DNA of 64,000 nucleotides from Rhizophagus irregularis (taxonomy: Eukaryota > Glomeromycota > Glomeromycetes > Glomerales > Glomeraceae). The first letter of the stretch is position 1; each line of letters begins with the position of its first letter. Made by a program: the position numbers and the translations under genes. The notes beneath the pieces are model-generated. The model was not told where the DNA came from and ran no database searches. It saw only the letters and a program-made list of their open reading frames with translations. Shown here piece by piece: positions 1-64,000 of the stretch. The stretch is taken from NCBI RefSeq assembly GCF_026210795.1, contig NC_089431.1:1116001-1180000 (forward strand). Direction: 5' to 3'.

Positions 1-1113
1 TCCCAATTCCTCAGACAGAAATTTAATTAATATCGGTTCTGATTTTAAAAAAGCTAAAGCCAGTTCTCGAGAAACCAAACCAATTTTGTCACTATTGAGT
101 CCTACAATAATTTTTTTCTCAATTTGATGAACATTTCCTATATTCGGGTGTAACTCAAATTTTGATTCTAGACTATAAATCAAATTTATATCTACATTTC
201 GTTTTAAACCACTTTCATTAACTATAATTATGGGAATAAAAAATTAAGTAACTTGTGATAATGAGTTAATATCAAAAGTAATAAATATAATTACTTGTAT
301 CCATTAATTTACGAAGAATTGGAGCTCTTTCAACGTTTTCATTACGTCTATCAGCTACTTCAATATATCCACCTGGTTTCGTTACTCTAAATATTATTTA
401 AAAATTATTAAAAGCAAAATATGTCATATATATGGATCGTATTTCTTTAAAATAATAATAATAATAATAAAAGAAATACCTAATTAGCTCAGAAAGAATG
501 AAATCCCATTTATCTGATGTATAAATAAGTCTCATTAATTCTATATGTGTGAAATCAAATTCATTATCACCAAATAATAACCCGGCAGACACATCAGCTT
601 TGAAAAATTCAACATTATTTGGTTTTATCTGTCAATTTATATAGAAAGATAGGTCAAAATTTTGATTTAATTTAATAAATAATAAAATTCTTCTTACTTC
701 TTGTGGAAACATTAGTTCACTATCAACTCCAAAAAAATAAGAACTTTCATATTTGCTCGATAAATCTAATAACCATGTACCAGGACCGCACCTTAAAAAT
801 TTAAAATTATTATTCAAATAAATATATGTATCATAAAAAAATTGTTCATTTGAGTGATATCTTACCCAACATCTAAAACTTTATACCCTCCTCTAATTAA
901 ATTTTCCTCAACTGGGGAAGAAAAATTACTTTGAAATATATATTGTCTAAGAAAATGAAAAACATGAAACCTATCAATAGAATCGGTACTAGTCGAGAAA
1001 TAATATCCCAAAAACTTTTCATGTCTTTCTTGATCTGATTCTATTTGGTTAAATTCTTGTATATTTTTGATTAATGATCGTTCATGTTTTGAACGTGAAT
1101 TTTTATTACCCAT
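1..1113 (-). CDS. SAM-dependent methyltransferase, copy A (3' end beyond window)
   Basis: Class I SAM-dependent methyltransferase; substrate unknown. Exons 866-1113, 698-791, 480-628, 295-386 and 1-221, the last one continuing past the left edge. All introns are GT-AG and every visible exon is open. Exon 1 encodes an N-terminal arm starting MGNKNSRSKHERS, which fits the N-myristoylation pattern Met-Gly-x-x-x-Ser with basic residues behind it. The exon 1/2 junction encodes motif I (KVLDVGCGPGTW), the SAM-binding glycine loop. Exon 2 ends strand beta-2 with the acidic FFGVD, and exon 4 carries VTKPGGYIEV. It is closest to copy B. The C-terminus and stop are outside the window, so integrity of the last part is unknown. 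Confidence 0.85.
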
Positions 1114-2766
1114 TATTTAAAAAAAATAAAATACTTTAAGGTGAAATTATCCTATAAAAATTTTTTATATTAATTATCCGTCAAGAACAAAAAAAAGGGG
1201 TACAATTTAAGGAAATATTAAATGATCTACCATGTATGACGATTTAAAAATAATGTACAACAAATAAACGCGAAACTTCAATGGACGAATAGACGATTGT
1301 GTTACAAATCTTCAAACTATTAAGTTACCATAATGCTCATTATACTCTCTAAAAAACAATTTGTTGATCTCAATTAATCTGCATATTATTTTGCCGATTT
1401 GGGTAACAGTTTTAAAAAAAATAACTTGTAAATCAGTCAAGATTTTCATCTTTCTTCCGAGATTAACGAGATTTTTCTTAGATTGCTTCTAAAGGAAGAA
1501 ATACTCTTCCGAAAATCTTATCAATTTAAGTTTTCATTGTTATTAGTATATCAATTGTTGATTTCATATAAAATAAAAATGATAAATGACAACTATATTA
1601 AACTAAATTAATTTAATTCTTTTTTTTATTTTTTTAATAATATCTATACTTAATAAAGAACTAAAAATGGCTATAGATAATCTGTCTTTGATTGAACACA
1701 CAAACTATCTGTATACCTTAATCATTAATGCTGGCCGGTATTAAAATCACGTGACACCGCATTTGAGTTTTTTTTTAACCCGCAAAAATGTGAATAAGGA
1801 TTATCCGACGGCTTAATCCGGATTTATCCGTGACGGATGTCCCAGAAATATATAATAAGGGTCAGGTGGTCTTTGAACTTCTTACTAATAGCTGTACGCA
1901 GGGGAGTTTCCATAAAAATATACAAATAAAATTTCAGACCTTAAATTTTTTATTTATATATTTATTATATGTTTGTACTTCCATAATTTATTAAATCTAC
2001 TTTTCACCACATACAATTAAATTTAATATAACAATACAGTACATCATTGCATCAATACATCATGATCGGTATTAAAATCTTTAGAAAACAACTTTAATAT
2101 TATATTAAGAAACTAAATAAATAATAGATATTGGTTAGGGTGTTATTACGCAGACGTCCAAAAGTTAATATGTGTGATATTTAATCTAATGATGCGTCAA
2201 AAATATCAAAGATATTAATTCGTACATATTAAGATTTTTTAATAAAAATAGTATGCAATATGATTGATCCTGAATACAGAATAAACAAAAAATTCCTAAA
2301 CTGTACGCAAATCAAAACCTTACTATGATGGTAGACCTTACCCTATATATATTTTCTGGGTCATGATGTATCCGGAAAATTATCCGTTATCTGGGTTCGG
2401 GTATAAGATGGATTATCCGGATGGACGATCGTTTCAACAATTATTGTTAACACAATTTATTACTATTATACTGCCCAGAACATAAACTATTGAATCATCA
2501 AATTTGTATTATTAAATTCTTGTTCTACATCCTTTTACTTATACGATTTCGAATCGATGAATATAGTATGTCAACTTGCATATAATGGTACCATCTCTTT
2601 AATTACATAAATTTTTTCACGAATAAATAGCGTGATAATAATGCGCATCGATTAAAAGATTTATAATCATAAAGTAACTTCTTGCTGCAATTGCTATGGG
2701 GTTTGTTTAAAATTATCTTGTTTGACGTAATTTATTCATAATAAAAGAAAAAATGAATTATCATAA
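1114..2766. other. Spacer between copies A and B, holding a MITE
   Basis: AT-rich spacer upstream of copy A. Besides the inverted-repeat element listed separately, it has degenerate 'ggattatccg' motifs near 1795-1840 and in inverted form near 2375-2430, on either side of that element. This suggests an older foldback sequence split by the insertion. No gene seen. Confidence 0.5.
1838..2371. mobile_element. MITE with CCCAGAAATATA inverted termini
   Basis: The left end reads tcccagaaatatataa and the right end, reverse-complemented, gacccagaaaatatata. Inside are gctgtacgcag near the left end and ctgtacgcaaatcaaaac near the right. The same termini and internal motifs occur at 41131-41676, so this is a second, more decayed copy of that non-autonomous element. 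No clear target duplication and no transposase. Confidence 0.6.
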
Positions 2767-4028
2767 TTACATTAATTGTTTTTGCGCCCAAATCCTAACA
2801 TAAATACTTTCAGAACAAGATTGTTCGAATTCTTCGGTTAGATCTTTTTCTATCATACTTTTGTATTCTTCTTCAGAAATTCCCATTTCCTCAGGCAGAA
2901 TTTTACTTAACGGTCCTGTTTTGAAATGAGTTAAAGCCAGATCTTGAGTAATCAAACCAATTTTATCACCATTGGGTCCTATAATAAATTTTTTTTCAAT
3001 TCGATGAACATTTTCTATATTCGGATGCAACTCAAATTTTGATTCTAGATTATAAATCAAATTTACATCTAAATTTCGTTTTGTACCACTTATATTAACT
3101 ATAATTATGGAAAATAAAAATAAGTACTAACTTGTAATACACTTAATACATGAAATTAATATTAAAAGCAATGAATATAATTACCTATATCCATCAATTT
3201 ACTATAAATCGGAGCTCTTACAACATCTTCATTACGTCTACCAGATACTTCAATATATCCACCTGGTTTCGTTACTCTAAAAAAAAAAAATAATATAATA
3301 TTATTTAAAAATTGGCAGAAGCAAAACATGATATAGATATGTGGATTGTATTTTTCTTTAAAAAAAAAATTTAATAATAAAAGAAATACCTAATGAACTC
3401 AGAAAAAATGAAATCCCATTTATCTGATGTATAAATAAGTCTCATTAATTCTATATGTGTAAAATCAAATTCATTATCACCAAATGATAATCCATTAGAT
3501 ACATCGGCTTCAATAAATTTAACATTATTTGGTTTTATCTATCAATTTATATGAAAAGAAAGGGTCAAATTTTTGATTTAATTTAATAAATAAAATTTCA
3601 TAAATTTTCTTACTTCATGTGGAAACATTGGTTCAACATCAATTCCAATAAAGTTAGAATTTGCATGTTTGCTTGATAAATCTAATGACCATGTACCAGG
3701 GCCGCACCTTAAAAAATTTAAATAATCATTCAAATAAATATGAGTATCATAAAAAATATTTACTTGAAAGATTAACTTACCCAATATCTAAAACTTTATA
3801 CCCTCCTTCAATTAATTTATCTTCAATTGGGGAAGAAAAATTACTTTGAAATACATGTTGTCTAAGAAAATGAAATACATGAAGTCTATCCATAAAATCG
3901 GTATCATTCGAGAAATAATATTCCAATAACTTTTCATGTCTTTCTTGATCTGATTCTATTTGGTTAAATTCTTGTATATTTTTGATTACTGATCGTTCAT
4001 GTTTTGAACGTGAATTTTTATTACCCAT
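2767..4028 (-). CDS. SAM-dependent methyltransferase, copy B (304 aa)
   Basis: Complete copy. Exons 3781-4028, 3614-3707, 3390-3538, 3185-3276 and 2767-3098 (248+94+149+92+332 nt), all introns GT-AG, giving 304 residues. The start MGNKNSRSKHERS fits an N-myristoylation consensus (Gly2, Ser6, basic residues after it). A leader of about 77 residues contains FSSPIEDKL just before motif I, KVLDIGCGPGTW (residues 78-89). The beta-2 acidic residue that should bind the ribose of SAM is Asp106 in FIGID. VTKPGGYIEV follows in exon 4. The C-terminal exon has GPNGDKIGL and ends in WAQKQLM. The substrate cannot be told; fungal relatives of this type are often annotated simply as methyltransferase-domain proteins. 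It lies about 1.7 kb from copy A, same strand. Confidence 0.9.
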
Positions 4029-4296
4029 GGTTTAAAAAATAAAGCATGTAAGGTGAAAATTATTGTATAAAATTTTTTCTACCAATTTAATAGAAAAACA
4101 AATGATCTACATGCCGATCTACAATAATGTATAACAAATAAAACGCGAGACTTTCTATGGACGACTGGACGTTGTGTTACCAAATATTCAAGCCATTAAG
4201 TCCTTTAAAAAACAGTTGCTAATCCAAAATTCTGTTTTGTAACATTTTTAAAAATAATCCGAGGTACTGTTATGTCTGGATTTTCATCTCATTTTT

Positions 4297-4488
4297 CTTA
4301 AATTGTATAAAAAATTTATTCCGTGTTTTTTTATTCCATGTTATTTCCATAAATGTATCGCATTCCCGGAATTAATAGTCTCAAAACAAGGAAATATATA
4401 AGTTGCTTAGGTTTTTAGTTATTTTTTCCGTAAATGTATCATATTCACGGAGTTTTTACAGAAATTACGGATAAAATTTTTTACAGGG
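4297..4488. mobile_element. Small MITE relic (CCCTGTAAAAAA termini)
   Basis: The reverse complement of the right end reads ccctgtaaaaaattttat, then ttctgtaaaaactccgtgaa. The same succession (ttctgtaaaaactccgtaaa) is found at 36319-36499. Several 'ccgt..aatgtatc' motifs lie inside. A short non-autonomous element in two copies in this window; no ORF. Confidence 0.5.
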
Positions 4489-4489
4489 A

Positions 4490-5440
4490 TCCAAAGGAAG
4501 AAGTACCCCTCCTAAAATCTTATCAATTTAAGTTTTCATTTTAATTAGTATATCAATTATTGATTTTCATAATTAAAATAAATAGAATAAAATAGCGACA
4601 AATAACAACCCTACTAAGATTTAAGAATTAGCGATTGTATCTGATTAGCATCCGGATAAAGAATCCGCCACCGATAAGAATATTTAATATATTCGGGTAA
4701 TCACCATTCACCTTTTGGTAAGTCATTTTTGTAGATGCTTAGGACATCGGAATCGGAAAAAATGTAGCCGGTCAACGTGATATTTAGCCACGTTATTATT
4801 TAACAAAAAATAGATGAGCAAGAACATCAAGAAACCACGACGTGTCATCAAAAAATTCTAGTTACAGAATTATTTAAAGAAACCAGAATAATCTGGAATT
4901 AATAAAATAAACCAGTTAAATGCAAGACATTATGTAAAAAGAATATGCTTTATAAACAGCGGATAAATAATAGGAAATTTTCCGGTTAATATAAATTCTA
5001 CTTAATATTCAGTTCGCAATAGCTATTGAAAATAAATAATAATGATTATATTTAATATAGTAAAATTAAGTAAAAATTGTAATTTAATTTTTTTTTTAGT
5101 AAATTATTATTGGATTTGTATGCGAGATCTTTTATAGGCTACAATCTGCTAAGTGTCCCGTTACAATAAATCCATACATTTGTAGCTGAAAACTTGCCAG
5201 ATCGTCAAAGTTGTCGTAAATAGAAAAACTCTTTACAATTTTAAAATAAAATGTAATATGTAAAAATAAAAAGAATATTATATTATAAAAAGATATAAAT
5301 TTGAAACTAATTTTTAATATTCGATGCCTGCTCTGGTAACTGTATCTGTTTCTCCTGAACACCACGTAGAGACTTCAAGTTAAAAAATAATGAATAAGAG
5401 TTAACCAGGGTTTATCATTCTATGATAATATCTGATTAGG
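4490..5440. other. AT-rich spacer without a recognised gene
   Basis: Upstream of copy B. The ORFs here are short and AT-driven, with no motif. Nothing else seen. Confidence 0.4.
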
Positions 5441-5451
5441 CAATACAGTAT

Positions 5452-6222
5452 CCTTCGCCGAAGGGATGTTTCACCGAAGGATGTTTCGCCGAAAGGACAT
5501 TTCACCGAAAGTGCATTTCATGGAATCCATTTCATCGAATAGTCCATTTCACCGAATTCCATTTCGCCGAATGGACATATCGTCGAAGATGACATTTTTA
5601 TAAAAAATATTCATCGCGCAATACAAATAAAAAAATAAGGTATTGCTAAACGGTTCCTTAATGCAAGTGTATTACTCCTAAAATCAGGCCAGTTCGTACG
5701 TTAATATCGAACACCCCCATTGTACGTTAAGGACGCCCATTGCTTATCATGTAATGCCGGCCAGTGTTTTGTTAGATTTTTAATTCTGGCCAAAAGTACT
5801 AGTATGGTGATCATCCACACAGGTGAGCTTTTAGCAATTTTCTAAAAATAATTTTATCTTTTTTTTCAGGATATTATCACTTTAACATTTAGCAATAAAC
5901 ATTTTCCTGAAAACATTTATTAACGAAAAAGTAAATAAAAAAAAAGATTAATGTATTTATTATAAACAATGAGATAAATTTAATAAAAATCATCTAATTC
6001 AAAAATTTAGTATACAGTATAAACAATAAAATAACCGAATGGAACAAACAATTTTTCGGCGAAATGTTCATTCGGCAAAATATCCATTCGGCGAAATGTC
6101 CATTCGGTAAAATGGCTTCAGCGAAATGAAATTCGGTGAAATGGAGTTTCAGTGAAATGGCATTTCGGCGAAACATCCCTTCGGCGAAATGGATATCGGC
6201 GAAAAGTCCTGATACCCTAAAA
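5452..6222. repeat. Inverted repeat built from TTCGGCGAAAT units
   Basis: Left arm 5452-5600 is made of degenerate units of about 15-18 bp such as tttcgccgaaaggacat and tttcaccgaattccat. Right arm 6050-6222 has the same units in inverse form (ttcggcgaaatgtccat). Each unit is itself nearly palindromic (TTTCGCCGAAA). The arms are separated by about 450 bp of unique sequence. This is the structure of a foldback element or a MITE with subrepeated ends. No coding potential. Confidence 0.65.
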
Positions 6223-6225
6223 AAG

Positions 6226-7323
6226 TACAATCACATGCTTTTTCATCATTTTAAGTTTTTTTCATTTTTTGTCTGTCATTTTTTTTTAGTTAACCATCTT
6301 TTATTATCTTTTATCCCACATCTTTTGTTATTTCGACTATTGTTGCTGGTGAAACTACTTTTAAAATCCAGAACATTTCGCCCAGTGAACTTCCTATAAG
6401 TCCGAAACTATCCGAAACCTCCGAAACCCTAATTTGGAGAGATCAAATTGGGCGAAATTATTTTCGTCCGCAAATTTCGATTTATCCTCTTTTTATTACA
6501 TTTCGCTGTCTTACTTCATTTATTTCACTGTTTACTATTCCTTTTTTTAACATTAACTTCACCCCTTCTTTTATGTTATTTTTTTTCTCTTTTTTTATTT
6601 TATCTTTATCTCGCTTTTTTCTTTTTTTTGCAGCTTCTTTCTTTAATGTTTATTTTTTTAGTTTTATCTCGCCATTTTTTTTTCACTTCGTTTGCTTTTT
6701 GGTCGTGCCCATTTCTATATTTCATCTTTTTTGGTCATTTTTTTCCGCCTTTTATTATCTATTTTATTTTATTTCCTTACAATTTTATTTAATACAAGAC
6801 CGTCAGATAAGGAGCAAAGAAATTTTGAAAGAAATACTTTTCATAGTTCATACATAAAATCAAGATTTTAAATTTGGGTATTTAAATATCATATAATGCG
6901 AATCAAACCTCATTCAATTTCACTGGCTTATATATGTTTGTTTTCGTTTGCAAAAATTATACTGAAATTTATTTAACGTGAAAAATAATACTAAGCATAT
7001 TATATATACTTCCATATCTAAATAAATTTTCATTGGCCATATAAATTTTTATCAACCAAAATGTATACTGTATATATATCATTAAAAATTTTTTTTTTTT
7101 TAATGTACTTGTGCCTTTCATTAAAAAATCAATATGTTTAGAGATTTATTAGATTATTACTAAATTATCGGCAGAGTGAGCAGATAATAAAATTTGGAAC
7201 TCTTTAAGAATTAAAGTTTATTTTATTCATGATATTCCAATTCAAGTTAACAATTTAATAAAATATTTATATATCCTAAAATATTAAACCTTTTAATATA
7301 TAAATTCTTAACGTTTTTCCCTA
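6226..7323. other. T-rich low-complexity spacer
   Basis: 6240-6790 is almost homopyrimidine T with scattered C on the plus strand. It creates long open frames full of Phe and Leu that I do not regard as genes. The remainder is plain AT-rich DNA. Confidence 0.5.
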
Positions 7324-7333
7324 CACTCGATTT

Positions 7334-7971
7334 GGGTTTACCACGAAATCCCGACAAGCACAATCCCGATATGATAAAATCCCGAGGCACGTATTCCTAA
7401 CAGAGACAATATACTGAACGATCAAAATCCCGAAAGTATCAAAATTCCTGAAAGTTCAAGTTACTGATGAGTCAAAATCCCGACACAATATTATAATTTT
7501 GAGTATCTCTTTGATTTTTGTTTACTAGGAAGATCATTTCCTACTGATTATATAATTTGCGACAATTAATACAATCATATATACAATACATATGCACTAT
7601 TTCCAATTTAAATGATAAAAAATTGCAATTTTGATTTATGACTTACATGTTACAGTATAATATATAGTGAGATCACGCAGTAGTAATTGACATAATAACT
7701 CCTTGGCAAATTATGCAAATTATTAACAATTGTGCAATCACTACGATTTATTACATAAATGGTCACATGAAAAAATTCTTTTCTTTATTGTGTCGGGATT
7801 TTGACTCATCAGTAACTTGAACTTTCGGGAATTTTGAATTCCAGATTTTGGACTATTCGGGATATAATTCTTTCAGTATTTTAATCATTCGGGATATTGT
7901 CTTAGTCGGGAATAGGAGTGTCAAGATTTTATCACATCGGGATTATGGTTGTCGGGATTTCGGGAGAATCC
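7334..7971. mobile_element. Mutator-like MITE with 10-bp target duplication
   Basis: A 638-bp element. Its left end starts gggtttaccacgaaatcccg and its right end, reverse-complemented, starts gggattctcccgaaatcccg. The similarity continues for roughly 170 bp, including ttcaagttactgatgagtca in both arms. The arms are rich in 'aatcccga'. It is flanked on both sides by the direct repeat CACTCGATTT (7324-7333 and 7972-7981). A 9-10 bp target duplication with long terminal inverted repeats is typical of the Mutator superfamily. No transposase inside, so non-autonomous. Confidence 0.75.
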
Positions 7972-7981
7972 CACTCGATTT

Positions 7982-8760
7982 AATTGTTATTTACGTATTA
8001 TGTAACAATTTGTCAGCATGATATGAAACGCGAGATGTTTGCTTACGTTAAAAGCTTTTTTGTCTTATCTTGCCATATGGACGTTAATATTTCTATATTT
8101 AAAAATCTTTTACGAAAGCATAAAAAAAAAAGGAATCTCTTGGCGCGCTAATAGAGTCTAAGTTTAATTCACATTTCGAAATTTATGACACTTAGAGAAA
8201 TTTATAATCGTCTTAATAATATTTAAATGTGCATATATTTAATTAATTTGTAAATAATGAATATTCCATTTAATGCATAACAAAAAAAAAATTTTTTTTA
8301 AAACCCGAATAAATTTTGTGTCACTGTCAAGCATATTAAAATAAAAAATTTTTAATTGGTTAACTTATTTCATTATTCTTATTATTCTTTATATATGTGT
8401 GTATATGTTATACTCATGTATTTATTAAGAAATATTTTGCTTTATATTAACTGTTATGCTTTTATGAATACAAATTAAAAGAAAAAAATCCGATTGGCTG
8501 ATTGTAATTTTTATCTACGCTATGACCAGTTACACGTAATTGTTTATACTGAATTTTTATAATGTACAATTTACTGTAATGTCTGCACATAGAATTAATA
8601 ATTGCACGCATTTCATTGATATGACGATATGCTAAGAAAATCGATTTGTTGAACAATGTTATTTCTTCCAATTCTGCCTGAATTCTTTTTTCTGATTTCT
8701 TTAAAATTCGTTTTCTTTTCCTATAGATTTGCAATTTTTTAAAAAATTACACGAATAAAA
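7982..8760. repeat. Orphan copy of the methyltransferase 5' flank
   Basis: Contains the same ordered landmarks as the DNA upstream of copies C-F: tatgtaacaatttgtcag, then catatggacgttaatatttc, then gattggctgatt, then ctatgaccagt. Here no methyltransferase exon lies on the downstream (lower-coordinate) side; the MITE at 7334-7971 sits there instead. It is probably what is left of a duplicated unit whose gene was lost. The 90-codon open frame at 8462-8734 (minus) falls in this flank, and I see no support for it from the other copies. Confidence 0.5.
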
Positions 8761-9356
8761 TAACAAATATTTTAATAATCTGAAAATCATAAAATCTACT
8801 TTTATTTTATGTTCTTTTATTTTTTCGATTTTATTTTTTTTTGTTTATTTTGTTTATTTTATTTTATTTTTTTTTTGTTTATTTTATTTTTATTTTTTTT
8901 TAAAAAAAAGGAATGTCGGGGACGTGGATATACAATTATTATCATATGATAAATTGATTTACCTGATTTTGGTTTGTATCACTGATTAAGAAGCACAAAT
9001 ATGCTTTATTACATCATCAAATGAAATGTTACGTAAGAACTTAGTCATATTTGTACAGCGATATCAAAATTAAGCATTAAGCAGTTTTAGTTAGATATGC
9101 AGGATTTAAAATTAAAAGCTTAAAATAGTTATAGTTTTATTAAAAATAAAAATAACCCTTCTAATTATAACATTAACAATTTCAAATTGTTAAAATTTAA
9201 AACCAAAATCGAATCACGATCTCAAATCAGCGAATGAAGATAAAGATATGTGACTATTTTTATATACATTATCAATTTATTGGACTTGATATGAAATTAA
9301 TATTTCCAGGAATTTCATCAATATAAATTATGTGATGTACTAGTATCATTAGTATG
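8761..9356. other. Spacer 3' of copy C
   Basis: T-rich run at 8820-8910, then the 3' flank shared with other copies (tggacttgatatgaaattaa near 9280; compare 13100 and 20325). No gene seen. Confidence 0.4.
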
Positions 9357-10616
9357 TTACGATAATTGTTTTTGAGCCCAAAATCTAAAATGAACACACT
9401 CAGTGCTAGTTTGCTTAAATTCCTCAACTAGATCTTTTTCTGTCATATTTTTGTATTCTTCTTCAGAAATTCCCATTTCCTCACTTAGATTTTTAATTGC
9501 CATTTCCGATATATAATAAGAAAAGGCTAAATCTTGAAAAATTAAACCAATTTTGCCACCATTGGGACCTATAATAAGGTCTTTTTCAATTCGATGAATT
9601 TTTCCTATATTTGGTTGTAATTCAAATTTTGAATCTAGATTATATATCAAATTAGTATCAATATTTCGTTTCGAACAAGATGCCCAAACTGTAATTAATT
9701 ATGTTTTGTGGAAAATGAAAAATTAGTATATTATAATTACAATAATACATGAAATTAAAATTCAAAGAAATGAAAATACTTACGTGCATCTGACATTTTA
9801 CGAAAAATCGGACCTTCGCCAACATAACTATTACGTCTATCGGATACTTCAATGTATCCACCTGGTTTCGTTACTCCGTAAAATATATATGTACAGTATA
9901 TTAATAAACTGGAATACCCAAATATGATATACTTACGTGAATAATTTTTTTTCAAAAAAAAAAAAAAAATACCTGACAAGCTCAGGAATAACAACATCCC
10001 ATTGGTCTGATGTTAAAACAAGGCTCATATGTTCTATGTGCGTAAAATCAAATTCGTTATCATGAAATGATAGTGCATCAGTTACATCAGCTTCGATGAA
10101 TTCAAGGTTATTTGGTTTTATCTATCAATTTATATAGGAAAAATGATAAATTTCGGTTTTTATTTTAAAATTAAATAAAACTTATGAATTTTATTACTTC
10201 TCGTGGAAAAATTGGCTTAAAATCAACTCCAAAAAAATAAGAATTTTCATATTTGTTCGCTAAATCTAATAACCATGTTCCAGGGCCGCACCTTAAAAAT
10301 AAATAATCATTCAAACAAATATATGTATCATAAAATTCCCAAGATATTTGTTGAAAAATGTCACTTACCCTATATCTAAAACTTTGCTCCCTCCTTTAAT
10401 TAATTCATCTTCAATTGGAGAAGAAAAATTACCCCGAAATAGATACCTTTTAAGAAAATGATACATATGTAATCTATCGATAGAATTGATATCGGTCGAT
10501 AAATAATAGTCCAATAGCTTATCTTGTCTTTCTTGTTCCGATTCTATTTGGTCAAATTCCGGGATTTTTTTTATCGTTGACTTCTTATGCTTTAAACGTG
10601 AATTTTTATTACCCAT
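9357..10616 (-). CDS. SAM-dependent methyltransferase, copy C (splice acceptor of intron 3 lost)
   Basis: Exons 10369-10616, 10198-10291, 9973-10121, 9784-9875 and 9357-9688. All five are open, and normal splicing would give 304 residues starting MGNKNSRLKHKKS (myristoylation consensus), with motif I VLDIGCGPGTW, FFGVD and VTKPGGYIEV. The acceptor of intron 3, CAG in most sister copies, reads CGG here because of a C at plus-strand 9877. The nearest downstream AG would shift the frame. An upstream AG at 9909-9910 (ttccag) keeps the frame and would add 33 nt, giving 11 extra mostly hydrophobic residues before VTKPGG. The gene is therefore either spliced in this altered way or is an early pseudogene. 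The translation start is set by alignment with the other copies; an upstream in-frame ATG gives a leader the others lack. Confidence 0.75.
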
Positions 10617-13372
10617 TGTTTTAATTTCTTTGAGAATAAAATAAATTGAAATAATCACATAAACTTTTTTTAAATTAAGATCTTTGTAAGGGACAAAAAG
10701 AATATCTCATCTATTTTATAGCGTAGATGAAATTTTTTTAAAGTTTCTCCCTGCATATTTATGTATCGTGTAACATTTGTCAGATATTTTGTTTATAAGT
10801 TTTTTTTTCTTTCCATATAACGTGCGTTACAATATTTCTAAATTTAAAAAAATCTTATTAAAGCATTAAAAAAAAGTTCAATACGACATATGTACAAAGA
10901 AATTAATTCCTTCTCATATCAATAAAAATATACAAAATTTATGAACGACATTATTTACGACGTTTGAAAATTCAAAAATTTATAATCGTCCGAAGTTCAA
11001 AGGTTATAAAGAAATTTATCACAGTACCTACACATAATTAGTTAATCCAAACCTTTGTTTATTACAGTTTAGGATAGGATTCATGCACAATAATTATTAT
11101 AATTAAAACAAAATTTTGTGATACTATTAAGCATGAAAACTCGCCCGGGTAATTTCTTACCCCCAAATTTAATATATAAAAATGACGTCATGCCGATTAT
11201 TTTCTAAAAAAAGAATATTTTTTTTTTTTGACGAAAAAATTTTACTTATACAAGCTTTGTATAGCTTATAGGTAATTTGCCTACTACAAATACCTTAACA
11301 AAGGTCATATGACAGGTAAGTATATCAAATCACCTAAGGTGAGGAATAGTACTTTCTGGGGGGAGCCGTAACCACCTGATTCCTGATACGATATTTTTTT
11401 TTTTTATTACTTTTTTTATAGACGTAATAAATATGTAACAATTTTTAAAATATCGCAAAATTATAGTTTCTATTGTAAAATAATAATTTTTTTAATATTG
11501 CAAAAATAAATGTTATTGTTTTTTTTATTAATATTTAATAATACATCGCAAAAATTCAGTAACATTATTAATCTGCAATGATACTTCGCAAATATGATTT
11601 GCAAAATCACTGCGCAAATATTAATGTTTTATTGTAAAATTAATATTTTTTTTATTAATATTTTAATGAATTTAATAATACATCGCAAAAAATTAAGAAT
11701 CACTTCGCAAATATTAATGATTATTGTAAAATTAAATTATTGCGTCATAAAGATACAATAATTTTTTTATTTTTTCAATATACTGATTAAAGATTTTAAT
11801 AAATCATTTTTTAGAATTTCTATATTATGTCATTATATTTCAATTGCTAGGAGGATAGTTTCGGGATAATGAATGTCGGGAATAATGTGGTTACGGGATT
11901 CCGAAGTTTCGGGATTATTATTTGTCGGGATTGTGAGCGTCTTGTAGCAGGATTCTGATTGTCAGGATTTCGTAGTAAATCCCTTTCTGGGACGCATTTA
12001 TTTATTAAGAAAATATTTGTTTTTATGAATATAAAATTAATTTTCTAAAAATTTTCTTTCGATTGGCTGATTCGATTTTTTTATTACAACTTTGATTGTT
12101 TATAATGATGATTCGTATATAATGCACATTTACTGAGACCGTCCGTGCGTTGCTAGTAGAGCAACTGTTCTTCCTTTAGTTGTGAATTTTAATAAGCCTC
12201 AGGCAATCAACTTTTTTCACATTTTAGAAATGCCTGTACACTACTCACCCAATGTTGAGAAAATCGATCTTTGTCAAACAACGTTACTAATTCCAATTAT
12301 ATCTCCCGGTTTTTAAGATTTCAGCTTTTTTCCTGTGGATCCACAATTTTTTTTAAAATTACTGAAAATCACAAAATCTTAGTAGAGTTTCTATTTTCTA
12401 ATCGGGTCGGGTTGGGGTCACATAATTTAGTGGCCCGTGACTGCATGAAGAACCGAATATTTTTATTATACTGTATATTTAATTAACAATTATATATATA
12501 TATATATTACAGCTGATTTCATAATGTACAGGACACTTGGCAAATTTATATGCCGAACACATGATTTAGCTATTGTCACGTGACACCCTTTGGGATGATT
12601 AGCTACCGACAATGTCAGCTCTCGGCAAAAATTTGCCAAGTGTCCCGTACATTATGAAATCAGCTGTAAAGAAATTTGATGGGTCAACCCGAGTTATTCA
12701 GATCAAAACATGAGCGAGTTTAGTTCGGGTACTGTTCGGGTCATGGCTTTTACACTCGGGTCGAGTTCGAAATGAAGCACTATTCTTTTTTAACTGAACT
12801 AAAAAGAAAAAAATAATAGTCTTCCAATTATGATTTCAAATTTCTAAGAATCGAAACAGGTACCAGCATATCGTATTGTCACCATATTTTAATATCTTTC
12901 AAATAATTTTTCTCCACGTACTGATTTAAATAAATTATTTAAAGCTCTGGATCAGATGTTATGTTGACTGAATTCAATTTTCAAGAAGAAAGGATCTTTT
13001 TGAATATAACATTTTTTATACATTTAAAATTTTTTTTTAAGTGTGTACCAGATATATAGTATTTTCATTATAAAATTCGCACACAAATTCTTAATCTATT
13101 AGACTTGATATAAAATCAATGTTCATCCCAGAAAACATAAAATTTCGTCAATATTTTTGAGATCGATATATGAATGTTGAGTTATAAGTAAAAACGTTTA
13201 ACATACTTCAGGAAATAATAAAAAAAGTATAAGTTACATTTTAAACGTAAACATTAACTTATTTATAGTCGAAAAATTGGATTGATTCATTTACAATAGG
13301 CACATTATCTTTCTGAAAAAAAAAAATATTTATGCTATATTTTTAACTTATTTTAACAGAGAAGAATCATTA
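10617..13372. other. Spacer between copies C and D
   Basis: 5' flank of copy C (tatgtatcgtgtaacatttgtcag near 10755), then AT-rich DNA with two approximate copies of a repeat carrying 'acatcgcaaaaa' and 'cttcgcaaatattaatg' (about 11480-11760). A one-ended relic of the 7.3-kb MITE type follows (about 11850-11990, rich in 'tcgggatt'). Then come a gattggctgatt flank at 12060, a clean MITE at 12510-12666 and the 3' flank of copy D from about 13095. Confidence 0.5.
12510..12666. mobile_element. 157-bp MITE, TA-flanked, 38-bp inverted termini
   Basis: Left terminus cagctgatttcataatgtac and right terminus (reverse complement) the same for 38 bp with one mismatch, ending cacttggcaaattt. TA dinucleotides flank both sides (12508-12509, 12667-12668), as expected for the Tc1/mariner superfamily. 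The high arm identity suggests a recent insertion. Confidence 0.7.
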
Positions 13373-14625
13373 TTACGATAATTGTTTTTGAGCCCAAAAT
13401 CTAACATGGAAAATCCTAGGGCTTGTTTGTTTGAATTCCTCAAATAGATCTTTTTCTATTATATTTTTAAATTCTTCTTCGGAAATTCCTATTACCTCGC
13501 TTAGATTTTTAATTGTCATTTCCGACGTAAAATAAGAAATACTAATATCTTGAATAACCAAACCAATTTTACCACCATTAGGACCCATAATAACATCTTT
13601 TTCAATACGATGAACTTTTCCTATATTTGATTGTAATTCAAATTTTGAATCTAGATTATATATCAAATCAGTATCTATATTTCGTTTCGAACGAAATGCC
13701 CAAACTGTGTTCATTTGTGGAAAGTGAAAATTTAGTATCTTATAATTACAATGATACATGAGTTTAAAATTAAAAGCGATGAATATTCTTACTTGCATCA
13801 TACATTTTACGAAAAACAGGACCATCACCAACATGACCATTACGTCTACCAGCTACCTCAATATATCCACCTGGTTTCGTTACTCTGTAAAAATAAATAT
13901 GTACAGTATACTACGAATAAACTGAATACGCAAAATATGATATATTTGTATGGATAATTTATTTTTTTTTTAAATACCTGATGAGCTCAGAAAGAATAAA
14001 ATCCCATTGGTCTGGTGTAAAAATAAGGCTCATGCCTTCTACATGTGCAAAATCAAATGCGTTATCATGAAATGGTAATCTATTAGTTATATCGGCTTCG
14101 ATAAATTCAAGATTATTTGGTTTTATCTATCAGTTTATATAGGACAAAGGATCAAATTTACGGTTTTATTTAATAAGTAAAATAAAATTTATAAATTTTA
14201 TTACCTCTTGCGGAAAAATTGGTTTAATATCAACTCCAAAAAAATATGAATTTTCATATTCGTTCGCTAAATCTAATAACCATGTACCAGCGCCGCACCT
14301 TAAAAATTTAAATAATCATTCAAATAAACATATTTTTTCGAGATATTTGAAATGTTTACTTGAAAGATGTCACTTACCCTATATCTAAAACCTTACATTC
14401 CCCTTTAATTAATTTATCCTCGATTGGGGAAGAAAAATTACCTTGAAAAATATATCTTTTAAAAAAATGATACATATGTAATCTATCAATAGAATCGACA
14501 TCAGTCGATAAATAATAGTCCAATAGCTTGTCTTGTCTTTCTTGTTCTGATTCTATTCGGTCAAATTCCGGGATGTTTTTTATTGTTGATCGTTTATGCT
14601 TTAAATATGAATTGATATTACCCAT
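13373..14625 (-). CDS. SAM-dependent methyltransferase, copy D (304 aa)
   Basis: Exons 14378-14625, 14205-14298, 13978-14126, 13793-13884 and 13373-13704, all open with GT-AG introns, giving 304 residues. N-terminus MGNINSYLKHKRS keeps Gly2, Ser6 and the basic patch. Motif I reads VLDIGCGAGTW: the proline of GCGPG in the other copies is alanine, a substitution common in working class I methyltransferases. The acidic beta-2 residue is in FFGVD. VTKPGGYIEV, GPNGGKIGL and the terminal WAQKQLS are present. Exon sizes equal those of copies B and C, showing tandem duplication from one five-exon ancestor. The start is supported by alignment of all copies. Confidence 0.9.
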
Positions 14626-16537
14626 GATTTTATTTTCTTGAGATGAAATGATCACATAAACTTTTTTAAATAAAGTTCTCTGTTAAGGACAAAAGATTTT
14701 GTCTATTTATATAATGAAGATGAGATTTTAATGTTTCGTCTTGTATGACAATCTAATTTGTATTTATGCATTATGTAACGATTTGTCAGATGTTCTGCTT
14801 ATGTTAACCTTTTATCATATAACGTGTGTTACAATATTTCTATATTTAAAAAACTTTTTACAAAATCATCAAAAAAAAGGATAATTCGGCTATGAACAAA
14901 GAAATTCCTTGGCATGCCAATGAAAGACATTTGAAATTTAAATTTTAAAACTGTCACGTGCACATACATTTAATTAATTCAAACCATTCATAAATACAGG
15001 ATAGGATGTAATGAACATTCTATTCAGTTCATGCATTTTTTTAAGCTAATTAAAGAAATTTGTAATATTTTTTTCAAGTAATGGTATTAAATAAAATAAT
15101 TTTTTTAATTGGTTAACTTATTTCGTATTGCTTTCTTCACATATTCATGTATTTACTAAGGAAAATATTTGTTTTAATGTTATCTGTTATGCTTTAATGA
15201 ACATAAATTAATTAGCTAATATATAAAAAAAATTTTCCGGTTGACTGATTCTATTTTTTAATTACAATTTCATCTACGACGCTATGACCGACAGTCATAC
15301 GTGATTAATTATTTATAATAATATATAAATAATTTACTGACCGTCTGTGCGTTATTAGTAAAATTGAAGATTGCATGCATTTCATTTGATTAATATGATA
15401 CCCATTTAATGTTAACAAACAACGTGCAATATATGCAGTAAATAGGTAACACTGAGGAGATCGGATTTTTACTATTAGCTCTACGCATTTCTTCAGGGCC
15501 AGAATTACGTAATTCCGGCTGGCATTACCAAAAAAAGAAATGAACTACACGTTATTTTTATTTCACGCAAACTCTATTGTGTATAGCTCGGGGTCCTTTA
15601 CTACTTCCCATCTAATTCCAATTCTATCTAAAATATTTTCCCGGATTTTTCAACATTCGGTTTTTCTTGCAGATTTACAATATTTTTTAAAAGAATTTGC
15701 TAACTTGCCCCTGGGTTAATTAACCTGGGTTAAATCACATTTCACTTTATATAGCATGATATAGGGGGTTTCCTGGGTATGAAAAATATACTCTATCATG
15801 AATAGGGCGGTTTGGTGAAATTGGCGTTTTTTCAGGGGTGGTAATTTGGAAATTATAGAGCATAATGACCAAGTTTTCTTACATTTTTGACAATGTCTCA
15901 ATTTTGATTGTAATCATAATTTTACTTTTTTTTTGAAAATTTGGGCAAAATTATATAATTATATAAAATTTACTAGTAAGTTAAATCACCCAGGTTAAAT
16001 CACCCTGAGTTAAAATTAGTCTTATACTTTTTTAAATTACATAAAATAACATAATAATCTGATAATCATAAAATCCTAATAGTAAGGTTTACATTCTATC
16101 TTATTCTTATTACTAAATCGTGAATAGTTGGAAATATATTTCAAAATAATTTTTCTTCACAAATTGGAAATAAAGGATGTTAATAGTTCTTGAATTAAGT
16201 TAATTCAAGAAGGAAGGATCTTTTGAATATAATCTTATTGTTTGATAATTATTTTTTCAGGCGCGTTCCATACTTCCAGGTAGTTGAACCAGATCATTTA
16301 AGACCATTTTATTAAGCCAATTTTTATTTTTTAAGTTCGATCTACGAATGTTGGTTGTGTTATAAGTAAAAGAAATAAATTACACTTTAAACGTAAACAT
16401 TGTGACTTTATATTTTTAGTCGAAAAATTGGATTGATTCATTTATAATAGTCCACTAGTAGATTCTGGAAAAAAAAATTTTATCACTATATTTTAATTTA
16501 TTCATAGCAGAAAAGAAAAAAATAAAAAAAATAATCA
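14626..16537. other. Spacer between copies D and E
   Basis: 5' flank of copy D (tatgcattatgtaacgatttgtcag near 14765; tgactgattctattttt near 15243; ctatgaccgacagt near 15280), then an inverted-repeat element at about 15705-16015, then the 3' flank of copy E. No gene seen. Confidence 0.45.
15705..16015. mobile_element. Inverted-repeat element with CCTGGGTTAA subrepeats
   Basis: The left end carries ggttaattaacctgggttaa followed by atcacatttcac. The right end carries gttaaatcacccaggttaaa followed by tcaccctgagttaa. These are inverse copies of a short subrepeat. The interior has no convincing reading frame; the 61-codon open frame at 15716-15901 lies inside and runs across a terminus. Confidence 0.45.
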
Positions 16538-17785
16538 TTATTGCGATAATTGTTTTTGAGCCCAAAATCTAAGATGGAGATCAAGAGGGCTTGTTTGACT
16601 GATTTCCTCAATTAGATCGTTTTCTATCATATGTTTGTATTCTTCTTCAGAAATTCCCATTTCTTCACTTAGATTTTTAATTGACATTTCCGATGTATAA
16701 TAAGACATACCAATATCATGAATAATCAACCCAGCTTTACCACCATTGGGACCTATAATGAGATCTTTTTCAATTCGATGAACTTCTCCTATATTTGGTT
16801 GTAATTCAAATTTTGATTCTAGATTATATATCAAATTAGTATCTATATTTTGTTTTGAAAAAGTTGACCACACTATAATTATATTTCATGGAAAGTAAAA
16901 TTAGTAACTTATATAAATACACAATACACGAAATTAAGATTGAAAGCAATGAATATACTTACTTGCATCTGATATTTTACGAAAAATAGGACCATCGCCA
17001 ACATGACCATTACGTCTGTCAGATATTTCAATGTATCCACCTGGTTTCGTTACCCTGTTAAAAAATATATATGGTAATATGGTATAAATTTATTTGTATT
17101 ATTTTTTTTTTAAAAAAAAAAGAATAAAAAAGAAATACCTGATGAGCTCAGAAAGAACAAAATCCCATTGGTCTGGTGTTAAAACAAGGCCCATATTTTC
17201 TGCATGTGTAAAATCAAATTCGTTATCGTGAAATGGTAATCCATCAGTTACATCGGCCTCGACGAATTCAAGATTATTTGGTTTTATCTATCAATTTATA
17301 TAGGAAAAATGATAAATTTCTGTTTTATTTTAAAAATAAAATAAAACTTATGAATTTTAATATACCTCTTGCGGATATAATGGTTTATTTTCGATTCCAA
17401 TAAAATAAGAATTTTCATATTTGTTTGATAAATCCAATAACCATGTTCCAGGGCCGCACCTTAAAATTAAATAGTCAAATAAATATATGCACCATAAAAT
17501 TCTCTGAAATATTTGAGATGTTCATTTGAAGAATATCGCTTACCCGATTTCTAAAACCTTACACTCTCCTTCAATTAATTTATCCTCAATCGGGGAAGAA
17601 AAATTATTTTGAAATATATGTTTTTTAACAAAATGATACATATGTAATCTATCAATAGAATCGATATCACTCGATGATAAATAAAATAGGTTTTCTTGAC
17701 TTCCTTGTTCCGATTCTATTTGGTGAAATTTCGGGTTTTTTATTGATAATCGTTTATTTTTTAAATGTGAATTTACATTACCCAT
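16538..17785 (-). CDS. SAM-dependent methyltransferase, copy E (303 aa)
   Basis: Exons 17544-17785, 17366-17459, 17139-17287, 16963-17054 and 16538-16872 (242+94+149+92+335 nt), all open, giving 303 residues. Starts MGNVNSHLKNKRL, keeping Gly2 and Ser6. Motif I is VLEIGCGPGTW, with Glu79 where the others have Asp, and beta-2 ends FIGIE with Glu104 instead of Asp. Both are conservative acidic swaps tolerated in class I methyltransferases, so activity is still plausible. The C-terminus has one extra residue (QLSQ), shared with pseudogene F, so E and F are probably sister copies. Confidence 0.88.
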
Positions 17786-18307
17786 GATTTTAATTTATTA
17801 GATGAAATAATTGCGGATGGTTTCATCTATTTATATAATTTTAATTTTACTGCAATTGGTATTTATGTATTATGTAACGATTTGTCAGATGTTTTGTTTG
17901 ACCGGTTTTATCTGTTATTGTTTCACATAAAGAGTATTACAATATTTCTATATTCAAAATACTTTTTACGAAAAGCATAAAAAAAAGGAAGGTCAATGCG
18001 GCATATGAACAAACTTCCTGGTTTTCCAATGAAAATCTTACATTTTTGCGATAATTGACATTACGAAATTTGGGAAATTTATAATCTTAATAATATTTAA
18101 ATTCAACAACAAAAGATTTATAAAAAATTGCCACGTACACAAATTTAATTATTTTAAACCATTCATAAACTTTCTGTAATGAACATTCTATGTATAATAA
18201 TTAAAGTATATATACATACTGTATATACCGTTTTTTTTAGTGAACGAAATTTTGTGATACTCTCAAGTAAAAAATTTTTAACTGGCTACATTTATTTCAT
18301 TGTTATA

Positions 18308-18604
18308 TAGTCGGCTCGCTTTATACGAACTCGCGTTATGCCGAATTTTTACAATAAACGATTTTTTAGTGTAGTACATAAAAAAATATCGGCATATATA
18401 CTCCGGATATTATTAATTAAATGCTTTACACCGCATAATGAAGTAGAAAATCTATAATCCGTATAATAAGTGTATATATTAAATAACTCCTAATACAGTA
18501 TAACGTAATTTTTCTTATAACAATTTTTTTATTTTGTGTATAATACCAGATTTTCCCCGAATATCCTATAACGGAGGCCTGGACAAAAATTCGCGAGCCG
18601 ACTG
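18308..18604. mobile_element. pogo-type MITE (CAGTCGGCTCGC termini)
   Basis: Left end tagtcggctcgctttatacg and right end (reverse complement) cagtcggctcgcgaattttt, about 12 bp of inverted terminus. TA is present on both sides (18306-18307 and 18605-18606). Termini of the form CAGTC..CTCG with a TA target fit pogo/Fot1-like non-autonomous elements. No ORF. Confidence 0.6.
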
Positions 18605-18719
18605 TAGTACTTTCTTTACATATTCACGTTTTTATTAAGAAAATATTTATTTAATGTTATCTGTTATACTTTAAAGAACACAAATGAATTTATATGTATA
18701 TGTTATTCTTTTTTTGAGG

Positions 18720-19640
18720 CAAGAGGATATTCAGCAAATCAATAGGCACGGTTGATCAAATTGATACTTACAATTGAACCTTAATACAGATCGTACTACT
18801 CCATAGCTGTACATTTAGAGGTGTTATTTATTTGGTTACGGTCTTGTGCATTTTGTTACGGTATTGTGATTTATTGTTTTTTAGTAGGTATGAAACTTTA
18901 ACCATATGCTTTCTCCATTTGCCTATCTTACCGTACCTGTTTCTTTGGATGTACAGTATATATTATAATATAAATACAACTAAACTCACAGGTACGGTAC
19001 GAAGTCACCTAATAAAATATAATACCTATAATATTTTAAAACTTACCATTAAAAAGTTAAAGGATGTAATATGATTAATCATACCCAAAGGTTATTCATG
19101 TGATATTGTAATTCCTATGGTATTTCGGTACGATTGGCACTATATACTCTACATTTAGCATAGAGATTATTTGGACACCAATGTCCATTGAATATATAGT
19201 AAAGTAGTATGGTGTAATAAGTAAGGTACAGAATTATTGGTAAGATAGGTACGATGTCAATCGTACCGAAATACCATAGAAATTGCAATATCATATAAAT
19301 AATGATTGATCACATTACAGTTTTATTATAGACAAAATGAATACTAATCTTATAAAAAATTTCCTTTAACTTTAAATAGTAAGTTTTAAAAATTAAATTA
19401 AAAAAAGAATATTATAGGTATTATATTTTATTAAGTGACTTCGTACCGTACCTGCTGTAACTCTGTAAGTTTAGTTGTATTACCAAACATGGTGGTTATT
19501 TAGATATTAGCTTAATATAATAGTTATCAAAGAAATTTGGCAACTGTACCGTACTGTACTGGCTTTATAGCATATAAATATATATAAGACAAGTACGGAA
19601 TTTTTAGAATTTTTGGAACGATTTAATAGGACTGCGGTCC
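18720..19640. repeat. Foldback sequence with GGTACGGTAC arms
   Basis: The segment 18972-19143 returns in inverse orientation at 19254-19482: aatacaactaaact with ggtacggtacgaagtcacct on the left, aggtacggtacgaagtcact when the right arm is reverse-complemented. Further 'tacggt' motifs extend outward on both sides. The transcript could fold into a very long hairpin. The 80-codon open frame at 18832-19074 lies in the left arm and is not supported as a gene. Confidence 0.6.
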
Positions 19641-20762
19641 CGGTATGCGGTTCGGTTCTGGACCGCAGACCGAAGAATGGAACGGGCGGATCATACGTAA
19701 ATTGTTCATAATGAATTGTTTATAATATACAATTTTACTTAAAAGTCAGTGCGTTGCTACTAGAAGAATTGAAGTTTGCATGATGCCCGTTAAGAAAATT
19801 GTTGAGCAACGTTACTACTTCCAATTTAATTACAGTTCTATTAGTTCTACTTGATTTTTTTCAACTCAGTTTTTCTCGTGAATTTACAATTTTTTTTTAA
19901 ATTATATATAGTGTAAAATAATGAATATAATAATCTGAAAACTATAAAATATTAGTAATACGTTTTACCTTATTCTTATTATTAAATGATATAAATAATT
20001 GGATTTGTAGAATTAAATGTCTCAAGCAAATTTTTTTTTTTATTAAAAATATATATATATAAGTATAAAAATTACACTTTCCGATTATGAACATCAATTA
20101 GGGAAGCAGATATTAGCGTATCATATCGATAAATAATTTTTCTTCACTGATTGAAAATAAATTAGGGTATAAAGCTTTGGTTGTTGAGTTAGCTGAAACA
20201 ATTTAATTCGATTTTCAAGAAGGGAAGATCTTTTTGAATTTATTTACAGTATTTGTTTGATAATATAATTTAGGTGCGTTTTATTTTTATAAAATTCGTA
20301 CACAACTTCTTAATTTATTAGATCTGATATGAAATCAATTCCAGAACAGCAGATAGAATTTCATTACTGTACAAGTTACATTGTTGGGGTCGTATTTATT
20401 TCACCGACAATTATTTTATTATTGGGAAAACTTTTTCTATAATCCGCGATAGTACTAATTGCGGATCGTGAAAATGATTGTCGGTGAACCCTGTTGATCA
20501 TAGGCGATCAGGATCCCGTTAAAATACAAATCCGAGTATCGTCTGATCGTCAGGATTTCGTCGATCTATGAATGTTGTGTTAAAAGTAAAAAACGTCTAA
20601 CAAAAATAAGAGTATAAATTACATTTTTTAAACGTAAAAATTGACTTTATATTTTTAGTGAAAAAACTGTACAATAACACACTAGATTTCTGGGAAAAAA
20701 ATTTTATTACATAATATATTTTATTTAATTTACTGTTTATAATAGGAAAAAAAAAATCATTA

Positions 20763-22034
20763 TTATTGTGATAATTGTTTTTGAACCCATAATCTAAAAT
20801 GAAAAATCTTAGGGCTGGTTTGTTTGAATTCCTCAATTAGATCTTTTTCTATCATATTCTTATATTCTTCTTCAGAAATTCCTATTTTTTCACTAAGATT
20901 TTTAATTACTATTTCCGACGTAAGATAAGAAACATAAATATCTTGAAGAACCAAACCAGTTTTATCACCATTGGGACCTATAATGAGATCTTTTTCAATT
21001 CGATGAACTTCTCCTATATTTTGTTGTAATTCAAATTTTGAATCTAGATTATACATCAAATCAGTTTCTATATTTCCTTTTAAAAAATATGTCCAAACTG
21101 CAATTAATAATTATATTTATTTGTGGAAAATGAAAATTTAGTATCTTATAATTACAATAATACATAAAATTAAAATTAAAAGCAATGAATATATTTACAT
21201 GCGTCTGTTATTTTATGAAAAATCGGACCTTCGCCAACATGACCATCATGTCTAGTACTACCAGCTACTTCAATATATCCACCTGGTTTCGTTATTCTGT
21301 AAAAATGTATATACAGTATATATACAAATATTTATAAACCGGAGACCCCAAAAATAAGATGCACATATGACATATGTATGGGTGATTTTTTTTTAAAAAA
21401 AAAAGAAATACCTGATGAGCTCAGAAAGAACAAAATCCCATTGGTCTGGTGCAAAAACAAGGTCCATATTTTCTACATGTGTAAAATCAAATTCGTTATC
21501 GTGAAATGATAATCCAATAGTTACATCGGCTTCGATGAATTCAAGATTATTTGGTTTTATCTGTCAATTTATGTAGGATAATAAATCAAATTTTCGATTT
21601 TATTTCATAAATAAAATAAAATTTATAAATTTTATTACTTCTTGTGGTTATAGTGGATTAATATCAACTCCAAAAAAATATGAATTTTCATATTTGTTCG
21701 CTAAATCTAATAACCATGTTCCAGGGCCGCACCTTTTTTAAAATTAAATAATCATTTAAATAAATATATGTACCTTAAAATTCTTCGATATTTTGAGATG
21801 GTCACTTAAAAAATATCACTTATCCAATATCTAAAATCTTACACCCTCCTTCAGTTAACTTATCCTCAATTGGGGAAGAAAAATTATTTTGAAATACATA
21901 TCTTTTAAGAAAATGATACATATGTAGTCTATCAATAGTATCGACATCACTCGATGATATAATTATACCATAGCCTTTCTTGATTTTCTTGTTCCGATTC
22001 TATTTGGTCAAATTCCGGTATTGTTATTACCCAT
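20763..22034 (-). pseudogene. SAM-dependent methyltransferase, copy F (pseudogene)
   Basis: Same five-exon plan: exon 1 about 21824-22034, then 21639-21732, 21412-21560, 21199-21296 and 20763-21097. Four separate lesions are visible. Exon 1 lacks about 43 nt after codon 4, so the frame stops after MGNNNTGI. A second frameshift lies before SSDVDTIDRLH. The intron 1 donor reads gg|ataag instead of gg|gtaag (plus-strand 21823). Exon 2 has a stop at 21648-21650, where the sisters have Tyr or Phe before PQE. Exons 3-5 remain open, and exon 4 has a 6-nt insertion. Death probably began in the 5' half; the intact 3' exons argue it is fairly recent. Confidence 0.88.
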
Positions 22035-23061
22035 GGTTTTAATTACTTGATGAAATAATCGCATAAACCTTTTTTAAATAAATAAAATACTCTACTAAGG
22101 ACAAAATGAGGATTTCACTGTTTATATCAATGAATTTCATGACGATTTAATTGGTATTTATGTATTATGTAACGATTTGTCAGATGTTCCGTATAACGTG
22201 TGTTACGATGCAGTTTCTTTTTTCTAGGCCGTTTCCAGACCGTTTCTGGACAAAAAAATTACTTTTGTGTTATGCTTTTTTGTGTTTGTGTTTTTTTATC
22301 CGGAAAATGCTCAGGCAATATACGGAAAATATACTGAAATGTCAAAATTTGTCGATGAAAGTCTACAGTTACATTTTTGACATTTATGACATATACAACA
22401 TTTGGGAAAATTTATAATCGTCTTGATAATATTTAAAATTCAACAAAATAATTGTCATGTACACATATATTCAAACTTTTTATGATAGGGTATATAATGA
22501 ACATTTTTATGCGTTCATGAAAAACTAAAAATATACATATAAGCATTTAAAATAAAATATTTAATTGGTCATTATATTAGTACTTTTCTATATATACTCA
22601 CGTCTGTTATTCTTTAATTAACACAAAATTAATTTTCTTAAACATAAAAAATTTTTCCGATTGGCTTCTTCATCTACGATGCTGTGACCAGCGGTCGTAC
22701 GTAATTATTTATAATGAATTTTGAATCGTCTGTGCATTGCTATTTTATTGATATGAACCCTAAGTAATCGATCTTTTCGAATAACGTTACTCACAGGTCG
22801 AAGGGATATGGCTTACATGAAAGTTTATACTATTAAAATTTGTCCAATTTCCATGGTGTACGCCAGATTTCAATGAAGTTTCCAGTTTTTGTGGAAATGT
22901 CATGGAAATTTTATGTAAATTGGACAAGTATTAATCACGTACGCCAAGGTTTCCATAGTGGAAACCATATCACTTTAACCAGTGACTATCTGGTTTCAAT
23001 TCGATTTTTCTTGTGAATTTATAATTTTTTTAAAATTACGTCTCAAGTTAAATATTCTTTT

Positions 23062-23106
23062 TTATCGCCGTTTTCAAAATGATGCACATTTTGAAAACGG
23101 CGATAA
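23062..23106. repeat. Perfect 20-bp stem hairpin
   Basis: TTATCGCCGTTTTCAAAATG is followed after 5 nt by its exact reverse complement. The core is more GC-rich than its surroundings. It is not placed after a coding region, so it does not look like a terminator; it may be a tiny foldback insertion. Confidence 0.6.
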
Positions 23107-23599
23107 TTAAAAAATAATGACCTAAAAAAATTACACTTTTAAATTATGAGTTATCAATAATTTCAAATTATTAAGAATCGAAACAGGTACCAACGTATCG
23201 TATTGACACCATTTTTGAAATAAGTATTATTTCAAACCAATTTTCTTCACCGATTGAAAATAAATTATGAAGGGGGATATAATATTTAAAAATCTTTATA
23301 TATTAAAGGTTCGTTCCAAATACATGGATGGTCATTTTATCATAAAATACGTACATTTTTGTATCCTTTCCTAATAGATATTTTGATTTTTGTACAGTAA
23401 AATAATTCTTGTTTCGTGGAATTCTCGCTTCCCTATCATATGTCAGGGATTAATCAAATTTTAGTATTTTTTATTGCAAATCATTTATGCTTAAAAATAT
23501 GTGAATTTTAGGATTATACATTATATGAACAAAGAAAAATAAAAAAAATTTCACTTATTTCAAGTTAATAAATTTTTTTTAATGATTTGCCATGCATGA

Positions 23600-24340
23600 C
23601 AACTTAATTGGTAATGATGTATTTATTACATAACAATTTGTCAGCGAGATAAAACGAGAAATGGCTTGTTTATGTTAAATTTTCTCATTATTTTGCCATA
23701 TGGATAATTAGTGTTACCAAATTTCCTATAATTAAATATTTTTTTTCGTGTATTTAAGAACAAAGAAAATTCTTGGCAAATATCCAACGGTAATGGTTTA
23801 ATTTATATTTATGACTTTTTTTTTTTGACATTTATTTAATTTACGACATTTACGACATTTACGACATTTAGAAATTCATGAAAATTTATAATCGTCAACA
23901 AAAGATTACGAAAAAAAAATTGTCACGTACATAAAAATTTAATAAATCCAAAACTCATTTATGAATTTTTTTTAAAGTATTATTACAGTTTAGGATAGGA
24001 ACATACTGTTCATGCGTTTCATGCGTTTCATGCATAATGAATTAAAAATAATTTTTTTTTTTTTCTTTCTGCCAAGCAAAATTTAATTAAAAAGTTTTTA
24101 ACTGGTTAAGCTTAAGTGTGAAATCTTCTTCGCATACACTTCATGTACATGCTGTATTAAAAATTATATTTGTTTATTTACGTTATCTGTTATCTATTAT
24201 CTGTTATTAGCTTTAATAAAATTTGAAATTAATTTAAAAAAAAAAAAAAGGGAAAAATTATCCGATTGGCTGATTCTTTTGTTTATTACGTCATTTACTA
24301 CGTTATGACCAGTTCCATGACCAGTCACGCGTAGTTTGAA
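23600..24340. repeat. Second orphan copy of the methyltransferase 5' flank
   Basis: Shares with 7982-8760 the landmarks tacataacaatttgtcagcg, gccatatggataattagtgt and gattggctgattc...tatgaccagt. It is oriented like the flank of a minus-strand gene, but no methyltransferase exon lies below it (23250-23600). Confidence 0.45.
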
Positions 24341-24832
24341 CAACAAATTCTAAAATTGTGTTCATGGTATCAGGGACTCAGGGAATCTGGAAATCTTGCT
24401 GAAATTTTTTTTCCCGATTTTTTCAGTAGATTTTCAATTTTCTTTCCATAAAAAAAAAGAAATTAAATTACATAATAGTATAATTTGAAAATCGTAGGAT
24501 CTTTTTCTATTTGTTTTCATTACCCTTTTTTTTTTAAATAAAAAAAAATAAAAAAAGTGGAGTGCATGACCTTTTAATGACAATTATTATTATTATTATT
24601 ATTATAATATTTTATATAAACAAGTTTAGAATCTTAGAAATGATTACTAACATGACTAAGTTCTTACGTAAATTAACTCTATTGATGTACGATATGATAA
24701 TGCATCTTTGAATAATCGGTGGCACAAAAAAAAAACAGGAAAAGTAATACACCACGAAAAGAATATAAAAAAAGCGCCTCAAGTCCACAAGTCCAACATC
24801 CTCTTCAAAAAAAATAATTTACATTTCCAATT

Positions 24833-26190
24833 ATGGGTATCAACAATTCAAGACTATTAAAATCAAAAAAATCGAAATCGATACAAGTATCATCTCATGA
24901 TCTATTAAACAAAGAAAAAGAATCAACGTATTATTTATCGAACGATATAAATGATGTTGATAGGTTACATATACACCATTTTTTTAAAAAATACATATTT
25001 CAAAATAATTTTTCTTCCCCGATTGAAGATGATTTAATAAGAGGATGTAAAGTTTTGGATGTTGGGTAAGTTTTAATTCAAATATGGGTGAATTCTATGA
25101 TTCTACAGTATGTATAATTTATTAATTTTATTACCGTTACTTCTTTTTTTCTTTTTTAAAAAGATGTGGTCCTGGCACTTGGTTATTAGAATTATCAAAT
25201 ACATATACAAGTTCTCAATTTATCGGACTTGATATGACGCCAATATATCCACAAGAGGTAAGAAATTTGTGTGGTGATGAAATTTTGTGAAAGTGAGGAA
25301 ATTTTGTGAAGTGGTGAATTTTTTGAAGTGGGGAAATTTTAATTTTAATTTTTCTTTTTTTTTTTTAATAGATAAAACCAAGTAATCTAAAATTTGTCGA
25401 AGGAAATATATTTAATGGATTACCTTTTCCTGATAATGAATTTGATTTTGTACATATGGAATCAATGATACTTATTCTTACAAGAGATCAATGGAATTTT
25501 GTTTTTTCTGAGCTCATGAGGTAATTTTAAATTATACAAGTATTTCTTTTTTTTTTAAAGTATCGCTACTGTATCACTTACTTTATGATCATCATCATTT
25601 AAAGGGTAACAAAATCAGGTGGATTTATAGAAGTAGTCGAACCATACATTATACCTGATGAAGCAGGTCCAATTTTTAAAAAATTATATGGAGGAAGTAA
25701 GTTCATTCTTTATCTTGTATATCTTTTGATGATGGAACGGTCTAGATTATGTTAATCAGCAAATAAATTCGTCACGCTCACTTTTTAACATATGACATTT
25801 GCACAACGTAAATGATTATATTTATACTAATTAAATATTTAATTACTTTTAATTAAAGTTTATGACTCTTCCTTAAAACGAAATGTGGATATGAATTTAT
25901 CATGTAATCTTGATTCAATATTTGAATCACATTCAAATATAACAAAGATACATCGAGATGAAAGGAAGACCATCATTGGACCGAATGGTGATAAAATCGG
26001 CATAGTTTATCAAAATATATTTGTATCATTCTGTACTACGGAGATGGCAATAGATAGTCTAAGTAATGAATTGGGAATTTCTAAAGAGAATTTTAAATAT
26101 ATGGCAGAAAATGATATAATAGAAGAATTTAAACAAACAAAACCTGAAATTAATTATATTAGATTTTGGACTCAAAAAAATTTAATATAA
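24833..26190 (+). CDS. SAM-dependent methyltransferase, copy G (299 aa, inverted)
   Basis: The only plus-strand copy. Exons 24833-25065, 25164-25257, 25372-25520, 25605-25696 and 25859-26190 (233+94+149+92+332 nt), GT-AG introns, complete at 299 residues. N-terminus MGINNSRLLKSKKS keeps Gly2, Ser6 and several lysines. FSSPIEDDL precedes motif I VLDVGCGPGTW; beta-2 ends FIGLD; EGNIFNGLPFPDNEFDFVHME and VTKSGGFIEVVE follow. The C-terminal exon has GPNGDKIGI and ends WTQKNLI. It is more diverged from A-F than they are from each other and shares WTQK with copy H, so G and H may be the older members. Being inverted, it faces the same upstream spacer as pseudogene F. Confidence 0.92.
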
Positions 26191-27209
26191 TAAATACATT
26201 TTTTAAGAATTTTTTTTTATGTAATAATTTTATGAAAAAATTTTTTTATATAGTAAATATTTTTTTTTTTTAAATATATTAAAATATATATATATATATA
26301 GATAGATATCATAATATGTAATTATAATTCTTTTTATTTTATTATAAGAAAGTAAATATAACGGTATAAATATTTTTTAAAATCAATAATGAAATTATTT
26401 TAATATATATATATATATATAGTATAGAGATCATAAATAAATTACGTAAATTCGAAGAAAAGAATTTCTTATTTTAAAGATGGCGTTTTGGGAGAATCGA
26501 GATTTTTTTTTTTCTGATCTCTTAAAAAGTGGAAGGTAAAATTACTTAATTCAATCACCATTGAAAGGTTATATCACCATAACATGACCCCTCTCCCCCC
26601 CTTAAATAAATAAATTCAGCGTTTTAAATTCCCTGACTAATGTTCCAAATCTAACTTGGTTAAGTCATTTGAAACAATTATCAACAATTATTCAACATAT
26701 TTTAAAGTTTGGTTAGGACTCCGAACTCCGAATAATACAAAAAAAGGTAACAATACAAAGTTTGCGTATTACCCTCTATGAGAAAAAAATTGGTAGATCC
26801 CTCCATTTAGATAATTCCAGGCTTAGTTCCGGCCTTAAAAGAATGAGGATTAATTAGTAAATTCATTTGTTACCTATTTATATGTTGTTATTCGAGAATT
26901 CTTGTATAATAATAATGTTTAAATAATAATAATAATAATAATATGGGCTTATAAGAAATTTATGTAGTTTTTGGTAATTATTTACAAATAAGCGAATATC
27001 AGAATTTGCGCGCACATTCGAAATTGTAATTTTACGTAATATCGTAAATAATCATTAACCGATTTATGCACAATTTACCCCCTCTTGGAATTTAAATGGC
27101 TTTATTATAAATTAGATAAATTGTTAAAAATCATGTGATATATCTATACTATTCGCGTGAATAACCATCTCCTATTATGGATCGGTAGACATATTACAGT
27201 CCCGATTAA

Positions 27210-27589
27210 GAGGGAATGTTTTTTTTCAAATGTGTAGTTGAGGGTCACGAATCGATAATATAGTTATTGAGTATGATATATACATCCGATGGTGTATAGT
27301 ATAGTGTAAAAAAACTATACCGTATAGATAAAAGCTATACTGTATAAAATAAAAAATTATACTGTATAGATAAAAAATAAATTATACTGTATAGATAAAA
27401 AATTATACTGTATAGATTTTTGTCAACTATACTACACAACATCGGAGGTATATATCATACTCAATATCGTTTAACCGTCACGAATCTGAAATAGAAGATC
27501 TTAGGCGAAAAAATGCGGAATTGCGGGTAAAGCTCAAGAATGCATTGGAAGCGTCATCATTAAAAGAAGAAGGGCATGAAAGCTCTTAG
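27210..27589 (+). pseudogene. Coiled-coil exon relic interrupted by a MITE
   Basis: Removing the 27254-27476 insertion and one copy of its 10-bp duplication leaves an open frame. It reads VVEGHESEIEDLRRKNAEL, then LKNALEASSLKEEGHESS and a stop at 27587-27589. The charged heptad-like pattern suggests a short coiled coil, as in the C-terminal tails of many proteins. No start or upstream exon was found, so this is a fragment of an unknown gene. Confidence 0.45.
27254..27476. mobile_element. 223-bp MITE with internal tandem repeat and 10-bp target duplication
   Basis: Flanked by the direct repeat GTCACGAATC at 27244-27253 and 27477-27486. Inverted ends share attgagtatgatatata followed by catccgatg on the left and cctccgatg on the right. 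The interior has about five imperfect copies of a unit near 21 bp, 'aaaaattatactgtatagat' (27305-27420). The target-duplication length fits a Mutator-like origin. A possibly related 'attgagtatgat...aattatactcaactg' stretch is near 49370-49465. Confidence 0.65.
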
Positions 27590-28720
27590 TATTTCAAAAG
27601 ATGCCGATATATCAATCTAGCAAAACTGTCTATATATCTAGCAGCCAACTGTTATATATAGGTAATATCGTAGAAAAATGAAATTTAGCACGTCGAATGA
27701 CTTACATTTATTTGCTTAATTATAAATTTAGCTCATCGAATAATTATAGTATGTATATACTACTTAATCGTCAAAAAATTTCAAATAAAAAATTATAATT
27801 TCTTTAATATTAATAAATATTTTAATGTTCGTTCGTTTGTCCCCGCCCCGATAACGCCCCTGTAATTGATAAATAATTTGATCAAGAAATACGATTTAGG
27901 ACTCTAGGGGAGGGGATAGATTGATTAGATTAATTGTTAGTCAGTTGATGTTACTACGCTATTAAGAGGAAAAAAATCAATTAAATGAAGTGATTCAAGT
28001 GTTTTTATGCAAAAATAAATCGGAGTAACATTTATAATGGCTTTAGAATACTGTAACTTTTATAATACACTTGAGGAAAAAATGTAATTAGAAATTTAGA
28101 ATGTTGAAAGAAAAATTGTCAAAACATTAAAAAATTTTAAAACATCAAAAAATTCGGGGAATAAAGTTCATCTCGTCCAATCAAAAGTGCAAGTGTTATT
28201 GTATACATAAGCTCAAGGAACGGATTCAGTAATGGATTAGCAAGCAAAAGTATTTTCACGATAACATTTATCGTAAATACAGTATATTATCGATATAAAT
28301 CAATCATTATTAAAACAATCATTATTAAATCAATCATTATTAAATCAATCATTATTAAATTATTTAAGACTATACCCATCAATACATTTTATTTTGAAGA
28401 TTTCTAATACATATTTTTATTTTTCATTTTTTAAAAATTTTTTTTGTCTAAAAGTTATAATTATTATAAAACAAAATTTAACGAGTTATATATTATTGAT
28501 AATCTAAGAACGATACGTAATTAAATAGGTATTTATGATATTTGTCAATTTGGAAATATATATATATAAAATAATTATATTTAAATAAATACAAAAATAT
28601 TTGCAAGGAAAAAAAAACATCGTGTTAAAAACGGGGGGAAAAAAATTACATGTTCTAAAATGTTTTTTTTTTACGATAAAACTTCTCTCCCCTTTTGAAG
28701 TCCCAACCTCATTTTTTTTT

Positions 28721-30802
28721 TTAAGCTGCTTGTTGAAGTAAAACTTGAACACCACTAACAGGAGGTGCATCTCCATTAAAAACGTATATATAAGAAGGAC
28801 CAGGAGAAATTATTGTAGGATTTGGAGGTAATTTAATAGTTAAAATATATTGATCAGCAGCTGATGAATCGGCCCAAAAGTTTGTAATTTCAAGATAAAC
28901 ATAACGTTGACTGAAATTTTGTGAATGTGTGATGAAACCATGATGTATAATACAAGCTTTCAAAACTGGTTGGTTACCACCATCAGATTTAACTTGTATA
29001 ACCATAGTGACTTCTTGGCCATAACTTACAGGAATTCTGTTTTCATTAATTGGGGAAGTTTGAAGAGAAATAATATTTGGACGAGGAGTTGATGAATAAA
29101 GATAAGGTGGATAGAAAATTTCAACACGATATCTAATGGGAGAAAAAAAAAAAAAAAAATGATTAGAATTTTTTTAATTACCGTAAAAACACACACTATA
29201 AAATATTAAAAAAGTTAACTCACTCAGTGGAATATTTAACATTAAGAGAGACGCTACCCTGTGGATTACTTCCGGCAATAAGTACAGATCCATCAGGTAT
29301 TAAAGTAGAAACAGAGTGATACATTCTGGGTATAGTGGAAGCAGCAAGAGTTTTATACGTTTTAGCAAATGGATCATAAAGGAATGGAGTAAACACGGGA
29401 TTTTCATTGACCCATAAAGCGTTAGCGCCTCCACCTTTACGATAACCAGCGAAACCAGTTGCAGCACCATTAACAAACAAGATGGACCCATCCACTAAAA
29501 AGGTAGCATCAGGCATAACACGTCCTTGACCACCGAATTCATCCATTTCCCATGCAGCATTTGGTGTAGTTAATTCCAATCTACCACAAGAAGCTTCAGC
29601 TGGTGATGTAAGTTCATAAACTTTATTACCACCACAAATCATGACAGTTGGTTTATAATAATCCGTAGGGTCAAGTGGTATAATAATAGAAGTTCCAGTT
29701 AATGGATATGAACGAATACCACCTGGAATTTTTGGATATGTTGTAATAGTTGTACCGGTGTCAAGATCATAAGCAATTCCATTTTGATTCGCAAATATGA
29801 AAAGTTGAGTTTTTCCTTCATAATTTGGAATTACATGTACCATTGGATAAAGATTATATGGTAAAAGGGAACTTAAGAAAGGAAAAGCAGTGTCTGTCAA
29901 AGGACCACCATTTGGAGGTGGAAAGATTGTGTAAGTTGGATTATCAATTTCAGCTCTATTAACACCTGTAGCAGCAGTTGAACCTCCTAGAATCATTACA
30001 TTTCCGTTAGGTAAGGTTACCATAGCTGGATACCATCTATTTGATGGAACAATTCCTTCTAATTCAACCCAATCTCCAACGGATGGATCATATAAACGAA
30101 GCGTTTGTATACCACTACGATAATTTGCATCTCCTTTATCACCTCCCGCTTCAACCAAAGTTCCATTCCCTAACCATGAACCTGATGAACAAAATGTATT
30201 TGTGTAAATTCCAAGTGGTTTAGCTGTATTTGTATCTAAATCATATTCTGATGATAACGCGGAAAGCCCATCAGGTCTCTTCAACGCATTATTTTCAACT
30301 AATTTAAAATGTAAGGGAAGAAAAGAAAAAAAAAAGAAAAATAAATAAGTAAATAAAATTAATAAAATTAATAAAATTAATAATTTTACAAACAAAATAA
30401 ATATGAAAAATTTACGTTTGTCTACAAATACTACTTTTCTAGGAGATACCAAGACAGCATGCATGGCATTGACTCCGGACCTAATGTACAAAAAAAAAAA
30501 AAAAAAATTGTAAGTATTATGATATGCAACTTTGTATACACATATTATTACAGTTACAAATAAACACTTGCTTTCCAACAATTTTAAAAGCTCCAAGCGT
30601 TGAACCTGGATCTTGGCGTGCTGTAAGAAGGAAAGAATCATAAAATTTAATAAAATGTACAGAATCAAATATGCGCAATCAAGGAAAATTAGCTGATTAG
30701 ACTATTACCTTGTAATGCAGGTAATGCATTTACGTTTGTTTTGTCATTTAGTAAAATCAATCCTCCAAAGAGGAATGCAAATAAAACTAATTTAACATTC
30801 AT
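28721..30802 (-). CDS. Secreted copper-radical oxidase (glyoxal/galactose oxidase family, AA5)
   Basis: Extracellular copper oxidase that would oxidise aldehydes or alcohols and release H2O2. Exons 30709-30802, 30566-30620, 30416-30480, 29224-30298 and 28721-29132 give 566 residues. Residues 1-26 form a signal peptide (hydrophobic LVLFAFLFGGLILL). SGVNAMHAVLVSPRKVVFVDK opens the beta-propeller core. By comparison with characterised family members, Cys108 (NTFCSSGSW) and Tyr161 (NRWYP) should form the thioether radical cofactor. Tyr398-His399 (RMYHS) and His499 (ITHSQN) should bind copper. The C-terminal part from YRVEIFYPPYL is the Ig-like DUF1929 domain. The end of exon 2 (donor gtttat) is the least certain boundary; it was chosen because it keeps the frame and gives IVGKQVSGVNAMH. 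The exact substrate cannot be told. Confidence 0.9.
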
Positions 30803-33800
30803 GTTGTTCACAACAAAATTATTATTATATTATTATTTATTATTTATTATAAAATAATTAAGAAAGGAAGAACAATTTCTCCTGTCTATCAAAAGAAGAA
30901 AAAAAAAAAGAAAAAAACACTTTTGGGTGGGTTATTTTATATTCATTTTTTTTTTTTAAAATAGGCTATAAATAAATAAAAAAAAATAGATATTCAATTT
31001 ATAGAAAACACAGAATTTATATTATTATTTACTTATGTACGCCTGTCGTTCCTTGTTTTTTATTGTATCAATAAAAAATAATAGAATAATAATAATAAAA
31101 TAATAATAAATTAATGAGACATTTTTTGAAATATTATATTAGTAGGAACAAAAAAAAAAATTCTCACAACGTATATGATAAGTTACTTTGTATAGATTTA
31201 AACAGTTAAGTTGATGTTCACGAGATTTACTTATCAATGATTTTGTACATCGTTTCACAACACGTCTTTTATATATTTTCCAAAAGTAATGAAATACCAA
31301 ATTTTTGTTAACGTTATCTCCGAAACACAACTTTATCTCAGTTATATATTTTAGAATACTTTATTATTACTTCTAAAATTAGATGAGACTTTTAAACCTT
31401 GTTACAGGACATTACTTTTCCACATTATAAGTTTTTTTTTTAAAAAAAAATATAATTCTTTTGACGGAATAATTTCCCCTACTTTATTATGTACGGCAAA
31501 TATATCTCAAATGCATCCTTATTTCCTTAATAAAAAATTTTGCAAAAAAAAATTATTTTTGGTCGCCACATGTTATCATCTTTGGTTTTAGTGTTACAGG
31601 AAATATCCCGTTTATTCTCTTTAACTTGGTTTTACTCGTTTTAAAAAAAAAAAATTACTAAAAATGTTTAATGTTGTTTAAAATGTCAAAAATAAGATAT
31701 ACTGACGAATTTATTTATTCTATTTTTAAATTTGTCGATGAAATGTATTTTGTTGTTGAATAATTTTGGAATTTCTATTAATAGAAACCATTTTTTTTAT
31801 AAAAAAAACCATGACCTTCAAAGAAACTTAAAAAAATTTGCATATCTTTTAGCCAAAAAAATTATACTTACACAATTCGGAAATATGTTCTCCATATAAA
31901 ATAAACACTATAAAAATATTTACAATCACATAAAAAAAAACAATCATTTTTTTTAAAATAGGTACAACCATCAAATATAAATTTTAATTCGTCGAAAAAG
32001 ATTTCACATGGGTTAAACATTTTTACTACCTTAATTTATCATTGGTAACATTATTATTATTCGAAAAGTAGAACAAGTGAAATATTTATTCATGCCGCAG
32101 TAATTCTGTATATATAAAGTACTATAAGTTCGCTTTTTTTTTTTTCTATACCGTACACATGGAAATGAAAGTATCATTATTATAATTATCATCATTTTTT
32201 TCATAGTAAATTCTTTTGGGGCTTTTTTGTTATTTATGATTGAGAAAGAAAAAAGTTAAAAGAAATTTTCTTAAAAGAAATTCTCAAAGAACCTTCTATA
32301 ATTAGCGCATCATCTATATATATATATATATTATATATAATTATTATATAATTATATTTTAACGATAAAGGGAAAAGATAATAATGAGATGATTTTTTCA
32401 TTTAAATTATCCGAAAAAAGTTAATCTTTGGACGACGACAAATCATACTTTTACATCGATCTTATGAATTCGAGTGGCTCATGCGTTATGTCTAATAGAT
32501 TTTTTTTACATTTTTTTTTAAAAAGTGATTTTTTATGAAAAATTTAATTGTTATTTTTCTTGGCAAAAAGAAAATAAATTTGGGTTATCGTTCTTAATAT
32601 ATTGTTGTGTGACGACGTGTAATTATTAAGTAATGAGGGGGGTTGGGTCACGAACTCACGATTGATTATGAAAAATAAGAAAATTGAATTAATTCTTTAC
32701 GAAATAAAATGATGAATGACAAAAATGGGCTAAGTTCAAACGCATTGCATTACATTACATAATTTTTTTTTTTTATTAAAGCAATAATTTAATGTAGTAC
32801 AAATCTCTAAACTTGGTTAAAATTTTAATTAAAAGGCGGAAGAAAAATTATCAAGAAAAGGTTTGTGTTGCAAGCGTACAAGATATATTAAATTTTAACA
32901 GGTTAAAAAAAGTTCATTCTTTTAAAGGTTTATATTATATTAATATTTACAAATTTTTAAATTTCGGATATCAAAACTTTTTCAAAAATGGTCGCTAACT
33001 GTTAAATCAGGAAGGTGTTTAATTAAGTATTTGTTACAGTTTTAATAGTGTCACTTTCCTCGAAATAAGGTATATTCAATGCCCCCTTAGCTGTAAATTG
33101 AGAGTTGCATATGGCATGGTGCATTAACGAATAAAAATTGAATCTTTTTATTTGTACATCGTATGACTACCATTCACGTGGTTTGAATCTATTGGAAATG
33201 TATGATTTTAAAGATTTTACAACTTTCAAGATTTTATCTACATTACTATAACATTCTTGGTTAAATTCTCAAAGAATCATATTTATTATTATTATTATTA
33301 TTATGAAAAAAAGATCTTTGTCTCCCTTCTAAATTATCATATGATATAAAATCATCCCACAAATTATCCCCATCGATTTATATGTATAAGCATCCCTATT
33401 TTTTTTAGATTCGGTCCAATCTAATTTTGGTTCAATTAAGTCATACTATAATTAGTAAGTTATATTTATCGCATACTGGCTTATTATCAATATTTTGCCA
33501 TTTAAAGTTATTTTTTTTTTCATGTACGATCAATAATAGTAATTTGATTTAGGCTTATATTTTTTTTTGAGTCATCTCAGATTTTTTTTAACTGTTAAAT
33601 TTGTATCGCAAATAATTCCTCCTGTAAGAAGCGTCATTTTTTTTCCGATAAATGCGGTATAACTCACGGAATTTTTAGGCTTGTTCCGACCATGCATACA
33701 ACGGAAATATTCGGATACAGGGGCCGGTCCAAAAAAAAAAAAATAATATTCTTTTTTTTGATTTTTTTTTTGATTTTTTTTTAAAAAAAACAAAATTCTA

Positions 33801-36800
33801 AAATTGGGTGAAATATTTTTAAATCAAATACTAAGAAATTGTGAAAAATTTAACTAGCTAAAATTACATTGAGAAAATCAAATTTGTACTGTATTTTTAG
33901 ACATTATTTTTAAGAATTTAATTTCCAGGTTTCGAATATCAACATTTTGTGTAAATAAAAATTATTAAAAAATTATTAAATCTTTTTTTTTTTCAAATGT
34001 ACATTAATTATCTTTGTCACAAAATTTTCACAAAATTTTCATAAAATTTTCATATTTTTTTTAGCATTCTTTATAAAAAGTTTTTTTTAAAAAAAATATC
34101 AAATATTTTTAATCTGATAATCTAAAGTTAACGTTTAACAAGTACAATTATGTAGTAAATACGACAATAACATTAAAATGAAGAAAAAAGCCAAGAAATT
34201 TATGGCAAAATTCTATTGAATATCAGGTAAAAAAATTTATTGTTGATGTTAGATAATAATACATATTTATGTTTATTATGAAAGAAGGTTTTTTGGTAAA
34301 ATTTAAAGAATTTATTCGTTATTAAGACATTAAAATAAAAAGAATAGGTAAAGGATTTCAAATAAACAAAATCGCATTGAAAAAATTTGGATAATTCTTC
34401 AGACATAGTATAAATCCTTTACATATCTAAATGATACTTTGCATTAATTAGAAAACGTTATTAGATGGAGTCCTTTTTGTTAAACTCTTTTTTAATGACG
34501 TGATGCTGCGGATGTGTATAACGCATGATTTCGTGAAAGATAAAAAAATACTTATAAAAAATTGTCGGCGTAATTATGAAATATATTACACCAAATTTTT
34601 GTTTCAAGATTATTTCGGCATGGTTTGAACCTAATTCACCCCATGTATACATTTTAAAATAGATCATTTTATTACGGGATTATTTTGATCTTTAAATAGA
34701 TGGAATAATAATTGGAATAAATAAAGTTGTTCAGTTGATTATGAATATGTAGATTTTTTTATCGTCTTTCAGGTAAATGTTTAATTTTAATCGCAAAAAA
34801 AAAAAATATTATCACGCAGAACCCGAACACAAGCTGAAAGTGAAGGTTAAGAAATCGGAGGTGCATCGGTAGTTTATCTTAACATATTCTATTAATTATT
34901 TCATTATTATGTTATTCAAATTTTATAGATTTAAAATTTTAAATGAATCAGATAAAAGTTAATGCTTTGGCGATATATTTTCAAAATATTATTTTATCAT
35001 CCTTAAAATTACAACTGTTAATTGTTATATCTATTATACCAATTACATAAAAATAAAAAATAAAAATTCGCAGGTTTCATTAAAATTATTACCATTGATC
35101 AGATTCCTTTTGGTTAGTGTTATAATATGAATAGATCTCCGATATATGTATAGACAAGTCAGGGGACATTAAAATTTTTTACAAATGTCTGTACACAGGG
35201 GTTTTAATAAGATCGGTACCTAACCACAAACTAATCCCCTGACGATTGTTTCATTTAGTCGTACAAAATGCAAGACAACTAGTGTATTCATTTGCGAACA
35301 ATTATTAACATGGTGGTCAAGACGATAATCTTTCCAATTTTTGATTTTTTACCACTACTTTCTTAGGAGTCCACCTTTAGACCTGTTGGGTCAATAAATG
35401 GATGATCGGATGTATAACACAAGCAACATATTTATTATATTTCCAACATGCTGTGATATATTTTGCAATTATGCAAATCAATAAATTTATTTCCCTCCGC
35501 CAAGTATACGCAATACAAACCCCCTTTAAAAAATCAATTAAAAATAAATTAACAACATGACTTTGATGATTTTCTGTGTTTCACGGAAATCACAGAATAG
35601 GGTTATAAAAATGATATTAATTTTCGCCTGATTTAGGATGCAATCATCATAATGCTGGCTGCCATTAAGTTTGGCCAGAATTTGTGAATCGTAATGTTGG
35701 CCGACCTTGCATAATTCACAGAATTTCACATAACTTTTATCACACGCAGAATTCATCCTTAATCACCGCAGAAAATCATCCTCCCTGCTTAGGTCAAAAT
35801 CTAACCCGTAGAATATTTCTATAACGGCGACTCAATAATTCCTACCTCTACGTATATATTTCGGGTCCTATATGAATCACTTCAAAAATTTAAATGCAGC
35901 ATATTTTTGATTGCCGCGGGAACTAATATCACGTGAACATTTGCAATGAATTTAATATCAAAGAATTGATTCTCTTGGATTGCTGGTAAATTCATCTGAA
36001 GTTGATGGCACATTCTCTTAACTATCGATGAAGTAATCGATTGAGGTGATGCAGAAAATTTAGACCACAGTCTTAACGCTTGCAGTTGCAATTAGCGACA
36101 GAACAGTTGTTTTGATGTGTAAGTAGGAAATTTTCCTCGAAGCATCCTATGACGCTAGTAAGTCTGGTAAATTATTAATTTCGTGTTATAAATACTTCTA
36201 CCTCTGTTTCTACGCCACTTCTAGCCATTGAACGTCTTGCATTAGTAGACAACAGCACAGTACAGCAAACGTACTATAATTCTCTTCAGGAATTTCACCG
36301 CTCCATTTCGCTCACTACCTTACAAAAAAATTTTATTCATTATTTCTGTAAAAACTCCGTAAAAATGAGTCTTTCCCGGATCTATTCACGGAAAATATAA
36401 ATAATTCGATTAATTCCGTGATATAAGGTTATTAATTCCAGAAATGTGTCTTTTACGGAAAAAGATGGAAGATAAAAAACGGATCGACTTTTTTACAGGG
36501 CTAACGAACTTGATTCCACAACTTGGTGAAGAAATACGGGACGAGTAGATTATGCAATCAAGGTTCTCGATGAATTACTAGTTTGTATTCCTGAAAACAA
36601 GCAGCATACTGTTGCCATCTGTTTTATCCAAAATGTCTTACAATGTGAAAATGTACTCCAAGCGTAGCGTTTGAAGAGGACTTTGATTACCTTTATGGAA
36701 TATCATAACGACAACAGAGTGATATTTTTTACTTTACAGATCTGATGGGATTTAATGTACGAGTAAAATCCACTCAATATCAAGTTTTCCGAAGTTGCTT

Positions 36801-37285
36801 TGATAGAAGATTCGGAAGAGGATTTGAAGTTACATAAAAAGTGGAACGGGTTTTGGAGGTTATCATTGCCAGGCCCCCATTCAAAAGAAACAACGCTAGC
36901 CCGCAGCTTTATAGTATAGAACTCCATGTAAGATGAATAGTCTGCGCCATGTGAGCTTCGTTCGGATTTTGAATAGTAGCCAAATTATTAAAGGTCAACA
37001 ATATTGAAGATTATGAATTGTACTATAATTTAATGTTTGTATTATTATGGTGTAGTTCGCCACAAAAATTTGGCCGCAAGTGTAATTACTATTCTTATTC
37101 AAGACCTGTCGATTAATTCCTGTCTATTGTTAGTATTCTGATTCAATTTTTTATTAAAGATTCTTAATTTTTTGTAATACATAAGGTAATGAATAAATTA
37201 AAAAACAAGTGATGTAAAAAAAAAAATTTATAAAAAAATATATAAGGATTTTTGAAGTGATTTTTTTTTACACCATAATTTAATT
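30803..37285. other. 6.5-kb spacer without a recognised gene
   Basis: Very AT-rich, with many A or T homopolymers, an (att)n run near 33285 and a (ta)n run near 32320. Short inverted ends gtcaggggac / atcccctgac are seen at 35158-35243. 34560-34640 shares 'gtaat.atgaaat.tattacacc' and 'atggtttgaacct' with 49010-49315. A MITE is at 36319-36499. A 40-codon open stretch at 36547-36666 (VDYAIKVLDELLVCIPENK) may be a relic exon. The other open frames look random. Confidence 0.4.
36319..36499. mobile_element. Small MITE (CCCTGTAAAAAA termini), second copy
   Basis: Left end ccttacaaaaaaattttat followed by ttctgtaaaaactccgtaaa; right end, reverse-complemented, ccctgtaaaaaagtcgatcc. It matches the relic at 4297-4488. 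Inside are 'ttcacggaaa' and 'ttttacggaaa' motifs. No ORF. Confidence 0.5.
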
Positions 37286-39147
37286 TTAAACTTCCGATTT
37301 TTTCTTTTCTTTTTCTTTTTTCTCTTTATAAAAATGATCTTCGTTGGATAATTCTTCAAGTGACAAACCTTTTGTTTCGGGTAATAACAGGGTGAATAAA
37401 CCACCAATAAACATCCATGCTGCAAAGATTATAAGCAATCGACCCACAAATGCGTCCGCTCCACCAATGTCTTTAAGTTTTGAAAATCCAACTTGAGCAA
37501 CAATTGCACCAAGTTTTCCGGACGCTGCTGATATACCATGACCAGTTGACCGATAGCGCGTTGGAAAAACTTCTCCCGGTACAATAAATGTTGTTGTGTT
37601 TGGACCGAAATTTTGAAAGAACTAGCGAAAAATGATTTAGGTATTTAGTTTTTTCGCTTTGATTTGTCCAAATCGGCAAGATTGCGCTCCAACTCAGTTT
37701 TTGTGGAAATAAAAAATAAATAAATAAATAAATAAATACCTGCAACAATACGAATAAGACGATAAATGCAGGAATAGAATGTTCCTTCAGTTGTTCAAAA
37801 GAGGCGCCCATAGCAATAAAGAGTGCAGTAAGGACACCAAAACCCATAAATTGAATAGGCTTTCGACCCCATTTATCTACCAATAATACGGTAACCCAAT
37901 AACCAGGAATGGTACCCATAATTGTAATGATAATATTACCAATTGCCATATTTTTAAGTGAATTATAAGCCCTTAAATTATAATCAGCATCTTTAGCATC
38001 CGAGTAGCCAATTGCACTTAGAATAATCGCGTTGTTAAGACCAATTCCATAAAAAGCAATATCCAGTGCGAACCATGACATGGAAGTACCTAATAAAACT
38101 TTTCCATTATACCATTTTCCGAAATAATTAAAGAAATCAGACCAACTTGCTTTTGGTACATGATATTCAGATGATGTATCATCATCGTGATTGTAATTAT
38201 CATTATGATCGTTATTGTCGTTATGATTGTTATGATCGTTATTGTCGTTATGATTATTATCGTTATTATTGTCATGATCATTTTTATCGTTATTGTGTGA
38301 TTCATTAGCTTTTTTCTGCAAATAGGATGTAATATCTGTAGACGCTTTCATTAGATTTCTTTCAACTTCCATTGTATATCGTGGCGTTTCTGGAATAGTG
38401 AGACGAAAGTAGAGAGCGAGTAAACCAGGTACGGCTCCCAAACCAAGTATCAAACGCCAGCAGTAATCAATTACCATAACATTATGAATGATGCCATTCC
38501 TGAAAGCTGCTAATACAATAAGTGCTACAAGACCTGCTGCGAATATTCCGAATCCCTGCATAGCAAACACAGCGGCCATCATTGCGCCTCTTCTTTTTTT
38601 GGTTGCAAACTCTGAGGTAATTATTGACGAAAGTGGATAGTCACCACCAATACCGATACCCATGATTACACGCCAAATCATGATTGTAGCGGTTACTGAA
38701 ATAGCATAACTTTCACCGCATAATGCTGAAGCCACTGTTGCAACAATAATAATCATCAATTCAATTCCATACATCTAAAATGTAAAATAGAACCAAATTT
38801 AAACTGAAATTTAAGTTTTCTCCATCCTCATCACACTTTTCTCACATCATTTTATTTACCTTTTTTCGTCCGAGTACGTCAGCCAACCAGCCGAAAAGTA
38901 ATTGGCCTATTAAGTTTCCAATGGAGGCCGACACTTTCAAACCCAAGTCGATATTAGCGGGTATCTTGCCGTTATAATAGACATATCCGATCATAGTAGA
39001 GGCGAAATTGATAGCAAACAGATCGTATGCATCCATAAAAAATCCAGTACCAGCTACTAAGCACGCACGAACATGATACCAACCAAATTTTGCATCATCA
39101 ATCTCCTTGAGAGCTGCTCGACGTTTTTCTATTAAATCAGTCGGCAT
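37286..39147 (-). CDS. PHO84: H+/phosphate symporter, Pht1/PHO84 family (552 aa)
   Basis: Plasma-membrane high-affinity phosphate:proton symporter of the major facilitator superfamily. In mycorrhizal fungi such proteins take up soil phosphate in external hyphae. Exons 38860-39147, 37740-38774 and 37286-37621, phase 0 junctions, 552 residues. Recognised by [26 protein letters not shown] in the N-terminus, [12 protein letters not shown] after TM2-3, the Pht1 signature [13 protein letters not shown] (from residue 139), [13 protein letters not shown] in the second half, and [20 protein letters not shown] with [17 protein letters not shown] in exon 3. The C-terminal tail is lysine-rich ([13 protein letters not shown]). 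Unusual is a run of Asp, Asn and His (residues about 253-295) in the large cytosolic loop between TM6 and TM7. The symbol is by homology with the yeast transporter. Confidence 0.93.
38178..38306 (-). repeat. Coding microsatellite-like repeat (Asp/Asn/His run) in the phosphate transporter
   Basis: On the coding strand the units are of the type aacgataat, cataacgac and gatcataac, all GAY/AAY/CAY codons. They encode about 43 residues almost all Asp, Asn or His. The frame stays open and the flanking transporter sequence is intact, so this is an in-frame expansion. Confidence 0.85.
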
Positions 39148-41130
39148 TATGTAAAAGTGTTAATTATTTAGAGAAAAGGAATGAAAAAAAAAATGGAGAA
39201 AGGGCTTTTTTATTACTGAATTTAAATTATAATTACCAGGGTTGTAAAATTCCGAGTGAAATTAATTTGTAAATGATGATGAAATTATTTCAACAGCCCA
39301 ATATACCTTTGCTTTGAAAAAAGGAATGGTTATTTTAATATTAGGTAAAAAATTAAAAATTAATGTTCATATATGGCCTGGAACCGGCGTTAAGGGTAGG
39401 GGTCGTTACCAGGGTTTTGTCGATCCTCGAGATTATCCGGATAAATCACCATGTTAAGCTCAAAAAAAAAGTTATGGTAATTTTTTTATATTATCATCAT
39501 TTTGAATATTGTGAAATCATAATTTGATAAATATAATCTTTTTGATTTTTGCGAACAATTAGTAAGCTTTTACCATAAACGGTAAAAACAATTTTTTGTT
39601 TCAAATATGCAAAATTGAATTTTCCGTTCCCCGCGGAATTTCAAAAAACTTTCTTTGGTAACAAAACTCCGGTAGACAATAGAAAAAGAAATTTTTTACA
39701 CTTCCGTGAATACGATGGTGTTAAAATATAATGATATTGGAAGTTAAAAAAAAAGTTAAAAAAAAAAGTAGCTTTTTTTTCATTTAAAATAAGCCTTATA
39801 ATAAAATGACAATAATAATTTTTTTTTTCTTTTTTTTCAAAGAAATTTCGCCGTAATTATGATATAACTTGTTATACGCAAATGCAAAAAAAAAAATTCT
39901 ACCCATTTTATATATGCGTGACATTGTACGCATGTACGATCAACAAGACTTTCCATATTTAGATTAATGACATGATCTTTTTTAGGTTTGCAGATCCATA
40001 GATCTTTTAATTTATATTTTTTATAACGTAAAAATTTTTTAATTAAAATATACATAATATATATGCGCGTATAGTTAAAAAAATTATAAAGTTAAATTTA
40101 AATTCAAAAGTTAATTAATTAATTTGGCGAAACAGCATTGGTCGTTTATATTTAATGTAAATATAATAGAAATGTTGGAGAGTCTAAAGAGAAATTTCAA
40201 AAATTAGTTGTATGTCTAAATTAGTAATTGCAATTATGTCCGCGGTATGTAGTTATTTTTATGATGATTTCACTTGTAGACATTAAATTATTTAAATTGA
40301 ACAATTATTAAGATATAGTACATGTAATCGCGAGTTACCGTGTATTAACTATATATGTGAAAAAATTATGTCGCTTGCCGTGTCATATGAAAACAAATAA
40401 ATGCGGATAATATAGCAACCGATTTTTAGTGCAGAGATTGAAGGCAAATCTTTTTCAGCCATCATGTAAGATAAAATAAGATTTAGTAATTAGGATTTAT
40501 TTATTGAAAAAAAAAGGTTTCACAATCTTTCGATTATGGCAATGATAGAATGTGCTGTCAAAATTCTTGGATATGATTGGTGGGAATTATATCCTTCAGA
40601 TGTTACCCATATTTCCGAAACTCCGAAAATAATTCTATTTTATACTGTATATTTTACATATATATATATAAAGTGTAAATAAGTATACATCTAAAGTAAA
40701 TAATATTTATGATGTTGCAACTGTCATTAATGTAAACAGCACATCCTTTGCTAAATTTTGTTAATATGGAAATATGGACGAAACGGCAAAAGAAAAAAAA
40801 AGCCGAGAAATCTATGACAAAATGTTGATGGTGAATTGGTGATAAATATAGATAAATTCAATTTATTTTATTATCGAATATCCGTAATAATATTATTTAA
40901 AAGCATGTTACAATTTCTTTATTAATTCAGCTAACATAGAAGAATAGATAGAGTCAATTATACGGAAGATTTAAAAAAAAAGAAAAGTATATGATATATG
41001 TGGAGAATGTAATGAGTCTGTAGGAGAAAGATGGTGACAACCCTGTAATGCTAAAGATTTAAGAGAAATTTCTTGAATGAATACCTTTTGAAATTTTTTT
41101 AAAAATGTTATTATGTTACTAGAGGTGGCT
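39148..41130. other. Spacer upstream of the phosphate transporter
   Basis: AT-rich, with a short GC-richer patch near 39375-39440 (ggaaccggcgttaagggtag). No CACGTG or CACGTK-type Pho4 site stood out in the first 300 bp upstream of the start. No gene seen. Confidence 0.4.
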
Positions 41131-41676
41131 AGGACCCAGAAATATATATATAGGGGTCAGGTGGCGAAAAATTTTTTTACTATGAGCTGTACGCAGAGAC
41201 TTTTTATATGAGTAGTACGCATAATTGACACCTGATATTGAAAATCCTGCAAAAATACGCAAATAAAATTTCAGACATTAAGTTATTAATTATTTTATCA
41301 TGGCTTCTCTATTATTTATAAAACCAAATACTAATGTGAAAAAATAGAATTTGCCATTTTTTCAATAATATTTTTCTAAAATTTCACTTTTAACCATTAG
41401 AAATTTCTTTCAATTAATACTAAATATTACAATGCAGTTAATTAAATAAGTACGTACAATAAAAATATTTTATATATAAGATTAGCCAAATTTAGGCCAA
41501 AAATACGCAAACTAATTTTTTACATATAAAAATTTTGATAAAAAATACGCAATCTTGATGACCTAACTATAGATGAAAAATTCTAAAATTGTACGCAAAT
41601 CAAAACTTTACTCTAATTCCACTATGATGGCGACGCATCTGTGTACCCTACCCCTGTATATATATTTCTGGGTCCT
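41131..41676. mobile_element. 546-bp MITE with AGGACCCAGAAATATATATA termini
   Basis: Both ends start AGGACCCAGAAATATATATA when read inward, and GGTGGCT repeats directly on both sides (41124-41130 and 41677-41683), a likely 7-bp target duplication. The internal tacgcaaataaaatttcaga and tgtacgcaaatcaaaac match the element at 1838-2371. No transposase; superfamily not assigned. Confidence 0.7.
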
Positions 41677-41683
41677 GGTGGCT

Positions 41684-42193
41684 TTGACAAAAATTTACTC
41701 AGCAGGAATGCTGGATGACCTGAAGGATTTATTTATTTAAATCAAAAAAAGGAGAAAGCTAAAAAAGCATGGATAATTATTCTGATATTGGAATAATGTA
41801 TTCGTCGGATCATGTGATACCAATGATGGCAAGTGAGTCATTTAGTCACGTGTCATTGGTTATCGCATATATCACGTGATTATAAATTTGTAGGTACTAA
41901 TCATAAATTAAATGGAACCTGCTTAGTGTATTAAATGTCATTTCAAAATAGTTAAATGACCTTACTTTGATTAATAAGTTATCCTTCGTCCGAAAATTGA
42001 TGTATTTTTACGTCATTTATTTTATTACTATACCATCATTGTGTGACATGTAACATTTGCGGTCACTGATATTTTGGACGTCTCATTTCAACTTAAATGA
42101 CCAGAACCAAACTACACTGATTACACTTTAATCATCATGCAACTCTCTTACTTTTTTTTGCGTGTATAGGCCGTTAGTCCTAAATTAACATAG
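41684..42193. other. Spacer without a recognised gene
   Basis: Several CACGTG hexamers (near 41850 and 41875). Otherwise nothing seen. Confidence 0.35.
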
Positions 42194-42642
42194 ATGAGTG
42201 GCTCCCCAATAATTCATAAAAAGAGTTTGGCAATAATAAAAATTACTGATGCTAACGCGAAAAAAGAGAAGGGTTTAAGAAATTTATTCCTTGTCCAACT
42301 AATATGCTTACAGTTCACAGTGTAAAATTATCAACAAAATCAGGTGAACATGTCACACTAACAAATGAAATTTATCCTTTCATCAGAACCTAACAAAATC
42401 CGTCTAGTTTCAAAATTGAGGAATCACCAAAACTTAATATTCCTACCAAATCTCCTTTTCAGAAGTTTTCTTTGATAAACATAGTGAGACACACTTTTGA
42501 GAAAGTAGTGACCTCATTTGCGTACAGGTATTTCTTAGAAGTAGAAGGAAGAGATCTTACTTTTATTAATCATGAGATTGATTTACCTGATCGGTTGCAT
42601 AAGTGGTTCTTGGACGTTAAAGTAACATTATTTTTTAGATAA
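42194..42642 (+). pseudogene. Relic of an unrecognised gene
   Basis: An ATG at 42194 opens MSGSPIIHKKSLAIIKITDA. After one frameshift near 42270 the frame continues FKKFIPCPTNMLTVHSVKL. It is open to 42642 except for a single TAA after YPFIRT (about 42389). The later part reads FEKVVTSFAYRYFLEVEGRD and then LPDRLHKWFLDVK. A long, nearly unbroken frame with protein-like composition makes a decayed gene likely. I do not recognise the family. Confidence 0.4.
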
Positions 42643-42885
42643 GCGTCTAGTACAGTACAGTACTGAAATTTTAGTATTAGAATTGTCTCAATCTCCAGGC
42701 TCCAACGGCATCAATTTACATTTAGAAATTTGGATCAATATGGTGTGTGATGTATTATTTATTGTAATATCAATTATTTATCTGCGGAATGAAATAAAAA
42801 ATACAAATGTGCATCATCATCTTACATCGTCATCTTATATAAATTTACTGTAATAATCACTTAGCAGTAAATTAACGAGCGCTTA

Positions 42886-43206
42886 CAGCAAAATTCGAAA
42901 TATAGTGGACACTTGAAAATTTTTATTGTCGGGATTGTCAGGTACTCGGATTACTCGGCTAGTCGGGTTATTAGAAAAGAAAATAACACGGTATACCTTA
43001 ATTAAATTTTAATATAACATAATTACATTATATAGCAGATAGTATATACAATTATACTTTTTTATACTTTATACTACGTCATCATGATATATATACAGTA
43101 TATATGTCACGTGTTATATATCTTTTCTAATAACTCGACTAGCTGATAACCCGAGTACCCCAACAATAAAAATTTTCAAGTATCCACTATATTTCGAATT
43201 TTGCTG
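42886..43206. mobile_element. 321-bp MITE with long inverted termini
   Basis: Inward from both ends: cagcaaaattcgaaatatag, then tgga(c/t)acttgaaaattttt, continuing with lower identity through 'ggtactcgg..ta...ctagtcg' for about 100 bp per arm. TA precedes the left end; the right flank is TT, so a mariner-type target is only suggested. No ORF. Confidence 0.6.
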
Positions 43207-43394
43207 TTAACCACAATTTGATTGATACATTAACGTGCGGTAGACCTTTCATTAATGTAACAAAATTCATCATCAAGTTTGCTTATTAGATCATGGATTG
43301 TATAGAAAAGGTAAAAAAAGAGAACGCCAATTTTAAATTAGTTTTAAAAAGAAAAATACTACGATATGTTATCGCTCGTCGTTTTTTAATTTTT

Positions 43395-43470
43395 ATTCGT
43401 CAACCTTTATAATAAAGAGGGTGCTTATTTTCGAGGGGTGCTTAATTTCAATAAAATACAGTATTAAAAA
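43395..43470. repeat. pogo-type terminal repeat relic
   Basis: The reverse complement reads tactgtattttattgaaatt, then aagcacccctcgaaaataag and caccc. The DNA next to the transposase relic at 58105-58175 reads, in the same sense, taccgtattcctctgaaaat and later ttgcttattttcggg. A single isolated terminus. Confidence 0.4.
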
Positions 43471-43824
43471 AATATTAATTTTTACAATTATATAAATATC
43501 AGATTATATAAATTGTTTCAATTATTTGCAGTAAATGATTTTCTTTATTGAATATTAAATCCGACAAAGGCATTAATTCTTGCGAAATATTCTAAAATTA
43601 TTACAAGGTTATAGCAAAATTATTACATCTAAAAAAAATTAAAAAAAAAAAGATACTGTAAGGCCACGCAAATTAATATTTTCAGTTCACGTAACATTAA
43701 AATTTAAAATTAACCCGGAGACCTGGGTTTTATTTTTTATTAATCAAAAATTATTATTATAAGTCACGTGATATGCTAGTTTATAATTAGATAATCTGTA
43801 TGGGGTTTCGAAGGATAATCAAAT

Positions 43825-44879
43825 CGGTTTATCCCACACAAATACAGGAACATAATTCCTAAAGAACCCCTTTACACGGACAAGGGTGTTTATATAATTC
43901 CAGGTTCCAGAGAATGGTTTACTTATATGTATAATTTACACATCAATATACCCCACCTCTTACAAAAGCTCAACGCCACGCCTTACGACTCAATAATGAG
44001 TGTATCGAGAGAGACACTAAATGGAGAGAAGATGCAAAATATCATGGGACATCATTCAACCGAATCAACCGTTGACAATATTTAACGTTCTCGATGACTA
44101 GATTTTGTGATCGTTTCCACACTGAAATGATGGAATTCAGAGAGCAATACCTACAAACTAATGACGAGGATAAGAAATTACAAATTTATATGAAAATGAA
44201 CACATACACCACAATATTGTCTGTACCTAACAGAAACCGCAAATCCCTTATCAACCCAATCGCTACCCTTCCTTCGGGCGCTCCAGATGATACTTCTGAC
44301 GATACAAGAGAACTCAAACTTAGACCTAAAAAATGAAGAATTTCTTCGTATACTAACCTTTACCCATTAATAGATAACAGTGAACGATTCAAACGTAGGC
44401 ATTCCTCTCCTGCCTTATTGGACGACTCAACAGGAGCGGACCTCAAATGATTTAATATTTGCATTAGTTTTTTGAGTCAAAATTTATTTTTTTACAAGTA
44501 GTTTTTTTTCTACATCTTATTTTTATACAATTTATTTTTACACCAAATTTATCGATATATTCAAAAACAATTTAGAATAGTGTGAATCATTCCAACTCTG
44601 ACAGTATTTACAGTTGGCGACCTTTTGGTTGAAAGAAAAATACGGAACATTTTTTTTATATTTGTTTGTTATACTTTATTAGTGTAGTCTTTTTCTTTTG
44701 CTCTTTTAATGGCTACCTGTTCCCTCATCGGTCGGGATGTTGGAACAGTCTATATATAACTATTACGTAGGGTCCGTTCTATGGAATGGATGATGGACTA
44801 AGTGTTGGGCATATTTCTTCGGATACATGCTCTCTTAGATAGTTTTTCCGACTTTACATAAAATAAATAAATAAATAAA
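43825..44879 (+). mobile_element. 5'-truncated LINE-like retrotransposon insertion
   Basis: Flanked by a perfect 15-bp direct repeat GAAGGATAATCAAAT (43810-43824 and 44880-44894). The right end is an (aaat)n tail (44857-44879), placed immediately before the second copy of the repeat. A tail plus a target duplication longer than 10 bp and no terminal inverted repeats is the signature of target-primed reverse transcription. The 1,055-bp insert carries only the 3' part of a reading frame and a 3' UTR of about 520 bp. Confidence 0.7.
43860..44336 (+). pseudogene. C-terminal ORF remnant of the LINE-like insertion
   Basis: The frame begins near 43860 with EPLYTDKGVYIIPGSREWF and shifts near 43957 into PLTKAQRHALRLNNECIERD. 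It crosses a TGA at 44073-44075 and continues as MTRFCDRFHTEMMEFREQYL to RELKLRPKK and a stop at 44334-44336. No reverse transcriptase or endonuclease motif is in the preserved part, so I cannot say whether it is ORF1 or ORF2. Assignment to the retroelement rests on its position between the target duplications. Confidence 0.45.
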
Positions 44880-44944
44880 GAAGGATAATCAAATTTTTTT
44901 CATTCCAGTTTGTTACTAAAAATGTCTATCATACATGTACGAAT

Positions 44945-45357
44945 AAGTTACAACCCTGTAACTTTAAAAGATTAGGAAGGTTTACCAGTTGTAAAGGTAT
45001 AAAATACACAAAGTCCTCATAGCACAGATGACTCATTAAAAAAATTATTTTCTATTGTTAAGGTTAATAATACCCTAACATGTAATAGTCCTATTGAAAT
45101 TCCATATTATTCAAGTGGATTATTTAAAGAAGCACTTGTTTTAACTGTGGGGCAGAATGTGAAGAAGAAAATAATTATGGAAAGTATTTTCCATATTGTG
45201 AAGATTGTAGTGCGTTAAGGAAAATGTTGGTAGTACCATTGGAGATGATAAGATGGAAGCTCAAGGATATGCTACTAAATTAAAGGGAGAAAGTAAAATG
45301 GAGAGGAATAATCAGTCGAAAATAAAAAGAGAAGAAGTAAAGAAAATAAATTTGTAA
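44945..45357 (+). pseudogene. Relic encoding a CX2C...CX2C zinc-binding motif
   Basis: Fragments in different frames line up as one protein: HSTDDSLKKLFSIVKVNNTL and SGLFKEA, then CFNCGAECEEENNYGKYFPY followed by CEDCSALRK, then GDDKMEAQGYATKLKGE, ending KREEVKKINL and a stop at 45355-45357. At least two frameshifts separate them. The CFNCGAEC / YCEDC arrangement looks zinc-binding. Family not recognised. Confidence 0.4.
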
Positions 45358-46879
45358 AGTCAAGTAAACGTAAAAAATTTTATCACGTGATTTCAAGTAA
45401 TAAATCTTTATTATGAATTAGTAATTTAAACATTTTTACATATAAAAATTTTTTAGTCAAATTTTGAAAAAATGACCCGGCCGGGTGAAATGAACCGAAA
45501 ATATTAGTTTTCGTGGCCTAATAAGTGTGTCGGACTTGTGTTAAAACGGGATTCTGATCGTCAGGACTTTGACAGTGATCGGGGTAAGACTAAATTGATT
45601 AAAACTCGATCACATTTAATTGATCCATGTGGTGACGGACCCTATAACAGATAACTAATTTATTAATCCCCCCTGTCGCACTCATGATTACTTTCATACT
45701 AATTTTTGAAAATTGCGAGTGATTAGCAGAGTTTATACTTATTTCCGGTCTCATATAGATAGCCGGGAAATTTCTAATTTTAGTTTAAAATTTTACCACA
45801 TGTTAAGTGACACGCTCCTGGGATCATTTTCTAGTTTTTTATTCCGAAGAAACTCAGACACGTGATCATTTTTCTGAAACATTTTTTATAGAGAGGGTCG
45901 GAGGAAATTACTCATTTATTTCCAACTCCCCATGAAATAAATAATACAAATTCGCGTATTTAATTAGTACTGGCTATAACGAATTAGAATTTTTAAATTC
46001 GCTATATAAAGGTGAAACTGTACATTGCTTTATTTTGAGTGGAATAAAGGATATATTTTTGTTACATGATTCCGCAAGGAAAATGGTAGGTTAAAAGGAA
46101 TTTTCATTGTGGGTAAATGCCAGTTATGGTCCAAGCGTTGGAGTTGTTATCTTCAATAACGAGGTTATTATGTGAAAATATTTGTTTGAACGTTGTTATT
46201 CATCAACGTGAAGGTGTAACAAGAGCTAACCGCAACAAGTTGAAACCGGCTTGATATGATGTGATTGAATCCTTATTTTATGGTTGGGAGAGATATCTGG
46301 GGCAAATTAAATGCTGCCACTTTCGGCTTCCTTTTTCCTGATTCACATGTCAGACTTTGTGGTAATATAGGCTATAGGTGCTGAAGTGGTATTATTGCTA
46401 TTAGCATATGATTATATTTTGTCCACAGCTATGAAATTGATCTTACGTTATAGCTATACAGATCAATTTTTTTTGATTTATCACGTGTTTAAGTACATTC
46501 TCAATTTAAATTATATACAATTCGCAGCAGTAATATGTAGTAAATATAAATGCAGTATTATAAATTTACGTAAATATTTGATTTCGAAATATGTTTAAAC
46601 CTCTCCGTTAAGAAATTTGAAAAACGCCATTATGCTCATAAATCTTTTTCTCAATAGGTTGAATATTTGTAAACCAATGTATGAGTGCTATTTATTTTAC
46701 AGCATAATCTCAATACTTTGATATTCATTCACTATTGATATTGAAAAAAAAAAATCAAGTAATATTAAAGTATCTTTGCGATATGGACGTGATGATACGA
46801 ATTAAATTAATTAAATTAAATAAAATAACCGGATTAAGAAAGTAGGATATTGATATATATTAATATTCCCCGGTGTAAA
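45358..46879. other. Spacer without a recognised gene
   Basis: Includes a fragment rich in 'gggattctgatcgtcaggac' (45545-45570), similar to relics at 11940 and 20540 of the 7.3-kb MITE type. The 70-codon open frame at 46386-46598 has no support. Confidence 0.35.
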
Positions 46880-48149
46880 TTAACAAATTTTTTGAGTCCA
46901 AAATCTAAGAACATGACCTTTAGAAGTTTTGTTTTCCTTTAAGTCTTCTTTAAGACTTTCTACGATTTCCTTAAATTTCTCTTCAGAAATTCCTATTTCA
47001 GCACTCAAATCTTTAATTGCCCTATTTGTGGTAAGAAATAATATTACCACTTCTTGATAAACTAAACCAGGTTTACCACCATGTGGTCCAAAAGTGACAA
47101 TTTTCTCGTCATGATGAACGACTCCTATATTTTGATGTGATTCAAGTATTGAATTAAGGTGAATTATCGATCTTATATTCACATTTCGTTTTAAACAAGA
47201 CTTGTAAACTACAATATTTAAAAATAAAAATAATATTAATACTAAGACTAGTATGTAATTATATAATGTGCGTGATTATAATAAGAAATGGATACACTCA
47301 CATCCTTTATAAATTGTATAGAAATTTGGACTAGATTTATCAATGTTAAGGTATAAATCAGTTATTTCGATATATCCGCCAGGTTTGGTTACTCTGATAA
47401 ATGATGATTATAATAAAGTCGAATATTAATAATATTGATATAATAAGTTATAAAAAGATAAAAAAAAAATTCTTTTTACCTAATCAGTTCAGAAAGAGTG
47501 AAATTCCATTGTTCTGTCGTTAAAATATTCACCATTGATTCTATATGTGTAAAATCAAATTCGTTGTCTCTAAATGGTAATCCATCAAATATATCGGCTT
47601 CGATAAATTCAAGATTACATGGTTTTATCTATCAAGTTTATAGAAAAACAATTTAATCTTATTCTTTAAAAATACAACTTTTTTTTTTTTTGCACTGATG
47701 AAATTTTACCTCTTTTGGAAATACTGGCTTTATATCGAGTCCAAAAAAATTTGATTTGTCATATATAGTCGCTAAATCTAATAACCATGTACCGGGACCG
47801 CATCTTATATAAAAATACGAAAAAAAATTATTTATATCAAAAAACGTTTAATTAATTAATTTTAATAAAATTTTTCTTTCACTTACGCAACATCTAGTAC
47901 TTTACACCCTAGAGTTAATTTCTCCTCAACAGGGGCAGAAAAATTACCTTGAAATAAATATTTTATAATAAAATTATGCATATGTTGCCTATCAATATCA
48001 TTTAAATCATTATTTGATAAATAATACGCTAGTTCTTGTTCTTCTTCATTTACGACTTCTGGTGATACACCTTCTGATAATTGGTTTGGTACTAATTGTG
48101 ATTTTGATCTTGTTTCTCTTGATTTCAAACACGAATTACTATTACCCAT
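46880..48149 (-). CDS. SAM-dependent methyltransferase, copy H (308 aa, dispersed)
   Basis: Exons 47887-48149, 47710-47803, 47480-47628, 47302-47393 and 46880-47208 (263+94+149+92+329 nt), 308 residues, complete. The intron 4 donor is GTGAG, the others GTAAx. N-terminus MGNSNSCLKSRETRSKS keeps Gly2 and Ser6 and adds Cys7, a possible S-acylation site beside a myristate. The leader is longer and Glu-rich. Motif I reads VLDVACGPGTW: Ala88 replaces the first glycine of GxGxG, the only copy with this change. Beta-2 ends FFGLD; VTKPGGYIEI and FWTQKIC follow. It lies 20 kb from the array, beside unrelated sequence, and is the most diverged member. Confidence 0.9.
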
Positions 48150-49689
48150 AATTTGAATATTTTATTTTTTCATACAACTTCAAGAAGAAAAAAAATTCAT
48201 ATGTCTAGAAAATGGCTTATTTATTATAATTTTGAAAAGATTGACAATATTTCGGGTGAAACTATCGGATTTTCAAAAAATTTACCATGTTTATTTAAAT
48301 TCCGATAATTATGGTACATCAATTAAATGAATGTACCAGATTTTCTGATTTTCATATCATCTTTACGGGGTAAAAAGAATAAGAGGTTCAGATGTACATA
48401 CTTCACGAGTTAAAGAGACAATATTTGCAGAAAGTACAAGAAAATACACGCAAATATTCTCATAAAAACTCTAAATACTGTAAATTAAATTCAAAAGGAG
48501 AAATATACGAATTTTACATAACTATCGATTAATGATCGTCATTCCATCGGATGATTTATTTATTATTAGGATCTGCATTCTCCATGTTTAAATTGTCAAT
48601 CAATCTAAATCGGTATGACACATAATAAATTTTAAATTTTTAATAATTTTATTTTTTTTAAAAAAAAAACATGACATAATTTTTTACAAAATATAAATAA
48701 GTTTTTGCAATTATAGTGTTTGTGTATTTATTGTCAATTGCTTTAAATTTCACCCTAATTTTTAATATAACGACAGTGCCTATCCTTAGACGAATTGCGA
48801 AGATACGTACAAAATGTCATGGATTTGACCAATTTTGATAATTTGAGAAAATTTGTAATCTCCTTTCCTTTTTATGTTAAATAAAATCTATTCACGTAAT
48901 AAAAAAATGGGATTTTACTACTTGCTAAACTGGTGAAAACTCGCATCCTTTCCAAATCCTTTCCAAATCTTTCTAACGTCCTATACATGGGGGTGTAATT
49001 ATTCCAGATAATTCGGCATTTAGGCGGCGTAATGGTGAAATTTATTACACCAAACTTTTGTTCAAAGATTTATATTCCCTATAAAAACGAAATGTGTTAA
49101 ACCTGTTTTATATTTGTACTCTTGTGTAATAAATGTCTATAAAAGCACCATTTTGTTTAATTTTGTTTTTTGTAATAAGATATAAATCGGACAAAATGGT
49201 GTTTTTTTAGACATTTTTTACGTATGAACACAATTCATTTTTATAGGGATTAAAATAGTATTATGCCGAAATTTTGTAATGTAATATTTCGGGATGGCTT
49301 GAACCTGACGGTAAGACGAAAAGGAGTGGTATCGAGTTAACCAAAAAAGTATAGTATGGTGTGAAATCGATATTGAGTATGATTTAGATAATAAAATTAT
49401 ACTTAACTGTAATAGAACGAAAAAAGTATTGTATTTATATTTTTTTTATTTATAATTATACTCAACTGCCATATTAAGTTAAAATTGAAGAAAATTTTAT
49501 TGTGATTAATACTAATTCTTAATTAGCTAATTTCAATTGACGCTCCTTTTCACAATTATTTTTGTTTCACGTTCCCTTAAAGCAAGTTCATATTCTTTTA
49601 ATGCTAAAAACTAAATATATTCAAGCTCTTTAAGCTTTAAAGCCAACTTACTTTCTTTATTATTATCTTCTTCAAAATCATTTGGCATT
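48150..49689. other. Spacer with a dispersed repeat
   Basis: 5' flank of copy H, then a repeat at about 48990-49315, then a stretch (49540-49690) whose minus strand reads NDFEEDNNKESKLALKLKEL and later ALKEYELALREREL-like, probably a coiled-coil gene scrap. No complete gene. Confidence 0.35.
48990..49315. repeat. Dispersed repeat with internal inverted copies
   Basis: Shares 'ggcgtaat.gtgaaatttattacaccaaa.ttttgtt' and 'atttcggga tggcttgaacct' with 34560-34640. Internally, caccattttgt (49150) returns inverted as acaaaatggtg (49193). Probably a non-autonomous element; ends not resolved. Confidence 0.4.
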
Positions 49690-50654
49690 TGCGAAGGACA
49701 ATGTAATTTAGGATTTTGTTATGAAAATGGTATAGGAACGTCTAAAAATGACAAACAAGCATTTGAATGTTACATGAAATCAGCTATTGGAGGAGATGGT
49801 ATTTAAAATCAGCATACAATGGAAACAAAATTGCACAAAATAATTTGGGAATTTATTACTATTATGATAAAGGGACATATAAAAATGAGAAGAAAGCATT
49901 TGAAAGGTACATGAAATCAGCTATTGCAGGGTATGCTGAAGGGCAATGTAATTTAGGATTTTGTTATGAAAATGGCATAGGGACAATTAAAGATAACAAA
50001 AAAGCATTTGAGTGGTATTCTAGATATCTGAAAATGGAAATGCGATAGCACAAAATAATTTAGGAGCTTGTTATCAACAACTATATAAGAATGAAATAAA
50101 AGCATTTGAATGGTACATGAAATTAGATGTGCTGAAGGACAATATAATGGTTATGGAAATAGCTAGGAGTGGCTAAGAATGAAACGAAAACGTTTGAATG
50201 GTATTCTAGATCGGCGAAAAAATGGAAATTTGATAGCACAAAAGAATTTAGGATTTTGTTATTCAAACGGTATAGGGACAGATAAAAATGAAGCCAAAGC
50301 ATTTGAATGTAGCAGAAAATTGAAATGCATAAATATGATAAAACTGAGACGAAAGCATTTGAATGGTACATGAAATCAGCTATTGCAGGATGTGCTGAAG
50401 GACAATGTAATTTAGGATGTTGTTATGGAAATGGCTAGAAACTGATAAGAAGTAAGAACATAGAAAAACCTTTTATATGGTATTTAAAATCAGCTGAAGG
50501 TGGAATGCAACATCACAACATTATATAGGAGCTTGGTATTATAATTAATAAAAATAATGACGAAGCAATTAATTGGTACAGAAAAGCTTCATATAACAGA
50601 GTTGAAGAAGCAAAGAATGAACTAAATAATATTCTATCAGGTATGCAACATTAA
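49690..50654 (+). pseudogene. Sel1-repeat protein pseudogene
   Basis: Contains at least five degenerate Sel1-like repeats (about 36 residues each), for example CNLGFCYENGIGTIKDNKKA followed by FEWY, and LGFCYSNGIGTDKNEAKAFE. Sel1 repeats form alpha-solenoid scaffolds and are very numerous in Rhizophagus, often next to kinase domains. The frame is broken several times: a stop after GDGI at about 49803, a frameshift in YSRYLKMEMR (about 50025), and others after 50110. The end is legible as EEAKNELNNILSGMQH with stop at 50652-50654. No intact start. Confidence 0.8.
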
Positions 50655-51997
50655 TTATTACAATTTTACGTTAGTAATTATTTAATTCTACATATAATAC
50701 TTTGATATATAAAACTGATTTGAATCTACTAATAAATATCGTGTTTTTAATTAACGTGAATAATATAAGTTGAGTTTTTACTTCTTACGTTCCCGCATAA
50801 AGTACAGAGAGTATCATATATAATATTGATGAGAATTTTTTAATTTCCCAGAATAAGCGGTAAAATAGAACATAGAAAGATATGACACATTGTAATAATA
50901 ATCCTAACTTACTACCAAAGCATAACTTCGCAACCAAACAATATATACTATAAATTCCTATTTTTTTTTAAATTGTGACCCCGGTTATGAAAAAAAAAGG
51001 AAGACCATGAATTGTATGTACTGTAAATATGCTAAATAGTGTATGTAAAATTTTCAGGAAAATTTTACGAGGCTTTAAAATATAATTTATACGCTAAATT
51101 TATAAAAATCGGTTTATTATTATTACAATGATATGGATGTGACATATTTTCTGGATCTTGTGATCCATAAATCTATGATAATCAAACTCTTATCGCAACA
51201 ACAGTTGTTAAAGTGAATAAAGTGAATAATAGTCAGGATGAAATTATATTTTAGTTAGGAGTTTAAAGATTGTTATTCTTATTAACCTTAATTTTTGGTA
51301 CATCATTTTTACCGTTTTTCGTTCTACTCGTGTGAATTTTATTTGATGTTCCGAGTTTTAATTTATCTTAGGAGAACCAAATCAATAAAATAAAGAGACT
51401 TTAACTATCATTATCAAAATGCAGATTCATAATTTAGATATCAGTATATGTTTAATGTGAACAGATCGGTATTCTTGATACATAAATGTAACAAAACCAA
51501 CAGAGATGTTAAATATTTAAATATTTAAACATGAAAAACATCAATTCTTTTTAATAGACAATTGTATTCACAAGATATAAAACAAAATAAACTATTTTTT
51601 TCGTTCCTTATTCAGTTTTTTTTGAGCGCGTGCATCCTAATATTTCTAAGACCTTGTTTTGTTGATCAACACCCCGGACTATAGTCCGAATCTGTAATAA
51701 TAGAACATCCGATTCTTTGATGAAGTAAGCTCTAGTGCGACGCTTCCTGGATACAATATTTGAGAGGACACTCGTATCCAATTTGGTGTTAGTCGAAACT
51801 ACGATTTCAATAATTACAATAATTTCCATAAGACGTTATTTCATTTACATATTTTTATTTGTCTAAACCATAATACAAGATAGAAACAAAATAAAAATAG
51901 AATGTTGAATGAGAATAGGAAAGTATACTAATTTCTAATTTGAGTCGTTGCTTCATATGTTTAAGAAATAGTAGTTGCATTATTTTCTTTGGGACTA
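50655..51997. other. Spacer without a confident gene
   Basis: AT-rich. A 73-codon frame on the minus strand at 51608-51829 (MEIIVIIEIVVSTNTKLDTS to GCTRSKKTE) is less AT-biased than its surroundings and may be a relic exon. No motif. Confidence 0.3.
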
Positions 51998-52436
51998 CAG
52001 TCTTATCTCGATGTAACGAACTTACGATGTAACGAACTTTCGACTTACCGAACTTTTTTTTAAAACCAGTTTCATAGTATTTAAAAACATCTTAATATAC
52101 CAAACATCATATAAACTTTATATAACGTATACCGAACTTTTATTGATTTACCGCTTATTATAAAACATAAAAAATTTTTGATATACCGAACTCAGTCACA
52201 TGATTTGCCAATTTCGCCTGAAATTAATTAATTTCGGCCAGAATTAGAACCACTTAATTTTGCCTAAATTAATTGATGCCAAGACATCTTAATTCTGGCC
52301 GAAATTGGGACATTAATTACGTGATTTTCTTTTATATACCTAGGGGTTCGGTATATAAAAAATTTTTCTTTACCGAACTCTACTATATACCGAACTTTTA
52401 CCCCAAACTTTGGGTTCGGTAATCGAGATTTGACTG
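51998..52436. mobile_element. 439-bp pogo-type MITE, TA-flanked
   Basis: Left end cagtcttatctcgatgtaac and right end (reverse complement) cagtcaaatctcgattaccg, with TA on both sides (51996-51997, 52437-52438). The interior repeats 'accgaactt' many times. The terminus CAGTC.AATCTCG plus TA target is typical of pogo/Tigger-like elements. No ORF; it would depend on a transposase in trans. Confidence 0.7.
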
Positions 52437-52555
52437 TACTTATTTAAGAATAGAAACTATTTCCGAGATTCTCTGGTTCAAACTCCCAACATCCTATTAT
52501 GTAATGTACAAGTTAGATAGTAGTTAGATGTGTGTTTCTGTTACGAAATAAGATT

Positions 52556-52960
52556 ATTCGCTACTAATTTTCCGAAGAAAATCTCTCCAGGAATTTTATA
52601 CTTACTTTTATAGAATTTAACATATTCACTATTTGTGTTTGGAATGGGAATTTCTCTTTTACCATTTATAATGCGGATTTCCAAACTATTATCTGTTTCG
52701 AAAGGTGTTCAATTGCAAGAATAATACCTGGATCTATGTAAGGCGTAACGCCATATGCTTTTTCTTTTTTGTCGATAACTGATCCGTATAGATGTGAACG
52801 TCCAAAATCTGTGATCTTTATCGTATGTTTGATGTACCATGCTTACTGAGTTTTGTAGCAACGATAATCCCGATATTTTCATTTACTACTTTACCTATAA
52901 ACTTCGAGACTTCACATAGTTTAATTATATTCGGATGGATATCAACCTTTCCCAATAAAA
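52556..52960 (-). pseudogene. Protein kinase domain pseudogene
   Basis: On the minus strand, KVDIHPNIIKLCEVSKF matches the HPNII segment before the hinge. After a frameshift KITDFGRSHLYGSVIDKKEK carries the Mg-binding DFG, and AYGVTPYIDPG is the activation-segment end. After another shift EIRIINGKREIPIPNTNSEY then VKFYK corresponds to the C-lobe helix region of Rhizophagus tyrosine-kinase-like kinases. The HRD catalytic loop and the N-lobe glycine loop and lysine are missing. Several frameshifts mark it as dead. A GTAAGT after KFYK may be an old donor. Confidence 0.75.
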
Positions 52961-53340
52961 AAATCTAAAAAAATAAAATTACCATATGGATAACAAATTT
53001 CCTCTTAAATATTAAAAAGTACATGTAAACAAAATAATACCTCATTAACAACGTCATTCATCAAACTATTGACGAAATCCTTTTAATTACATATGTTGTT
53101 GTTGTTCCATTCATTTGCAGTATGAATCACCGATAATCTTTGAAAAATCTCAAGGACAATAATTTTTATAATAAGTAGACCGCTTTATTAAATTCGGATC
53201 ATTTACATATATAATTTACGGGAATATAAGCTATCACATCATTAGGCTATACTTGATCTGAAACTGCCCCATATGTTGAAGCAGAGACTTCGCCGTTACC
53301 ATTGTTACTACCACTTCTATTATTTTTTTCACGGAGTTTT

Positions 53341-53709
53341 TCATAATAAGACAAGATTGCAAAGTAGAAATAAACCTATTGATTCAAAACAATCGTCAGA
53401 GAAAACTATATACATGAAAAATAAATCATCTAAATCATTAAATACCTGCATAATATCAGCGATAACTATTAATAACGTAAAAAGAAATATGAGAGTTGTA
53501 TAAATGGCAATACAAATTCCACAACCCCCTACTTGACAATAATCTGAAAGATTATAAAAATAAATTGATATAGTAAAAAAAGTGGACACTATGAAGTCAA
53601 AAATTACCGCGACCAAATAGTAATTGACAAAAATTGTAACATATAAAAAATTATCCTGAATTAAATCAAAAAGGACATTAGCGAAGAATTTGATAACCTT
53701 GGGATACAC
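53341..53709 (-). CDS. Predicted multi-pass membrane protein fragment (uncertain)
   Basis: A 122-codon open frame with three long hydrophobic stretches, around LYVTIFVNYYLVAVIFDFIV, FFTISIYFYNL and ICIAIYTTLIFLFTLLIVIA, separated by a Cys/Gly turn (YCQVGGCG). The sequence atgcag|gtattt after the last helix could be a donor, in which case the C-terminal DDLFFMYIVFSDD part would be intronic. No family recognised. It may be one exon of a larger gene or a relic. Confidence 0.35.
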   Translation of the reverse strand: MYPKVIKFFANVLFDLIQDNFLYVTIFVNYYLVAVIFDFIVSTFFTISIYFYNLSDYCQVGGCGICIAIYTTLIFLFTLLIVIADIMQVFNDLDDLFFMYIVFSDDCFESIGLFLLCNLVLL

Positions 53710-53717
53710 TTCGGGTT

Positions 53718-53948
53718 ATGAAAATTTACCAGAATTATGCCGACGAATCCGAGAACACAAATTATAAACCTGAAAATGAAAATAAAGAAAAATGCGAGAT
53801 TTGTGTCATAACGAACAGAGGCACAGGCACAGATAAGATTGAGAAACTATATTGTTTCGTAGAGACAGAGGTAAGTACAATTAAGAATTATAAAATGCTC
53901 CCATTGTTTTTAGAAAATATGAACTTACAACTGCAAGAGCGGCAATAA
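53718..53948 (+). CDS. Hypothetical short ORF (uncertain)
   Basis: Encodes a hydrophilic MKIYQNYADESENTNYKPEN start with a CEIC motif. A strong donor GTAAGT follows VETE at 53871 and a tttttag acceptor lies at about 53914. Past it the frame KYELTTARAAIKKTPDLNIH then KALYMLFKNHKN is open for about 60 codons, but the junction phases do not fit. Either a relic gene or chance. Confidence 0.2.
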   Translation: MKIYQNYADESENTNYKPENENKEKCEICVITNRGTGTDKIEKLYCFVETEVSTIKNYKMLPLFLENMNLQLQERQ

Positions 53949-53949
53949 A

Positions 53950-56690
53950 AAAGACACCCGATCTAAATATACATAAAGCGTTATATATGTTATTCAAAAA
54001 TCATAAAAATTTAGTACAATTTTCTTCTTACTTAAGATTTATACAAAAACAAAAGTTGTTCATAGTCAACAAACTAATTGTTAGATTGATATAAAACAAT
54101 TGCTAAAGTTCTTGAAATTCTGCGCAATGACGCAATGTCGCAATGTGGCTAACAATTTAAAGGATCATTTTAAATGTGTACAGATTGTTACTAAAATAAA
54201 TAAATTACATATAAAAAAAGGGTATATTATCTGTTATATAAGGTTTTTCTTAATTTAGTTCGATTATTCACCTGCACGTGACCTCACTTGTCACTTCTAA
54301 ATTTGTGTGATATCTAAAATTTATTTTAATTGGATTGCTTTTGATAATGTTATTGACAAGGTTACTGAAATGTCGATGTCGTCATCCAATAATAAGTTAC
54401 ACGTATCATTTCAAGTATCGATGCTTTAAAAGTATATATGGATATGATATGATAGTAGATAATTAACAATTAATTCTATAATAATGTAATTAATAAAGTT
54501 TTAATATAATAATAATATTATAACGTTATATTGTATTTATTGTAAGTGTTATTCATTGTTTACATATTGGGCGTGTGTACGAAATTGATTCGTGTGCACA
54601 AAATTGATTTTTGAAGTTTCCATTCCCAGTCACCCGCGCGCGTTATATCAAGATTTTGTATGCTTCTTCGTGTCATTATCTTTCTAACAAGGAAAGCATT
54701 GAAAACAACGACTTAACAAGGAGGTTTGGTGAGTACTGACACGTTATAAAAAAGAACCCGAATTTAAAGTTCATACTTAATATTCTTAAAGTATCAAGCG
54801 TATTTCGTGTTGAATTAGTGTTGAATTTTTATTATTTGTGATTATTTCCTTTTTTTTACATGATAATCTTGTAACTGATTAATGATATAATATTTTAAAA
54901 GATTCTGCGAAAGATTCATATTACTAGTTTCCAGATCTAATACATAGGAATCGATCGATGCGATAAATGTGACCCATGATCAATATACCCCTATAACTCT
55001 ATAAGTATTAATCATGACTCATGAATATTAAACTTTTTTTTACACTATTTTTTTACTTTTTTTAAAAAAAATTGAGTCCTTTATGAAACAATCTTGTAAC
55101 TGATTAATGAGATGAGAAATGATTCTGTAGTGATATTACGCAATTTATAAATAAAAAAGTTTTTTTAATTTGATGGTAGTTTAGTAGTTTAATAAAAAGA
55201 TTCATATTACTAGTTTTCAGATCTAAATACTAGGAATCGATGTGATAAATGTGATTTACGATCGATATACCCCATAAATATTAGTCATGCTCATTTTCAA
55301 TATTAAACTTTTTTTTTTTACATTTTTTTTTACTTTTTTTTACTTTTTTTAAAAAAAAGATTGAGATTTTTTTTTATCAAGATTCAAGATTTTATGAGTC
55401 ATTATTTCCTTTATGAATCAATATAGTAAAATATATAAACAAATCGAGATCTTGTAATTTTGATTATCAAATCATGTGTCACTATAACATCGAAGTTCCC
55501 ATATCATCTACTGTGTAAAAGGTTGTTTAAAAAGTATAAATATACCCTCAAACTCCCTCAAATTTCTCAATACTTTCATTTTTTTATCAAAAACTTCAAA
55601 TAAACGTATTCATATAATGAACTCACTCACTCAGAAAAATAAAAGTACGGAATATATTTCGTACTTATTATTTATTCTCAATAATTTATTTTTCATTTTC
55701 TTATCAAAAACTTCAAATAAATATATTCATATAACGAACTCAGAGAAATTAAACTCGTACTTTATGGAAAAATATATTCAAATATGAAATTTTTCCTTTT
55801 TACGAACTCATTTTCATAAGAATATCTTTACCTGATAGGTTCTTTAGATCTTCTTTTGTTTTTCGATATTAGAAAAGAAAAATATATTTAATATGAAATT
55901 TTCTTTTTTATTTTTTTTTTTTCCAAGCAAGACTCGTGACAATTCTTTCTTGGTTGGCAATAAAATAACACAAACAATACTAATGTTGAAAATAAAGAAT
56001 ATAAACTTGAATTTTCTACCAAAGATGAAAGAATGTAATATAGTATGGATTGTATTTACGAATTAAGTTTATGGTAGACCAATATTAAGGTAAGCATGCG
56101 CTCCCTGCTTGCATAGTTTTAATGATACAGGTTTACAGATAAAAAAAGTTGAAAGGAAGTATATATGAGAAACTGGCTTTCCTGGAGGAGAGTTAGCCTA
56201 TGCACCTGGCTCTTATGTATGATGTCATATTGTCAGTGGTATCCCAAAGGACCATTACAGTAGGGGTTAAAAAAAAGTGAAAAAATAAAAGAAAAAAAAT
56301 ATATAAAAAAAATGAAAAAAAAGTGAAAAAAAAATGAAAATGAAAAATAAAGAAAAAAATAGAAAATAAAAGAAATATATATATATATATATATAAGAAA
56401 AAAGGTGAAAAAATGAAAATGAAAATAAAGAAGAAAAAAAAGAAAAAAAAAACAAAAAAAAAACAAAAAAAATCTTTATTGTGCAAGTTCTGGGGTATCC
56501 ACTTGAGTAGTATGATACCATCACCTTCCTGGAGACTTTTTTTTTACGCGTATGGTGGTGGCTGATTTTTCTTCCACCTGGTACCAGCCATACTAATGAC
56601 TTTTTTTTCTTGTTATTTATAGATCCTATTTAATAGTACTTGTGATTAAAGAAGAATAGTTGAAATTAGTGTATACCATCATCTATTTAT
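53950..56690. other. Gene-poor region with direct duplications and low complexity
   Basis: A direct duplication: 54866-55062 is repeated at 55090-55345 (both with aatcttgtaactgattaatg, attcatattactagttt and caggaatcgat-like segments). A second direct repeat of about 115 bp occurs at 55575-55760 (tatcaaaaacttcaaataaa, twice). A purine-rich tract follows. No gene. Confidence 0.45.
56267..56470. repeat. Purine-rich low-complexity tract
   Basis: About 200 bp of A with regular G (aaaaaagtgaaaaaat and similar), interrupted by a (ta)n run at 56375-56395. The opposite strand gives artificial Phe-rich frames. Confidence 0.8.
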
Positions 56691-56724
56691 AAGGTAAGCA
56701 TGCAACCCACAAGCATACATCACT

Positions 56725-57886
56725 CAATCTAGCGTGGAAAGATTTACCGTGGCAGTTTCTCCAGCACCACCACTTGCCATCCAGGTATGCCACTCTTTGT
56801 GAAGGTTGTCTTTAAATGGTTTATTTATTAAGACATCTAGAAGCTGGCAAATGCTGGTTAAACCACCAGGAATTACTGCCAGATTGAACCCGCTCTCATG
56901 AAATTTTTTTTTACAGATCCTTCCAAATGACCTTTGAATGAATCATACACTAACATTGCTGGATTCCTTCGAGTGCCATTTTTTGACCTTATATCATTGA
57001 AGTAATCAATGTACTTTAACATTAAACTTGAGTCCATCCAACCGTTTTTTGGAACCAAACTACAACACCAGGAAGAACTTGTTCGTTGCGTGGCATTTGT
57101 TTTCCTTTGAAAATACAAATTGGCAGTAGTTTAGTTCTATCTATGATATTGCAATTTAATAAATTTGATTTAGTAGCAAATTGTTATACCAAAATGAAAG
57201 ATGGTTTTAAAATAAAAGGAATACCTGCAGCACATGTCAAAACGACGGTGAACCGATTTTTTTCATTACCTGTTGCGTGAATATGAACTGTTTTTTCACC
57301 CTTTGGATTTATGGTAAAGTGCCAGCCAGTCATATCAAACCAAACGGGCGTTTCGTCCATATTAAAAATATTTTCCAATTCTTAGGATTTTTTGACCCTA
57401 AGGTTAGTTACAAATTGATTGAATTTCTCCAACTGTTACTTGGAAGCTTTTGGAGATCCTAGTGCATCGTCTCAGTGTTAAATTGTATCTTTTCAAAAAT
57501 CCTCTTAACCAATGATAAGAAGTTTTGAAATTTTCTGCAAGTTCTCCATAAAGTTCTAGAATTTCCTCCCTTAAAATTTCTAACATTTTACTTCGTAAAA
57601 TACAGGCATACAGCTTCCTTTGCTCAATTATCCAATCATACAGCCTTTTTTTAGCTTCGGGAAAAAACGCTTTTCGGCCAGAACCAACTCACTTACTTTT
57701 TCCATTAGTTTCAACATTCCAGGTCAAACTTGCTTTTACCCAGCGTCCTACCATACTACGATGAATATCAAATTGTTCCGCTGCTTTATTATTCCCATAT
57801 TCCTCCGCGTATTTAATGACCTCTATCTATTGTTCTACGGAATATGAGGTTCTTTTACGTTTACAACGAGCAACTTTTCTTGGCAT
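56725..57886 (-). pseudogene. pogo/Tigger-like DDE transposase pseudogene
   Basis: The reading starts MPRKVARCKRKRTSYSVEQ at 57886 and runs through NNKAAEQFDIHRSMVGRWVK (psq/CENP-B-type HTH), LYGELAENFKTSYHWLRGFL (second DNA-binding half), then NMDETPVWFDM (first catalytic Asp), RFTVVLTCAAGIPF, NPAMLVYDSFKGHL (second Asp) and IPGGLTSICQLLDVLINKPF before KDNLHKEWHTWMA. This is the DDE_1 order of the pogo group. Stops after SVEQ, after GKSK and in KKS*ELEN, plus frameshifts near 57410 and 57120, make it non-functional. A TA-flanked possible terminus lies near 58175; the other end was not found. Confidence 0.85.
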
Positions 57887-58480
57887 TTTTTATTTGTTGC
57901 ACTTGGCGTAGCAATTGGCGTAGTAAAACAGGTGTGTAAACTAGTTCGCGACTTTTACGTAACGCATGTTAAATGATTAGCGATCGCGGGAGTCATGTTA
58001 AATGATCGGCGATCACGGTAGTTCTGTTATTTAATCTTTTTACAAATTTTATTTCCAGTTTATTATTAATACGAAATTTAATCTTTTAGCTATACATTTT
58101 TAAAAAAAGTTGAGCTACCCGAAAATAAGCAACGTTATAACAAAAAATATGTTGTTTATTTTCAGAGGAATACGGTAATAGGAAATCTGGTCACGCCTCG
58201 AATTTAAATAACAGGCAGGACGACCCTGTTAGGGGTTGGGTTTATAACGTTATATATAGTTTACCATTTGTATACGGTAATAACTTACAGGGTTTTCCCT
58301 TGTTATTGTTCCAGTCTACGTCTATAAAATAAAATAAAAAAAAAATCATTGCTAAAATAACAAAAGAAACTTTATAGCTAAGAATAACATTTCTTATAAA
58401 TAAATATACAACTATTATGTTAATAACGCGAATAAGAAAATTATATTAAAATGCCTTGTTATTGTACTATTTCAGTACAT
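57887..58480. other. Flank of the transposase relic
   Basis: Two imperfect copies of 'catgttaaatgat.(a/g)gcgatc' at 57966-58015, then a possible element terminus (ending gaggaatacgg followed by TA at 58176-58177). No gene. Confidence 0.35.
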
Positions 58481-59157
58481 TGTGTTTTTATTCAAAACCT
58501 TGCGGTATTTGCCGATTTTTTAATGTTGTAATATCGTTATTCATTTTTTTCGCAATAACTTGAAATTTATCCAAATGTTATTTAACCATAAATGACCTTT
58601 TGGCTTATGTATAATAATTTTAGTCTTAAATATAGCTAAGAATAGAAGTCAAAATGCGCATTTACAGATCTTTATGCGCATAATATTCTGATACCTGTGA
58701 TACATGCAATTGTGTTTTTATTCAAATCCTTGCGGTATTTGCCGATCTTTAATTCATTTTTTCGCAATAACTTGAAATTTGTCCAAATGTTATTTAACCA
58801 TAAATGACCTTTTGGCTTATTATGTGTAATAATTTTTAGTCTTAAATATAGCTAGCTAAGAATAGAAGTCAAAATGCGCATTTACAGATCTTTATGCGCA
58901 TACATGTGATACATGCAATTGTGTTTTTATTCAAATCCTTGCCGTAGTTTGCCGATTTTTTAATGTTGTAATATCGTTATTCATTTTTTCGCAATAACTT
59001 GAAATTTGTCTAAATGTTATTTAACCATAAATGACCTTTTGGCTTATTATGTGTAATAATTTTTAGTCTTAAATATAGCTAAGAATAGAAGTCAAATGCG
59101 CATTCGCAGATCTTTATGCGCACAATGATATATCTGATACATGTGATACATGCAAAT
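58481..59157. repeat. Three direct repeats of about 209-238 bp
   Basis: Units start at 58481, 58711 and 58920 with tgtgtttttattcaaa, and each runs through tgccgat, cgcaataacttgaaattt, aaatgaccttttggcttat and gcgcatttacagatctttat (or a close variant) to gatacatgcaa. They are nearly identical apart from small indels. The array ends about 350 bp upstream of the zinc-ribbon gene and is not seen in the inverted duplicate at the right edge. Confidence 0.85.
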
Positions 59158-59502
59158 CTGCATGATGCGCGTGATTAGGATATGTATTTTAAAGATACAA
59201 ACAAAGCAAAAATTTTATAAACTGGTTAAGACTTGATAAAGTGAAAGTTTATTTTATTGATAGTCATTATTTTTAAGTTGAATTTGATGCGCAGTAATGC
59301 ACGCTCATGAAGCATTTTCTGTTGTATCATTGCATCATATACATGCGCGTGATGCTCATTACTAGATGAGATATCGGATAATCTGTGAACTCCTCAAATG
59401 AACTTCTAAAACCAGTGTTTCATTTTGCTAAAATATTTTATATATTCATGAAATTTATTTTTCCTTATGAAATGACTATTTCTTCATTTACTTTTAAAGA
59501 AA

Positions 59503-60153
59503 ATGGAATATTGTTATAATTGTAATGATTACACCGATGATTGTTACTGCTCAAGATATGGAGATAGCTGCGCTACATATGATGGCATTTTATATGAGGA
59601 CTCATACGATCAAAATTGTCAATATTGTTTCGCAGGGGCTTCTTATGGCGATAATTACTGCCCAACATGCGGCGCTGCCTTCGGTACAGTAGCTACAGTA
59701 GAAGAGTCCTCATACGAAATAGTCTCATACAAAATTAAAGAATCAGCAGAACCATTGATTGAATATGTTGATAAAAATGGTGGTAAAGCTGAAGTGAGTG
59801 CGCAAGTAGGAAATCGTAAAATAACTGCTACATATAGTCAAGAAGCTACAGAAATTTCATTTACTTCATATACTCCTGAAATTGACTACGATACAGAAGA
59901 TTATACTCCTGAAATTGACTACGATACAGAAGATTATACTCCTGAAATTGAATACGATACAGAAGATTATACTCCTGAAACTGACTTCGGTACGGTAGCT
60001 GAGTCCTCTTCATTAATTTCGATCGAAGAATTCGCAGACACCATTAGAAAATCAGCTGAGGTAACGGTCGAATTTGCTGAACTTCATGGTGGTAGTGTTA
60101 AAGTAATTACGCAATTAGATGGTGTTGAAATAATTACTTCATATACCCCATAA
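59503..60153 (+). CDS. Zinc-ribbon protein with duplicated domain and YTPEIDYDTED repeats (216 aa)
   Basis: Function unknown. The N-terminus is Cys-rich (Cys4, 7, 14, 16, 23) and is followed by a zinc ribbon, Cys39-x2-Cys42...Cys53-x2-Cys56 (NCQYC / NYCPTCGAAFG). Two copies of one roughly 38-residue module follow. The first reads YKIKESAEPLIEYVDKNGGK then AEVSAQVGNRKITATYS (residues about 75-112); the second reads FADTIRKSAEVTVEFAELHG then GSVKVITQLDGVEIITSYTP (177-216). Between them an 11-residue acidic repeat is present three and a half times (124-163). No signal peptide or membrane segment, so probably intracellular. Single exon; the start is supported by the aligned start of the paralogue at 63706. 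Confidence 0.8.
   Translation: MEYCYNCNDYTDDCYCSRYGDSCATYDGILYEDSYDQNCQYCFAGASYGDNYCPTCGAAFGTVATVEESSYEIVSYKIKESAEPLIEYVDKNGGKAEVSAQVGNRKITATYSQEATEISFTSYTPEIDYDTEDYTPEIDYDTEDYTPEIEYDTEDYTPETDFGTVAESSSLISIEEFADTIRKSAEVTVEFAELHGGSVKVITQLDGVEIITSYTP
59869..59994 (+). repeat. 33-bp in-frame coding tandem repeat
   Basis: The unit tatactcctgaaattgact + acgatacagaagat occurs at 59869, 59902 and 59935 and in part at 59968. Copies differ by one or two bases, so expansion is recent. The paralogue at 63221-63706 has a single YTPKTSSGTV in this place. Confidence 0.9.
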
Positions 60154-60420
60154 ACGAATACATTATATAGTATATATTAAGGATAGTAGGATAATATACA
60201 GATTTAATACTTCTTTTTAGTACATATATTTATGAAATTTTGTAATAAAAGTAGCCATTTTAGTATGTATTATGTATACGTATATGATCAAAAATTCGAA
60301 ATAAAATATTTTTTAGTAAAATATTATATGCAAGATGGCTAAATAGAGAAGCGAGGTTTCAAGGGTGGAATTATGCATGAAAAAAACATGCCCTAACTCG
60401 TATAATAGCAGTTCCTTCCC

Positions 60421-62989
60421 CGCTACTCATTGTCATTATCAAAACTACCAATATTTTCTTTACTATCGATCCATTCTTTAAATAACTTTATTTTACTAAA
60501 TTTTAGTTCCCCTTCGCCATAATAAAAACTTTTCACAGTATCTTTCCGTCTTTTTGACGAATTTCACTTTCGGATTGATTGGCCACGCTCTGTTGATAAA
60601 ATTCGACCTGAAGTCTTTGCATAACGTTGAATCATCTCATTGCAGAGAGCTCGATAGAGACATTGATTCAGATAAAATTCTTCCCAAATTCATTACTCGA
60701 AAGTATTAAATAGTCTTGTGAATAAGATTTTCTGCGCCTCAGTGGCGTAGCCAGCATCACGCGAATTGATTTTTAGTGTTCAGTATTTTTTTTTTGTTAA
60801 TACTTAGTAACGCATTTCTTCACTTACTATGTAAGGTAAAAACAAATTTACAGTAACACAAATTAGAACAACTACGGACTAGTCACGCCAAGTATGACTA
60901 TAACTATCTATGGGATAAATAACCGCCATGTATTCTTAAATTTGGACATCTAATTCTATACATCTTACCAAAAATCCTAAGCGAGATTAATCCAGAATCC
61001 TAAAAATACCGAAAAGTCTGCCCAACGTATTACCATTTGTTAGACCAACGTCAAAGCAGAACCGCCCAGCCGAAATCCAACATCCCAGAGAAACCCCACA
61101 TCCAATAATATGCAATACCAATACGCGTTCCTACAGTACATCAGGAAACACTTTACGAACAAATCAGAACTAGTGTGCTCCTCACGCATATCCTAATATG
61201 CGTCGTAACTCTCTCCAGGCGTCACTTCATAAAGGCCTCAGCTAACGTACAAAAGACTATTAAGTACAGTATTGTTCTGCCGAGCTAAGAAGCGTTAATT
61301 TCGGATAAACGTGCGATGAATTCATTGTGATTTTAGCGTCACGTGCAGAAAGTTCATTGGCGATTTTGGTGTCCCACGTAGAGAGTCCCTATAAAAAAAG
61401 AATGTCGGGAAATTATGTCCAGGTCTCCGGAAATTTGCAATATTCCGGGCGTCAAGACATTATGAATTTCCATGAAATCTCCAGAAAAGCTTAGAAGGAC
61501 TCAGGACTGGTGTCCAGGAAGTGTCCGGAATATTGCGATTTTCCGGACATTTTACACTCTTCATTGGAGAATTGCTTTCCGATGACATAAATCAAGAAAC
61601 ATACGCCAAAAAGAATCGAAAACGTTGGAGCCTTCAAAGATGTGCCACAAGGCGTTGCTTTACAAAGTGAGTGTAGGCATAATTTCAAATAAAAGAAGAA
61701 GGTTCAGATGTGATAGATTAGTATTGCGTTATTTTTACGATTTAATAGTATAATTTATCGCTAGTGAAGCTAAGGGCGAATCTACTTCTCTTTATACATT
61801 TAACATTTTGCAGTCAGTTCGCAGCAAAGTTCCAAAGGAAATCATTTATTGATGCTAATATAATTGGAATAACTGTGAAAATGATATGACCACATCACTA
61901 TTTCTGAGAAAAGAAATGTTAAGATCCGGCGCGTCAATAAAAATTTCGTTAAAGTCTGGACGAAAAAAAGTTAACATAAAACCTATAGCCCCATATTTTT
62001 CAAGTGATGTGAGTATTATTATTTTTTGTAAATGCTTTACCGTAAGGTGCTTCGCAAAAGAAAAAGTAGTCATTTTTTTTATTAGTAAAACTACATTTGT
62101 TGCTAAAGGTTAAACTACATAAACATTTGTACTACCGCTGATTCACCTTCTCGAAGTCAGAAAACAAGAGTGAAATAGAATAATAACTGAATAGGTTCCG
62201 GTATCTTCTCTATTTATCTTTCTTCGAACTGTTGAAGAAATGTGTATTGAATAATATATTGTTTACTTTTCGTTCGTGGCGCAATTCGATACATTCGTTT
62301 TTTACTGCAGATCATAACTGTATTTATAAAAATTTCCAGGCAAAATAAATCGCATAAATATTTTGCATAAATTAGTCATTCCGGGAATAAGAAGCATTGG
62401 CGTAAATTTTATACCCATATATCACTATTTTCTCCTCGCGATTTGCAAAATATTCCTCTAGCAATAGTATCGTATGAGTTCACATGCATGTTTTATTGTC
62501 CGAAATGTTAACATTCCCACTCGAAAGCATGCAATGTCACGCCACGTATATGGCCAATGAAATTTTAGAATCAGGTGTAACGCTTACGCCAAACAACAAA
62601 AAAACCAAATTATTAAAAATCCACGATAATTATAGTTTTAAATTAACTATAGTTTTAACTTTTAATAAAATAAATATTATACATTAATTTTTGTTGTAAC
62701 AAATTATAAATGATAAAATTCAATAATAAATATCGTTAACTTTTTAAAGTGTAAATAAATCGTTGCTACCGTTGCTTTTAAAGTGTGTTGTTGTTTCTAA
62801 AATTCGATAAAATTTAACATTTTTTAACATAACTTTTATACACTTTTTAGCAATCCATTTTTTTTTTAATTTTAACAATACATACTTTTTATAATTTTTT
62901 TGTGATATTAATTGACGATCATATGGTTATAACGCTTCAAATGCTTCCGTTTCCTAGTAATAATACTGAGTAGCGAGGAAGCTATACGG
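60421..62989. other. Spacer between the inverted arms
   Basis: Somewhat less AT-rich than the rest. 61400-61560 holds an inverted pair around ccggaaatttgcaatattcc and ccggaatattgcgattttcc. 60739-60755 reads cagtggcgtagccagca, resembling hAT-type termini, but no partner terminus was found. No gene recognised. Confidence 0.4.
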
Positions 62990-63990
62990 GTTAGGGCTGG
63001 CAGGCATGTTTTTTTCATACATTATTCCTCCCTTGAAACTTCGCTTCTCTATTTAGCATTTCTCATATATTATTTAAAAAATATATTAAATAAAGACCTT
63101 TATTTTGAATTTTTAAACATATGCGTATGCATAATACATGCGAAAATGGCTATTTTTATTACAAAATTTCATAAATACATGTAAAAAGAAGTATTAATTC
63201 TGTATACTACCCTACTATCCTTAATATATACGGTATCTAGTAACCGTTCTTTTCGTTTCTGGAGTATATGAAGTGGTTACTTCAACATCATCTACTTGCG
63301 TAATTACTTTAACACTACCACCACCAAGTTTAGCTTGTTCGATTGTTGCCTCAGCTGATTTCTTAATGGTATTTGCGAGTTTTCCGATTGAGATTGATGA
63401 AGAGGACTTAGCTACTGTACCGGAGGAAGTTTTAGGAGTATATGAAGTACATGAAAATTTTGGACCTTCTCGGCGAGTATATGAGGCGGATATTTTACGA
63501 TTTCCTATTTGCGCACTCACTTCAGCTTTACCACCATTATTATCGACATATTTAGTCAATGGATAGACTGATTTTTTAATATTGTATGCGACTACTTCGG
63601 TTGAGGACCCAGCTGCTGTAGCTACTGTACCGAAGGCAGCTCCGCATGCTGAACAGTATTTAGCGCTACTAGAAACCTGCTCATAACAATATTGACAATA
63701 TTTCATTTTCTTTAAGCTTGCAATTGAAGGTGTAATTATAAGTAAATGAAAGAATGGTAGGAAAAATAAACTTATGAAACTTTCATGAATATATAAAAGT
63801 ATTTGAGAAAATGAATCACTGGTTTTAGAAGCTCATTTGAGGGAGTTTCATAGATTATCCGATATCTCATTTAGTGATGGGCACTTGCAATGACGTACAT
63901 ACTTCATGAACGTGCATTACTGCGCATCAAAATTTAACTTAAAAAATACATTTCATTTATTTCATTTCTTTAAAATACATATCATTACCA
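62990..63990. repeat. Right arm of the large inverted duplication
   Basis: Inverse counterpart of 59175-60420. It carries ccttgaaacttcgcttctc (63030), the paralogous gene, tggttttagaagctcatttg (63812) and cgtgcattactgcgcatcaa (63910), and reaches the window edge. Confidence 0.75.
63221..63706 (-). CDS. Zinc-ribbon protein with duplicated domain, paralogue (161 aa)
   Basis: Paralogue of the 59503 gene, convergent with it. Zinc ribbon Cys4-x2-Cys7...Cys18-x2-Cys21 (YCQYC / KYCSACGAAFGTVAT) directly at the N-terminus, without the extra Cys-rich leader. The first module is YNIKKSVYPLTKYVDNNGGK then AEVSAQIGNRKISASY; the second is LANTIKKSAEATIEQAKLGG then GSVKVITQVDDVEVTTSYTP. The C-terminus has a basic tail ETKRTVTRYRIY that the other copy lacks. 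The acidic 11-residue repeat is absent. Single exon, no stop or shift. Function unknown; the opposite-strand frame at 63273-63566 is a shadow. Confidence 0.8.
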   Translation of the reverse strand: MKYCQYCYEQVSSSAKYCSACGAAFGTVATAAGSSTEVVAYNIKKSVYPLTKYVDNNGGKAEVSAQIGNRKISASYTRREGPKFSCTSYTPKTSSGTVAKSSSSISIGKLANTIKKSAEATIEQAKLGGGSVKVITQVDDVEVTTSYTPETKRTVTRYRIY

Positions 63991-64000
63991 TATAATCATG

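Follow-up and report, generated by a model that had tools for sequence, protein, structure and literature searches.

A large family of class I SAM methyltransferases with a predicted N-terminal myristoylation signal that selection appears to have kept

The window, as we call the whole 64-kb stretch of DNA that was analysed, contains eight copies of a methyltransferase gene, named A to H. They are listed below, the start coordinate of each copy being the first base of its ATG in window numbering.

Copy A, 1 to 1113, minus strand: five-exon methyltransferase gene with an MGNKNSR start at 1113, read from frames and exon edges
Copy B, 2770 to 4028, minus strand: methyltransferase gene with an MGNKNSR start at 4028; exon 1 at about 3780-4028
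Copy C, 9360 to 10616, minus strand: methyltransferase gene with an MGNKNSR start at 10616; exon 1 at about 10368-10616
Copy D, 13376 to 14625, minus strand: methyltransferase gene with an MGNINSY start at 14625; exon 1 at about 14377-14625
Copy E, 16541 to 17785, minus strand: methyltransferase gene with an MGNVNSH start at 17785; exon 1 at about 17543-17785
Copy F, 20766 to 22034, minus strand: pseudogene with its ATG at 22034, a frameshift and a stop
Copy G, 24833 to 26187, plus strand: methyltransferase gene with an MGINNSR start at 24833; exon 1 at about 24833-25066
Copy H, 46883 to 48149, minus strand: methyltransferase gene with an MGNSNSC start (Cys7) at 48149; exon 1 at about 47886-48149

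Copy A extends past the low end of the window, and its remainder lies in locus L009. The acceptor of intron 3 reads GG in copy C versus AG in the other seven copies, and splicing of this copy may be impaired. Copy F had been set aside in an earlier note on this DNA, and correctly so: a deletion in its leader causes a frameshift, and exon 2 contains a stop. Its apparent Thr6 (MGNNNT) sits on the deletion junction and ought to be left uncounted. We reread the N termini of A to E, G and H from the frames and found them as the note had given them, with an MGxxxS start in all seven window copies that have a complete exon 1. At the DNA level, the window contains 8 occurrences of the pattern ATG-GGN-N6-AAY-WS, counting that in copy F, versus 1.08 ± 0.99 in 100 shuffles. 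The same pattern without Asn5 was not enriched in the window (16 versus 14.8 in shuffles), and bare MGxxx[S/T] is thus uninformative there when taken alone.

We queried the genome from which the window comes with exon 1 sequences stripped of the leader, and this returned 90 places. A blind rule, taking the first in-frame ATG, assigned a start to 77 of them; the other 13 (L004, L006, L027, L039, L042, L053, L054, L078, L079, L084, L086, L088 and L090) either lacked an in-frame ATG or had a stop early within the match, and were dropped before the blind count. MGxxx[S/T] was found at 52 of the 77 starts, which is the fair genome-wide figure, and Gly2 at 56, these being counts of related members and not independent trials, with start codons taken from DNA, not RNA. 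The background at these 90 loci was far lower: with the assigned starts set aside, MGxxx[S/T] occurs at only 12 of 2,840 open ATGs (0.4%), and with those starts left in at 70 of 2,920. The earlier note had asked whether Gly2 and Ser6 are conserved beyond the background in the complete genome, and by this measure they are. An earlier background of 80 in 3,993 open ATGs (2.0%) was rejected, as the family's own starts are part of it and the window copies enter it twice. The earlier note had also proposed, as a test, that relatives elsewhere might lack Gly2/Ser6 in equal numbers. They do not: the motif is kept in 34 of the 59 blind-rule starts outside the C3 cluster.

Including upstream exons and later-found members, the family comprises 96 places, some of them broken, on 23 of 32 contigs. 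Only 22 places lie in the C3 cluster, the local one, so that the expansion is not mainly local, contrary to what had been supposed. The 85 places with a resolved start gave MGxxx[S/T] in 60 cases (42 of 67 when the C3 cluster is left out), spread over 20 contigs, and Gly2 in 65. The consensus, which the note had seen in every copy with a full exon 1, is true of the seven window copies; in the genome, Gly2 is missing from 20 of the 85, and another 5 combine Gly2 with a sixth residue other than Ser/Thr.

Some choices made for this extended set favour the motif. For L020 and L030, the start was set at a later in-frame ATG on the ground that this one gives MGxxxS, and 32 places without a Gly2 start were scanned upstream for MG starts only. 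The scan covered about 172 open ATGs, among which about 0.7 MGxxx[S/T] would be expected at the 0.4% background, and four were adopted. Three of these have a modest exon match (L027, E 1e-4; L026, E 0.022; L039, E 0.075) and their open frame includes the family's GRR[FY] stretch. The fourth, L088, has no exon match to support it, and the count without it is 59/84. L023 was scored as MGxxxS despite a stop inside the match. Eleven PF13649 places beyond the first 90 were fetched as controls, and four of them resemble relatives (L094, L097, L098 and L101). Membership of L098 rests on a weak exon 1 match (E 0.13) together with PF13649, and L097 has an in-frame ATG earlier than the listed one, neither of which yields Gly2. 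The remaining seven showed no MGxxx[S/T] open start within 900 bases upstream; they are a weak control, their real starts being mostly unknown, and were kept outside the statistics.

Manually spliced protein models of copies D and H, in which the exon 4-5 junction is approximate but falls outside the matched stretch, matched Pfam Methyltransf_25 (PF13649) with 62 and 56.3 bits (cut-off, 27). The glycine-rich motif I [CS]GxG was present in 76 of 83 aligned members. In the two copies scanned, Pfam gave 9 matching families for D and 6 for H with E up to 0.001, and no PRMT model was among them. NCBIfam matches were to generic class I methyltransferases, all below the cut-offs, and the PDB search likewise returned generic class I enzymes. 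Diverged members carry a GRRFHN..LPND..DRL..QH stretch, which we take to be reminiscent of LaeA-like enzymes. The genome also has an N-myristoyltransferase (PF01233) at one place on C31, where three matches correspond to three exons (best E 1e-25), and velvet domains (PF11754), with ten matches at five places.

We then asked how the motif varies within the family. Among the 54 MGxxx[S/T] members in the tree, median core identity was 32% and the minimum 20%, and residues 3 to 5 formed 52 distinct triplets in the 60 MGxxx[S/T] members. On the core tree (76 members with a start), parsimony required 17 steps for residue 2 and 22 for residue 6, versus 34 to 53 at positions 3-5 and 7-15. Model rates (79 members) were 0.75 and 0.36 at positions 2 and 6, and 1.0 to 2.8 at the other positions from 3 to 15. 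Residues 2 and 6 thus change least within residues 2 to 15, and the genome-wide data support the proposed selection on Gly2/Ser6. In a ranking of the whole protein, slowest first, position 6 came 42nd of 266 and position 2 came 100th, which is not extreme.

The leader, with a median length of 36 residues, resembles a myristoylation signal in further respects. Lys or Arg occupies position 7 in 33 of the 60 MGxxx[S/T] members, and at least one is found at positions 7 to 10 in 57 of them. Net charge over residues 2 to 21 averages +4.1 (median, +4; 51 members), and +0.6 (median, +2) in the 16 members without Gly2. Agreement with the PROSITE-type myristoylation pattern, G-{EDRKHPFYW}-x(2)-[STAGCN]-{P}, was mixed: only 51 of the 65 Gly2 starts fit it, and in 10 of the 14 misfits residue 3 is Lys, His or Phe. 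Overall, the results make it very probable that these proteins are class I SAM methyltransferases bearing N-terminal myristate.

The window copies could have retained Gly2 and Ser6 by shared descent only, as recent tandem duplicates with too little time to lose them. Indeed, the Gly2 codon is GGT in 8/8 window copies and the sixth codon TCA in 6/8, and in exon 1 the six other complete copies share 42 to 84% identity with copy C. With codons so uniform, selection and recent common descent cannot be told apart from the window copies. In the whole family they can: the motif is kept on 20 contigs at low core identity while neighbouring residues have turned over, and the tree needs 21 silent steps for the Gly2 codons of 58 members (GGT 25, GGA 25, GGG 4 and GGC 4) and 18 steps for the 49 Ser6 codons. 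This largely refutes shared descent as the sole cause, which we regard as very improbable. We consider it similarly hard to believe that Gly2 is kept for start context (a G at +4) or N-terminal stability, with the basic, Ser-rich leader targeting the protein to mitochondria or the nucleus. In its favour, the leaders are basic, a good number of them are rich in Ser, and A at -3 is common; its presence in 54 of 58 Gly2 starts also supports the assigned start codon. However, Ala, Val, Glu and Asp codons would also give G at +4, and yet Gly is second in 65/85; only 4 of 18 members without Gly2 have a G at +4, and both ideas leave Ser/Thr6 and Lys7 unexplained.

Two further readings concern what the enzymes would do at a membrane. 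They might methylate lipids or small molecules there, the duplicates diversifying in substrate, which we hold to be possible but not probable. Pooled pN/pS over 21 pairs of seven copies was 0.64 in exon 5, encoding the C-terminal part, and 0.74 in the leader, versus 0.48 and 0.53 in the SAM-binding exons 2 and 3, so that the former evolve faster; relaxed constraint may explain this. In the PDB, copy H was weakly similar to phosphomethylethanolamine and sterol methyltransferases, but this likeness is generic to the fold and confined to the SAM-binding region. Alternatively, and in our opinion rather unlikely, they could be regulatory enzymes stored at the membrane as in the VapA-VipC-VapB system, with myristate replacing the FYVE tether and a signal releasing them to the nucleus. 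The velvet-domain genes and the presumably LaeA-like stretch would fit this, as would the precedent of Aspergillus, in which VapA retains the two methyltransferases VipC and VapB on the plasma membrane pending a signal (PMC4299510). The size of the family points instead to diversified substrates and not to one regulator.

We thus favor, with good confidence, a large set of paralogous class I SAM methyltransferases, probably of Rhizophagus irregularis, whose N-terminal myristoylation signal is old, has been kept by selection and would serve in anchoring at a membrane. The data establish the gene structure, the fold family, a conserved signal, slow change of residues 2 and 6 and an N-myristoyltransferase gene in the genome; lipid attachment, membrane location, catalysis and substrates are what we infer in the following scheme. 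The initiator Met would be removed from the leader and the genome's own N-myristoyltransferase would add myristate to Gly2. The basic, otherwise freely diverging leader could add electrostatic binding to acidic membranes, and in the four Gly2 members with a Cys within residues 3 to 8 a second acylation is conceivable. The methyltransferase domain would thereby be held at the cytoplasmic face of the membrane, where it may methylate nearby proteins, lipids or small molecules, or be stored until release. More speculatively, and with considerable doubt, this arbuscular mycorrhizal fungus might possess some 60 lipid-anchored methyltransferases with diversifying C-terminal regions that together form a system for methylation at membrane surfaces, perhaps with release of the myristoyl group as its switch. 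Such a system would act in signalling, or would modify lipids or small molecules, at membranes of the fungus, the symbiotic interface among them.

We found no description of this family in the open-licence PMC literature searched, and the word methyltransferase is absent from the main text of the genome assembly paper. A fungal family this large with a selected signal would be a new way to place methylation at membranes, and it offers a large candidate set for Gly2 mutants and NMT assays. NCS-1/hippocalcin, ARF, calcineurin B and plant CDPKs are N-myristoylated signalling families that likewise have conserved MGxxxS(K)-type starts, including MGKxxSK, in variable surroundings, but their domains are unrelated and none is a methyltransferase. 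The membrane, which the earlier note had called an unusual location for this fold, is not an unprecedented place for methyltransferases, since two reports already describe a myristoylated and a membrane-tethered case. In vertebrate PRMT8, the one myristoylated methyltransferase that we can name with support, myristoylation and basic residues within the first 20 direct the protein to the plasma membrane (PMC8621972). The present family would share this combination on a SAM methyltransferase, as read from its sequence; however, PRMT8 belongs to the vertebrate PRMT family, whereas D and H match Methyltransf_25-type models in a family of 96 places. In Aspergillus, the FYVE protein VapA holds VipC and VapB at the plasma membrane (PMC4299510), and these LaeA-like enzymes would have in common with our family that they are fungal SAM methyltransferases at that membrane. 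There, the tether is a separate protein, whereas here the signal would lie inside the methyltransferase itself.

The window contains eight copies (A to H) of a five-exon gene. In all of them, exon 1 comprises a leader and a conserved stretch with a KVLDIG-like end, and exon 2 starts with CGPGTW or a similar sequence, so that SAM-binding motif I is split by intron 1. Exon 3 starts with an IKPNN-like and exon 4 with a VTKPGG-like sequence, and exon 5 encodes the C-terminal part. Hand-joined models of copies D and H matched Methyltransf_25 well above the cut-off. As the earlier note had claimed, all seven copies with a complete exon 1 start with MGxxxS. The eighth is a pseudogene:

20766-22034 (-), copy F, with a leader deletion with frameshift and a stop in exon 2; exon 5 is still open

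Its Thr6 is only apparent, the position falling on the deletion junction. In copy C, the intron-3 acceptor at about 9874 (-) reads GG instead of the AG found in the other seven copies; abnormal splicing is therefore possible, and copy C may be mis-spliced. Other genes were also observed in this region:

28724-30701 (-), glyoxal oxidase-like gene (Glyoxal_oxid_N, GO-like_E_set) among the methyltransferase copies
37286-39159 (-), major-facilitator transporter (Sugar_tr) between copies G and H, in our view resembling a fungal phosphate:proton symporter
59476-60153 (+), small Cys-rich protein in which an acidic stretch is repeated; without a Pfam match
63221-63832 (-), small Cys-rich protein similar in appearance to the preceding one, with a zinc-ribbon match just under the cut-off (24.6 versus 25 bits)

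Because the Gly2 codon is GGT in 8/8 copies, which are recent paralogues, the window is insufficient to argue for selection, and their common start is little proof of it. The genome (146,748,485 bases, 32 contigs), in which the window spans C3:1116001-1180000, was searched with exon-1 sequences lacking the leader, making the choice of members independent of the N terminus. Merging two search lists gave at least 90 places. All 90 listed were taken with 500 bases upstream, and the start was assigned blindly as the first in-frame ATG downstream of the nearest upstream stop; 13 places were left out because this ATG was missing or the match contained an early stop. Among the matches listed, 56 of 77 carried Gly2 and 52 of 77 carried both Gly2 and Ser/Thr6 (MGxxx[S/T]), including 18/18 in the C3 cluster around the window and 34/59 elsewhere. 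The genome-wide check on Gly2/Ser6 in relatives did not refute the proposal. The background at the same 90 loci was 12 of 2,840 open ATGs (0.4%) once assigned starts were removed. No probability is attached to these counts, since related genes are non-independent trials.

The tally was then extended. In two members (L020, L030), an in-frame ATG further downstream opens with MGxxxS. Four others (L026, L027, L039, L088) show this kind of start in an upstream exon; for that exon a later search yielded modest independent matches in L026 (E 0.022), L027 (E 1e-4) and L039 (E 0.075) and nothing in L088. Further searches added six places, L094, L097, L098, L101, L103 and L104, the last of them broken. 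This brings the set to at least 96 places genome-wide; the expansion, described earlier as local, is larger than had been thought. Since the searches score the best candidates alone, the family may exceed the places counted. Among the 85 resolved members (11 places stay outside the tally), 60 start with MGxxx[S/T], 5 have another Gly2 start and 20 lack Gly2. As this extension favoured MG starts, the blind count is the fair figure. Two near-identical exon-1 pairs lie at distant places (L058/L059 on contig C27; L042 on C8 and L053 on C5). In the DNA fetched around each place, the second copies (L059, L053) lack later exons, which suggests recent partial duplication or relocation.

The cores of the 54 alignable MGxxx[S/T] members share a median identity of 32% (minimum, 20%), and 52 distinct residue 3-5 triplets occur among the 60 members. 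On the core tree of 76 members with a start, positions 2 and 6 required 17 and 22 parsimony steps, versus 34 to 53 for positions 3-5 and 7-15. Model-based rates (79 members) were 0.75 at position 2, 0.36 at position 6, 1.0 at position 3, about 1.5 at positions 7 and 9, 1.9 at position 15 and 2.3-2.8 at the others up to 15. Ranked over the whole protein, position 6 is 42nd of 266 and position 2, only moderately slow, 100th. The Gly2 codon itself has turned over across the tree, in which 58 members carry Gly2 (GGT 25, GGA 25, GGG 4, GGC 4; 21 silent steps). Lys/Arg occupies position 7 in 33/60 MGxxx[S/T] members and lies somewhere in 7-10 in 57/60. N-myristoyltransferase specificity defines a residue profile that marks a myristoylation signal, and the conserved positions 2 and 6 plus basic residues are such a profile. 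A PROSITE-type pattern was failed by 14 of the 65 Gly2 starts; MGKxxSK starts nevertheless occur in neuronal calcium sensors. Members with Gly2 group together on the tree: 10 steps suffice, where 500 shuffles took 16.4 on average and never fewer than 12, indicating loss on some branches or gain on others. Overall, the slow positions 2 and 6, the codon turnover and the genome-wide counts strongly support the earlier inference of a myristoylation signal under selection in this methyltransferase family.

N-myristoyltransferase matches were found at one place in the genome, in three exons. A Gly2 myristate together with the basic leader would hold the enzyme on the cytoplasmic face of a membrane. 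Four members (L018, which is copy H, L028, L070 and L083) have a Cys within residues 3-8 and might be doubly acylated; the starts of L070 (MGCVCVKPK) and L028 (MGNCFCKPK) look to us like those of dually acylated proteins, with Gly2 plus a nearby Cys. Judged from sequence, a membrane function of the family is plausible, most likely in signalling or metabolism. Storage followed by release, in the style of VapA-VipC-VapB, is a serious alternative; velvet-domain genes were found in the genome. Pooled over seven copies, pN/pS was 0.74 in the leader and 0.64 in exon 5, versus 0.48 and 0.53 in exons 2 and 3. This faster change would suit shifting partners or substrates, but relaxed constraint would also explain it.

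In the literature accessible to us, largely outside subscription journals, we found no account of this methyltransferase expansion or of its myristoylation signal in Rhizophagus or mycorrhizal fungi. One report lists, as relatives of bacterial genes, a pair of methyltransferase genes from R. irregularis, of which one is Methyltransf_25 (PMC5982333). Membrane-placed methyltransferases are less novel than the earlier note held, PRMT8 and VipC/VapB being already known. PRMT8 owes its anchoring to myristate together with basic residues (PMC8621972), and the likeness to the family is one of this proposed arrangement; no PRMT model matched copies D or H. Similarly, VapA tethers VipC and VapB, two fungal methyltransferases, to the plasma membrane (PMC4299510); their likeness to the present family lies in the proposed membrane location.
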